Shown here piece by piece: positions 1 through 64,000 of a stretch of DNA of 64,000 bases. The notes beneath the pieces were generated by a model that worked only from the letters and a program-made list of their open reading frames with translations, did not search any database and was not told the origin of the DNA. Position numbers and translations under genes: made by a program. This DNA is from Acorus gramineus (taxonomy: Eukaryota > Streptophyta > Magnoliopsida > Acorales > Acoraceae), in the NCBI GenBank assembly GCA_030737835.1, contig CM060848.1:31478737-31542736 (forward strand), in the 5' to 3' direction. Each line of letters begins with the position of its first letter. The stretch's first letter is position 1.

Positions 1-266
1 TTCATTGTATGTATATATTTCGGTGCTTGGGCACCCAGTTTGGATTGTATTTGGATGTATTGGGGATATATTGGCTCTCACAGGACATATGATTTTGTAT
101 CGAGTCTGTAAAGTGTTGTTAATTTACAAATTCAATCTTTTTAGCTTCCGCATTCCTGCGTATACATCATGTCAGCCTCTTTGTTGTCTATGTTGTCTTT
201 TTAGCTGTTGTTTATGGTATATTATTGACCTCCTGTATTGACTGGTGATATCATGTATACACTTGC
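1..266 (+). repeat. 3' part of a Ty3/gypsy LTR, cut by element A
   Basis: The sequence matches the last ~270 bp of the other Ty3 LTRs here: the block 'ggctctcacaggacatatga', 'tcgagtctgta', 'agcttccgcat' and 'atcatgtatacacttgc' occurs in the same order near 3030-3210. The start lies outside the window. The match stops at 266, where the 5' LTR of element A begins, and the missing end is found at 10306-10353. This is therefore an older LTR into which element A was inserted. No gene. Confidence 0.85.
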
Positions 267-530
267 TGTTATATATGTGTCACTTTTTTGGCCTGTTGGT
301 AACCATTGGAGCATTTTGACAGTTTTTGAGTTTTTTCGTTTTTCGATCGGAACCGGTAAAATTTTGGACTGTTAGCTATCGTCCTAAGCCAGAGGACTCC
401 GATTGAAAATCTAACTGCATATTATGTGTCCTGGTGCCATTTTAAGCCACTCATGAAAATTTCATCGAATTCCGGCAACGTTTCCAAAATTTCGCAGTTC
501 CGGGGCGTATCTGGGTTTTTAAGTCACTTA

Positions 531-540
531 CTATATATAT
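531..540 (+). promoter_or_regulatory. TATA box of the Ty3 LTR
   Basis: 'ctatatatat' follows the conserved block 'ggggcgtatctgggttttta'. The same position holds a TATA-like motif in the 3' LTR (around 8332-8341) and 'tataaata' in the LTR at 22420-22427. Transcription would start roughly 30 bp downstream, near 565, and would include the palindrome at 666-690 in the leader. Confidence 0.7.
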
Positions 541-665
541 GTGAGATCTAATTTTGAGAAGCACTATTCATCATCCCTACCAATCTTTCCCTCTCTCCTC
601 TCTCTCATTTTTCTCCCTTTTGAAGCCCTTAGACCCCTCAAACCCAAAAACCTAAAGCATAAGAA

Positions 666-690
666 GTGTAGATCGGGTCCCGATCTACAC
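666..690 (+). other. Conserved 25-nt palindrome in the LTR leader
   Basis: GTGTAGATCGGG and CCCGATCTACAC are perfect reverse complements separated by a single T. The same palindrome is at 8465-8489 and, with small changes, at 22555-22579 and 16699-16723. It lies about 100 nt after the presumed start site. In RNA it would be a strong hairpin or a self-complementary dimerisation surface; the function is inferred only. Confidence 0.75.
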
Positions 691-1151
691 CCCGGTGCCT
701 TCAAATCCCATTTCCGACGAGTCTAGCCTCCCCATCCTCCCCCTTTCTCCTCTGTTTTGGGCCGTTTCGAAGGCCGAGCGAGATCCGGGCATAAGAGGGC
801 TTTGGGGAAGGGTTTCGGTGCGCGGAGAGCACCCGGTCACCTCTTCCTCCCCCTTGGTAAGCTCTTTTTCCCTCTTTTTCATGGTTAGATGCTTGATAGG
901 AGGGGGTTTTTGGAGTTGGGTGGTGGTCGGCGGCCGTGGGTGACAGCCGGAGGTGGTTGGGGGCGGTCGGAGGCCGTCGGAGGCCATTGGGTGGGTGGTG
1001 GAGGTGCTCGGGCTGTGGGGGTTCTGTTTCGGGCAGCAGGCAGCAGCGGCAGCAGCACAGGCAACGCGCAGGCTGGGCGCACGCCACGCGCACGCGAGGG
1101 CGTGCGCGCGGGGGGAGTTGGTGGCCAACAGGGGCGCGTGTGCTGGGCGTG

Positions 1152-1225
1152 CTGTGCGCGGGTCTGGTGCGAGGAGCTGGTCGAGCAGCTGTGCGCGGGT
1201 CTGGTGCGAGGAGCTGGTCGAGCAG
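1152..1225 (+). repeat. 37-bp tandem repeat in the CpG-rich LTR segment
   Basis: The unit beginning 'ctgtgcgcgggtctggtgcg' is repeated twice back to back (1152-1188, 1189-1225), followed by the start of a third copy. It lies in the first intron-like segment of the LTR. The surrounding 860-1620 is very CpG-rich, low-complexity sequence that gives long artefactual open frames on both strands. Confidence 0.8.
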
Positions 1226-1749
1226 CTGTGCGCGGGTGCTGGGCGTGCGGGCGCTGGGTGTGCTGGGGGTGATGGCCGAGAGGGCAGTGCGTGCAGGGCA
1301 TCGTGCAGGGTGCGCGCGGGGCACGGCGAGGCAGCGGTGGTGCGCGAGGGGTGTGCGCGGGGCGAGGGGCTGCGCGCGGGGCTTGCGGGGTGCTCGCGGG
1401 CCAGCGCAAGGAGTGTGGGGTGTGCGCGGGCGGCTGCGCTGGGGCGCAGGGGCGCGCGGTGCACCCGGGAGGCTCGGCGGCGTGTCCAGGCGGCGGGCAG
1501 AGGCCCGGCGGTGCGCGGGGTGCGTGGGCTGAGGCGCGGCGGTGCACCCGGGCGGTCGGGTGGCCGTGCGGGTGGTTGCCGGCCGTGCGGGTGGTTGCCG
1601 GGGTGCTCGGGCTAGCGTGCGTGCGGGTCGTATGCACGTTTGCCCGAGTGTTGGGTGTTTGGTTGTGGGTTTTGTGTATGTTAAGTCTTTTGTTGTGTAT
1701 TCTGGGTATTTGTGGATTTATACTCACCAGTTAATACCCTGTCTTGCAG

Positions 1750-1785
1750 ATCTCGATGGACGGTCGCGCGTCGACCCGACTTCCG
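1750..1785 (+). other. Putative 36-nt middle exon of the LTR transcript
   Basis: It is preceded by 'tgtcttgcag' and followed by GTGAGT. Exactly 36 nt separate the two sites here and in the other copies: 8815-8850, 23965-24000, 32039-32074 and 62428-62463 on the plus strand; 15603-15638, 47801-47836 and 55516-55551 on the minus strand. Read with two leading bases it encodes the common pattern L-D-G-R-S-R-D/V-D-P, then one base that completes a codon with the last exon. Splicing here is inferred. Confidence 0.6.
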
Positions 1786-2579
1786 GTGAGTGGGACAACC
1801 CAACCCAGTTTGGGAGGCGCTACATGCACTTGGGCGTGTACCGTCCTCCCCTGGGGCAGATAGTTAGTATTAACTGTTTTTTTGAATCCATGTAAGCATG
1901 ATGTGTGTGTGTGTAGAATGCATGCCGCCCTAGACTTGTATGTTAGGGACTTGCACCCTTAGGATTTGTGCATGAGCCGTGCATCCTGTCACCCCGTTAT
2001 CATGCTAGGAAAGCCCGACCTGAGCATGCGTCCTATTAGTTTGATTTATTTAATTAAATGCAAGCTTTAATATTGTTAGCATGCCTTGGGGAATATAAGG
2101 GGGCCTTGCGAGGTTAACATTGAGACCCGGGTTAGGGTACTCCGTGTTCCTCGTTTGGTTGTCGGATGTCCTACATCGGGACCTCAGGTTACCCTCCCAA
2201 GGTCTCTTTTCCCCATTTATGTCTTATTTATTTCCCCGCATCCTGGTTATGCGCGCTGGTGGAATTCTGAGGAATTCAAGACATTAGAGTTGTAGAGATG
2301 TGCTGTCAGCGGATCCGAGTGGATCATATGCGATGGATAGGCTGTTCTGTTCCCTTCGTTGGATCCGTGTAGAGACTACCTCGGCGTTGGAAAGGTTGTC
2401 CCGTGCAGGGGCTCCCATTAGTAGGCGCCTCCTGATTTGGTAGAAGGACTGTGCTGAACATGGGAGTGGCCAAACGACCTACGGAGTGAGGAGAGACTAT
2501 CGGTGGACCAAGGGTGACCAACAGCCTAGTCAGTCCCAAGAGCCTAGGTCACCTGTTGAGAGGTGAGGGTGAGGGTATA

Positions 2580-2712
2580 GTGGGCCGGCGATGCGACGAC
2601 CCACAGGATTATGTATGGATGATTATCAGCCCATTAAGTCCCAACATCCTTGGTCACCTATTGAGGGTGAGGGTGAGGGTGAGGGTATGGCGGTTCGGCG
2701 ATGTGACGAACC
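2580..2712 (+). other. Two (GGTGAG)n tracts with adjoining hairpins
   Basis: A unit of about 100 bp ('cagtcccaa...ggtcacc..ttga', then a GGTGAG tract, then a hairpin) occurs twice. The hairpins are at 2580-2604 (GTGGG...CCCAC) and 2692-2712 (GGTTCG...CGAACC) around a GGCGATG-like loop. The tract at 2665-2685 has four GGG runs with three-base spacers and could form a G-quadruplex. Other LTRs carry one to three copies. Confidence 0.75.
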
Positions 2713-2842
2713 CCCGGATTTGTGTTGTTTATGCCGCTTTGGGGCTATTGACTTGATTTAAATGTGGTTAATATGAACTGTATGCATGGGTTGTGCTATT
2801 CACTGAGCATGTGGCTCACCCCTCTCATAAAATCTTTTTCAA

Positions 2843-2895
2843 TGATCACTGAGGAGGACTTGAAGGAGGAGCTTCCCGAGCGACTACACCAGTAG
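2843..2895 (+). other. Putative last coding exon of the LTR transcript
   Basis: Two bases, 16 codons and a TAG: the acidic peptide contains I-T-E-E-D-L-K-E-E-L-P-E and ends in Q before the stop. The acceptor is intact in sister copies (for example 'tttttcag' before 9903) but is CAA here. Equivalent segments are 9903-9955, 25248-25312, 32898-32950 and 63618-63670 on the plus strand, and 14493-14545, 46905-46957 and 54624-54676 on the minus strand. Confidence 0.55.
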
Positions 2896-3245
2896 CGGAG
2901 TAGCGCCACGTCCCTCGAGTCTTGAGGCCATCAGCACCCTTCTCTTTGTTGTATGTATATATCTCTGTGCTTGGGCACCTAGTTGGATTTTGTATGGATT
3001 GTATTTGTGTATTTATGGACATGTTGGCTCTCACAGGACATATGATTATGTATCGAGTCTGTAGTATATTTTGATTACAGATTCAGTCTTTTTAGCTTCC
3101 GCATTTGGTGTATATATTATGTCAGCCCTGCTTTATCTGTGTTGTCATTTGCTGTTGTGTGAGTATGTTATTGACTCCTGTTTACTGATATCATATATAC
3201 ACTTGCCGCGTCCCGGGGACGGCCGCCCTGGGGCGTGACAAAAGT

Positions 3246-3257
3246 TGGTATCAGAGC
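3246..3257 (+). other. Primer binding site (initiator Met tRNA)
   Basis: TGGTATCAGAGC begins five bases after the 5' LTR and matches the primer binding site complementary to the 3' end of plant initiator Met tRNA, which is usual for Ty3/gypsy chromoviruses. Confidence 0.9.
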
Positions 3258-3360
3258 CTGGTCTTGTCAGAGCCAATTGTCTTCTTTTTCGTAGAGATGA
3301 GTCCTAGGATTTCTATATGCGTATTCTGATCCTAGTGTCTGGTTTTCTTAGGTTGCTGAT

Positions 3361-6300
3361 ATGCCTCCTCGCAGAGGACGGCGCGGACGTGGTCCCTCTC
3401 GACCCTTGGAGGTCTCCGGACCTGCCAGAGTCGAGGATGCTATTGGTGAGTCCTCAGCCGTGAGGCCAGGATCAGCTCAGGAGCCTCCTGCCTGGGAGCG
3501 CGCGTTTGCGCGGTTAGCAGATTTGGTAGAGACCCAGACGAGGGTGTTGGCAGATCAGGCACGGGAGATACAGGAGCTGCGGGCGGCCCGCGAGGCAGTT
3601 CCGCAGGTTCCCCTGGTGGCAGATCCACCTGCGGTACCCGATGTACCCCCAGTTCCCGTGGTGGTCCCGGCGGTCAGAGTTCAGGATCCTCAGGAGAGGG
3701 AGGCAGGGCTAGAGGCTGCAGCGAGGGTCCAGCAGAGTGGACTCTCAGCCTTTCTGAAGCTCCATCCTCCCGAGTTCTGCGGTCAGACGGAGGACCCCCT
3801 TGCTCCTGAGAGATGGTTGATGGAGGTGGATACCATCTTCTCGACGATGCTTTGCACAGACCGCCAGCGGGTCTCCCTGGCCGCATTTATGCTGAAGGGT
3901 AGCGCCGCCGAGTGGTGGGCTACTAGATCAGTGGACATCCCAGAGGGATTGGAGCGGCTCACATGGGCGGGGTTCAGGGGATATTTCTTGGAGGAGTATT
4001 TCCCCTTCTCGACGCGACAGATAGTGATGCAGGAGTTTGAGCAGCTGACTCAGGGCACTATGTCCGTCGCTGACTACTCCACGCGGTTCACGAGGCTGTC
4101 CCGATTCGCTCCAGCTCTGGCGATGGACGAGGAGATGAGGTGCCGTCGATTCGAGCTCGGTCTCAGCAGTGCCATCCGAGTGCACGTCACCGCCCATGCT
4201 TTCACGAGGTACTCCGACTTAGTGTCTCGGGCGAAGACCGTCGAGAGAGACCTCGGGATCCAGGTGCGGGCTCCGACCACGTCGACAGACCAGAGGCCAC
4301 CCAGAGGTCAGGACAGAGGGCAGCGCAAGAAGAAGAGGGCCCGCTTCGAGCAGTCAGCGGTTTCCTCTCCTCCAGCAGATGCGGTGCCAGTGCGAGGTCC
4401 GGCACCCATCGCAGCAGTGCCAGTCCAGACGAGGCGACCGGAGACGAGGCGCTGTTATCACTGTCAGCGCGTCGGGCATATTCTGTATAATTGCCCCGAC
4501 GCTGGCCGACCCGCAGTGATGCCCCAGCAGCAGCAGTTGCAGCAGCGGCCGTTCCAGCAGCAGCGCCAGCAGCAGCAGCAGCAGCCTCAGCGCCAGCCGC
4601 AGCAGCAGCCTCAGCGTCAGCAGCAGCAGCCACAGGGTGGCCGTGCTGATCAGAGGAGGCAGCCAGCGCAGCAGGCGAGGCGTGCCCCTGCTCCTCAGCC
4701 TCAGTTCGTCCAGGGCCGAGTGGCAGCGCTTTCGGCAGAGGAGGCCCAGGCATCAGGCAGCGTGGTCAGAGGTACTGTTCAGATCTCCCAGCTTCCTGCT
4801 TATGTATTGTTTGATTCCGGAGCCACACACTCGTTCGTGTCTCCCGCTTTTGCGAGACGGACGGGTGTGGCGTCCGCTCCTCTAGATGCTGTGTTAGAGG
4901 TGTCATTGCCCGTGGGAGACCGTATTCTCCTCAGTTCAGTGTACCGAGGGTGTACGGTAGAGATCGCGGAGCATGAGTTCCCGGTAGAGCTGGTGGAGCT
5001 TGCGATGGCGGATTTTGATGCCATCCTGGGGATGGATTGGCTTGCAGCTAGTCATGCCAGCATCGACTGTTTCGCCAAGTCGGTGTCGTTCCACCTTCCT
5101 GGTCGGAGGTCCTTCCAGTTCGTGGGCGATCGAGACGTGGCTCCTTTGGGGTTCGTGTCGTCCATGCAGGCGTGGAGACTCCTTCAGGGTGGATGCGAGG
5201 GCTTTCTAGCTTATATTGCTCTGGAGGATGCACCGCTGCGGGCAGATATCAGTCAGACTCCGGTCGTGGCAGAGTATCCTGAGGTTTTCCCCGATGATCT
5301 TCCGGGATTACCGCCGGATCGCGCGATCGAGTTTGAGATCAATCTGATTCCGGGGACCGAGCCGGTTTCGAGGGCTCCGTACCGGATGGCCCCTGCAGAG
5401 CTGAGGGTGCTGAAGGAGCAGTTGGAGGAGTTGCTGGAGAAGGGCTTCGCACGTCCGAGTGTGTCTCCGTGGGGAGCCCCTGTCCTGTTCGTCCGGAAGA
5501 AGGACGGTTCGCTGCGGCTGTGTATTGATTACAGGCAGCTGAATAAACGGACAGTGAAGAACAAGTACCCGTTGCCGCGGATCGACGATCTGTTTGACCA
5601 GCTCCAGGGAGCGTGTGTCTTTTCCAAGATCGATCTCCGCTCGGGGTACTACCAGCTGAAGATCCGGGAGTCAGACATTTCGAAGACGGCCTTTCGCACC
5701 CGGTATGGGCACTACGAGTTCAGAGTACTGCCATTCGGGTTGACGAACGCGCCGGCGGCCTTCATGGATCTGATGAACCGGGTATTTCGACCCTTCCTCG
5801 ACTCCTTTGTGGTAGTATTCATCGATGATATATTGGTGTACTCGAGGAGTCTTGAGGAGCACGCTCACCATCTTCGCACTGTCTTGGAGACTTTGGCCAG
5901 ACATCAGTTGTTCGCCAAGTTCAGCAAGTGCGAGTTCTGGTTGGAGCGGATGGCCTTTCTGGGCCATGTGATTTCCGGTGAGGGTATAGCTGTGGACCCG
6001 GAGAAGACGCTCGCCGTGTCGAATTGGCGTCGACCGTCGAACCCCACTGAGATTCGGAGCTTCTTGGGCTTGGCGGGTTATTACAGGAGGTTTGTGGAGG
6101 GTTTCTCCAAGATAGCCGTTCCTCTTACCCGCCTCACTCGGAAAGATGTTCGGTTCGAGTGGTCCCCTTCTTGTGAGGAGAGCTTCCAGGAGCTGAAGCG
6201 AAGGCTCACCTCAGCGCCAGTTCTTACCCTTCCATCTGGGAGTGGTGGGTTCGCAGTATACACAGATGCATCGCAGTTGGGTGTGGGTTGCGTCCTGATG

Positions 6301-6747
6301 CAGCACGGTAAGGTGGTGGCTTACGCGTCTCGTCAGTTGAAGCCCCATGAGCAGAACTACCCCACCCATGACCTCGAGTTGGCTGCGATCATATTTGCGC
6401 TGAAGATGTGGAGGCATTACCTCTATGGAGAGGAGTTCGAGCTCTTTACTGATCATAAGAGCTTGACATATCTGCAGTCTCAGCCGGAGCTCAACATGCG
6501 TCAGAGGCGTTGGGTTGAGTTCCTGACAGACTACGATTGTGACATCGCTTACCATCCGGGTAAGGCGAATGTCGTTGCAGATGCGCTCAGTAGGCAGCCC
6601 CTGGGCATGGCCGCCCACATGGCTGTCCGTCGTTGGAGGCTTCTAGAGGAGGCGTCGCCCGGGGCGAGCGTCCGGACTACCAGATTCGCGCAGACGGGAT
6701 CCTGCGATTTAGAGGCCGAGTGTGCATACCCGACGACGCAGAGCTGA
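3361..6747 (+). CDS. gag-protease-RT-RNase H polyprotein of element A (5' part of gag-pol)
   Basis: Opens with [11 protein letters not shown] about 100 bp after the primer binding site; this ATG begins the conserved gag N-terminus. Domains: retrotransposon gag (about residues 130-300), CCHC zinc knuckle C-Y-H-C...H...C near 365-378, a long Gln-rich stretch encoded by CAG repeats (about 387-425), aspartic protease [10 protein letters not shown] near 482-491, reverse transcriptase with catalytic V-F-I-D-D near 818, and RNase H with Y-T-D-A-S near 965. The product would be cut into capsid, enzyme and nucleocapsid parts. The frame is correct up to about nt 6650, where a deletion of roughly 150 bp relative to element D shifts it; the last ~35 residues are out of frame and integrase continues in another frame. 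Confidence 0.9.
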
Positions 6748-7258
6748 GGCGGAAGATTCTGGACGAGGCCCATCGCTCGAGGTACACCGTGCACCCTAGA
6801 GGCACGAAGATGTACAGAGGCCTTCGTCGCGGCTACTGGTGGCGCGGGATGAAGACGGATATCGCCCGTTTCGTTGCCCGATGCCTAGTATGCCAGCAGG
6901 TGAAGTCGGAGCATCAGCGCCCTCCGGGGAAGCTGCAGTCCACTGAGATCCCTCAGTGGAAGTGGGAGCAGATCACCATGGACTTTGTCTCGGGTTTGCC
7001 GAGGTCACGTTCGGGTCGCGATGCCATTTGGGTGATCGTCGACCGGCTGACGAAGTCTGCTCATTTCCTCCCCATCCGACTCACCGATTCTCTGGACACT
7101 CTGGCGCAGTTATTCGTCTCCGAGATTGTCCGTCTCCATGGCACTCCAGTCAGCATCATTTCTGATCAAGACGCGCGTTTTACTTCGAGGTTCTGGCGTA
7201 GCCTCCAGCACGCCCTTGGTACGAACCTCCATTTCAGTACCGCGTTTCATCCTCAGAC
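6651..7258 (+). pseudogene. Integrase segment of element A (frame-shifted)
   Basis: It continues the polyprotein in the third frame after the deletion near 6650. It shows the integrase zinc-binding HHCC module (H-R-S-R-Y-T-V-H ... C-L-V-C, about nt 6770-6900), then the catalytic core with M-D-F-V-S-G-L-P near 6979 and I-S-D-Q-D-A-R-F near 7165. Element D has S-D-R-D at the second position, so Q is a change in this copy. A one-base deletion at about 7258 moves the rest (G-Q-S-E-R-T, with the catalytic Glu) into the second frame. Integrase would insert the cDNA into chromatin. Confidence 0.88.
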
Positions 7259-8019
7259 GACGGCCAGTCGGAGAGGACGATCCAGACCCTTGAGGACATG
7301 CTGCGGGCCTGTGTACTCGATTTTGGGGGCAGTTGGGAGAGGCACATTCCGTTGGTGGAGTTTGCCTACAACAACAGCTACCACTCGAGTATCAGGATGG
7401 CTCCCTACGAGGCACTTTATGGCCACAGCTGCAGGTCCCCCCTATGTTGGGACGAGGTCGGAGAGCGCCAGCTAGAGGGACCAGAGATCGTTCACCAGAC
7501 CTCCGAGATGGTGAAGACGATCCGCGAGCGTATCCGAGTCGCTCAGAGTCGTTAGAAGAGCTACGCCGACCGCCGTTGCCGTGAGCACACCTTCGAGGTC
7601 GGTGACCATGTGTTCTTGAAGGTGTCCCCGATGAAGGCATCTTCCGATTCGGTGTGCGGGGCAAGCTGAGTCCGCGTTTCATTGGGCCGTTCCTCATCCT
7701 TGAGCGAGTTGGGGAGGTGGCCTATCGCATAGCTCTGCCCCCACAGTTGGCTCAGGCCCATGACGTCTTCCATGTCTCGCAGCTAAGGCGATACGTCCAC
7801 GATCCTGCTCACATCATCCCGTTCGAGCCGCTCGTCTTCGAGCCGGACTTGTCTTTCGTGGAGCAGCCGATTGAGATCCTGGACCGCCGCGAGAAGAGGC
7901 TCCGCACCAAGACCGTCCAGCTGGTCAAGGTGCGATGGCAGCACCGTTCCGGTGCCGAGGCCACCTGGGAGCTCGAGGACACCATGCGTGACGCGTATCC
8001 GCATCTTTTCCCTTCTTAG
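7259..8019 (+). pseudogene. Integrase C-terminus and chromodomain-like tail of element A
   Basis: Second frame from 7259: end of the integrase core, then the GPY/F-type region; an in-frame TAG at 7553-7555 replaces a Gln codon seen in element D. Near 7650 the frame shifts again to the first frame, and 7654-8019 reads the conserved end: F-I-G-P-F, Y-R-I-A-L-P-P, H-D-V-F-H-V-S-Q-L, and a chromodomain-like segment V-K-V-R-W ... A-T-W-E-L-E-D. Chromodomain tails of this clade help target insertion to modified chromatin. The protein ends 16 codons after that segment. With four lesions the pol region is not translatable as one product. Confidence 0.87.
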
Positions 8020-8055
8020 ATGTTCTTGTATTTATTTTGAGGATAAAATTTCCTA

Positions 8056-8067
8056 AGGGGGGGAGAA
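8056..8067 (+). other. Polypurine tract of element A
   Basis: 'agggggggagaa' lies directly before the TGTTATATA start of the 3' LTR. This is the expected RNase H-resistant primer for plus-strand DNA synthesis. Confidence 0.85.
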
Positions 8068-10305
8068 TGTTATATATGTGTCACTTTTTGGCTTGTTGGT
8101 AACCATTGGAGCATTTTGGCAGTTTTTGAGTTTTTTCGTTTTTCGATCGGAACCGGTAAAATTTTGGACTGTTAGCTATCGTCCTGAGCTAGAGGACTCT
8201 GATTGAAAATCTAACTGCATATTATGTGTCCTGGTGCCATTTTAAGCCACTCATGAAAATTTCATCGAATTCCGGCAACGTTTCCAAAATTTCACAGTTC
8301 CGGGGCGTATCTGGGTTTTTAAGTCACTTACTATATATATGTGAGATCTAATTTTTGAGATGCACTATTCATCATCCCTACCAATCTTTCCCTCTCTCCT
8401 CTCTCATTTTTCTCCCTTTTGAAGCCCTTAGACCCCTCAAACCCAAAAACCTAAAGCATAAGAAGTGTAGATCGGGTCCCGATCTACACCCCGGTGCCTT
8501 CAAATCCCATTTCCGACGAGTCTAGCCTCTCCATCCTCCCCTCTTTCTCCTCTGTTTCCGGCGGTGTGTCCAGGCGGCGGGCAGAGGCCCGGCAGTGAGC
8601 GGGGTGCGTGGGCTGAGGCGCGGCGGTGCACCCGGGCGGTCGGGTGGCCGTGCGGGTGGTTGCCGGCAGTGCGGGTGGTTGCTCGGGCTAGCGTGCGTGC
8701 GGGTCGTATGCACGTTTGCCCGAGTGTTGGGAGTTTGGTTGTGGGTTTTGTGTATTTTAAGTCTTTTGTTGTGTTTGTGGATTTATACTCACCAGTTAAT
8801 ACCCTATCTTGCTGATCTCGACGGACGGTTGCGCGACGACCCGACTTCCGGTGAGTGGGACAACCCAACCTAGTTTGGGAGGCGCTACATGCACTTGGGC
8901 GTGTACCGTCCTCCCCTGGGGCAGATAGTTAGTATTAACTGTTGTTTTGAAATCCATGTAAGCATGATGTGTGTGTGTGTAGAATGCATGCCGCCCTAGA
9001 CTTGTATGTTAGGGACTTGCACCCTTAGGATTTGTGCATGAGCCGTGCATCCTGTCACCCCGCTATCATGCTAGGAAAGCCCGACCTGAGCATGCGTCCT
9101 ATTAGTTTGATTTATTTAATTAAATGCAAGCTTTAATATTGTTAGCATGCCTTGGGGAATATAAGGGGGCCTTGCGAGGTTAACATTGAGACCCGGGTTA
9201 GGGTACTCCGTGTTCCTCGTTTGGTTGTCGGATGTCCTACATCGGGACCTCAGGTTACCCTCCCAAGGTCTCTTTTCCCCATTTATATCTTATTTATTTC
9301 CCCGCATCCTGGTTATGCGCGCTGGTGGAATTCTGAGGAATTCAAGACATTAGAGTTGTAGAGATGTGCTGTCAGCGGATCCGAGTGGATCATATGCGAT
9401 GGATAGGCTGTTCTGTTCCCTTCTACGGATCCGCATAGAGACTACCTCGGCGTTGGAAAGGTTGTCCCGTGCAGGGGCTCCCATTAGTAGGCGCCTCCTG
9501 ATTTGGTAGAAGGACTGTGCTGAACATGGGAGTGGCCAAACGACCTACGGAGTGAGGAGAGACTATCGGTGGACCAAGGGTGACCAACAGCCTAGTCAGT
9601 CCCAAGAGCCTATGTCACCTATTGAGAGGTGAGGGTGAGGGTATGGTGGGCCGGCGATGCGACGACCCACAGGATTGTGTATGGATGATTATCAGCCCAT
9701 TAAGTCCCAACATCCTTGGTCACCTATGGAGGGGTGAGGGTGAGGGTATGGGGTTCGGCGATGTGACGAACCCCCGGATTTGTGTTGTTTATGCCGCTTT
9801 GGGGCTTATGACTTGATTTAAATGTGGTTAATATGAACTGTATGCATGGGTTGTGCTATTCACTGAGCGTGTGGCTCACCCCTCGCATAAAATCTTTTTC
9901 AGTGATCACTGAGGAGGACTTGAAGGAGGAGCTTTCCGAGCGACTACACCAGTAGCGGAGTAGCGCCACGTCCCTCGAGTTTTGAGGCCATCAGCATCCT
10001 TCTCTTTGTTGTATGTATATATATTTCTGTGCTTGGGCACCTAGTTGGATTATGTATGGATTTTATTTGTGTATATATGGACATGTTGGCTCTCACAGGA
10101 CATATGATTATGTATCGAGTCTGTAGTATGTTTTGATTACAGATTCAGTCTTTTTAGCTTCCGCATTTGGTGTATATATTATGTCAGCCCTGCTTTATCT
10201 GTGTTGTCATAATTGCTGTTGTGTGAGTATGTTATTGAACTCCTGTTTACTGATATCATATATACACTTGCCGCATCCCGGGGACGGCCGCCCTGGGGCG
10301 TGACA
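8068..10305 (+). repeat. 3' LTR of element A (2238 bp, internally deleted)
   Basis: Nearly identical to the 5' LTR outside one large gap. Sequence corresponding to about 747-1483 of the 5' LTR is missing; the junction is near 8560 ('cctctgtttccggcggtgtg'). The deletion removes the first splice-donor-like site and most of the CpG-rich segment. The middle-exon acceptor is altered (CTG instead of CAG at 8812-8814), while the last-exon acceptor is intact (AG at 9901-9902). The gap prevents a simple whole-LTR age estimate, but the remaining parts differ by only scattered substitutions. Confidence 0.9.
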
Positions 10306-10353
10306 ATGTATACCCTTGCCGCGTCCCGGGGACGGCCGCCCTGGGACGTGACA
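10306..10353 (+). repeat. Remaining 3' end of the outer Ty3 LTR
   Basis: 'atgtatacccttgc' followed by the conserved LTR terminus ending GGGACGTGACA. It completes the LTR interrupted at 266. The 14 bases 10306-10319 repeat 253-266 with one mismatch, which is longer than the 5-bp duplication normal for these elements. Confidence 0.8.
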
Positions 10354-10479
10354 AATATCCTTTAACATGCTCGTAAAACCAGGCCTATACAAAAATTTAT
10401 CCATTAGTATACAAAGCAATATAATAAACAACTATATATAATAATGAAGATAAAGATAAACTTACACATAAAACGGCCG

Positions 10480-11110
10480 TGCATCCAAACAAGTACCCAA
10501 TTGAAATTTTCAGGTATTTACCCTCATTGCGGCTCTTAACGCTTGGCCACACCTTCCTCAGTGATTCCATCAACCGGTCTTTGATGGAAACAGCCCATGC
10601 ATACCTCTATGTTCCCTCAAAATCATCCAAATATTATAGGAGGGGCAGTGGATAATTGTAGTGGCCGACTGGAAATAAGAAACTACCAAACATGAATGCA
10701 ATCCACTATCGAACAAAATCTTTCACGTCCTCTTCCTCATCTGACTTCACCAAGTCCACCATCTTCACCTTCAAGGCTTCCCTTTTCTCGTAGGTATCAT
10801 TGTTGAAATACTTCTTCTTCAGTCTGGAATCCATTGACTTTGATTTTGTGATTGCCCTCTCCCCAAAGGCAGGCAAGCCTATGATGAGGGCAACATCCTC
10901 AGCTGTAAACGATAACCGTCTTCCACCAATCTTAAAAATATCTTCATCAAGACTATAGTTACTAACAAGTGTGTCAAGTAACTCTGATTTGAATCCTATC
11001 TTGGGGATGTCCACCAAGATGTAGAATGGTGTCTTCTTCAAAAGATTGCGATGACATTCCCTCACGTCTATCTCATCCATCGTCTTCCTATAATAAATAG
11101 GAAAACATCG
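10480..11110 (-). pseudogene. DUF1985/Ulp1-associated-like transposon protein, decayed
   Basis: Reading leftward from about 11110, the frame gives I-L-V-D-I-P-K-I-G-F-K and R-L-S-F-T-A-E-D-V-A-L-I-I-G-L-P-A-F-G-E. That pattern resembles the N-terminal domain (DUF1985 type) found with Ulp1-like cysteine proteases captured by plant CACTA and Mutator elements. A stop lies near 10704, and the similarity continues to about 10480 with further stops (D-R-L-M-E-S-L, G-Y-L-F-G-C-T-A-V-L). No protease catalytic domain is seen before the Ty3 insertion truncates the element. Family assignment is from memory of the motif style only; role in transposition unknown. Confidence 0.5.
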
Positions 11111-11584
11111 GTGCTGAACTAACAAAGATTTGGGAATGAAAAGCAACTGGATTGTTCCTGTAAACATGGAATGATAGGACAAACATAAGTTACTGACGTG
11201 AATAATAACATATGAAATGAACATTAGTTAACTTAGTAAAGTACCCAAAATACCTAACAATGTACCCATATTGCCTAACAATGTACCCTTATAGCCTAAC
11301 AATGTACTATTTGTTAGTGATACAGTCGAGGTGAATAATAACATGTGACGAACATAAGTTATTGAGTACTAACAATGTGCTCATCAATTATAAAAATGTA
11401 CTTCTAAAATCTACCAGTGCACCCATACCATATAACAATGTACTAAGAATTAAATATCTCTTAAATGCCATACAACTATTTAGATTTATATCATGCTATT
11501 CCTTCAACAAGGTGTACCCATCATAAAGATTAATAGTGCACCTACATTATACTAAAATGCATATAGCACATAACAACATACATT

Positions 11585-11914
11585 TCAATCAACCAATAAG
11601 TAGGACACATAGAATTGTTTACCTCGACTTTGTACCAGACAAATATTGGACTTCTTGACTGATTCTTTTGTAACTTTTTTCTTCGGAGGGGGTTTGGTTG
11701 ATTCCTTGGGAGCTTTGGGGGATGGCTTAGACAGGGCTTTTGTAGATGGCTTCTGAGTAGGGGATTTGGTGAAAGGCTTTGCAAGAAGTTTTTTGGATGG
11801 CTTTGAAGCGGGGGATTTGGTGGAAGACTTGGAAGGAGTTATTTTGGAAGGCTTTGATGCGAGGGATTTGGTGGAAGGCTTGGAAGGAGCTTGTGATCTA
11901 GTAGAAGTCATCAA
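11585..11914 (-). CDS. Lys/Ser/Pro-rich repeat protein segment of the CACTA-like element
   Basis: An open frame of 109 residues made of repeats such as K-P-S-T-K-S-P-A-S-K-P-S-K, ending in a short non-repetitive tail. It is strongly basic and would be disordered. It probably belongs to the same multi-exon gene as the Thr/Pro/Glu-rich segment at 12010-12418 and the domain at 10480-11110, since all are on the minus strand in order. It was not recognised as a family with known function. The start shown is the first Met of the frame and may be internal to an exon. Confidence 0.4.
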   Translation of the reverse strand: MMTSTRSQAPSKPSTKSLASKPSKITPSKSSTKSPASKPSKKLLAKPFTKSPTQKPSTKALSKPSPKAPKESTKPPPKKKVTKESVKKSNICLVQSRGKQFYVSYLLVD

Positions 11915-12009
11915 AAGAAACTTTTATGGATGGCTTTTTAGCAGAGCATTTGCTAGAAGGCTTGGCAGGACCTTTTGTCAATGGTTTTGGCATAGCGTTT
12001 GGTGGAAGG

Positions 12010-12418
12010 TTAGGCAGGACTTTTTGTCGATGGCTTTTCAATAGGGGATTTGGTAGATGGCTTTTCAGTAGGGGTTTCAGAGGATGGCTTTTCAGTAGGG
12101 GTTTCAGATGATGGCTCTTTAGTAGGGGCTTCGGTGGATGGCTCTTCAGTAGGGGTTTCAAAGGATGGCTTTTCAGTAGGTTTTAGATGATGGCTCTTTA
12201 GTAGGGGGTTCGGTGGATGGCTCTTCAGTAGGGGGTTTGGTGGATGGCTCTTCACTAGGGGGTTCAGTGGATGGCCTGGGAGGAGCTTCTGTGGATGTGT
12301 TTTGTACAAGGGATTCAGTGGATGGGTTTGAAGGAGCTTCTGTGGATGGGTTTTTAGTAGGGGATTCAGTATTGAACCTTGGACTTCTTCTTGGTGTCAA
12401 ACCCTCTGTTCGAACCAT
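12010..12418 (-). pseudogene. Ser/Thr/Pro/Glu-rich repeat segment, probable first exon of the CACTA-like gene
   Basis: From an ATG at 12418 the frame reads M-V-R-T-E-G-L-T-P-R-R-S-P-R-F and then repeats of P-T-E-E-P-S-T-E-P, encoded by a ~30-bp minisatellite ('cagtaggggtttcagatgatg' type). Near 12178 the frame shifts and the same repeats continue in another frame to about 12010. The arginine-rich start is common in plant transposon-borne Ulp1-type genes. Repeat slippage probably caused the frame change. Function unknown. Confidence 0.45.
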
Positions 12419-13429
12419 TTTTAAAATCCTATACAGTGTGAAAAAACATAAATAATATAAATTAGAAGGTAACAAACATGTAAACACATAAAATGCAAAT
12501 GGCAAACCAAAATAACATGTAAATCTTTGGAATTGGCATTAAATTGATAAAGTAAATTTACTTCGACACATGCTATCATTAGTTTAACAATGTACTCAAA
12601 AGATTTACTAGTGTAATATTACGTTTAAAAATGTACTGTGAAGACATTACAGCGTACTAATGACCCAACCACTTGTGCATAGCATAAGCAGCAAATCCAC
12701 TCAAGGCTTGTGCATAGCAACAATATGTCTTCTTCAGAAAAGAATTGTAGATAGTATAATTTTATATCATGCATTTGCATAGCATAACCAGAAAATCAAC
12801 CCAAGACATGTGCATCAGATATATTTGTTGTTTATCAAAGTATAACTTAGGTCATATACAAAGAAGATAATAGTGTACTTATTTATATTTACAAAGTACC
12901 CATATTTGAAACCCATATCAGCAGATCCTCTAGGATATGATGAAAGGTTGAGTTTTACGTACTCTATGCAGGAAGTATCGACTGAGCCTGGGAAATGACC
13001 TCGCGGCCGCGGAGAATTGCCGAGAGCTTCTCGATTCGTTGGTGTCGTCATTGATGCACGGTTCTGTCGATGGAGGGAGGCCGATCGGATGATTTCGTGG
13101 GGAGTTTTTGAGGGTTTCGTGAGGTTTAGTTAGGGTTTCAGGAAAAAAACGAGGGGTTTCAAGGAGAGGGAGGGGTTTCGGGGGGAAATTTCAGAGAGAG
13201 AGGGAGATTAAGTTGGAGGGGTAGGGATAACATTTCACAAGGGGACTGAAACGGCAGTGGATGGAATGGATCTACAAATAATAGATTTTGGGTTTTAGGA
13301 TTAAAAAAAACTAAAAAGACTCTAGGGACCTAAAAATAATGAGAGAGAGGCTGGGAGGACATCTAATTAATTTCCCCTAAATATTTATTTAACTATAATA
13401 TAATTTAAAAAAGAATCAAAAAAAGTTTT
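12419..13429. other. Non-coding interior of the CACTA-like element
   Basis: AT-rich sequence with no credible open frame. Short phrases such as 'caatgtac' and 'aatgtactc' recur here and in 11230-11550, giving a loose repeat texture. At 12940-13260 it is more GC-balanced with runs of 'gagagag', which could be the 5' leader and promoter of the gene read from 12418, but no clear TATA box was assigned. Confidence 0.4.
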
Positions 13430-13927
13430 TTCTATGAAAAATGCGACCTTTCCCTGCGAAATATTTCACAGGGAAACGTCTGTTTTTTTTATAAATATAT
13501 TTATAGACTTTTAGCTACGAAATTAATCTCACAGCAAAATGTCATCTTTTAAAATATGGCCTTTTGCGACGAAATTATTTCGTAGCAAAAGGCTACCTTC
13601 TGCTACAAGAAAAAATTCGCAGCTAAAAGACAACATTTGCTACGAAATAAATGTAGTAGTAAAAGGTAACCTTTTGCTATGAAAATAATTTCGTAGCAAA
13701 TGGTGACTTTTTGCTGCGAAAATATATCTTTTGCTGCGAAACTATTTTCGTAGCACAATGACACTTTTGCTACGAAACTAAAATTTCGCAACGTAATATC
13801 TTCCCATACGAGGCATTCGCTACGAAAATAGCGACGAAATGATTTCATCGAGAAAGACCTTTTGGTACAAATAGACAAGTTTTTGCTACGAATTATTTCA
13901 CAGCTAATGCCCATATTTCTTGTAGTG
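13430..13927 (-). repeat. CACTA subterminal repeats and terminal inverted repeat
   Basis: More than ten copies of 'ttttgctacgaaa' or its complement 'tttcgtagcaaaa' in both orientations, ending with '...tttcttgtagtg' at 13927 (CACTACAAGAAA on the minus strand). Such arrays are where CACTA transposases bind. The element boundary is sharp: coding LINE sequence starts immediately after. Confidence 0.72.
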
Positions 13928-14145
13928 ATTCGGGTGGGTGTTGGGGAGCGGTTCGTCGATCAACTTCTGGCATAGTAGGTGTTGCGAGAGGAGCGCTTGA
14001 GGGACGTTGCACCTGACATTATGAGGATTGCCAATAACACTAAAGGTATGGCCGATGAGTTCTTTCAGGGGATGGAAAGCGACAACGTATGGAGTGGCAC
14101 TTGGAACGTTCCCCTCAGATGGACCAGGCTCAGTGAGGCGCAAAT
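13928..14145 (+). pseudogene. LINE ORF2 C-terminal fragment, upstream half
   Basis: Encodes the short conserved stretch downstream of LINE reverse transcriptase (W-V-L-G-S-G-S-S-I-N-F-W), then after one frameshift the segment M-R-I-A-N-N-T-K-G and, just before the [11 protein letters not shown]. Element context: CACTA terminus to the left, solo LTR to the right. Not functional. Confidence 0.68.
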
Positions 14146-17100
14146 TGTCACGCCCCAGGGCGGCCGTCCCCGGGACGCGGCAAGGGTATACATGATATCA
14201 GCAGTCAATAAAAGAGATCAATAATATACCATAATCCATAGGAAAAAGACAACACCGACAACAAAAGGCTGACATGATGTATACACAGAAATGCGGAAGC
14301 TAAAAAGACTGAATCTGTAAATCAACAACACTTTACAGACTCGATACATAATCATATGTCCTGTGAGAGCCAATATATCCACAATACATCCAAATATAAT
14401 CCATACTAGGTGCCCAAGCACAGAAATATATACATACAACAAAGAGAAGGATGCTGATGGCCTCAAAACTCGAGGGACGTGGCGCTACTCCGCTACTGGT
14501 GTAGTCGCTCGGGAAGCTCCTCCTTCAAGTCCGCCTTGGTAATCACTGGGAAAAACAATTATGCGAGGGGTGAGCCACACGCTCAGTGAATAGCACAACC
14601 CATGCATACAGTTCATATTAACCACATTTAATCAAATCACTAGCCACAAAGTGGCATAAACATCACAAATCTGGGGGTTCGTCACATCGCCGAACCACCA
14701 TACCCTCACCCACACCCTCACCCCTCAATAGGTGACAAAGGATGTTGGGACTTAATAGGCTGATAATCATCCTTACACAATCCAGTGGGTCGTCACATCG
14801 CCGGCCCACCATACCCTCACCCTCACCCCTCAATAGGTGACATAGGCTCTTGGGACTGACTAGGCTGTTGGTCACCCTTGGTCCACCGATAGTCTCTCCC
14901 CACTCCGTAGGTCGTTTGGCCACTCCCACATTCAGCACAATCCATCCACCAAATCAGGAGGTGCCTACTGATGGGAGCCCCTGCACTAGACAACCTGTCT
15001 AACGCTGAGGTAGTCTCTACACGGATCCAACGAAGGGAACAGAACAGCCTATCCATCGCATATGATCCACTCGGATCCGTGACAGCTCATCTCTACAACT
15101 CTAACGTCTTGAATTCTTCAGAATTCCACCAGCGCGCATAACCAAGATGCGGGGAAGTACATAAGATAAAAATGAGGAAAGGAGACCTTGGGAGGGCAAC
15201 CTGAGGTCCCGTTGTAGGACATCCCGACAACCAAACAAGGAACACGGAGTACCCTAACCCGGGTCTCAATGTTAACCTCGGAAGGCCCCCTTATATTCCC
15301 CAAGGCATGCTAATAATATCACGAGCTTGCATTTAATTAAATAAATCAAACTAATAGGACACATGCATAGGTCTGGGCTTCCCTAGCATGATAACGGGGT
15401 GACAGGATGCACGGCTCATGCACATATCCTAAGGGTGCAAGTCCGTAACATACAAGTCTAGGGTGGCATGCAATCTACACATAAATCATGCTAGCATGGA
15501 TTACAATACAACAGTTAATATTAACTATGTGCCCCAGGGGAGGATGGTACACGCCCAAGTGCATGTAGTGCCTCCCAAACTGGGTTGGGTTGTCCCACTC
15601 ACCGGAAGTCGGGTCGTCGCGCGACCGTCCGTCAAGATCTGCAAGACAGGGTATCAAGTTGGTGAGTAAAACCCACAAATACTACAAAATACACAACAAC
15701 ATACCAATAAACACCCAACACTCAGGCAAACGTGCATACGCCCCGTACGCACGCTAGCCCGAGCACCCCGACTCACTCCCGCACCCCCGGCAACCACCCG
15801 GACGGCCACCCAAGCCCCGGATGCACCCAGGCGCACCGCCGGGCCCCTGCCCGCCTCCTGGACACGCCGCCGAGCCTCCCGGGTGCATCGAGCGCCCACT
15901 GCGCCCCATCACAGCAGCCCGCGCGCACCCGAACGCCCCGCGCTGGCCCGCGAGCACACCACACGCCCCGCGCGCACCTCCGCTGCCTCGCCGCGCTCCG
16001 CGCGCACCCCCGTGCGCACCCCCGGCTCGCCCAGCACTCCACCGACTCGCCGCGCGCGCGCACAGAGTGCCTGCGCCCCTGCGCAGCGCTCCGCGCGCAC
16101 CCCGCACGACGCCCTGCACGCAGCGCCTACTCGACCAGCACCCAGCATCGCCCACCGCCCAGCACGCCCAGCGTCCGCTCGCCTAGCACGCCCAGCGCCT
16201 GCATGCCCAGCACGCCCAGCGCCCAGCACCCGCATGCTCAGCACGCCCAGCGCCCAGCAAGCGCGCCCTGCTGGCCTCCAGCTCCACCCGAGCGCACGCC
16301 CGCGCGCACGCACATGCGCGCCCTGCCAGCTGCTCCGCCTGCTGCGCCTGTGCTGCTGCCTGTGCTGCCTGCTGCCCGAGACCACCCATCCACCCTGCCC
16401 GAGCACCTCCACCACTACCCATCGGCCACCAACGGCCTCCGACAGCCTCCCACAGCCGCCGACCACCACCCAACCTCAAAACCCCCTTCCTAACAAGCAT
16501 CTAAGCCAAAAAGAAGAGGAAAAACAGCTTATCAAGGGGAGGAAGGGATGTCCGGTTGCTCTCCGCGCACCGAAACGCTTCCCCAAAGGTCTCTACCACC
16601 AAGACCTACTCCCACCTCCGAAATGGCTCGGATCTGAGGAGAAGAGAGGGCGGAAGAAAGGGATAGGTAGGCCGGAATCCGGATTTGAAAACACCGGGGT
16701 GTAGATCGGGACCGGATCTACACTTTCTATGTTTTAGGTTTTTGGGTTTGAGGACTCTAGGGGGCTCAAAAGCTTGTTTTTGAGAGAGGGAGAGAGAGAA
16801 ATCACCACGAGGAAGAAGATGAATAGGGGGCTTTAGTCGTGGGATTTGGTTATAACCACCCCCATCCCACCTATACTCACACCCCTGATTAGATTAGCCT
16901 TAATTAGGTTTAGGGGGCTTAAGAGGTGTTTTAAGTGGGTTTGACCTAAGTCAACCCAACCACACAAAAGGACAAAAGTGGTTGACCAAGTCATGGGCCC
17001 ACTTTGACCGAGTCAACTCTCCCAATGACTTCTCGTTCGGTCAAAACCCGGATACGCCACGGAACTGCGAAATTCTGAAACGTACCGGAATTTGATGAAA

Positions 17101-17292
17101 ATTTCATGAGTGGCTTAAAATGGCACCAGGACACATAATATGCAGTTAGATTTTCAATCGGAGTCCTCAAGCTCAGGACGATAGCTAACAGTCCAAAATT
17201 TTAGCGGTTCCAATCGAAAAACTCAAAAACTCAAAAACTGCCAGAATGTTCCAATGGTTACCAGCAGGCCAAAAAGTGACACATATATAACA
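14146..17292 (-). repeat. Solo Ty3/gypsy LTR (3147 bp) with 5-bp duplication CAAAT
   Basis: Minus-strand LTR: its end (TGTCACGCCCC on the plus strand) is at 14146 and its start (...ACATATATAACA) at 17292. CAAAT flanks it on both sides (14141-14145, 17293-17297). There is no internal region, so it is the product of LTR-LTR recombination. It holds the whole transcript plan in reverse: first exon end near 16533 with the donor mutated from GT to AT, a CpG-rich first intron (15639-16532), the 36-nt middle exon (15603-15638), a second intron (14546-15602) with (GGTGAG)n-hairpin units, and the last exon 14493-14545 ending at TAG. Confidence 0.92.
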
Positions 17293-17297
17293 CAAAT

Positions 17298-18176
17298 AGG
17301 GTTGTTCACGGCCCTGATGGCTCGGCTGGACCATTTCGTAGTGAATCCTGAGCAGATGGGCAGTATGGTGTAGAGACCCACGCACAGCTTTCGGGAACTT
17401 CATAGTGAAGAGTGACTACAAGTGGTGGCGCGAGTGCACTATAGGTGCGCACAGCCAAGATGTCTGAAGTTTCAGCAAGTTTGGAGGTCGAGGATCCCAT
17501 TGAAAAACAAAGTGTTTATGTGGCTACTGTTCCAGGAGCGGTTCCTCACGAAAGTGTATCGAGCTAGGTGGGCAATGAACAAGTCAACCACATTGTCCTT
17601 TGTTCAGCGGCCCCAAAAATGGCAAACCACCTCTTTTGCGAGTGCGTATTCGTGCAGCAGTTTTGGACTGAGGTCGGTTGAAGGACCAAGCTTACGGCTT
17701 CCTTTCAGGATATTGAAGGGCTTTGGCAGGCAGGGAAGGAGCTGAAAATGATGGCGACTAGCAAAGGGAAAGCCACGCGCTCTTAAGCCATTGTACCGGC
17801 TAGGACGTGGACGATATGGCGTACTCGTAATGAAGTGATCTTTTGAGGAGCACTAGCTTGCGTATAATAGGAGAATATGTGGGACTCGTTCGAAAGTCTG
17901 ATTCGAGATTGGAGTCTGCACATCAACAGGGGGGGGGGGGGAGTGGCGCAATCCCATGGCAGCTCAGGCACGGCGCGACATAGTGTTGAGGATGTGGTTG
18001 GCCTTGGCTTAGACGTCTCTTCTAGGGCCGATAGCACCGCATGTTCTTTTGTTATTTTTGTTTTTAGGTTCTCTTGTTTAGTCCCTTCTTATCCCCGCAC
18101 CTGATTCAGAGTTTAGAATCCGATTCTCAGTAATGAAATCGAGTAGCAATTATTTATACCTTTGTTTCAAAAAAAT
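17298..18176 (+). pseudogene. LINE ORF2 zinc-binding C-terminus and 3' UTR
   Basis: It continues the LINE frame after the solo LTR; reads I-P-L-K-N-K-V-F-M-W-L-L-F-Q-E-R, then in a shifted frame a C-P-L-C ... H-L-F-C-E-C pattern typical of the zf-RVT domain (about nt 17600-17650). A poly-G run (17931-17941) and stops break it. From about 17800 it is 3' UTR, ending in 'gtttcaaaaaaa' at 18176, the poly(A) signature of a LINE. The gene is inactive. Confidence 0.7.
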
Positions 18177-19365
18177 ACTTTATTGTTTAATTAATAGATA
18201 CCTCCATTTTCTTATTAAGAAAGTGTCCTAAGAAAATAGGCTAAGCTTAAAATTTTTACCCCCCCCCCCTGGATGGGGGGTTAGGAGTGGTATAAGGTGG
18301 GATAAGAATGGATAGGGGACAATGACTGTTTGTTTACATAATATAACTTGATATTACTATGTCATTATAAATGAGTATAAGAGAGTATAACAATTCTAAG
18401 TATCCCGTGGGATAAGCTTACACCCATCTTATTTATTACCAAGAAAGGTGGGGCCCACCATCACATAAAAAAAATCACATCTCATCATATCAAATCACCT
18501 ATCATCACCTCTTATACATCAATAGGGCCCACGTGTCAAATTAACCTTTTACACCTTATTTACATTTTATTCTTATCAACCAAACAACTCAACCTTTATT
18601 ATTGCATTTTATAATGAGAATAAAAAAAAACACAACCAAACAGAAAACCATTTATTTCATTGATAAAGTTATTTATTCTTAGAATAGGTATAAACCCTAA
18701 AATAACTTATTCCTCGATCCAAACAGGGGGTTAATTTATAATGGTGAGTACAAATTATTCACTAGTGGCATTCTTTTACATGAAAGCAGAGAATTAGACG
18801 AATTGCTGATGTAGTTCTCTCCTTCTATCCCAAGCCTTTCCTGACCGCAGATGCAACAATTTTCATTCTTGGATGGTTGTTTTTTTTAAGTTGATTAATG
18901 AGCCCCTTTTTTTTCGGTCTACTATTGCATACTTTTTTATTTCTTATAATACAAATGCCCACGTGGCCACGTGGCTGTACATCTGTCCTAACTGAGAATA
19001 TTTTATTGTCTGAGCTTATTTGTGTGAATAATGTTTAATTGGATATTTTAAACTTGCTTAATCGTTTCCAACTTGTGAACAGATGAGTTTAATTTTTTGT
19101 TTTATGAAATTATTGGGACATTCAGGTATTAATAAAAACTAGGTAGAATGTGAATCGATAGTATTTCTGACAAAAAAAACAAATGGAAAATGGCGCACAG
19201 GCGTACCCAACGGCGACGGCCTACAGTCGTCACCAAAGAATTACCACGGCTTCGAGCCGTCGCAAAAGGTGGAAATTCTTGTTGCGCGCGATTTGGTTAT
19301 GCCCTGTATCCCATTCCTCTGGCCCCTTCATTCCCTCTTTTTCTGACTCCCCTAGGGGTTATCCT
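18177..19365. other. Intergenic DNA with MITE-like pieces
   Basis: No gene is seen. 18260-18737 is bounded by a C-run followed by 'ggatggggggttaggagtgg' and by 'cctcgatccaaacagggggtt', resembling a Tourist/Harbinger-type miniature element, but its inverted repeats could not be matched cleanly. 18957-18975 holds two overlapping CCACGTGG boxes. 19195-19270 contains short inverted repeats (ACGGC-TTCGA-GCCGT) like those of DNA-transposon ends. Confidence 0.35.
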
Positions 19366-19913
19366 TGTTGGGAATAGGTAGTAGAAATACATACAGCGGT
19401 GAAAGCATCGATCACGAACCGGAGTTAGATTCACGTTCAAAATTGACGATTCAATAAGATGAATAAAAATGAATATCCCACTTAATTAGTCTCCACTAAA
19501 TGAGAGATTAACAATTATATCCATCCCTCAAGATCTTAGACTCAAGATAAAAAACCCTTTCATATACTACTCAAAATGGAGATGGGTTTTTAATGGAGTG
19601 GGAGAACCTCTCTTTCTCACATTCACACACTTTTGTTGAGGCCACAAAAGATCATTTATATGGTCGTCCATGCATGTATATATATAGTATGTAATGGTTG
19701 GTGGATCAATTTATATAGTTTAATGCCAATTAGATAAAATGATATAACAAGGTTGGTGGATCAATTTAATTGGCTGAGATGTTGGCTGACCATTCTTCCT
19801 ACACAAGCATGCACAAGGCGGTGGAAGTGGCACTTATCCATTATGGGTAAATTCCAAAATGCCCCCTGGTGAAACCAATAATACCAGGGAAGTCTGTACA
19901 CATTTACCTAACA
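19366..19913 (-). repeat. Copia-type LTR, probably solo or truncated element (548 bp)
   Basis: Bounded by TGTTGGGAATAGG at 19366 and TTACCTAACA at 19913, that is TG...CA on the minus strand. The bases after it on the minus side ('aagaaggggaggaagat', plus strand 19914-19930) look like a polypurine tract, which would make this a 3' LTR with its interior lost; alternatively the flanks ATCCT (19361-19365) and ATCTT (19914-19918) are a duplication with one mismatch. No copia coding sequence adjoins it. Confidence 0.55.
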
Positions 19914-20566
19914 ATCTTCCTCCCCTTCTTCTAATCTGTGTCCCAACTCCCAAATATGCATTTGAAAACACGTTGAAAATATATGATTTGAATAAAATGG
20001 CTTAAATAAATTTGATTCTTATATAGCTCACTTTTTGTACTTTTTAAAAAACATACATTTTGTGTGAAGCTGTAACCAACTTTATAATTTAACTTGCTTT
20101 TGAGGAGACATTTGGAAATACGTTCAAATGTGTTTTCAAACGCTTAAAAGATCTTAATTTTCCTTCACTGACTTATGCGCATTCTCAATGAACTTTTTCT
20201 TAGGGGATGTTTGGATGCAGTGATTATTTGTATGTGTTTCCTTGCACAAGCAAATAATATATTGTACGTGCAGGGAAACCTTTGTACACTATTTGCACAT
20301 GTTTGTCTGTTTTAAAGATATGATATCATTTACACATATGTTCCTGTTTGTATTTGTTTGTCTCACACATATAAAATTGTTTGTACATGTGCTCATTTAA
20401 ACGTCATATCTATAACACATCATAATTATAATAAATCTTATATAAAAGTAGACATAAATTCAGTTATTACATGCTAAATTTAACTTAAAATTCACCGCTC
20501 CTCAAAACTAGTCCACAGTTGAGACGCTATCAAATCGCGCAATTGTGTTGCGGCATCTTGCTGGCT
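19914..20566. other. Region between copia LTR and Harbinger transposase
   Basis: AT-rich with no gene. At 20200-20220 'ttaggggatgtttggatgcag' has the look of a Harbinger TIR following a TTA target triplet, and the next 250 bp carry short inverted phrases around 'gcacaagcaaataat' and 'tttgcacatgttt', as in a transposon subterminal region. The matching right end was not found, so the left boundary of the Harbinger element near 20203 is tentative. Confidence 0.35.
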
Positions 20567-21841
20567 TCATTGGGTAGTATGTTCGATTTCATGCGGATCA
20601 ACCATTTCATTGTCAGCCCCATCCTCCTCAACCTCATCCAAGAATTGTCTCGCTGCACTGTTATGTGAAATAATAAAGTTATGTAAAACACAACACGTGA
20701 AGACAATTATAACCTGCGAATCAAATGGATATCGCATAGGATGTTGCAGGATAGGGAATCGGGCTTTGAGCAACCCAAATGTTCTCTCCACCACGTTTCA
20801 CAACTGTGAATATCGACGGTTGAAAAGTTCCTTTCTCGTTTAGATACGCTGTGTCCCGCTTGAAAATTCTTTCAAATGATAACGTACACCTCTAAATGGT
20901 GCAACAAATCCTTTCATATTTGGGCACCCAGCATCTACGAGATAATACTTTTCTAAAATAACAAAAATTTAATAAACTTTGATATTAAAAAAAAATATAA
21001 ACTATTAAATAATATGTACAAAGTTAAATTGATTACCTTCATGTACTTGTAAAGGGTCTCCTTGCATTGACAAAGTATGATATAAAATTTTTGAGTATGA
21101 TGCTGAACCCTCCCATCCAGCGAGCATGTATTGGAAACGCATGTCGAATCCGACCATAGCCATTACATTTTGAGATATAGATCCTTTTCTATTTCGGAAA
21201 CGACCATGATCAGAAATAGGTACCCACGCTGAAATATGTGTCCCATCGATGGCACCAAGGCAATCCTAAAATTGTTATCACCCAACAATACATTGTTCAG
21301 AATGTTGTAACACGAATAAAGATAAAAAAGGTGAAAATAATTTTACCTTAAAATACGGAAAGAAACGACTCTAACTCCGTATGTATAGTGGATTGTCTGT
21401 GGAGGGCACAGTGATATATTCAGGACCCAACTTGCAAATTGCATTTAAAACTGCGTTGAAATGTCGACTTATCGTCTCTCCAGAGTGTTGAAATGTGTAT
21501 TGTGCAACTCTATTACGTTCGTTGTGCCCAATGGTATTAAGAAAGATTGCAACTTGCTCTGCTACACTGATATTTCGAGTATTACGTAGAAAATCTCTCT
21601 CCCATAAAGTATTACATAATAATTTGTACATTTTTGGCTCCATGCGTAATAGATCTAAACTATTTCTTCGATGACCTTCCAGACAATCTCTTACAAAGCT
21701 CTCCCCGCCATGGATACTGTCATGTACCCTCTCCTTTGCAACATACATTTTGTAGTAATATGCCATCATAATTACTATGATACCAGTAATAAGGGTTATT
21801 TCTTCATCATCCATTATACAATATCTTGCAATTTCATCCAT
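20567..21841 (-). pseudogene. PIF/Harbinger transposase (DDE_Tnp_4 type), disabled
   Basis: Three coding blocks on the minus strand. First, 21841-21371: M-D-E-I-A-R-Y ... V-A-I-F-L-N-T-I-G-H ... H-F-N-A-V-L, the helix-turn-helix-like N-terminal part. Second, about 21267-21060: C-L-G-A-I-D-G-T-H-I (first catalytic Asp). Third, about 20955-20567: L-V-D-A-G-C-P-N (second Asp) and V-V-E-R-T-F-G-L-L-K-A-R-F-P-I-L (catalytic Glu). The gaps between blocks have splice-like ends. Two in-frame stops, near 20842 and 20803, interrupt the last block between the second Asp and the Glu, so this copy cannot make a full enzyme. The usual partner gene lies at 22068-26541. Confidence 0.85.
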
Positions 21842-22067
21842 ATTTTTATTAAATTAACTATATAACAAAATGTAGAAAATGAGTTAGACAATATGGAGAC
21901 ATCCACACAACAAATCAAAGGTAGCATACCAAGATAAAATAAAGTATTTGTAACCAAATAAAAAGTAATAGGGTACAATTAATAATGTCACCTAATAACA
22001 AAGTTCTCGCAAGCAAATATAAACGTCTAACAAAATAAAACAACTAAAATGACCAGCAAGTCAATCC

Positions 22068-25000
22068 AATGACATCATCTTCCTCTTAATCCAATCGATC
22101 ATGTATTCCTTCTTGCAGTTTATGAAGCTGCGTGCTATCTTCGAGTTAGCAAACATGTTATATATGTGTCACTTTTAGCCTACTGGTAACCGTTAGAGCG
22201 TCCTGGCAGTTTTTAAAATTTTTAGGGTTTTCGATCGGAACCGCTAATTTTTGGACTGTTAGCTATCGTCCTGAGCTAGAGGACTCCGATTGGGAATCTG
22301 ACTGCATATTTGGTGTCCTGGTGCCATTTTAGACCTCTCACGAAAATTTCATCGAATTCTGGCATCGTTTGCAAAAATTTCGCAGTTCCGGGGCGTATCC
22401 GGGTTTTTAAGTCGCGCACTATAAATAAGTGGGATCTAAAACCCGAGTTACTGTTCATCATCCCCGACCTTGAGCATTTTCTCTCTCCCCTCTCTCTTTT
22501 TCTCACTTTCAAGCCCCCTAGAGCCCTCAAAGCTTAAAACCTAAAGCACGGGAAGTGTAGATCGGGTCCCGATCTACGCTCCGGTGTCTTCAAATCCCGA
22601 TTCCGACGACCCTAGCCACTCCGTCCCCCTCTCTTTGTCCTCTGATTCGGGCCGTTTCGAGGGCCGTGATAGATCGGGGCGTAAGAGAGCCTTAGGGAAG
22701 GGTTTCGGCGCGTGGAGAGCGTCCGGGCTTCGCTTCCTCCCCTTGGTAAGGCCTTTTTCTTCACTTTTCTTGCATAGATGTATGCTAGGAGTGTGGATCT
22801 ATGTATGGGAGGAGGTCAGCGGCTGTGGGTGGCCGTCGGAGGGCGGTGGAGGTGGTCGGAGGTCGGTGGGTGGTGGTAGAGGTGCTCGGGAATGGGTGGG
22901 AGGTGGCCTCGGGCAATGGTGGTGGCTGTCTCGGGCAGGGCAGCAGCAGCTGGCGCGGCTGGCAGGGCTGTTTGGCAGGCGCGCGCGTGTGTGCGCGCGG
23001 GCGTGCACGCGCGCGGGCATGCAGTCGGGGGGAGATGGTGGCCAGCAGGCGCGAGTGCTGGGCGTGCTGTGCGCAGGCATGCTGGGCGCGCTGGGTGGGG
23101 CTGGCCGGGTAGTCAGGAGCAGGTGCACCAGTTTGCTGGGCGCGCGAGCGCGTGCGCGTGGGTGCGCGCGCGGGCGTGCGCTCGGGGGGTGCAGGGGGAG
23201 GCGTGCGGAGCTGGCAGACTGCGGGCTGCGCGAGCAGGGCAGGCCGGCTGGGCAGGCCATGCTCGGGCAGCTGGCAGGGGGTGCTCGGGCACCAGGCGGA
23301 CGGTACTCGGGTGGGTAGGCGAGCGGTGCTCGGGCCACTCGGCGACGCGCACAGGCAGGCAGCGCGGGCAGCAGCGCGCGCAGGCTGGCAGGCGCGCTGG
23401 GTGCGTGCTGCGCGGGCGTGCGGGTGGACGCTGGGTGACGGTCCCGGGTGCTGGGCGCTGAGCGCCGGGGTGCTGGGCTGCGGGTGCTGGGTGCTGGGTT
23501 AGGGCCCGGGGCGCTGGGCGCCAGGCGGGCAGGGCGCGCGCGGGTGCTGCGCGTGGGGCGCGGGGCACTCGGGCGTGCGGCAGGCAGTCTTGGGCGCTGC
23601 GCGGGGGCGCAGTGCAGGCGGGGGTGCGCGCGGGGCGCGGGGAGGCCGTGGTGGTGCGCGCGGGGAGCGGTGAGGCGGCGGTGGTGCGCGCGAGGCGAGG
23701 CGCTGCGCGCGGGGTGCTCGCGGGCGGCGCGAGGCGTGCGGGGTGCGCGGGCTGAGGCGCGGCGGCGCGTCTGGGCGGTCGGGTGGCCGTGCGGGTGGTG
23801 GCCGGCCGTGCGGGTGGTTGTCGGAGTGCTCGGGCTAGCGTGCGTGCGGGTCGTATGCACGTTTGCCCGAGTGTTGGGTGTTTGTTATGGGTTTGGTGTA
23901 TTTTTGGTTGTCTCTTGTGGTATGTATGGATTTTAACTCACCATATTGATTGTCTGTCTTGCAGATCTAGACGGACGGTCGCGCGACGACCCCGATTCTG
24001 GTGAGTGGGACAATCCAACCCAGTAGAGAGGCGTTGTACGCACTTGGGGCGTATACCGACCTCTCCTGGGGCGCCATGGATAAATATTAACCTGCAATAA
24101 TATGTAATCCATGCTTGTATGAATTATGTGTAGAATGCATGCTTCCCTAGTCTTTGCATGTTAGGGACTTGCACCCTTAGGATATGCGTATGAGCCATGC
24201 AGCATGTCCCCTGTTTACATGCTAGGAAACCCGGCCTATGTATGCGTCCTACTAGTTTATTTATTAAATTTAAATGCTGGTATCTGTTAGATCGCATGCC
24301 TTAGGATAATATTATAGGGAGGAGCCTTGCGAGGTCAACGCTGAGACCCGTGTTAGGGTACTCCGTGTTCCTTGTTTGGTTGTCGGGATGTCCTGTATCG
24401 GGACCTCAGGCTGCCCTCCCAAGGTCCTAGTCCCAATAATATTATATGTAATGATTGTATGATTGGTATAATTATTAGCATAGTTGGTGGATATTATAGG
24501 GGAGGGGCCTTGCAAGGACAGCGGTGAGACCCGGGTTAGGGTACTCCGTGTTCCTTGTTTGGTTGTCGGGGTATCCTATAACGGGAACTCACGCCGCCCT
24601 TCCGAGTTTCTTTCCCCCAATGATATTCCAGCCTTGCTGATTTTTGTACATGTTCCCGCATCTTGATGATGCACCTGGTTGAATTCAGAGGAATTCATGA
24701 CATTTGAGTTGTGATGATATGTAGTCGGCGGATCCGAGTGGATCATATGCGTATGGATAGGCTGTTCTGTTCCCTGCGTTGGATCCGGTAGAGGCTACCC
24801 CCAGCGTTAGAAAGGTCGTCCTTCGGAGGACCCACATCAATAGGCGCCTCCTGATTTGGTTTCGGACTGTGCTGAAGTTGTGGGTGGAGACCAAGCGGCC
24901 TACGGAGTGGAGGGAGAGACTATCGGTGGACCAAGGGTGACCAACAGCCTAGTCAGTCCCAAAATCCTATGTCACCCATTGATGGGTGAGGGTGAGGGTG

Positions 25001-26541
25001 TAGTGGGTTGGCGATGAGCGACCTACTGGATTTGTGAATAGATGATTATCAGTCCCAATAGCCTATGTCACCCATTGATGGGTGAGGGTGAGGGTGAGGG
25101 TGTGGTGGTTCGGCGAAGTACGAATCACTGGATCATGTTGTTATGTCTTGGAGATTGGATAAATAATGGAATTGTGGTAAATATTGTCTGTGATGCATGG
25201 GTGTTCACTGAGCGTGTGGCTCACCCCTCGCACATGTTTTTCCCCAGTGGTCACTGAGCCTGAGCTAGAGCCGGAGCAGCAGTTGGAGCTTTCCGAGGGA
25301 TTTCTTCAGTAGCGGAGCAGCGCCACGTTCCGCGAGTGCCAGAGGTTATCAGCATCCCTTCTTGACTGTATGTATTTGATTTCCGTGCTTGGCACGTGTT
25401 TGTACATGTTCAGTTGTATTTGTGTATATTGGCTCTCACAGGACAGATGATTGAGTATCGAGTCTGTAGAATGTTTATTCACAGATTCAGTCTTTTGCTT
25501 CCGCATTTGGTGTATATATCATGTCAGCCCCTTTTGTTGCATGTGTGTCATTCTAGTTGTCTGTGTATGATATATATTATTGACCTCCTGTGTAGGCTTC
25601 TGATATGATACATACACTTGCCGCGTCCCTGGGTTGGCCGCCCTGGGGCGTGACAAAACATATGGCAGCCAAATATTCATCTTTAGAGAGGTTTGGAATA
25701 TCATCCAAAGCCTCTATGCACTGTTTGAAGATTAATTCCTCCTTTTCATCCCGCTTGCTTATGACAGAAGAGAGATTGTTTACAGCATCAAAAAACTCAT
25801 CTGTTGCAGATCTACGAGACTTGGGAGTGCGACCACTGTTCCCCTCGCTTCGAGACTTCCTTCTCCTTGAATCACTTGTCTGTGGAGGCTTGGGTGAAAC
25901 TGACTCCGCCATTTCATCATCGCCAAAGCCGAACTGATGCATAGGAGATTGAGACCCATCAAGGTTGGTGACCTCAACAGGCGTACTGGTATCAAGTTGG
26001 TTGATTGTCCTAGACCCTCCCCCATGTGCAACAGTGTCTCCAATAATTTGTTGTAGCTTCTCGTATTCAATTAATTGAACATACCTATAAGGCCCTACAC
26101 CAGGGTGTGCCTGCTTGCAAAAAAAAAAAAAAAATCTTTGATCATGAAAGGGACAACATAAAATGTAATTAAAATTTATAATTAATTTACAAATTGGTAC
26201 CTCAAGATAAGGTTCCCATACATATTTATCCACTTCAATCGTGTTGGTAGTTGGGTTCCACCCAAATCCACTTTGTTCCATCATCTCTTTTACTACCAAG
26301 TATTTCTTTTTCATAGTACGTAACCTCTCTCGAAGTTTATCCTTATTCAGTCCTAGTTGTGGGAATTTTGTAAGGAATGCAGTTACCACCTCCGCCCAAC
26401 CAGTAGAAGTAAAGCCTCCATCTATCCTACGTCCCTTTATACATTGTTCAACTAATTTATCTATGTAAAAAACATCCATGCTCTCTGTCCATATAATATT
26501 TTTTTTGTTGACTTTGGCATACTTGAATTTGAACTCATCTG
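22068..26541 (-). pseudogene. Harbinger-associated Myb/SANT-like DNA-binding gene, split by a solo LTR
   Basis: Minus-strand exons: about 26541-26203 (after acceptor 'tttattccag') with W-T-E-S-M-D-V-F-Y-I-D-K-L-V-E-Q and W-A-E-V-V-T-A-F, the Myb/SANT-like domain (Myb_DNA-bind_3 type). Then about 26112-25656 with an acidic and Ser/Arg-rich linker and the segment F-F-D-A-V-N-N-L-S-S-V. Solo LTR 22156-25655 interrupts the frame after A-A-I-C-F, and the frame resumes at 22155 (F-A-N-S-K-I-A-R-S-F) and ends at a TGA near 22068. In PIF/Harbinger elements this protein works with the transposase to bind the ends. The frame appears otherwise open, so the LTR insertion is the main lesion. Confidence 0.78.
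22156..25655 (+). repeat. Solo Ty3/gypsy LTR (3500 bp) with 5-bp duplication AAACA
   Basis: Starts TGTTATATATGTG at 22156, ends GGGGCGTGACA at 25655, with AAACA at 22151-22155 and 25656-25660. Contains TATA (22420-22427), palindrome (22555-22579), first donor (GT at 22746), first intron (22746-23964, CpG-rich), middle exon 23965-24000, donor GTGAGT at 24001, and last exon 25248-25312. The last exon is 12 nt longer than in the other copies, an in-frame change. A ~180-bp block around 24312-24600 is a diverged tandem duplication. Two (GGTGAG)n-hairpin units lie at about 24980-25128, one with a four-run G tract (25080-25100). Confidence 0.92.
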
Positions 26542-27146
26542 CTGGAATAAATGAGTATAAATAAAATAAAATAAAATAAAATGGAGTGGAAAACATGTGA
26601 AGAGGTAAAGGTATTAAAAAGATAGATGATTTTAGAAATCCATAACATTGAATTGTAACATATGAATATGGAGAATGGAAAAATAAAACTAAACAAAATA
26701 AAACTATATCACAATCACATTGACACATTCACATATCATGAAATATTGACATAATCAACCACAACAGGATCCAAATTAAAAAAAAAATCCCACAAATATC
26801 TAATATAAATATTGACACATTAACACAAAAATCTAACAAAATGACATGTGTTCACATCCCTTCTCTTTATTGCTCCCAAATATTTTCCTTTTTTTTCTTC
26901 TCTCATCAGCGATATGTTAACATCAATGAAAAAACCTCATCACTAGTTCATGGAAAGCAAATGCATCAAAATACAACCACTTCACAATTGAGAGAATCAA
27001 AAGACAAATAAGGCTCATATGAGCAAATGCAAACAAAGGGTTTCTTTTGATCAACGAACAGATGCAAACAAAGGCTTGTATGAGCAAATGCAATCAAAAG
27101 ACAAAATACAAACAAAGGGTTTCCAAATTAATTAAACGGACAGATC

Positions 27147-27185
<39 letters not shown>

Positions 27186-27488
27186 CTTGAAGAGATCTTT
27201 GATGCAAACAAGAGAGGACGACGCGAAGAAGAAGAAGAAGAAAGGTTTTTTTTTTCCCAACTTATTTGTGTTTTCGGGTAGTGGAGACGTGAAGAAGAAA
27301 ATTCAACCCTGATAACTATGAAAACAAATGCAGTTACAAATCTTAACACACCTAGTTAGGTGGGATTTTATTTGTCAAATTTAATTGGACAAATAGAAAC
27401 CTTGTTATTATAATTGCCCCACTTAAATAACCTAACCAAACATGAATTTATGTTTGACCATGTGCAAATGAGAACTCACCTTCATTTG
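26542..27488. other. Upstream region of the Harbinger Myb-like gene
   Basis: AT-rich, no convincing gene. A (GA)n microsatellite occupies about 27149-27182, and 26562-26582 is 'aaataaaataaaataaaata'. This stretch probably holds the first exon, promoter and right end of the Harbinger element (phrase 'gcaaatgcaaacaaagg' is repeated three times at about 27020-27120). No terminal repeat matching the candidate at 20203 was found before the copia LTR. Confidence 0.4.
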
Positions 27489-27603
27489 TGTTAGATTATA
27501 TGTGTTATCTCATAATGTGTGTAGTGTATTACACGTGTAATTCCTAGACACTTGTATATATAAAGGGATTAAACCCTAAATGGAATACAAGGATTCTCAT
27601 TCT
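27489..27603 (+). repeat. 5' LTR of the copia element, 3'-truncated
   Basis: Aligns with 35102-35216 ('gttatctcataatgtgtgta', 'tatataaagggattaaaccc') and stops at 'ggattctcattct'. The remaining ~35 bp of the 149-bp LTR, including the CA end and a primer binding site, are not found, so the junction with 27604 is a rearrangement. Confidence 0.75.
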
Positions 27604-28834
27604 TGTCGAAATCCTTCATCTTCGTGTGCCTCCGTGCACCTCTTGGCGTCGCCCCGCGCCGATCCTACATCGTGCGACCTGCTTGCACAACCCTGTCGTG
27701 CGAGCCCCTGCCCGCGGGCCGACCTTGCCGTGAGTGCTCCGCCGTGCCCGCGCGTCGCCCTGCCGCTGGCGCACCTGCCCGCGAGCCATCCTGCCGTGTG
27801 GTATCCCGCGCCCTTGCCCGCGCGCCCCTGCCCGCGAGCCGCCCTGCTCTGCCATCCCTGCCATCGCGCCCTGCCAGCCTTGCCGACGCGCCCTGCCAGC
27901 CCTGCCAATGTGCTATGCTAGCCCTCGCGCGCCAGCCCTGCCAGCCCTGCGGACGAGCCTTGCGAGCCCGACATGCCCTACCAACCCTCGCGCGCCAGCA
28001 CTGCCAGCTCTGTGGAGGCGCCCTACCAGCCCTGCTGTCATGCCCCGAGCAGATTCGTGTGATCCCGAGATTATTGGAATCCTGTCCGCGCACGCCCATG
28101 CACGCTAGCGCATTTTTGCCAGCTCATTCATGCGGTTCCCAGTGCTCACGCGGTTTTGCCAACGTCCCGGAATCCCGCGCGACAAATTACCCGGATTTCC
28201 CAGACGCACTCCAGGATCTCTCGGGTGCCCGCGAGTATTGATCCTGGATTTTCTAGGATCATGTCCGGGATCCCTCCCCAGCACAGACAAATTTGCCCCT
28301 GTCATCCCTGAGCCACCTCCTGCCGCACTGCCCTCTGCCACGGCGAGCCACCACCAGCCACTGCCTGGTCACTGCTTCCAGCAGCCCTCGGCCACCTCTG
28401 GTCGTGCTCCGACCGCCCTCGGCAACCTGGGGCAGCCCTCCGCCGCCTCCGGTCATGCTCTGGCCTCCTCGGGCAGCCCTCCGGCGTCTCTGACAGTGCT
28501 CCGACAGCCCTTGGCCTCCTCGGGCCGTTCTTCATAGGCCGCCCTAGGCCTCCTCGGGCAGCCCTCCGCAGCCTTGGGCATCCCTCTGCCACCTCTGATT
28601 GCCCCCCGACAGCCCCCGATCATCTCGGGCAGCCATCCGCTGCCTCCAACAGCGCTCACGCAGCTCTCGGTCACCTAGGGTAGCACTCAGTCGATGCCGG
28701 CCACCACCTAGGGATCTCAAAACACTAAATCGGCCCTTATTTCCTATCCAGAGGTCCGATTAAGGTGTTCTAGGGGTCTGTTTTGATCTATTTTTTGTCC
28801 CCGACATCATTGTTTCATTTTTAACCTAAAAAAA
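27604..28834. other. GC-rich low-complexity segment between copia LTR and pol
   Basis: No gene recognised. 27640-28060 repeats short phrases like 'ccctgccagccctgcc', and 28370-28680 repeats 'ggcagccctccg' with a loose period near 30 bp. All six frames have long openings because of the GC content, none with recognisable domains. It could be a filler acquired by the element or the remains of its leader and gag. Confidence 0.4.
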
Positions 28835-29941
28835 ATGTCAGATATCACTTCTCCTCAGACAAGCACCTATTCTATGGTGTCTCTTCAGTCCTCTTCGTCG
28901 TTCATCTATGAGGGCATCTTGGGGGCCGCTCCTACTATGAAGCACCATAGACCACGTAGACGAAGACCTACTAAGAAGCGTCATAGACCGAACAGGCGAG
29001 GACATCCTCTTCCTCTTGTTGATGTTGCGATTGCTACTCCACTTGGCTCCGTTCAGCCACAATTGGGTCAGCTTGATCAGATCAGTCAATGCCTCGACCA
29101 CCTGATCCTGCAGCAGTCTATTTCTGGTTCTTCCACTCCCTTTGCATTGTCTTCTACTACGGGTACTCCTGCTTATTGGATCTTTGATTCGGGTGCCTCA
29201 CATCACATGACACCTGACAGTTCTATCCTCACTACATGCTCACCTGCACCCTCACACCTCCCTTCAATTCATACATCTAATGGCTCTCCTTTAGTCATCA
29301 CGCAGTGTGGATCGATCATCACCACATCTCACCCTACTGGCCGTCTTTCATTACCATTTGTTTTGCCTGCTCCTGATCTTTGTATGAATCTTGTGTCTAT
29401 TAGTCGATTGTGTGATTCTGGATTCACCGTTACCTTTACCTCTTCTGGGTGTTTTGTGCAGGATCCACGTTCAGGGCAGAGGATTGGTGTTGGTCGTTGG
29501 ATTGGCGGACTATATTATGTGGAGTATTTTCATCTTCCTGTACCTGATCCCTTAGTTTTCTGTGGCACTGTCACCTCTGATATTGACTTGTGGCATAAGT
29601 GGTTAGGTCATGTTTCTGAATCTTGTCTTAAAGACTTTATTAAGTCTAGTGATTTAGGTCATATTTCTTTTTCTCCTATTTCTGTTTGTGAGGGCTGTAA
29701 ATTGGCCAAACATGGTGCTACTCCATTCCATTCTAGTAATCATCAGTCCTCTAGTCCATTTGAGCTTGTTCATTCTGGTATCTGGGGTCCTTCTCATATC
29801 ACGTCAAAGAGTGGTTTTTCGTATTATATCAGTTTTATTAATGACTATTCTTGCTTTACCTGGATTTATTTATTGAGTCATCGATCTGAGGTCCCAAAGA
29901 TATATGAGGTCTTTACCACTATGATTCACACCCAGTTTTAG
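28835..29941 (+). pseudogene. Copia pol: gag remnant, protease, integrase N-terminus
   Basis: 368 codons. The first ~60 residues include M-S-D-I-T-S-P-Q and a basic stretch R-P-R-R-R-R-P-T; the capsid region of a normal copia gag is absent. Protease active site W-I-F-D-S-G-A-S-H-H-M at about residues 113-123. Integrase zinc-binding H...H...C...C: L-W-H-K-W-L-G-H near 255 and C-E-G-C-K-L-A-K-H near 288. Catalytic core begins with F-I-N-D-Y-S near 340 (first Asp). A TAG at 29939-29941 ends the frame; similarity continues beyond it, so this stop is a mutation. Confidence 0.85.
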
Positions 29942-30635
29942 ACTCGTATCAAAATCTTTAGGTCTGATTGTGCTCGAGAATATATTTCTTCCACGATGCG
30001 TTCTCTTCTTCAATCTCATGGCACTCTCTTCCAGCAATCATGCCCTTATCCTCATGAGCAGAATGGTGTTGCTGAAAGAAAACATCGCCATATTCTTGAA
30101 ACCGCTCATTCCCTCTTGCTTTCTTCTTCAGTCCCCAGCACATTCTAGGTTGAGGCTGCTCTTCTATCTGTTCATCTTATCAATATCACTCCCTCTTCTG
30201 TCCTCTCTAGTATGACTCCTCATGAGCGCCTTTACTCCTCCAAATCTGATTATAGCAGACTTCACACTTTTGGATGTACTTGTTTCGTGCTTCTCCCTCC
30301 TCATCAACGCACTAAGTTGGTCGCTCGGTCAGTCAAGTGTGTATTCTTGGGGATTAGTTTCGAACACAAGGGATATCGCTGCTACGATCCTATTGGAGAT
30401 CGTTTTTGGATCGCTCGTCATGTGTCATTTGTCGAAGATGTTCCCTATTTTTCTTCTACACACACTACCTCCTCACCTCCTGTGCCATCTCCTGTTCAGG
30501 CCACTCCTATTGAGTCTCTACCTCTTCTTGGGCCGTCTGTTGTGCTTGAGCCCACTCCTAGTTCTGTTCTCCCTGAGTCTCATCTTAGCATTCCTACTGC
30601 TGACTCTTCTGGTTCTTCGTCTCCTACAGCCAACT
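29942..30635 (+). pseudogene. Copia integrase core and C-terminal part
   Basis: Continues the same frame after the stop: F-R-S-D-C-A-R-E-Y (second catalytic Asp), Q-N-G-V-A-E-R-K-H (catalytic Glu), then another stop near 30146 where a Trp is expected. An open stretch from 30212 covers F-G-C-T-C-F-V, K-C-V-F-L-G and Y-D-P-I, the conserved post-core region of copia integrases, followed by a Pro/Ser/Thr-rich linker. It ends where the Ty3 LTR inserts at 30636. Confidence 0.82.
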
Positions 30636-33297
30636 TGTTATATATGTGTCACTTTTTACCTTCTGGTCACCATTGGAGCATTCTGACAGTTTTTTAACTT
30701 TTTCTTTTTTTTTATCAGAACCGCTAAAATTTCAGACTTTTGGCTATCACCCTGAGCCTAAGGACTCCGATTGAAAATCTAATTGCATATTATGTGTCCT
30801 AGTGCCATTCCAAGCCACTCACGAAAATTTCATCGAATTCCGGTAACGTTTCAGAATTTCGCAGTTCCGAATCGTATACGGGTTTTTGACCAAGCGAAAA
30901 GTCATTGGGAGACTTGACCAAGTCAAAGAGGACTTTGACCAAGTCAAGTTTGACCCTTGACTTGGTCAAAATATTTTGTTTTCTAGTGTGGTTGGGTTGA
31001 CCCAAGTCAAAGATCACCTAAACCTAGCTTAACCTAATTTTTTTTCTCTAAGTGTGAGTGTGTGTGTGTGTGTGCCCCTTTAAGTCCACGCCCAAGAATA
31101 GTTGCCCCTATTCATCTTCTTCTCTCTCTCAAGCTCTCAAAACCTCTCATCCCCTCCCTTTATTTTCCACTTTTGATCTAGTAGAGGTGGTTAAAAAGAA
31201 AAGCCATAGAAGGAGAAAAGGAAGGTATTGTCCCGATCTACCTTTCCATGGTTTCATTTTCGATTTCCCCCTTGTGAGACCTCCTCTCTTAGCCACTTTT
31301 TACCTCTGTTTTCAGCCACTTTTAGGGCTGAAGGAGGTCTTGGTGGTGGTGGCTTTGGTGGTGGCAAATCGGTGCGTGAAGAGCACCCGAAGATCCCTCC
31401 TTTCCTTTCCTCCCTTGGGTAAGCTTTCCTCCCCCTTATTTCCTTGTTTTAGATGCATGTTAGGGTGTGCATAGGGGTGTATGCATGGTATGCATGTGTG
31501 TGGGGGTGTGGGAGGGCTGAGGAAGGGTGTGGGGTTGGCTCGGGCGTGCGTGCGGGGTCATCCGCGCGCGTGCGCGCGAGTCTGCGCGCGCAGGCAGAGC
31601 AGGCGCGCGCAATCGGGGGCGCTGGGGGAGTGCGTGCGTACGTGCGGGCGTGCGCAGGGAGCGCTGCGCAGGGGAGCAGTGCGTGCGGTGCGCGCAGGGG
31701 TGCGCGCGGGGTGCTGCGCAGGGGCGCAGTACGCGCGGGTAGGCGCAGGGCTGGACGCGCGGTGCGCACGAGCGTGCGGCGTGTCTGGGCGAGCGGGCAT
31801 GGGCGCGGCAGTGCGCCAGGGGTGCGGGAGTGCGTGCGTGCGTGCGTGCGCACCCGTGCGTGCACGTGCGGGTGGCCGTGCGCATGGCTGCCCAGGGGTG
31901 CGGGAGTGTGTCGGGGCACTCAGACTCGCGTGCGTATGGGCCCGTATGCATGTTTGTCCGAGCGTGTTGGGTATTTCTAGCGTATTTCTTGTGTATTTGT
32001 GTATTTTACTCACCATTTTGGTTTCCCATGTCTTGCAGATCTTGACGGGCGGTCACGCGACGACCCGGGTATTGGTGAGTGGGACAATCCAACCCAGTAG
32101 GGAGGCGTTCGATGCACGTAGGCGTGCATTGCCCTCCCCTGGGGCACCATAATTGCGTATTAATTTGTAATCTGTGCATGCATGATTATTATGTAGTATC
32201 CATGCCACCCTAGGCCTTGCATGCTAGGAATATGCACCCTTATATTATGGATAGAGACCTACGCATCCTGATACCATGTTTTCATGCTAGGAAAGCCTCG
32301 ACCTACGCATGTTTCCCATTTAGTTTAATTTATTTAAATCAAATGCGAGCTTATGGTTATTAGCATGCCTTAGAGAATATTATAACCTCGTGGTTATAAT
32401 ATATGCTTCCCGCATCTTAGTTATGCGCCCTGGTGGAATTCTGAAGAATTCATGACATTTGTAGAGTTGCAATCGGTGTCGGCGGATCCAAGAGGATCGT
32501 ATCCGTGTGGGTAGGCTGTTTCTCTTCCCTTCGTTGGATCCGTGTAGGGACTCCTCAGCGTTAGACAGGCCGTCCTGACAGAGGGCTCCCATCTGTAGGT
32601 ACCTCCGATGCGTCGGACTGTGCTGATCGTGGGAGTAGACCAGGCGAGCTACGGAGTGGAGGAGGGACTATCGGTGGACCAAGGGTGATTAACAGCCTAG
32701 TCAGTCCCAAAAGACCATGTCACCAGTTTGAGGGTGAGGGTGAGGGTGTGGTGGGTCGGCGATGTACCGACCCACTGGATTGTGTAGTTACTGCCACTTA
32801 GAGGCTATGAATAATTTGAGGTTAATATGAATTGTGATGCATGGGTTGTGCTATTCACTGAGCGTGTGGCTCACCCCTCGCATATATTTTTCTCCAGTTA
32901 TATCTGAGTCGGATCTGAAGGAGGAGCCCCCCGAGGCACGTCAGCAGTAGCGGAGCAGCGTCACGCTCTGAGTGTGAGAGGCCATTCAGCATCCCCCCCT
33001 TTGATTGTATGTATTGTATTCCGTGCTTGGGCACATGTTTGTATTATATTTGGATGTCGTTGTATATATTGGCTCTCACAGGACAGTTGATTATGTATCG
33101 GGTCTGTAATATGTCTTTTGAATTACAGACTAGGTCTTTTAGCTTCCGCTATTTGTGTATATATTATGTCAGCCTCTTTGTTGTCTGTGTTGTCATTGTT
33201 GATATTGTTTAGAGTATATTATTGACCTCCTGTATAGACTGCTGATATCATATATACCCTTGCCGCGTCCCGGGGACGGCCGCCCTGGGGCGTGACA
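30636..33297 (+). repeat. Solo Ty3/gypsy LTR (2662 bp) with 5-bp duplication CAACT
   Basis: Starts at 30636, ends ...CGTGACA at 33297; CAACT at 30631-30635 and 33298-33302. A diverged subfamily whose first-exon end is followed by GGGTAAGC (GT at 31419). First intron 31419-32038 (620 bp, CpG-rich), middle exon 32039-32074, donor at 32075, second intron to 32897 with a single (GGTGAG)n unit, last exon 32898-32950. Its hairpin at 32751-32775 has a perfect 9-bp stem (GTGGGTCGG/CCGACCCAC). Confidence 0.92.
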
Positions 33298-33302
33298 CAA
33301 CT

Positions 33303-35086
33303 CCCATGGTCCTCCCTGTTCTCCTCCTATTGTGTCTCCTCTTGCTCCTCCCGTAGATGATCTCCACTGCTACTCTGTCTTCCACGGCTAACGCACCTCC
33401 CTTTGATGTGGATCCTCGTCCCTTGACTCGCTACCCTGAGTATGAGCGTCATCCACCTGATCGCCTCAGATTTGACTATGGACCACCTGACCGATTTGGC
33501 TTTGCATCCGTGAGTACATATTCTCAAGAATTCCAGGCCTATCTCATGCTATGCATGCCCATCGTGAACCCCGATCTTATCGAGAGACAGTCGAGTACCC
33601 TTAGTGGCAGCAGGCCATGGCTGAGGAGTCTCAGGCGTTTGAGCAGACACAGACCTGGGATGTTGTTCCCCTTTCGGATGGTGTTACCCCTATCAACTGC
33701 AAGTGGATTTTCAAGATCAAGCATCGCCCTGATGGTTCCATTGAACGACATAAGGCTCGTCTTGTTGCCAGAGGTTTCACTCAGGAGTATGGCATTGACT
33801 ATGAGGAGACCTTTGCACCTGTTGCTCAGATGACTACTGTTCGCACCCTTCTTGCCGCTGCTGCTGTTCGTCACTGGCCTCTCTTTCAGATGGACGTGAA
33901 GAATGCTTTTCTTCATGGTGATTTATCTAAGGTTGTTTATATGCAACCACCTCCAGGTCTTAGCACTCCTCCTCAGCCTGTTTGTCGTCTTTGGCTGGCT
34001 ATATACGGACTGAAACATGCTCCTCGTCTTTGGTTTGAGCATTTTCACAGTGTTATTCTGACAGCTGGTTTTGTTGAGAGCCACCAGGACCACTCTATGT
34101 TTGTGCGATACTCATCGCAGGGGTGAATAATCTTTCTTCTGTATGTTGACAACATGATTATAACTGGCGATGACTCTGCTGGTATCACTCTGGTCAAGAA
34201 TAACCTCAGTCGACAGTTTCAGATGAAAGATCTTGGTACTCTTCGCTACTTCCATGGTCTCGAGATTGCACAGAGTGATCGTGGGATTCTGCTTTCTCAA
34301 TAGAAGTATACAGCTGACATTTTAGAGCGTGCTGCCCTCTTCGATACCGGCATTGCGGATACCCCTCTCGAGCTTCATGTGAAGCTTTGTCCTATGGATG
34401 GTGAGCTCCTCTCAGATCCTACTCGATACAGACAGATCGTGGGTCAGCTTGTGTATCTCTACATCACTAGACCTGACATTCTCATGCCGTCAATATTGTT
34501 AGTCAGTTTGTCTCGGCTCCTCGATCAGTGCATTATGGTGCTCTTATGCGAATTCTTAGATATTTGCGCGGTACTATCACTAGATCGATCTATCTGTCAT
34601 CCTCTTCGACTCTGGTTCTCAGGGCTTACACTGATGCTGATTGGGCTGGAGACCCGACCACTAGACGCTCCACCACTGGTTTCTGCATATTTCTCAGAGA
34701 TTCCATCATCTCTTGGTGCAGCAAGAAATAGGAGGTTGTTTCTCTTTCCAGCACTGAGGCTGAATATCGAGCCATGGCTATCACCACCATGGAGATTGTT
34801 CATCTCAGACATCTCTTGGTGGATCTAGGAGTTACTATGACTGGTCCTACTCCTCTTCACTGTGATAACTGATCTGCTATTCAGATTGCTAGCAATCTGG
34901 TCTTTCATGAGAGGACCAAACACATTGAGATCGATTGTCACTTCGTTCGTCAGCACTTTGTTGCAGAGATATTATCGCTTCTGCATATCTCCTCTGTTAA
35001 GCAGCTTGCTGATTTCTTTATGAAATAATATCCAGTTCCTCGATTTCAGTTTCTCCTTCACAAACTCACTTTGTATGATCCACCGT
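33303..35086 (+). pseudogene. Copia reverse transcriptase and RNase H
   Basis: After ~300 bp of linker, 33617-34126 gives W-K-W/C-K-W-I-F-K-I-K, L-V-A-R-G-F-T-Q, D-Y-E-E-T-F-A-P-V and Q-M-D-V-K-N-A-F-L-H-G, the N-terminal copia RT motifs. After a TGA at 34124-34126 the frame continues with L-L-Y-V-D-N-M-I-I-T-G: the catalytic Y-V-D-D is changed to Y-V-D-N. Later blocks give G-Q-L-V-Y-L, then in other frames Y-T-D-A-D-W-A-G (RNase H) and L-S-S-T-E-A-E-Y, ending near 35086. Additional stops near 34301, 34729 and 34867 and frame changes near 34480-34530 confirm decay. Confidence 0.85.
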
Positions 35087-35101
35087 GAGTTTGAGGGGGG
35101 C

Positions 35102-35250
35102 TGTTAGATTATATATGTTATCTCATAATGTGTGTAGTGTGTTACACGTGTAACTCCTAAACACTTGTATATATAAAGGGATTAAACCCTAAGTGGAATA
35201 TAAGGATTCTCATTCTCTCTCTCTTATTGTAACAACACAGTATCCCAACA
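35102..35250 (+). repeat. 3' LTR of the copia element (149 bp)
   Basis: TGTTAGATTATATATG...TATCCCAACA, preceded by a polypurine tract ('gagggggg', 35092-35099). Contains 'tatataaag' as a likely TATA box near 35170 and a CT-rich stretch before 'attgtaacaacacag'. Confidence 0.85.
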
Positions 35251-36696
35251 TACCCTTAGTGTTTTGAAACCCGGACCAACCAAACATTTGGGTGGTTCAC
35301 TGGTCGACCGATTCATTTTCTAATCTGGGTAGGGTATACCATTAAACCCAGTTCAAATATAAAACCCGACTAAAAATAAAAAAAGCCGATCAACCCAGTG
35401 GTTGAACCGCTGATTTTGCAAACCCGTTGTTATGTTATACGAGCTGCCGGTATTTGTGTGGGTGTCAAAAACCCATTGAAATGATTTAAAAACTCAAAAA
35501 GTCACTTTCTTGAATATCAAAAGATTGAAAGAGGGTTTAGGTACATCGACAACAAAAGAAGGTTTAGGGTTTGCATTCAAAGAAAAAAAAAAAAAAAACT
35601 GGTGTTCTTTTCCATAGGTAAGAAATCTGAAACCTCATATTCTCCTCATCTCTTTCTTTTTCAAGGGTGTTTTTAAATTTATATTCATGCATGTCTTTCT
35701 TTGGCTGAAGAATAGAATGGTGCGGGGACCATTTATTTATCTATGAAGAAGATGTGGGGACCATCTAGTTATTTTTTATGAAGACGGTGTGGATCGGAGA
35801 CCATTTTTTTTTTTTCTTAAAAATTGTTGCTCCCAGCATATCTTTGACCATCCTTTACGAAAAGGGTGGTGCTAGTTGACTTTCTTAAAGCTTTATTTGC
35901 ATGAAGACCGTCTATTGTTGCATTTTTATATGTGTTCTTAATTTTTTATGCTATTTTTACACTTTTTTATAAATTTTAAAACATTAGTTTGGATATCCTC
36001 TTATAAATTATAAAATATTATTAATGTTAAATTACTAATATACTCATTAGGCCAAGGTTCAATTCTGCTCGACAGTTGAACCAGTGATCGGTGAACCAGT
36101 CATTTTTCTGATTAAGTAAACGTTTGATTTTTAATGCATTGATTGCATTTGTGTAAGAAGGTACTACAGAAGTGAGACATTTTTTTATTTATAATAAAGT
36201 GGTAGGCAGTGCCTTTGATTATATTAAAAAGCATAGCCCAATGAAGATATAAGATCACGCTGCCATGGAAAAAATCCATTAGCAGCCGATAACAGCCCGC
36301 AAGCCAAAAGAAAAATAAAGCATAGGAAGAGCCCTCACAGAGGAGATTTCTACCAGGACTCCACAAAGAAGAAGAGAGTATAAAAGAAACTACTCAACTC
36401 TGTAGTATAAAAGAAACTACAGAGTTGAGACATTAATTGTCCAGTCAATGCATACAAAATCCAGTCAATGCAAACTTGCGGATGGCCTTCCTAATTTTCT
36501 TAGGTAGATCGAAGTAAAATATTATGACAAATATGGAAGCCATGATACAGCAGCAGCCCCTCTTATAGTCATCAGTCTTATTATACATATCGATAATACA
36601 ACACACAAACGTGACCACCACGACATGATCTCTGCCAACTTATTCTCAAATCACAATTATTATTATAATCAATAGCCCAACTATGTAGACTTTCAA
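35251..36696. other. Intergenic region downstream of the xylanase-inhibitor-like gene
   Basis: No gene. 35256-36110 starts 'ttagtgttttgaaacccgga' and ends near 'gttgaaccagtgatcggtga', with many copies of GGTTCA/GAACC phrases, resembling a non-autonomous DNA element common in plants, though boundaries are uncertain. The part next to the gene (36440-36696) would be its 3' UTR and terminator. A 14-bp perfect hairpin is at 36393-36429. Confidence 0.4.
36393..36429. other. Perfect 14-bp inverted repeat downstream of the host gene
   Basis: CTCAACTCTGTAGT and ACTACAGAGTTGAG flank a 9-base loop. It lies about 270 bp after the stop codon of the minus-strand gene. It could form an RNA hairpin in an extended 3' UTR or be a small transposon footprint; no evidence decides. 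Confidence 0.65.
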
Positions 36697-37292
36697 TCAC
36701 GCACTGGACGTGAAATTGAAGTTAGCACAGGTGGTCTGCCTAAACAGCAGAGAAGAGCTGAACCCGACCCTCGAAGTCGCCAGATCAAACTGCACTAGAT
36801 TGTCCTCCAACTGGTGCCCACCGATTACGATCGAAGTCCTCGCGTTCACTCCTCCATCCACGAAACCCAGGCACAAAACATCATCGTTCACCTGCACCAT
36901 CGAATTGGCGCCAAAGATCCTCCAATACACGCTCTCGCTCTGCAGCACGAGATCGATCGCGGGCACCGCGGGACCGACGCGCGTGCTCCCGATGCTCTTC
37001 GCGTTGTAACAAAGCCCGAACGGCGCAACGGGAGTGGCACGGCTAATGTTCGCCGTCTCTCTAGAGAACGCGTCGGTGACCGCCTTGTATATAGACGACT
37101 CCAGCACCGTATACATGTCCACCGTACTGATCTTCGTCCCGCCGACGCCGCCTTCGTTGATCTTGAGCAACGTCGCGTTCACCGCGACGGGATTTTCATT
37201 CACTCTGATGGATTTCACCCCAATGAAGTATTCATAGGAGGGCTCTCCCTGAACAGAAGTGCCCGCAGTGCTAACCGGGTTGGTGAGCAGGG
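36697..37292 (-). CDS. C-terminal half of the xylanase-inhibitor-like protein, separated
   Basis: Contains the second lobe of the pepsin fold: Y-F-I-G-V-K-S-I near the start, K-I-S-T-V-D-M-Y-T-V at the second active-site position, C-L-G-F-V-D-G-G, V-I-G-G-H-Q-L-E-D-N and the terminal G-F-S-S-S-L-L-F. Frame is intact to the TGA/TAG-type stop at 36697. It has no start of its own upstream other than internal Met codons (first at 37218), so it is not expected to be made alone. Confidence 0.85.
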
Positions 37293-37297
37293 GAGTG

Positions 37298-38034
37298 TGT
37301 TAGAATTTCAAGTGATCAAAAATGGATATGTCCCTTTTACATTTTAATCCCTTCTAGCCGTTTTAAATAATTGTGCTAATGAACCGTTTTCACAACTATT
37401 GCATATGTTTCATTTTATAAAATGAAACTGCCAGCCACCTTGATGAGGTGCAATTAAGGTGCAATTAAATTGTGATTTATTTGCTTGCATGCGTTGGGTT
37501 CATCTCATCCTATATAAGTGACTCATACTATGTGATATAAAAAAAAAGGAAAATTTACTCCACCAGATCATCCTCAAGAGTCTCATCTTTTTAAGCATTG
37601 TGATAGGTTCAACTTTTGTAATCTCTCTTTTTTCCACATACTACCAAAGAGTGAGAGGTCGTGTCTATGCAATATTCAATCATCAATTTTTAGCTATTCT
37701 CTTTGATCCGGGCGTTTGAAAGGATCGCAGTCTGTTCATCGTGGTTCTTCCGTAGCTCGCACCCCGGAAGAACAAAACCTATTGTGGTCGTATCTCTCAG
37801 TGGTAGGAGCCATTCAACCCTGTGCGTGAGGGGGCCTTATTCACCGAGGACAGAGTGTCTTCACTCGCTTCCACATTTTCGGATACATTTTCTAATCTCT
37901 AACTCTTTTATTTCATGCTCTTATATATATTTTAGAATATGCATGATTTAATATATTTATTCGATGTCTATATTCTTGGTGGGATAATTATAAGAATTTG
38001 TGTTTAGCCTAATATTTGTGTGTCACGCACAACA
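37298..38034 (+). repeat. 5' LTR of the copia-derived element (737 bp)
   Basis: Has a TATA-like 'tatataag' at 37510-37517. Differs from the 3' LTR in an A-run near 37540, in A/G and C/T changes nearby, and in single bases near 37616, 37707 and 37880. No standard primer binding site could be recognised after 38034. Confidence 0.9.
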
Positions 38035-41000
38035 ACTCGGTGAATAAGTACACAAATTCTTATATTAGATTATGTGCTAGATTTAAATAGATTACATAAG
38101 TTAATCTTTATTAGAGATGAGAGAAATGTTCGAATATTCAATTCGGAATGACATGCATGCAAATATTTGGTATTAAAATGCAAATATTTTATTTTCATAT
38201 GATGAGTTAAATCTGCATAAAACAATTGCATGTGATTCATTTTTTGATATAACCTCTTAAGCCGTCTTGGGAGTTACACATACATAAGTTACAAAATGAA
38301 ACATTGTATCCGTTTTTGTGTTAATATGTCAACGTATGTGATTTAATGTGTAGGAGTTTCATTTCCCATTTCATGAAATGGTTAATGGACATTTTAATTT
38401 TATTATTGCATGCAATTAAATGTATGTTTGGTTTCCGAAACGTTTAACTGATGTCATAATTGTTGCATTTTTCATTGAATGAGTATAGTTGAATTCAATG
38501 GTTATATTAGTTCCTCTTATAATCAAATTCATATGTGTTGAGACCTTATTCACGCACAACAATCTCACAATCTCAGTGAATAAGATTACACAAATTCTTA
38601 TATATATGTGAAGAAATTAATTTTTATTTTGTTGTGAATATGTGATAAATTTGAATGTGTGAATAACATAATTTTAGTTGTTGCATGTTATTAGCAATCC
38701 GGATAGTGGAGTTTAATATAGACAAGGGATTGTTTATTTATTTAATTTTATGATTGCTATCCGACTGATATGTCATTTTGTAGGCTTGACTTTTATGAAT
38801 TCATAGTTTTATGTAACGAAATACTCATACTAGTTAAGTTTAAATTTTATTATCAAATGCTATATGGAAGATATTGTGATGTGTGATTTGCACATATAGT
38901 GAAATGATTTGGATTTCTGTTCCAATTTATTTCGTATTGATTTGAGTATTTTAGTTGTTAAATGATATTATAAATTTAATATAAATGAGTTTAATTTTCT
39001 GAGCTCTTATATCCTTTTATACTTACAAATCAAATGTTACGGGATTTGTTTATTTAACAAATAAAATGTGTGCGGATTTGGATTACATTGGATCCAATTT
39101 TTGTTATTGGGTAATAGATCTTGTTTTTTATTCAAATTAATTATGACAATCAAAATTTTGGTTGTGTATTTACATTGCTTTGCAATATGGCATCTCGAGT
39201 ATTTTGTTCTCTTGTATTAGAAAAGAGAATTTAATTTGTGCTATTGATAGTTTGATTTATTATTTACATTGATATGATTAAAAATTAATTTTATATTGAC
39301 TCCTTAGAGGGCATATTGATTGTGATGTTTAAATGACAGACAATAGTGTTATTGTTGCATCTATTCATTCATCCTCCGACCATGGGAAATTATTTAAAAT
39401 TAATTTGAAAGTTGTAACCGATTCCATGATAATTAAATGGCTAGTGTGTGTCTAATATATAGTTGGGTCACTGCTGTATTCCTTTCTTATTCGAAAAAAA
39501 AAATATATATTTTGATGAGATGTTTTTGGACTTTAGACTACACATATTGTTTAGTTATGTTGTATGGTTTATATATACGAGAATTATTTAACATGTCTTT
39601 TATTATGAGATAACTTGCCAATATTTACAGTTCCTGGAAAATATTTATTCTTTGGGATTTAATATTTTTGTGGTGTTAGTGTTGTTATTTATGCAGGGCA
39701 CATTTATATCCTATTGAGATATATATTAATTTCAAGGGAAGACATGATTATATTTATTTGAAGGCCAGTGGTATTCTAATAATATTCTGACACGAGATTG
39801 AATAAATGGAGTTCTAAATTATTTGACCGTGGAGACTATTGGAATTCTTCTCTCGGATTTCATTATTGTGATTATCATTATTCTGGTTTTCTTGAGATTA
39901 TTTATATATTATATGTGGCTGGGATATTCTCTATGATGCTGTTATATCATTTGATGATTAAGATGTCAGTTGAGCTCTTGATGTCTAACAAAATGCAGAT
40001 AGGGGTTTTCTCAGTGGTCTCCATGAACCAGTTTCATGCTTTATTGAGAAAGGCTCATTCTGCTACCAGTTATCATTTTATAGGAGATCTATGCTATTTG
40101 GCTTTTCTTGAGGTATTATCTGAAGAATGATCTGGATATATTCTTCATGTGGTCTTCATATTTCGTGTATTATATATATTATGGTATTCTAGAAGAATAT
40201 TCAGTGACAAATGGTCTATCCGAGGTACGCGAGTACAAACCTAACTTTTGATTACCTTAATTATTAGTGGTTGTGTTTAACAATTTTATGGTAATCATGC
40301 TCACATAAATGTCTTGGTCAATTGCATACTCTTATAGTGAAATTATGATTAACATGCGAGTTATTATTTTGTATGCTCATGTGATGATGACCAAGTTTTA
40401 TTGCTTGCATGCATAAATTAAAAATAAAATTGTGATTTATTTGTATAGAATATTTTGCATGCATATTGGAAATTATTTTGAGTAGTCTCTAAATGTGGGG
40501 GTATTTACGAAAAAAAAAAAAAAAAAAAAAATTACAGTGGTAATTTATATATATCCTAAAATTGTGGGGGGAGACATGCCTCATTAATTAAAAAAAAAAT
40601 ATTGAGAGAGATACTACAAAATATTGGGACAATAATATGATATGTCTAGACACTTATAAATAAAACTTGAGTCAATTCACATTATTTCTAAAGGAATATA
40701 ACTCAAGTTTGTGAGGTTGCAGAGAACTTCACTAAAGGACTTGCGAGATGACTCGTCCTTAATATCAAGACCGAGGGGGATGTGGGTTAAGCCTATTAAA
40801 AAATTACCTGCAGTGGGCTCCCTACCATTGTGATTGGAGATCCCATGAAGATGGTTTTCAAGGGGTTAACGAAGCTGTATTGGTAAACTTGTGAGTACTG
40901 TAGAGGAAAAATCTCCTCTAACCCATCCCTATGGTAACAGTGCTAACTGTAGTGGAAGTAGGTTGAGCTAATGCTCTTAATGGGTTCGAGTCCTTTTTGG

Positions 41001-41420
41001 ACAGGGTGTGGTCCATGCAGGCACCCTGGAGAACTCACCTATACGAGTGCACGGACGTGGGGCCGCGTTCTTTGGGATTTGGGCTAAATCTCTAAAGTAC
41101 TCAAGAAAGGATACGAGCACATGGCCGTAACGTGCTACCCCGTAGAACATGACTCATATCCTGTACCGTGTGTGTGATCAGTGAAACCGGACTAAAGGGG
41201 TCGAGTTCAAAGACTTAGTCTACTCAGGCATCTCCGGGGGATATGGTTTACACTAAGTGAAGGTTCAAACCCATAAGGTACCTTCACCTATTACATGGTA
41301 TAAGACGCCCAAAAATTCTTTGTTCCATTCTAGATAAATTTGTTCCATTCCAGATCAATTTATTCTTTTCCCTCAATTATCTCTATTTTGTGTTATATAC
41401 ATTTTCGATCAGTGGGGGAT

Positions 41421-42155
41421 TGTTAGAATTTCAAGTGATCAAAAATGGATATGTCCCTTTTACATTTTAATCCCTTCTAGCCGTTTTAAATAATTGTGCT
41501 AATGAACCGTTTTCACAACTATTGCATATGTTTCATTTTATAAAATGAAACTGCCAGCCACCTTGATGAGGTGCAATTAAGGTGCAATTAAATTGTGATT
41601 TATTTGCTTGCATGCGTTGGGTTCATCTCATCCTATATAAGTGACTCATACTATGTGATATAAGAACAAGGAAAATTTGCTCCACCAGATCATTCTCAAG
41701 AGTCTCATCTTTTTAAACATTGTGATAGGTTCAACTTTTGTAATCTCTCTTTTTCCACATACTACCAAAGAGTGAGAGGTCGTGTCTATGCAATATTCAA
41801 TCATCAATTTTTAGCTATTCTCTTTGATCCGGGCGTCTGAAAGGATCGCAGTCTGTTCATCGTGGTTCTTCCGTAGCTCGCACCCCGGAAGAACAAAACC
41901 TATTGTGGTCGTATCTCTCAGTGGTAGGAGCCATTCAACCCTGTGCGTGAGGGGGCCTTATTCACCGAGGACAGAGTGTCTTCACTCGCTTCCACATTTC
42001 CGGATACATTTTCTAATCTCTAACTCTTTTATTTCATGCTCTTATATATATTTTAGAATATGCATGATTTAATATATTTATTCGATGTCTATATTCTTGG
42101 TGGGATAATTATAAGAATTTGTGTTTAGCCTAATATTTGTGTGTCACGCACAACA
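41421..42155 (+). repeat. 3' LTR of the copia-derived element (735 bp)
   Basis: Near-identical to 37298-38034 and ending GCACAACA directly before the duplicated GAGTG. Its last bases supply the out-of-context end (24 nt) of the interrupted host reading frame on the minus strand. Confidence 0.9.
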
Positions 42156-42867
42156 GAGTGTATATCAGCCCTTTCGAGGCGTCCAAATTGGGAAGAAAAA
42201 CATAGGGCCCATCACCAAAGAATATCACGCCATTCGATCGAGTCGATGAGGGGAGACACACAGCGAACTTTTGACGGAAGCTGAAGGCGGCGGAGAGCTG
42301 TTTCGGAAGCCCAATGCGGGTGCGTCCGAGGCCCGCCATGCCCTTCGCGCCGCTCGCAAGGCCTTGCAGGAGGAATGTCGGAGCGCAGGAGAAGAGGAAG
42401 TGAGGGACAGTGGCGAGGGGACCGGGGTTCGAGCCATCGGTGGATCGGAGGGCTAAGACGTCATCGCCTAGATCACCACTTGTGCTTGTGCGGATGAGGG
42501 GGTTGTATGGGAAGAGCCCGCACGTGTTGTTGTTGCACCCAGGGCGTGGCGAGGAGAAGCAGTCTCCGCATGAGGTGGAGGCAGCTAAGGAACATTGCGC
42601 AGAGCGGCAGCGCGCGGGGCGGAAGGTTGTGGAGGAGTAGCCGGCATCGCAGTTGACCCAGAGGAACCGCCCACCGAGATCTACAGCTGCTTCTACTTGG
42701 ATTTGCGGTGTGCGTTGGCCGATGCGGACGACGTATTGGGATGTTGGCGCGTCTTTGGAGACGGGGAGGATGAGCGCGCGAGGGCGAGGAGTGGAGGACT
42801 GCGCGTTTGAAGGGGAGGAGAGAAAGAGGGAGGTGAGGAGGATGGCATGGAGAAGTGGAGAAGCCAT
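42156..42867 (-). CDS. N-terminal half of the xylanase-inhibitor-like protein
   Basis: The ATG at 42867 lies about 40 bp downstream of a TATA box and begins a hydrophobic signal peptide of ~22 residues. The segment holds nine of the twelve cysteines, the Cys-rich inhibitor motif (C-R-S-A-Q-C ... C-G-D-C ... C-N-N-N-T-C), and the G-A-K-G-M-A-G-L-G-R segment. As the genome stands, the frame runs 24 nt into the LTR and ends after residues L-L-C-V-T-H-K-Y, so a truncated protein of 245 residues is possible if transcribed. Confidence 0.85.
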
Positions 42868-42900
42868 TGTTTTTGGTGTTTGTATCCTGTGGGGTGGGGT

Positions 42901-42916
42901 TGTGTATTTATAGTGG
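42901..42916 (-). promoter_or_regulatory. TATA box of the xylanase-inhibitor-like gene
   Basis: Minus strand 'cccactataaatacac' lies about 40 bp upstream of the ATG at 42867. The short spacing implies a 5' UTR of only 10-20 nt if transcription starts about 30 bp below the TATA box. Confidence 0.65.
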
Positions 42917-43592
42917 GTGTGTTGTCTTCACAGTTTTGTTGGAGGTGTTTGTTGTTGCCTTGCTGGCTATTCTAGCTGTGGATATGTTTAACTCGATTTT
43001 GTTGCACAATCTTGACTTTGACCAGTGCCTAGATGATGATCCAATCTTTTTATTTGCTTGACTTTTCATGTCATGACAACGTGCTTAAATCATGCAATGC
43101 ATGACAGAATGAATTTCTGGAGTAATTTCAAGGATAAACATCCTTTATGCCATAGTAGGAATATGGGATACGTAGATGAATATATTCTCGGCCCATTGTA
43201 GGCTTCTGGAATGCAAGCATCTAGATGTCAGGCTATGTTACAGAAAAAATTAAATTATATTTTACCAAGAAAACAGTTTTTGTTGGTAAATATATATATC
43301 TTTACTGACAAAATTTAAATTTTGTAAGTAAAAAAGATAATTTCTTATTTAATTAAGTTTTTATTTTTGTTACGGAAGAAATTAAATTTTTCGTAGTAAA
43401 AGCTAAACGTTTTGTGTGTGTTAGTGTTACCATTGCATTGAAATATTGTATGTATATATCACAATCTCTGGTAGAGGCGGGGTTCTAGACAATCTAGTTA
43501 ACTAGAAATTATGCCATATTTAGGGATGCTTGGGTGTATATTGAAAACATGACGGAGATGGTTTTTCAATTCATCTTGGACTGGGGTCATTT
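42917..43592. other. Promoter-proximal and intergenic DNA
   Basis: Upstream region of the host gene. No other gene. 43230-43410 contains alternating phrases such as 'ttaccaagaaaacagttttt', 'ttggtaaatatat', 'tttactgacaaaattt' and 'tttttcgtagtaaaag' that look like a worn DNA-transposon subterminal region similar in style to 13430-13910. The boundary at 43592 is the start of element C. Confidence 0.4.
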
Positions 43593-45685
43593 TGTCAGGC
43601 CCCAGGGCGGCCGTCCTCGAGACGTGGCAATATATATAATATCAGCTATCAAGTACAAGACGTCAACAATTACTCTAATAAATAACACACAAGCTAGCAA
43701 AGCAATGATAACTGATAACTCAACTGAAAAGGAGGAAGCATAAAATATCAATAAGTCTGTAGACCAAAAATATCATTACAGACTTAAATATACAATCAAT
43801 GTCCTGTGAGAGCCAAGTCTTGTCCAAATAAAATACACCCTGTGCCACATGCACGATTTACAATACATGAATAATGACTCTAAGACTGCTGATAGCCTCG
43901 CACTCACCACCCGCCAGACAGAACGTTCCACGCACATAAGACCACGCCACAGGGAAGCTCCAGCACCATGCCCAACACTGCCCCTGAAAAGAAACAGTAT
44001 GCGAGGGGTGAGCTACAAGCTCAGTGAGTGGCTGGAAACCAATCATCAATACAAGAGTTCAATACTAAAACAATTTCCTTTCAAGGAAAACATGGGTGGA
44101 AACCCAATGGATAACAAGGTCACGCGGCGGCGCGACCAACCTCACCCTCACCCTCACTCCTGGAGGATGGCTCTTGGGACTTTTGGGGAGAAACCATACT
44201 GTTGGTTGAAGAGACACGGAATTACTTGTCTACACAACACTACTGGATCATCTACATCGAGATAACTGCCAAACGATGTCTCTAAACATCGATATGTAAC
44301 CGGACCCAACAACTATGGGAACGGACGAAAAACGAATGGGTCACGTGGCGACGTGACTTCACTTCATCCTCACCCTCACTCCTATGGTGACACATGACTG
44401 TTGGAAGAAAATCTTTTGTTCTACACCCTTCGTCATTTGGTAGCCCTCTCCCGAGTAGCCTCTACCTGGTATACTCCCATGATCAGTACATCTGTCGAAC
44501 GCATCGATAGTACCTACAGGTGGGAGCCCTCTGTCAGGACAGCTTTAACGTCGGGTAGCTTCAACGTGGATCCGAAGAAGGGGAGAACGATTCCACGCTC
44601 GCAAAAATCATCCGGTAGCCCTCTCCCGCGTAGCCTCTACCTGTTGGCCTTCCACGATCGGTACATCAGCCAGATGCGTACCGCGATACGCATCAGTAGC
44701 ACTTACAAGTGGTGGCACCCAAACAGAACAGCTTCGACGCTGGGGTGTTCGACGCACGACGATGTCGGGTGGAAGCACCCCACGTTCGCAAAGCGAACCC
44801 TATGGGAAAGTCAACTACGCTCAATAATCACATATCGATGATAACGAATACTCTTGGACTCCCACACGAGTGCATCGCTCAGACGCGAGGGGTTACCTCT
44901 GCTCTCACGCAGAAATAAGCCCAAGGCATATAACCCAACAGGCGGTTCATATACGCGCCTAGCATGGGTAGGCCTAACTTAATGCCAAAGCTACCGGTTT
45001 AACAAAACCGATACAACAAATGAATTCTCCTGAATTCCATTCAAGTGCATCACACGGATGCAAGGGCGATTACATCGCTCGCGCACTAACTAATGAGGTA
45101 CATCCTGACAGCGGGTTGTACCCATGCCTATTTCAGATAGGCCTAATTAGTTTTAACATACGCATATATTTTATAGGAGAATTAAATCTTAGTTATGTGC
45201 ATGAACCATATGCACGATCACATATCAATTAATCATAGGGATACTCCCTAACATGGATAGAAAGCATAAACAATATACATATACAACATGCATATCATGC
45301 ATGGCTAAATAATAAGCATACAAGCGTGCAAGCATATAAGCATACCTCATACAAGCATATAAATATACAAGGTATACCCTAAAATGCGTTGGATATCACC
45401 AACTTAAATGGGAAGTGTCAAGCGCGATCTCGCGCACTAACATGTGCATGCCAATATTCCAAACGAACCTGAGTGGAGTAGGAAATCGCATCTACTTACT
45501 CAGTTCGTACAAAGGGAGAGGGTGAGAGAGAGCTCATCATCTCTTGAAGTTGGTCATAGCTTTGCCCCCATTATCAAGGGCGCAAAACTACACCACGCCC
45601 TCGAGTCTTATCACAAGGGAATATTAGGCATGTGCCCTTTATTAACCCAGACTTAATCATGCTGGATATTCCAATTAACATGGTA

Positions 45686-45915
45686 GCATTTCTCATAGGG
45701 ACTACCTAAGGCTTGCCATATTCTATACATTCATAAAAACACATCACACATGCCCATACATGAAGGGCACAAGCATACATAATAATTCACACATGATTAA
45801 GCATTTCTCATAGGGACTACCTAAGGCATGCCATATTCTATACATTCATAAAAGCACATCACACATGCCCATACATGAAGGGCGCAAGCATACATAATAA
45901 TTCACACATGATTAT
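45686..45915. repeat. 115-bp tandem duplication in the element C LTR
   Basis: 'gcatttctcatagggactac' begins at 45686 and again at 45801, and the two ~115-bp copies are nearly identical through 'aataattcacacatgatta'. The matching part of the right LTR has been lost to element D, so it is not known whether the duplication predates insertion. Confidence 0.8.
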
Positions 45916-46199
45916 GATACTTGGGCAAGTATATGGTAGAAAAGGAGGTTCTACGCAATATACGAGCTATACAATCCTAGCATGCAAATATCTAGCATAT
46001 TTAGGGTGCAAAGAAATCCCATGGATGCGCAATGCGCGACTACGTGCATCGAGCACATCCCAAAGGGTTGGATCGAACCACTCACTGCAACCCGGGTCGT
46101 CGCGCATCATGAGGCAGCACACGAGCTGGGCAAGTGGGGCAGCACGCATGCAGGGGGAGGCACGCACACTCGGGGCAGCACTCGGGATGCACAGGCAGG

Positions 46200-46540
46200 G
46201 CAAGGCACGCTGGGCACAGTCGCAGGGAACGTCGCAGGACGCACTGGGCACAGGCGCAGGACGCGCTGGGCACAGACTCAGGGCACGCCGCAAGGCACGC
46301 CGCAGGGAACGCTGGGCACAGGGGCAGGGCGCGCTGGGCACAGGCGCAGGGCGCGCTGGGCACAGACGCACGGCACGCCGCAGGACGCTCTGGGCACGCT
46401 ACAGGACGCGCTGGGCACAGACGCAGGTGCTGGCAAGGCGGCAGACAGAGCATGCTGGGCACAACCGCTAGGCATGAGTTCTGGTGCTGGCAAGGCGGCA
46501 GACAGAGCATGCTGGGCACAGGCAGCACACACAAGGCAGT
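46200..46540. repeat. GC-rich minisatellite based on 'gctgggcacaggcgcaggg'
   Basis: About fifteen degenerate units of ~18-25 bp containing 'cgctgggcaca', plus a 57-bp direct repeat of 'gctggcaaggcggcagacag' (46430-46450 and 46487-46507). It occupies the position of the CpG-rich first intron seen in the other LTRs and interrupts at the nested LTR boundary. Confidence 0.7.
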
Positions 46541-46568
46541 AGACACACGGGCACGCCGACACGCCTAC

Positions 46569-48518
46569 TGTCACGCCTCAGGGCGGCTGTCCCCGAGACG
46601 TGGCAGGTATATATAATATCAGCAGTATATACAGGAGATCAATAAAATACTCTAAACAACATCGAAAATGACAACACAGACAAAAGTGTAGCTGACATAA
46701 TATATACAGATAGTGGAAGCTTAAACGACTGAGTCTGTAATTCAAAGACATATTACAGACCGATACATAATCAACTGTCCTGTGAGAGCCAATATATATA
46801 CAATGACATCCAAATACAAGTATGTGCCCAAGCACGGATAACAATACATACAATCAAAAGAGGATGCTGATGGTCTCTCACTCGCAGAACGTGACGCTGC
46901 TCCGCTACTGCTGTGGTGTCTCGGGGAGCTCCTCCTTCAGATCCGAATCAGATATAACTGGAGAAAAATATATCCGAGGGGTGAGCCACACGCTCAGTGA
47001 ATAGCACAACCCATGCATCACAATTCATATCAACCTTATATAAATTCATAGCCCCTAAAACGGGAGCAACCACACATTCTAATGGGTCGTTTCATCGCCA
47101 ACCCACCTCCCCCCCCCCCACCCTCACCCTTTACTAGGGGTGACATGGGCCTCTTGGGGCATACTAGACCGCTCTCCACCCCTGGTCCACCCGGTAGCCT
47201 CTCCCACCCTCGTAGCCTCCACCTAGTCCACTCCCACTATCAGTACTGTCCGACACATCGGAGGTACCTACGGACGGGAGCCCTCTGTCAGGTCAGCCAA
47301 CGCCGGGGAGTTTCTACATCGGATCCAACCAATAAGGAGAAGACAGCCTACTCTCGCGGATATGATCCTCTTGGATCCGTCGACAACGATTTGTAACACT
47401 AAATAATGTCATGAATTCTCAAGAATTTCTCCAGGGCGCATAACTAAGATGCGGGGAGACATATATTATAACAACAAGGTTATAATATTCTCTAAGGCAT
47501 GCTTATAACTAAATGCTCTCATTTTGATTTAATTAGATTAAACTAGATGGGAACATGCATAGTTCGGGGCTTTCCAATCAGGGGACATGGTGGCTAGGCA
47601 TGCATAGGCCTCTATACATGATATATGGGTGCATATCCCTAGCATACAAGTCTAAGGTGACATGGATACAACATAATAATCATGCATGCATAGCTTTACA
47701 TTTATTACATGTTAATACACAATTATGGTGCCCCAGGGGAGGGCAATGCACGCCTACGTGCATCGAATGCCTCCCTACTGGGTTGGATTGTCCCACTCAC
47801 CAAAACCCGGGTCGTTGCGTGACCGTCCGTCAAGATCCAAAGAGAGGAAGAACAAAGGGAGGAACTCGGGTGCCCTTTGCGCACCAAATCGCCACCACCA
47901 AGACCACTCTCAGCCCTAAAATGGCAACCTTTTTCCCTTCTATGGCTTTCTATTTCAACCTCTTCTACTAGCTCTAATGGAAGAAAATAACAAGAGGGAG
48001 AGATGGATCTTTTTGTGTGTGAGAGAGATGAAGAAGAGAAGAGAAGAGAAGAGAATGAAGAGGAGGGCGTCTAAGTGGTTGCACACACACACACACACAC
48101 ACTCACACACTCACACACTTAGAAAAATTAGGGTTTTTGGTGTTTGACTTTGAGTCAACCCAACCACACAAACAAACAAAACCAATTGACCAAGTCAATG
48201 GTCAAACTTGACTTGGTCAAAGTCATCTTTGACTTGGTCAAGTCTCCCCATGACTTTCCGCTTGGTCAAAACCCGGATACGATTCAGAACTGCCAAATTC
48301 TGAAACGTTACCGGAATTCGATGAAATTTTCGTGAGTGGTTTGAAATGGCACCAGGACACATAATGTGCAGTTAGATTTTCAATCGGAGTTCTCAAGCTC
48401 AGGATGATAGCTAAAAGTCTAAAATTTTAGCGGTTCCGATCGAAAAAAGAAAAAGTTGAAAAACTGCCAGAAATGTCCCAAAGGTGCCCGGAAGGCTAAA
48501 AGTGACACATATATAACA
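46569..48518 (-). repeat. Solo Ty3/gypsy LTR lacking the first intron (1950 bp), duplication CCTAC
   Basis: Flanked by CCTAC at 46564-46568 and 48519-48523. Related to the LTR at 30636: both share the first-exon block 'ttttagggctga' to 'gagcacccga'-like sequence. Here, on the minus strand, the first exon runs straight into the middle exon at 47837/47836 ('ctctctttgg' then 'atcttgacgg'), with no CpG-rich segment between. The middle exon is 47801-47836, the second intron (46958-47800) remains with its GTGAGT donor and 'ttctccag' acceptor, and the last exon is 46905-46957 with TAG. The precise loss points to reverse transcription of a spliced RNA. Confidence 0.9.
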
Positions 48519-49554
48519 CCTACACCCAAGCAACCAAGCACACACAAACCAAAACACAAACACTTAGCATGCACCACCTCTCAACACACCCAATGAGCTG
48601 AAAAACCAGAAAAAAAAGTGGGGAAAGCTTATCAAGAGAAGGGGAAAGTGAAGGGGGTGGTGTGGGAGCTCGCAAGCACGCCCATGACCACCTCGACCAC
48701 CACCACCACTACCACCACTTCAGCCTTCATTCCTCTTCTTCTTGCTGAACCAGAGGGGAGGGGGGATCCATGGATAACATTAGGGGGGAGCAATAGAAGG
48801 AGGAGAGGGAAGAGACAACAACAATGGCACACACCTTCTCTTCTTTGCTCTTCCAAGCACTTCTTCCTCATCTTCCCCTTCTAAAACTCTACCAAACACA
48901 CTCAAGAGGGCTGGACCAAAGAGTGTGAGAGAGGAGACATTTGGGGGGGAGGACATTATATAGCCAAAGTGGAATTCAAAGGACAAAAATCATCCATGAC
49001 CTGAAATTCTGTACATGCTTCACTAGAACAGCCATAACTTCCTCAATATAGCTCCGAATTGCACAATTTAAAATCCACTGGAAAGCCAAGAAGATTATCT
49101 ACAACTTTCATGTTTATGCTCAGATTAAATAACCCCTCCAGCTGTTTCAAAATATGAGTTAAACATCAAACAGGGCTGCTGCTAGGATTTTCTCATCCCC
49201 GGGGTATACTTGGAAAAATACCCATAACTTTTACTACATGAATCCAGTTGATCCAATTCAACTTTTGTATGAAAGCTAACTCAAAATTGAGCATCTCATG
49301 ATAAAATCATATTTAAACCTCTTCATCTTTGATATTAAAAAAATTAAATCCGAATACCAATTGGATTGCATAACTTCTACAAAGATGTCAGAATGCGACG
49401 CGAATTTACAGGTAGGCCAATGCCAATACCAGGAGAACAATCATGTAGACAAATTTTCAATCAGAGTTCTTCAAATCCTGCAGGTAGCTAAAACCCAAAA
49501 TTTTAGCGACCCCGATCGAAAAAATATATGCCTCCAAATGACACAGGCCTAACA

Positions 49555-52295
49555 TGCTCCCCCCTTAGGAAATTTAGTCCTCGAAATTTAAGAAAACCCA
49601 GAGGGGAGACTGAACATAGCCATTATCACACACAATGCCCTTGCTCCCAGTGGTCTAGACACCAAATTGGCGCTACCAATGCACTTTAACCAAGGGAACG
49701 GTCTTGGTGTGGAACCTCTTCTCGCATTGGTCCTTGATCTCGATTCACTGCTCGACGAACGACAAATCCAGCTCGAGGATTAGCCGCTCGAATGGAAAGA
49801 TATGAGCAGGATCGTGGACATAACGCCTCAGTTACAAGACGAGGAAGACGTCTTGGGCATGAGTTAGCTACGGGGGCAAGGCTTCACGACAAGCCACCTC
49901 CCCAATCCGCTCAAGGACGAAAACCAGTCTGATGGAAGGCCAACTCAGCTTGCCCCGAACACCGAAGCAGAGGATGCCCATAAATCGGAACACCTACAAG
50001 AAAACTTGGTCGCCAAACCCGAAGGTAAGCTTCCAATGACACTGACCTGCGTAGCCCTTCTGTTGGTTCTGGGAGGTGCAGATGCACACACGAACCAACC
50101 TGGCCACCGCAAGGTCAAATAACTAACTTATGGCCCCTCCAACTGGAGCTCTTCAACCGTCCCAACATGAGGGAGGTCTAAAACTGCGCTCATAGAGTGC
50201 CTTTCACAGTACCATCAGGATGCTCGAATGGCAGTTGTCTTGCAGGCAAACCCCACCAAATGGGTGATGCCTCTCCAACTACCCCTCAGTCGAGCACACA
50301 GGCACTTAGCATGTCCTCCAAGGTCTAAACCATCCTCTTTGCCTGGCTGTCCATCGGCGATGAAACGCTATACTTAAATGGTGGCTCGAGCCAAAGCCTG
50401 CTAAGGCTGTGCCACAACCTCAAAGTAACCCTCGCGTCTCAACCGAAAATAGCGCCGACCGGAGTGCCATGAAGACGAACAATCGCGAAGGTGGAAACCC
50501 ACGTCAAGGCGTCCAGAGACTCAATCAGTCGGATTAGGGAGGGAAGCGTGGACTTAGTCAGTCGGTCAATGATCACCGAGACGGCGTCGCGACCCGAATG
50601 TGACTTTAGCGAGCCTGCAAGAATGCAAGGTAACCCACACGTCCACTAAGGAATCTCGATGGACTGATGCTTTCCACTCAATGATGATTCTCGAACTTTG
50701 CCTGAGGGCATGCCAACCCAGGGAAACAAAGTTACCCATCGCTTTCACATCTCGCTACTAGCAATTTCAACGAAGTCTACCTCAAAGTAGTTTACGGAGG
50801 CCCAATAAAACTTTTGAGATCCACGAAGGCATCTGGCGCATTTGTCAACCGCGACAGCAGTACTTAAAACTCGTAGTGCCCGAAACGGTCACGAAAGGCC
50901 ATCAACGGAATGCATGACTCCCAGATCTCCAACTTGTGGTACCCTTGTGCGAAGATCGATCTAACAGAAGATACTCGCTCCCAGAGCTGGTCAAATAGAT
51001 TATCAATTCACAGCAAGGGGTAACCGATCTTCAACCCTTACGGGAAGATCAAAACAACACCTTGAACAATTAAGTCTAGATTCTGCTCCTCGAGCATGGC
51101 TGGCACTCATGATGACACTTACACGCTTGGTAAGCCGCTCAACCGCACTTAATCAACAAGACACGCAATAAGGGATCGTCGAACCTCGACAATGCCTATG
51201 CGATGTCATCTATCTGATAGGGCGGTTGAGTCCCATCACGAACGCTAGCATCGCGTCTCCTCGTTTACGACCCATGTGGGGGCAAAACGCGATAGTATCG
51301 CGAACTGTGCTTCACATGCCGCCACCGACAGGTCGCCCTACTACAACCATTGGAACTCCAGCATCATGCACTCAATGGGCAGATTCATCACGGGGAGTCC
51401 ACGCTCTCGACATCATCCGGTAGCACTCTCCCAGCGTGGCCTCTACCTGGTGGCCTCCCAAGCCCACTATCTCTGCCATATGCACGCACCGACAAGCATA
51501 GTATCTGGGAGCACCTCACAGGGCTCTGGCCTCAACCGGGCAGCTACAACGCACAATGATATATCGAAGCGACTCCAGATGCCACTATGGAACCCTGTCC
51601 ACAAGCGATCGCCCACCAAGCTGCAATAGGACGCACCCAATCCCGATCGTACGCATCACCACTCGCTACAGCACCTTCCAAGTGAGAGGAAAAATCAATC
51701 ATCAAATAGATGCTTCAAAGGTATTCCTTGACTGGGAAAAGAACCCCTTGGGAGGGCACCATGAGGTCCCGATATAGGATATCCCGACAACCAAACAAGG
51801 AACACGGAGTACCCTAGCCCGGGTCTCAACGATGACCCCGCAAGGCCCCTTAATCCTGAGTAGGAAAACTGGAAGAAGACATCACCCATTAATGAGCAAT
51901 ATGCCACATCCTCAAAACTGGAAGCCGGTGCTGTACGCGAACTCCATGGTTACCAGCAATACCGATGCACGGGAACGAAGCTCCATTATCGAGACGCAAT
52001 CCATACCTTAGAAATTGCAACCAATTCATCACTATCATACTACTGGGCTGGAATCTCCTACCCAAGCCTTAATCCCAGAACAAGGGACCCAACAACTGAC
52101 CCTATTCAGTCGACATAGTCGACAACTTAAGGGTGGGTCCAGTGGTGGCCACATCCACGTCCACGGATCCGAGGAGGACTGTCAGCAACCTAAGATAAAC
52201 TTCTAAAACCAGAGTACTCGGATGGCAATCCTATGACTCATCATCTATACGACTACACCTAGGCTCTGACAGGACCAGGCTCTAATACCAACTTT
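49555..52295 (-). pseudogene. Degraded gag-pol interior of element C
   Basis: No long frame remains, but stretches align with element D pol on the minus strand: the chromodomain/integrase end at about 49690-49860 ('cgcctcagttacaagacgag' region), the integrase core near 50440-50560, and the RT block at about 50780-51010. A piece near 51225-51270 resembles gag ('catcgcgtctcctcg'). Two LTR-derived fragments lie inside (about 51380-51480 and 51745-51855), so the interior is chimeric or rearranged. 51860-52280 is unrecognised leader. It is far older than elements A and D. Confidence 0.7.
52279..52290 (-). other. Primer binding site of element C, one mismatch
   Basis: The minus strand reads TGGTATTAGAGC, differing from the Met-tRNA site of element A by one base (C to T). 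It is five bases from the LTR end, as in element A. The LTR terminal base is also altered (AGTCACG instead of TGTCACG at 52296 on the plus strand). Confidence 0.8.
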
Positions 52296-54275
52296 AGTCA
52301 CGCCCCAGGGCGGCCGTCCCCGAGACGTGGCAATATATATAGTATCAGCTATCAAATACAAGAGGTCAACAATGACTCCAATAAATAACACACAAGCTAG
52401 CAAAACAATGATAACTGATAACTCAACTAAAAAGGCGGAAGCATAAAATATCAATAAGTCTGTAAACCAAAAATATCATTACAGACTTGAATATACAATC
52501 AATGTCTTGTGAGAGCCAAGTCTAGTCCAAATAAAATACACCCTGTGCCACATGCACGATTTACAATACATGAATAATAACTCTAGGACTACTGACAGCC
52601 TCGCACTCGCAACCCGCCGGACAGAACGCTCCACGCACATAAGACCACGCCATGGGAAGCTCTAGCTCCATGCCCAACACTGCCCCTGAAAAGAAACAGT
52701 ATGCGAAGGGTGAGCTACAAGCTCAGTGAGTGGCTGGAAACCAATCACCAATACAACAGTTCAATACTAAAGCAATTTCCTTTCAAGGAAAACATGGGTG
52801 GAAACCCAATGGATAACAAGGTCACGCGGCAGTGCGACCAACCTCACCTTCACCCTCACTCCCGAAGGATGACTCTTGGGACTTTTGGGGAGAGACCATA
52901 CCGTTGGTCGAAGAGACGCGGAATTACTGGTCTACACAACACTACTGGATCATCTACATCGAGATAACTGCCCAACGATGTCTCTAAACATCGATACGTA
53001 ACCGGACCGAACAACTATGGGAACGGATGAAAAATGAATGGGTCACGTGGCGACGTGACTTCACTTCATCCTCACCCTCACTCCTAAGGTGACACAGGAC
53101 TGTTGGAAGAAAACCTTTTGTTCTACACCCTTCGTCATTCGGTAGCCCTCTCCCAAGTAGCCTCTACCTGGTATACTCCCATGATCAGTACATCTACCGA
53201 ACGCATTGGTAGTACCTACAGGTGGGAGCCCTCTGTCAGGACAGCTTTAACATCAGGTAGCTTCAATGTGAATCCGAAGAAGGGGAGAACGATTCCACGC
53301 TCGCAAAATCATCCGGTAGCCCTCTCACGCGTAGCCTCTACATGTCGGCCTTCCACGATTGGTACATCAGCCAGATGCGTACCACGATACGCATCAATAG
53401 CACCTACAAGTGGTGGCACCCAAACAGGACAGCTTCGATGCTGGGGTGTTCGACGCACGACGATGTCGGGAGGAAGCACCCACGTTCGCAAAGCGAACCC
53501 TATTGGAAAGTCAACTACGCTTGATAATCACATATCGATGATAACAAATACTCTTGGACCCCACACGAGTGCTTCGCTCAGACACGAGGGGCTACCTCTG
53601 CTCTCACGCACAAATAAGCACAAGGCATATAACCCAACAGGCGGTTCATATACGCGCCTAGCACGGGTAGGCCTAACTTAATGCCAAAGCTACCGGTTTA
53701 ACAAAACTGATACAACAAATGAATTCTCCTGACTTCCATTCAAGTGCATCACACAGATGCAAGGGCGATTACATCGCACGCGCACTAACTAATGAGGTAC
53801 ATTCCAATAGCGGGTTATACCCATGCCTATTTCAGATAGGTCTAATTAGTTTTAACATACGCATATATTTTATAGGAGAATTAAATCTTAGTTATGTGCA
53901 TGAACCATATGCACGATTACATATTAATTAATCATAGGGATATTCCCTAACATGGATAGAAAGCATAAACAATATACATATACAACATGCATATCATGCA
54001 TGGCTAAATAATAAGCATACAAGTGTGCAAGCATATAAGCATACCTCATACAAGCATATATGTATACAAGGTATACCCTAAAATGCGTTGGATATCACCA
54101 ACTTAAATGGGAAGGGTCAAGCGCGATCTCGCCCACTAACAGGTGCATGCCAATATTCCAAACGAACCTGAGTCGAGTAGGAAATCGCACCTACTTATTC
54201 AGTTCGTACAAAGGGAGTGGGCGAAAGAGATCTCATCATCTCTTGAAGTTGGTCATAGCTTTGCCCCATTATCAT
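52296..54275 (-). repeat. 5' LTR of element C, truncated by element D
   Basis: Matches 43593-45560 throughout, including hairpins at 52820-52840 and 53042-53059 (GTCACGT-ggcg-ACGTGAC). The match stops at 54275 within 'ttgccccattatcat', where element D begins. The remainder of this LTR would lie to the right of element D, beyond the window or lost. Confidence 0.85.
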
Positions 54276-56861
54276 TGTCACGCCCAGGGCGGCCGTCCCC
54301 GATACGTGGCAAATATATATAATATCAGTAGTCCATACAGGAGATCAATAAAAGACTCTACACAACATCGAAAATGACAACACAATCAATAATGTAGCTG
54401 ACATAATATATATACATATAGCGGAAGCTTAAACGACTGAGTCTGTAATTCAAAGACATATTACAGACCAAAATACATAATCAACTGTCCTGTGAGAGCC
54501 AATATAAACAAAGACATCCATATACAAGTGTTGTGCCCAAGCACGGATAACAATACATACAAGCAAAGAAGGGGATGCTGATGGCCTCTCACTCGCATAA
54601 CCCAAAACGTGAACGCTGCTCCGCTACTGATGTGATGCCTCGGGGAGCTCCTCCTTCAGATCCGACTCAGTAACAACTGGAGGAAAAGAATATGCGAGGG
54701 GTGAGTCACACGCTCAGTGAATGGCACAATCTATGCAACACAACTCATATTAACCTTATAATAATTAAAGTCCCTAAACGGGAGGAACTGTACAAGCTAG
54801 TGGGTCGTAACATCGCCGACCCACCCCACCCTCACCCTCACCCTTTAAGGGGTGACATGGGCCTTTTGGGACAGACTAGACTGCTCTCCACCATTGGTCC
54901 ACCAGTAGCCTCTCCCTCGCGTAGCCTCTACCTGGTATACTCCCACGATCAGTACCCTCCGAACACATCGGTGGTACCTACAGATGGGAGCCCTCTGTCA
55001 GGACAGCTTTCCCAACGTCGGGGAGTCCCTACTCGGATCCAACGAAGGGGAGAAAACAGCCTACTCACACGGATACGATCCTCTTGGATCCGTCGACAAC
55101 GATTTCTAACACTACTAATGTCATGAATTCTCAAGAATTCCTCCAGGGCGCATAACTGAGATGCGGGGAAACATATATTATAATAACAAGGTAATAATAT
55201 TTTCTAAGGCATGCTTATACCAACATAATCTCATTTTGATTTAATTAAATTAAACTAAATGGGAAACATGCATAGATCAAGGCTTTTCAAGCATGGGACA
55301 TGGTGTCTAGAAATGTATGCGCCTCTATACATGATACATGGATGTATATCCCTAGCATACAATGTCTAATATGGCATGGTTACATCATAGTAAAACATGC
55401 ATTAACATAGTTTTTCATTGACACAAGTTAATATGCAACTATGGTGCCCAGGGGAGGGCAATGCACGCCTACGTGCATCGAACGCCTCCCTACTGGGTTG
55501 GATTGACCCACTCACCGCAACCCGGGTCGTTGCGTGACCGTTCGCCAAGATCTGCAAGACATGGGCATTCAATATGGTGAGTAAACTACACAAATATACA
55601 TGAAATTTACTAGAAATACCAAAGACTTAGACATGCACGCATACGAGCTCGCACGCATGCGAGCACGTGGGTACGCACGCATGCCCGGGTGCCCCTGCAC
55701 CTACCCGAGACCCTGGGCAGCCCCACGCATGCCCCAACGCACGCACGCTCGCGCGCGCCCGCGCGCACTCACGCGCAGTTCCCGCGCGCACCACCGCTCG
55801 AGCCAGCGCCCGCGCGCACCCGCAAGCTCGCGCGCCCGCCTGCGCCTGCCAGAGCCCTCCTGCGCGCGCGCCTGCGCGCGCGCGCGAGCAGACTGCCCCC
55901 AGCGCGCGCCCACTCACCCCTAACCCCTTTTTAACCCTCCCCAACCCCTCACACACATTCTAACACATCTACCCAACATGCATGACCTCCCCAACCATCC
56001 CTAAGCCATAAAAACCAAGAAAAGAAGGGGAAAGGCTCACCTTGGGAGGGGAAATGAAAGGGGGAGGTTCGGGGGCCCTCGACGCACCCGCGACCACCTC
56101 AACCACCACCACCACTACCACCACCTCTTCAGCCCTCCTCATCCCTCCTTTGGCTGCAAATCAGGGGGGAAAAGTTCATGAAAGATAACTTGAAAGAGAG
56201 GAGATCAACAACAACAACAACACTTACACAACCCTAGACTTGCACTTGCACCTTCTCCTTCTCTTCTCTTTGAGGAGATAATACAAACACTTGGGGGGGG
56301 GGGGGAAAGAGAGAAGAGAGAGCCAAGAAAGTGTAGACGTGTGAGTGGGAGAGAGAGAGGGAGAGATATTTTGGCACATAAATATCTAAAGGAGGGGTAG
56401 AAATGACCTATTTATCGTTGGCTAGAAATTCTGAGCATGCTTCACTATAACCGCCATCACTTCCCCAATATAGCTCCGCATTGCACAATTCAAAGTCCGT
56501 TGGAAAGCCAAGAAGATTATCTACAACGTTCTTGTTTATGCCACGATCAAATAATCCCTCCAGCTATTCTGAAATGTGAGCTAAACATTGAACAGGGCTG
56601 CTGCCAGAATTTTTCATCCCCGGGGTATACTTGGAAAAATACCCATAACTTTTACTACAGGAATCCAGTTGATCTAATTCCACTTTTGTATGAAAGCTAA
56701 CTCGAAACTGAGCATCTCATAATAAAATCATATTTAAACCTCTTCATCTTGGATTTTAACAAAATCAAATCCAAATACCAAATTGGAAATACATAACTTC
56801 GAGGAGAAAATTATGTAGCCAAATTTTCAATCAGAGAGCTCCAAATGACACAGGCACAACA
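54276..56861 (-). repeat. 3' LTR of element D (2586 bp)
   Basis: TGTCACGCCCAGG at 54276 to ...GGCACAACA at 56861. Transcript plan on the minus strand: first exon ends at 56041 with donor GTGAGC, first intron 55552-56040 (489 bp, CpG-rich in 55640-55910), middle exon 55516-55551, second intron 54677-55515, last exon 54624-54676. A perfect 8-bp hairpin stem GTGGGTCG/CGACCCAC is at 54800-54824 beside 'accctcaccctcaccc'. A C/G-run of 11-12 bases at 56296-56307 is a likely slippage site. Confidence 0.87.
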
Positions 56862-56877
56862 TTCTTCCCCCCTTAGG
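56862..56877 (-). other. Polypurine tract of element D
   Basis: Plus strand 'ttcttccccccttagg' lies directly next to the LTR start; on the coding strand it is 'cctaaggggggaagaa', the same signature as in element A. Confidence 0.85.
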
Positions 56878-56909
56878 AAATTTTGTCCACAAAATAAATA
56901 CAAAAACAT

Positions 56910-57275
56910 CTAGGAAGGGAAAAGATGTGGATATGCGCCACGCATGGCGTCCTCGCGCTCCCAAGTGGCCTCGGCACCAGAACGGTGCTGCCATCGTACC
57001 TTAACCAGCTGGACGGTCTTGGTGCGGAGCCTCTTCTCGCGTCGGTCCAGGATCTCGATCGACTGCTCCACGAATGACAAGTCCGGCTCGAAGACGAGCG
57101 GCTCGAACGGAATAACGTGAGCAGGATCGTGGATGTAACGCCTCAGCTGCGAGACATGGAAGACGTCATGGGCTTGAGCCAACTGTGGGGGCAGGGCTAT
57201 GCGATAGGCCACCTCTCCAATCCGCTCAAGGATGAGAAACGGCCCAATGTAATGCGGACTCAGCTTGCCCCGCAC
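56910..57275 (-). pseudogene. Integrase C-terminus and chromodomain-like tail of element D
   Basis: 121 codons, nearly identical to 7654-8019 of element A: G-P-F-L-I-L-E-R, Y-R-I-A-L-P-P, H-D-V-F-H-V-S-Q-L-R, and the chromodomain-like segment V-K-V-R-W ... A-T-W-E. The upstream part of integrase is in another frame because of a shift near 57270, so this segment would not be joined to the enzyme. The tail is expected to recognise chromatin marks during integration in this clade. Confidence 0.85.
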
Positions 57276-58585
57276 ATCAAAATGGAAGATGCCTTTGTCG
57301 GGGACACCTTCAGGAACACATGGTCACCAACCTCGAAGGCGAGCTCACGGCGACGTCGATCGGCGTAGCTCTTCTGACGGCTCTGAGCGACTCGGATACG
57401 CTCACGAATCGTCTTGACCATCTCTGAGGTCTGGTGGATGATCTCTGGTCCCTCCAACTGGCGCTCTCCGACCTCGTCCCAACACAAGGGGGACCTGCAG
57501 CTGCGGCCATAGAGCGCCTCGTATGGTGCCATCCGGATACTCGAGTGGTAGCTGTTGTTGTAGGCAAACTCCACCAACAGAAGATGCCTCTCCCAACTGC
57601 ACCCAAAGTCGAGAACGCAAGCTCGCAGCATGTCCTCCAGGGTCCGAATCGTCCTCTCCGACTGGCCGTCCGTCTGTGGATGAAACGTTGTACTGAAGTG
57701 GAGGTTCGTACCAAGGGCGTGCTGAAGGCTACGCCAGAACCTCGAAGTAAACCTCGCGTCTCTATCAGAAATGATGCTGACGGGAGTGCCATGGAGACGA
57801 ACAATCTCGGAGACAAACAACTGTGCCAGGGTGTCCAGAGAATCGGTGAGTCGAATGGGGAGGAAATGAGCGGACTTAGTCAGTCGGTCGACGATTACCC
57901 AGGTGGCATCGCGACCCGAACGTGACCTCGGCAAATCTGAAACGAAGTCCATGGTGATCTGCTCCCACTTCCATTGAGGAATCTCAATGGACTGCAGCTT
58001 CCCCGCAGGACACTGATGTTCCGACTTCACCTGCTGGCATACCAAGCAACGGGCAACGAAACGGCCAATATCTGCCTTCATCCCGCGCCACCAGTAGCCA
58101 CGACGAAGGCCCCTGTACATCTTCGTGCCACCAGGATGCACTGTGTACCTCGAACGATGGGCCTCGTCCAAGATCTTCTGCTTCAACTCTGCGTCATCAG
58201 GAATGCATACTCGACCTCTGAACCGCAGGATTCCGTCCTCGCGAATCTGGTAGTCCGGACGCTCGCCCCGGGCGACGCCTTCAGAGAGGACTAGAAAGTG
58301 AGGATCCTGCCCCTGAGCCGTGCGGATCTCGTCGAGAAGAATGGGCTGCCCCACTAGCTTGGCCAAAAAGCCACCCGCAGGTGTCTCTCGAACGCTGATC
58401 CAGCAAGCGGCCTCGTCCTGAAGCCTCCAACGACGTACAGCCAAGTGGGCGGCCATGCCCAAGGGCTGCCTATTGAGAGCATTGGCCATGACATTCGCCA
58501 AACAGCCGAGCGGGCGGCCAAAAAGCCACCCGCAGGTGTCTCTCGAACGCTGATCCAGCAAGCGGCCTCGTCCTGAAGCCTCCAA
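57260..58585 (-). pseudogene. Integrase of element D
   Basis: Contains the HHCC module (H-R-S-R-Y-T-V-H ... C-L-V-C-Q-Q), catalytic core M-D-F-V-S-D-L-P, I-S-D-R-D-A-R-F and G-Q-S-E-R-T with all three acidic residues, and Y-N-N-S-Y-H-S-S-I of the core end. Upstream of it are the end of RNase H and the linker R-R-W-R-L-Q-D-E-A that is missing in element A. The first ~75 codons derive from the duplicated segment 58361-58654, out of their normal place. The integrase core itself looks intact; continuity with RNase H and the C-terminal tail is lost. Confidence 0.87.
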
Positions 58586-58654
58586 CGACGTACAGCCAAG
58601 TGGGCGGCCATGCCCAAGGGCTGCCTGTTGAGAGCATCGGCCATGACATTCGCC
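58361..58654 (-). repeat. 139-bp direct duplication inside element D pol
   Basis: 58361-58500 and 58516-58654 are almost the same sequence (both start 'ggccaaaaagccacccgcag' and end 'ccatgacattcgcc'), separated by 15 bp. The repeated part encodes the RNase H end and linker to integrase. The 155-bp period is not a multiple of three, so the duplication shifts the frame. Confidence 0.85.
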
Positions 58655-58740
58655 TTACCCGGATGGTAAGCGATGTGACAGTCATAGTCCTTCAGGAACT
58701 CGACCCAACGTCTCTGACGCATGTTGAGCTCCGGCTGGGA

Positions 58741-60810
58741 CTACAAGTAAGTCAGGCTCTTGTGATCGGTGAAGAGCTCGAACTCCTCGCCATAGAGGTA
58801 GTGCCTCCACATCTTCAGCGCAAAGATGATCGCTGCTAACTCCAAATCGTGGGTGGGGTAATTCTGCTCATGAGGCTTCAACTGACGCGACGCGTAAGCC
58901 ACAACCTTACCGTACTGCATCAGGACGCAACCCAAACCCAGCCGCGATGCATCGGAGTAGACTGCGAATCCACCACTCCCAGACGGAATGGTAAGAACTG
59001 GCGCTGAGGTGAGTCTTCGCTTCAACTCCAGGAAGCTCTCCTCGCAAGATGGGGACCACTCGAACCGGACATCCTTCCGAGTGAGGCGGGTCAGAGGAAC
59101 AGCTATCTTCGAGAAACCCTCGACAAACCTCCGATAATAACCTGCCAAACCCAGGAAGCTCCGAATCCCGGTGGGGTTCGACGGTCGCCGCCAATTCGAC
59201 ACGGCGAGCGTCTTGTCCGGGTCCACAGATATACCCTTGCCGGAAATCACGTGGCCTAGAAAGGCCATACGTTCAGACCAAAACTCACACTTACTGAACT
59301 TGGCGAACAACTGATGTCGGGCCAAAGTCTCCAAGACAGTGCGGAGATGGTCAGCATGCTCCTCAAGACTCCTCGAGTACACCAGAATATCATCGATGAA
59401 AACTACTATGAAGGAATCGAGGAAGGGCCGAAACACCCGGTTCATCAGATCCATGAAGGTTGCCGGCGCATTTGTCAACCCAAACGGCAGTACTCTAAAC
59501 TCGTAGTGCCCATAACGGGTACGAAAGGCCGTCTTCAGAATATCTGACTCCCGGATCTTCAGCTGATAGTAGCCCGAACGGAGATCGATCTTAGAAAAGA
59601 CACGCGCTCCCTGGAGCTGGTCAAACAGATCGTCAATCCGTGGCAAGGGGTACTTGTTCTTCACGGTCCGCTTGTTCAGCTGCCTGTAATCAATACAAAG
59701 ACGCAGCGAACCGTCCTTCTTCCGAACGAACAAAACAGGGGCTCTGCAAGGAGAAACACTCGGACGTGCGAAGCCCTTCTCGAGCAACTCTTCCAACTGC
59801 TCCTTGAGCACCTTCAGCTCTGCTAGGGCCATCCGGTACGGAGCTCTCAAAATCGGCTCGGTCCCTGGAATTAGATTAATCTCAAACTCGATCGCGCGAT
59901 CCGGCGGTAATCCCGGGAGATCATCGGGGAAAACCTCTAGATATTCTGCCACGACCGGAGTCTGACTGATATCTGCCCGCAGTGGTGCATCCTCCTCAGC
60001 AATATATGCCAGAAAGCCCTCACATCCTCCCTGAAGGAGTCTCCACTCCTGGATGGATGACACGAACCCCAAAGGGGCTATGTCCCGATCGCCCACGAAC
60101 TGGAAAGATCTCCGACCAGGGATGTGGAAAGACACCGACTTTGCAAAACAGTCAATACTGGCGTGGATAGTTGAGAGCCAATCCATCCCCATGATGGCAT
60201 CGAAATCCGTCATGGTGAGCTCTACCAACTCTAATGGAAACACATGCTCCGCAATCGCCACAGTACACCCCCGGTAAACAGAACGGAGGAGAATATGGTC
60301 TCCGACAGGTAATGATATCTCCAGCATAACATCAAGAGGGGCAGACACCACGCCCATCCGTCTCGCGAAAGCGGGAGACACGAACGAGTGCATGGCTCCG
60401 GAATCAAATAGCACATATGCAGGAAGCTGGGAGATCAGAACAATACCTCGGACAACGCTACCCGAAGCCTGCGCCTCCTCGGCTGTAAGTGCTGCAACAC
60501 GACCCTGAACAAGCTGCGGCTGAGGAGCAGGGGCACACCTCGCAGGCTGCACTGACTGCCTCCTCTGGTCAACTCGGCCACCCAATGGCTGCTGCTGCTG
60601 GCGTGGCACACGGGGTCGGCCAGCATCAGGGCAATCATATAAAATATGCCCGATCCGCTGGCAATGGTAACAGCGCCGCGTCTCCGGTCGCCTAGCCTGG
60701 ACTGGTACTGCAGCAATGGGTGCTGGACCTTGCACTGGCACCACATCGACTGGAGTAGCAGCGGCCGCTGACTGATCAAAGCGGGGCCGCTTTTTCTTGC
60801 GATGTCCCAA
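58741..60810 (-). CDS. Zinc knuckle, protease, RT and RNase H of element D
   Basis: 689 codons open. In order: basic segment [12 protein letters not shown] knuckle [14 protein letters not shown] near residues 44-57; protease [10 protein letters not shown] near 133 (element A has A-T); RT with [22 protein letters not shown] and catalytic [10 protein letters not shown]; RNase H from about 610 with Y-S-D-A-S and F-T-D-H-K-S-L. The Gln-rich stretch of element A is much shorter here. The TAG at 58741-58743 replaces a Gln codon; RNase H similarity continues after it. The Met at 60810 is internal: gag lies upstream in another frame. Confidence 0.9.
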
Positions 60811-60824
60811 GTCCTGGCTCCTGG

Positions 60825-61793
60825 GGGGCCTCTGGTCTGCAGGAGGGGTTGAACCCCCAAAGGGACCCCAAGGTCTCGCTCAACTGTCCTCGCATGAGAC
60901 ACCAAGTCTGAGTACCTCGTGAACGCTTGTGAGGTGACATGCACCCTGATGGTGCTAATGAGACCCATCTCGAAACGACGGCATCGCGTCTCCTCATCCA
61001 TCACCAAGGCGGGGGCGAACCGGGAAAGCCTCGTGAAACGTGTAGAGTAATCAGCGACCGACATGGAACCCTGCGTCAGCTGCTCGAACTCTCGCATCAC
61101 GATCTGGCGTGTCGAAAATGGGAAGTACTCCTCCAGAAAGTAACTCCAGAATCCAGCCCATAGAAGTCGCCCCACGCCCTCGGGGATGTCCACCGATCGG
61201 GTAGCCCACCAGTCGGCGGCGCTACCCTTCAACATGAAGGTGGCCAGTGAGACACGCTGGCGGTCGGTGCAGTGCATGGTCGAGAAGATCTTGTCTACCT
61301 CCATCAACCAACGCTCAGGGGCAAGGGGGTCCGCCGTCTGGCCATGGAACTCGGGAGGGTGAAGCTTCAGAAAGGCAGTGAGGCCGCTCTGATGCACTCG
61401 TGCCACAGCCTCTAGCTCCACCTCCCTCTCTAGGGGATCCTGAACTCCCACTACCGGAATCTCCACTTGGACAGTGGGTACCTCAGGCACCACCGGTGGA
61501 TCTGCCACCAAGGGGACCTGTGGAACTGCCTCGCGGGCCGCCCGCAGCTCCTGGATCTCTCGCGCCTGATCAGCCAATGCCCTAGTCTTGGCCTCCAGTG
61601 CCCTAGTCTGAGTCTCCACTAGATCTGTGATACGAGCGTAAGCACACTCCCATGCAAGAGGCTCCTGCGCTAGTCCTGGCCCAATAGCCGAGGACCCTCC
61701 AGTAGACTCCTCGCCTCTGGTAGGTTCGGAAACCTCCAAGGCCCGAGGGGGACCACGTCCACGCATCCCTCTGCGAGGAGGCAGGGCGCGTGC
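60825..61793 (-). pseudogene. gag (capsid part) of element D, start codon replaced
   Basis: Reads leftward from 61793: P-P-R-R-G-M-R-G-R-G-P-P-R-A-L-E-V, matching the gag start of element A, but the initiator codon position is CTG because foreign LTR sequence begins there. A Q-T-R-A-L repeat and [10 protein letters not shown] coiled segment follow, then the gag domain with [15 protein letters not shown] and F-E-Q-L-T-Q-G. Near 60840 the frame shifts relative to the knuckle-protease-RT part. The open frame continues rightward into the adjoining LTR, a chance fusion. Capsid assembly is the normal role. Confidence 0.82.
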
Positions 61794-64000
61794 TGCCAGG
61801 CGCGCTGGGCGCGTGTTGCGTGTGCGTGCGCGTGGGCGCTGGGTGAGGGTCCCGGGTGCTGGGCGCAGAGCGCTGGGCGCTGGGTCGCGGGTACCGGGTG
61901 CTGGCCGAGGGTGCTGGGCGCTGGGGCGCTGGGCGCTGGGCACCGCTGTGGGGCGTGCGCGCGGGGCGCTGGGCATAGGCAGGCGTGCGCGCGGTGTGGG
62001 AGCTGGTGGTGCGCGCGGAGTGCGCGTGGGGCGGAGCTGGCGGTGCGCGCGAGGTGCACGCGGGGCAGAGCTGGCGGTGCGCGCGGGGTGCGCGCGGGGC
62101 GTGCGGCGTGCTCGTGTGGTGTGCGCGGGGAGCGCGGGGGTGCGCGCGGTGCACCGGGTGGCTCGGCTGCGGGTCCAGGGCGGCGGGCAGGGGCCCGGCG
62201 GCACCTGGGCGGGCGGGCTGAGGCGCGGCGGCGCACCCGAGGGGTCGGGTGACCGTGCGGGTGGTTGCCGGTGGTGCGGGAGTGAGCCGGAGTGCTCGGG
62301 CTAGCGTGCGTACGTGCCGTATGTACGTTTGCCCGAGTATGGGGTATTTTTTGAGTAGTTTAATGTATTTTTGGGTATTTTGGGGTAATTGTGGATTTTA
62401 CTCACCGTATAAATGCCTGTCTTGCAGATCTTGACAGACGGTCGCGCGACGACCCGGATTTCGGTGAGTGGGACAATCCAACCCAGTAGAGAGGCGTTAT
62501 ACGCATTTTGGGCGTATACCGACCTCTCCTGGGGCGTCATGGACGTATATTAACCTGCCGTAATATGTAGTCCATGCTTGTATGATTTAAATTGTAGAAT
62601 GCATGTTACCCTAGACTCTGCATGTTAGGGACTTGCACCCTTAGGATATGGGTATGAGCCATGCACCATGTCCCCTGTTTCCATGTTAGGAAGCCCGACC
62701 AATGAATGTGCCCTACTAGTTTATTTATTAAATTAAATGCTAGTATTTGTTAAATTGCATGTTATAGTGAATATTATAGGGGAGGGGCCTTGCGAGGACA
62801 CCGGTGAGACCCGGGTTAGGGTACACCGTGTTCCTTGTTTGGTTGTCGGGGTGTCCTATAACGGGAACTCACGCTGCCCTCCCGAGTTTCTTTCCCCCAA
62901 TGATATTCCACCCTTGTTATAACCTTATGCATGTTCCCCGCATCGTAGTTATGCGCCCTGGTGGGTTTTGAGGAATTCAGAACATTAGTGTTGTTATGAT
63001 GTGTTGTCTGCGGATCCGAGTGGATCATATGCGATGGATAGGCTGTTCTGTTCCCTTCGTTGGATCCGTGTAGAGACTACCTCAGCGTTAGACAGGTTGT
63101 CCCGTGCAGGGGCTCCCAGTAGTAGGCGCCTCCTGATTGGTAGAAGGACTGTGCTGAACGTGGGAGTGGCCAAACAACCTACGGAGTGAGGAGAGACTAT
63201 CGGTGGACCAAGGGTGACCAACAGCCTAGTCAGTCCCAAGAGCCTAGGTCACCTATTGAGGGTGAGGGTGAGGGTATGGTGGGCCGGCGATGTGGCGACC
63301 CACTGGATTGTAAGTCCCAATATCCTTGGTCACCCATTGAGGGTGAGGGTGAGGGTGTAGCGGGTTGGCGGAAGCTACCCGCTGGTTTTGTGTTGATTAG
63401 TCCCAATATCCTTGGTCACCCATTGAGGGTGAGGGTGAGGGTGTAGTGGGTTGGCGGTAGCGACCCACTAGTTTGAGGAATTGTTGTTATTTGTGGCTAT
63501 GGTAATGTGGTTGTGGATGTTAAGAATTATCTGGTTGTGATCAATATTGTTTGTGATGCATGGGTTGTGCCGTTCACTGAGCGTGTGGCTCACCCCTCGC
63601 ACAATATTTTTCTTCAGTGTCATCTGAGTCGGATCTGGAGGAGGAGCTCCCCGAGGGACTTCATCAGTAGCGGAGTAGCGCCACGTCCCGTGAGTATCAG
63701 AGGCTATCAGCATCCCTTGTTCCTGTATGTATTATTTTCCGTGCTTGGGCACGTGTTTGTGTTGTATTTGGATGTCTTTGTATGTATATTGGCTCTCACA
63801 GGACATGTCATTATGTATGGAGTATGTAGTATGTTTTGATTACAGATTTAGTCTTAGCTTCCGCATTTTGGTGTATATATCATGTCAGCCCTGCTTTTGT
63901 TGTCTGTGTGTCATTCTGGTTGCTTGTGTATGATATTATTGACCTCTGGTGTAGATTCTGATATTTTATATACACTTGCCGCGTACCGGGGACGCCCGGG
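61794..64000 (+). repeat. Partial Ty3/gypsy LTR, plus strand, head-to-head with element D
   Basis: Begins abruptly within the CpG-rich first intron, then shows 'tgtcttgcag', middle exon 62428-62463, GTGAGT at 62464, three (GGTGAG)n-hairpin units (63230-63470), last exon 63618-63670 with TAG, and the usual 3' part to 64000. The U3, TATA box, palindrome and first exon are missing. Close to the LTR at 22156 (shared 'aatgatattcca', 'gtaatatgtagtccatgc'-like blocks). The sequence at the very end ('ccgcgtaccggggacgcccg') is near but not identical to the usual LTR terminus and the window ends there. Confidence 0.85.

Follow-up and report, generated by a model that had tools for sequence, protein, structure and literature searches.

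The window analysed here, a 64,000-nucleotide stretch of Acorus gramineus DNA, holds long terminal repeats (LTRs) of the Tekay-like type of Ty3 chromoviruses, eight of which are numbered in what follows. Self-comparison delimits two that flank one element on the forward strand, namely LTR 1 (267..3240), the 5′ LTR, which runs from TGTTATATATG to GCGTGACA and is followed by a primer-binding site, TGGTATCAGAGC, at 3246, and LTR 2 (8068..10305), the 3′ LTR. No 5-bp target duplication was found at the insertion ends of this element. The Pfam domains expected of a Ty3 chromovirus, gag, protease, reverse transcriptase, RNase H and integrase, are matched in 3361-6747 and 6633-7475, which identifies the element as one, and a Chromo domain in 7606-8016 (E 6e-5) scored just under the curated cut-off, with 23.3 against 25.1 bits. 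From the long LTR, the chromodomain and the primer site we take the clade to be Tekay; Rfam yielded no match at gathering score in the window. Four solo LTRs carry a 5-bp target duplication: LTR 3 (14146..17292, minus strand, ATTTG), LTR 4 (22156..25655, plus strand, AAACA), LTR 5 (30636..33297, plus strand, CAACT) and LTR 6 (46569..48518, minus strand, GTAGG), the last of which is nested within intron 1 of an older LTR. LTR 7 is delimited from its exon 2 to the LTR end (54276..55601, minus strand; exon 2 at 55516-55551, exon 3 at 54624-54676), and LTR 8 (61781..63998, plus strand) is partial, as the window end cuts across it.

A preliminary description of this DNA had pointed to a pair of exon-like segments shared by these LTRs, a 36-nt segment between AG and GTGAGT and, further on, a segment from a second AG to a TAG. 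All eight pairs were recovered where it had placed them, on the same strands, with 823-1247 nt between the first segment and the second. The length of the first segment and the GTGAGT after it hold in all eight, while the AG before it is present in only six (TG precedes 8815, and GG precedes 47836 on the minus strand); the second segment ends at TAG in all eight and measures 53 nt in seven, the exception being the 65 nt of LTR 4 (25248-25312), while its AG is again incomplete, being present in seven (AA precedes 2843). AG, 36 nt and GTGAGT are likewise kept in 28 of 28 further genomic copies (L001-L028), which were retrieved with an exon-2 probe that itself selects for this arrangement, and 26 of these have the second segment within the retrieved stretch. 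Free of such selection, profiles made from the eight copies found 24 exon-2 and 22 exon-3 matches in 264 kb, comprising the window and the adjacent 200 kb. Because it is kept in all further copies and matched in the unselected 264 kb, the segment pattern is not due to chance. The sequence around the segments had been said to vary greatly; this is true of intron 1, which varies in sequence and in length (518 to 1266 nt where a donor was found), whereas large parts of intron 2 are conserved to the same degree as the exon-like segments.

What gene structure do the segments delineate? In LTR 1, on the forward strand, we propose an exon 1 (561..856), an intron 1 (857..1749), an exon 2 (1750..1785, 36 nt), an intron 2 (1786..2842) and an exon 3, which extends from 2843 to the TAG of the proposed frame at 2895. 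The 5′ end of exon 1, which is about 290 nt long in the long LTR, would be set by a TATA-like stretch at about 531-540, and its 3′ end, TTG/GTAAGC, is fixed by processed relatives. Intron 1 comprises 893 nt, is repeat-rich and has 70% G+C. The proposed intron 2 opens with the GTGAGT donor and two conserved RNA hairpins (1786..1860) and closes with a conserved acceptor block, CACTGAGC(A/G)TGTGGCTCACCCCT, and a pyrimidine tract (2801..2842), its AG being mutated to AA in this copy. The gag-pol frame (3352..6747 with the site preceding it; ATG at 3361) lies behind an acceptor-like TTTTCTTAG/GTTGCTGATATG, a possible further 3′ splice site. One subfamily has an additional feature, a mini-intron within exon 1 (31225-31315 in LTR 5, plus strand), which, like the hairpins and the processed LTRs, was absent from the preliminary description.

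Evidence for splicing comes from LTRs that lack introns. LTR 6, which is solo and flanked by an intact target duplication, misses intron 1 exactly at its GT...AG boundaries but has kept intron 2; in the alignment with LTR 5, two large gaps correspond to intron 1 (620 nt, 31419-32038, GT...AG), the counterpart of intron 1 of LTR 1, and to the 91-nt mini-intron (GTATTG...TTTCAG). In a divergent family, a second processed copy (L048:1653, minus strand) has independently lost intron 1, as seen by comparison with L030 (GTAAGG...TTACAG), together with 88 nt of exon 1, where splice boundaries are not clear. Intron 1 of L030, with 36% G+C, matches just itself and L045 at E<=1e-3 and has no match in intron 1 of LTRs 1, 4 and 5, with 67-73% G+C, such that the two families have the position of intron 1 in common and no sequence similarity within it. 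Deletions are common in decaying LTRs, and the intron-less copies might be seen as products of the same process; in LTR 2, for example, 709 nt comprising the end of exon 1 and the intron-1 donor were lost, with a 7-nt overlap at the ends of the deletion. However, that deletion lies off the splice sites. In two independent copies, by contrast, the missing stretch coincides exactly with donor and acceptor, and in LTR 6 two GT...AG introns are gone. Because the loss is this exact, chance deletion is very unlikely. Typical plant introns are U-rich, as set out in PMC3735527, and the G+C-rich intron 1 of family A differs in this respect, which counts against splicing. Nevertheless, the existence of LTRs copied from spliced RNA shows that transcripts lose intron 1, and the earlier claim of a spliced transcript in the long LTRs is supported for this intron in two families.

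Intron 2 is likely an intron too, judging from its GTGAGT donor, its pyrimidine-rich acceptor and the conservation of both. The 12 nt upstream of acceptor 2 contain 8-12 pyrimidines in all eight copies, with the sequence itself changing; among the other AGs of this intron in LTR 1, only 2 of 65 are preceded by at least nine pyrimidines. The same acceptor block is seen again in the divergent family, and also in a third family of LTRs. It is conceivable, if unlikely, that intron 1 alone is real and that exon 2 merely begins one long second exon, which would take in the hairpins and the remainder of the leader; the sites in intron 2 that resemble a donor and an acceptor would then be incidental. 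This would fit the conservation that continues across the donor and much of intron 2, and it would fit the search for processed copies without intron 2, of which there are none among the 24 exon-2 matches in 264 kb, all 24 retaining the start of the intron. It sits poorly with the GTGAGT present in all eight window copies and all 28 probe-selected ones, with a pyrimidine tract that is retained as its sequence changes, and with the recurrence of the acceptor block in two other families. Processed copies are few (2 of 24), and intron 2 may be rarely or never spliced, in which case the hairpins could serve another role.

Does the spliced transcript encode a protein? An accessory protein had been suggested earlier, with the caveat that no initiator ATG was found and that exon-1 frames disagreed. 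This caveat stands: among 38 copies with an exon 1 (one of 39 surveyed, at window position 62400, was dropped for a misplaced donor), there is not one in which the inferred exon 1 contains an ATG in frame, and the exon-1 frames differ among subfamilies. A small conserved acidic protein, read from the tail of exon 1 through exon 2 and exon 3 to the TAG, would have to start at a non-AUG codon. The proposed test of synonymous against nonsynonymous change gave a faint excess in exon 3 and none in exon 2. Of the variants present in at least two copies, counted after 6 of 43 copies had been set aside, 14 of 29 are synonymous in the proposed frame against an expected 29.7% (6 and 8 of 29 in the other frames), and 10 of 17 in exon 3 alone; in an alignment of all 43 copies, the synonymous share is 12 of 29 in exon 3, which 1.2% of 970 overlapping LTR windows attain, but only 5 of 15 in exon 2. 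The 12 nt added in the 65-nt exon 3 also preserve the frame. Against these stand an 11-nt frameshifting deletion in exon 3 that is common to at least two copies at separate loci, the divergent family, in which all five exon-3 matches lack the TAG-terminated frame and differ in length by single bases, and the conservation of the 40 nt past the TAG, which at 0.78 is on a par with that of exon 3 (0.755); indeed, the exon-like segments are no more conserved than the adjoining LTR blocks. The joined 53-residue peptide had no homologue in a comparison that covered proteins of about 29-93 residues, and the combination of start codon and conserved frame that marks a conserved protein-coding gene was not found. 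The acidic protein is improbable, and what looks like a frame over exons 2 and 3 results mostly from the conservation of the exon sequence itself. The other role proposed earlier, regulation of gag translation, may be exerted via the leader rather than a peptide. Two further ideas were discarded. Splicing of the pol C-terminus into the 3′ LTR would account for the missing ATG, but pol ends normally ahead of the LTR, and a donor-like site near the pol end, common to the two elements, is in phase 0 where exon 2 needs phase 1. A shortage of ATGs as a sign of a scanned leader, suggested by 26 of 38 copies that are free of ATGs over the final 300 nt of exon 1, was within chance for three of four copies compared with shuffles (P = 0.25, 0.33, 0.33 and 0.04) and is not relied on.

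The exon-2 donor is followed immediately, on its 3′ side, by a conserved RNA structure of two hairpins with compensatory changes; the first hairpin begins inside the donor, at the sixth base of GTGAGT. Pairing is kept in 91.9% of 596 cells, against 34.6-52.4% in slid versions; both sides are changed in 16 cells, against 4.9 in shuffles, and the covariation score is 0.153 against 0.117 (0 of 500 shuffles as high in either case). Two of the five measures fail to stand out strongly, namely the number of pairs altered on both sides, which is 6 (a value matched or exceeded in 21 of 500 shuffles), and that of further pair types, which is 17 (186 of 500). The alignment, A2, excludes 2 of 27 distinct sequences, one with an internal deletion and one with an insertion. 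Because some subfamilies pair the inner helix in a shifted register, a single structure is approximate, and the z-scores of the fold, from -1.77 to -2.85 in six copies, are modest. Still, a structure-model search of the 264 kb found 23 places, every one at a donor of these LTRs. No match to the pattern was found in viral contigs. Hairpins or intron-2 start are kept by 24 of 24 copies, and the structure is found both in the processed LTR 6 (47726..47800, minus strand) and, in its divergent-family form, in the older LTR that hosts it (46011..46085, minus strand). A palindrome in exon 1, GTGTAGATCGGGTCCCGATCTACAC, which many family-A copies have, was considered as a dimer site and rejected, as compensatory changes are absent.

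In the leader of retroviruses, a splice donor is followed by the packaging signal, which splicing removes. The Acorus LTRs resemble this arrangement in that a structured element comes immediately after a donor close to the 5′ end and would be lost if intron 2 is spliced out; a role in packaging is suggested by this analogy. They differ in that the introns, with donor and acceptor alike, are contained entirely in the LTR, so that each of the two LTRs has them. Probably, the R region of the LTR provides a spliced leader, and an element confined to the unspliced genomic RNA lies in intron 2. The long LTR would consist of a promoter and an R region that is transcribed and measures about 2 kb, its limits placed by presumed transcription start and poly(A) sites; R would contain exon 1, intron 1, exon 2, intron 2 and exon 3 in this order. 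Splicing would yield short leader mRNAs for translation, while RNA retaining intron 2 would retain the hairpins and be the RNA that is packaged and reverse transcribed, which would account for LTRs that have lost intron 1 where loss of intron 2 is unseen. Less probably, the introns serve expression only, through intron-mediated enhancement and removal of upstream ATGs, with hairpins that regulate donor use and not packaging: the first hairpin overlaps the donor, and splicing of LTR 1 would remove 37 of 48 upstream ATGs, leaving 11, but by itself this does not account for loss of intron 1 without loss of intron 2, although two events are too few to weigh much. More tentatively, we envisage the LTR as a splicing switch, in which introns lying wholly in R, and so in both LTRs, sort a spliced pool for translation from an unspliced pool for packaging marked by the intron-2 hairpins, such that intron 1 may be lost and intron 2 may not.

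How plant LTR retrotransposons allot one transcript to both translation and replication has been named as an open question (PMC3735527). Retrosat2, which is listed in the same clade, Tekay (PMC6317226, in part), shares with our element and other Tekay/Del chromoviruses the chromovirus gag-pol, the tRNA-Met-type primer site and the long LTR; in the LTR of Retrosat2, 244 nt have been assigned to U3 and about 2 kb to R. The available part of its description does not mention introns and refers to splicing once, in a cited reference, and its ORF0 is a separate reading frame (PMC3485330). According to the available parts of a 2025 review, plant elements are generally without introns, Ogre and EVADE being exceptions (PMC12786077). 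The partly spliced intron of Ogre lies in the coding region, between gag-protease and reverse transcriptase, instead of in the LTR (PMC6317226 and PMC12786077, in part). Spliced Gag RNAs of BARE1 (PMC3735527) and EVADE (PMC12786077) provide, in the excerpts available, a precedent for separate RNA pools for translation and replication such as those we infer here, but both are Ty1/copia elements with introns in gag-pol. The Ty3-related Cer1 of C. elegans exports its unspliced RNA via CERV, a protein made from spliced RNA (excerpts of PMC10309623 and PMC12786077), whereas no CERV-type protein is shown for the Acorus LTRs. No report of introns within plant LTRs was found in searches of an open-licence library. 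As a practical warning, such long LTRs may get annotated as genes or exons. Under the splicing-switch model, each new LTR would be copied from packaged RNA, and the genome would thus preserve a record of the introns that this RNA still contained. An intron-less LTR shows which spliced RNA served as the template for reverse transcription, and the number of such LTRs, taken intron by intron, would report what the packaging machinery accepts, so that introns inside the LTR make the question of translation versus replication testable from genomes alone.

What can be learned from the other copies about the segmented LTRs of this region? The pairs of exon-like segments noticed in the preliminary description recur in all eight window copies, a first segment of 36 nt followed by GTGAGT (8/8) and a second ending at TAG (8/8); the AG said to precede both stands before exon 2 in six copies and before exon 3 in seven, and is missing in the rest. 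A protein encoded in the window matches one of Acorus gramineus at 100% identity across 82% of the query, and a probe search of this plant genome (398.6 Mb) returned 40 scored matches among 2580 candidates. AG, 36 nt and GTGAGT are all kept in 28 of 28 fetched copies, a retention that the probe used to select them itself favours, and exon 3 lies within the retrieved stretch for 26. When 264 kb, the window with the adjacent 200 kb and thus a single region rather than a random genome sample, were scanned with profiles from the eight window copies, 24 exon-2 and 22 exon-3 matches were obtained.

These are Ty3 chromovirus LTRs. LTR 1 (267-3240, ends TGTTATATATG...GCGTGACA) opens an element with a primer site, TGGTATCAGAGC, at 3246, with domain matches to gag, protease, RT, RNase H and integrase, and with a near-threshold Chromo match; its clade is probably Tekay. 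Perfect 5-bp target duplications flank the solo LTRs 3, 4, 5 and 6, and none was found at the LTR 1/LTR 2 element. Between primer site and gag (3300-3351), the leader contains a conserved acceptor-like site, TTAG^GTTGCTGA(T/C)ATG (^, boundary), and related leaders carry short upstream reading frames (ATGAGT...) there. In several copies, intron 2 of the LTR matches the C-terminal tail of a public Acorus gag protein, P0125; gene models may fuse gag with LTR sequence. Elsewhere in the window, 37298-38034 and 41421-42155 are 99% identical, a recent local duplication, and adjoin a basic 7S globulin/xylanase-inhibitor-like gene (42130-42867, minus strand); tandem arrays of 27-bp and related units occupy 11738-12370, and a palindromic array around CTTTTGCTACGAAA...TTTCGTAGCAAAAG at 13514-13777 is possibly a DNA transposon end.

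The earlier proposal that the LTRs carry a spliced transcript holds for intron 1. The solo LTR 6 (48518-46569, minus strand), a processed copy, lacks 619 nt present in LTR 5 (83% identity over 1912 alignment columns), the gap ending at LTR 5 TTGG^GTAAGC and TTGCAG^ATCTTG; a second gap of 92 nt corresponds to the 91-nt GTATTG...TTTCAG of LTR 5 exon 1 (31225-31315). In the divergent family, L048:1653(-) lacks 517 nt relative to the copy L030, at TTTG^GTAAGG...TTACAG^ATCTCG, all such gap ends being exact to within one or two alignment bases; it additionally lacks 88 nt of exon 1, a loss devoid of clear splice boundaries. Unlike the intron-1 losses, the 709-nt deletion of LTR 2 ignores splice sites. 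The two processed LTRs show that intron 1 is spliced and that reverse transcription can make an LTR from RNA freed of it. Of the 24 exon-2 matches of the 264 kb, intron sequence immediately precedes 21 (19 with AG, 2 with it mutated) and two are processed; in the last, at 46106, the start of exon 2 is damaged and LTR 6 sits nested in the upstream intron. The LTR hosting LTR 6 (46569-48518) in its intron 1 is an older one of the divergent family (about 43590-49530, minus strand), with a mutated intron-1 donor, TTG^ATAAG. Intron 1 of L030, with 36% G+C, has no match at E<=1e-3 other than itself and L045; at the same position, that of LTRs 1, 4 and 5 has 67-73% G+C. Such a kept position with turned-over sequence is the behaviour expected of an intron. 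The G+C content of these three family-A copies is unusual for a plant intron, and family-A intron 1 (857-1749 and equivalents) is packed with short tandem repeats.

Intron 2 is likely an intron as well, as judged from its donor and retained start, the pyrimidine tract of acceptor 2 and a recurring block upstream of it; no processed copy shows its removal. Its start is retained in 24/24 matches of the 264 kb, and the tract in 8/8 window copies (8-12 of 12 pyrimidines, letters varying). The divergent family has the block too, as does a third LTR family, where it reads CACTGAGCGTGTGG...CTCACTCCT...TTTCAG within an otherwise different LTR-like sequence (L047:8233-8275); it may be shared by several plant LTR families. 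Two hairpins lie directly 3' of the exon-2 donor, a short one starting inside GTGAGT and then a long one. In 25 aligned sequences (52 matches, 27 distinct), 24 named pairs are standard in 91.9% of 596 cells, against 34.6-52.4% in slid versions. Cells changed on both sides number 16 versus 4.9 in shuffles, and the covariation score is 0.153 versus 0.117 (0/500 as high in either case); 21 of 500 shuffles equal or exceed the observed six pairs with double change, and 186 of 500 do so for the 17 further pair types. Inner-helix pairing is shifted in some subfamilies, and the fold z-scores of six copies range from -1.77 to -2.85. Searched with a covariance model of the structure, the 264 kb yield 23 hits, every one at one of these LTR donors and most of them part of the model's training set. 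The first hairpin of the divergent family (L030:3598-3620 and relatives) reads GTGGTTCGATCCAAC, similar to a tRNA T-arm or B box. Family-A exon 1 holds a near-perfect 25-nt palindrome (666-690), a candidate dimer or hairpin site, in which no compensatory changes were found.

Does the frame running through exons 2 and 3 encode an accessory protein, as had been suggested? No in-frame ATG occurs inside the inferred exon 1 in any of the 38 copies where that exon was identified, and exon-1 frames differ between subfamilies, both as the preliminary description had conceded; in the copy L027 an in-frame ATG lies farther upstream, at the U3 end. Exon 3 has an 11-nt deletion common to two copies at separate loci, and the TAG is absent in 5/5 divergent-family exon-3 matches, which differ by single bases. 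The missing exon-1 ATG, the differing exon-1 frames, the deletion and the family without TAG speak against the protein. So does conservation among five LTRs: exon 2 scores 0.79 and exon 3 0.755, compared with 0.825 for the hairpins, 0.835 for the sequence before the acceptor and 0.78 for that after TAG, the mean over 1750-3240 being 0.66. On the other side, with 37 of 43 copies the proposed frame makes 14 of 29 shared variants synonymous (29.7% expected), the other frames 6/29 and 8/29. With all 43 copies, exon 2 gives 5/15 and exon 3 gives 12/29, a value that 1.2% of 970 overlapping windows attain; the synonymous excess is thus a weak signal confined to exon 3, and the frame could be a remnant.

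Transcription would start about 30 nt past a TATA-like stretch near 531-540, and R would span the introns; a 2-kb R has been assigned in Retrosat2 (PMC3485330). Before gag, the LTR 1 leader contains 48 ATGs if unspliced and 11 in its three-exon form; a leader in which exon 2 is spliced to the acceptor-like site ahead of gag would contain a single one, inside exon 2 of this copy. Retroviral leaders have their packaging signal 3' of the donor. The LTRs described here would share this arrangement, their hairpins 3' of the donor playing a packaging role, and RNA retaining intron 2 would retain these hairpins and serve as the replication template.
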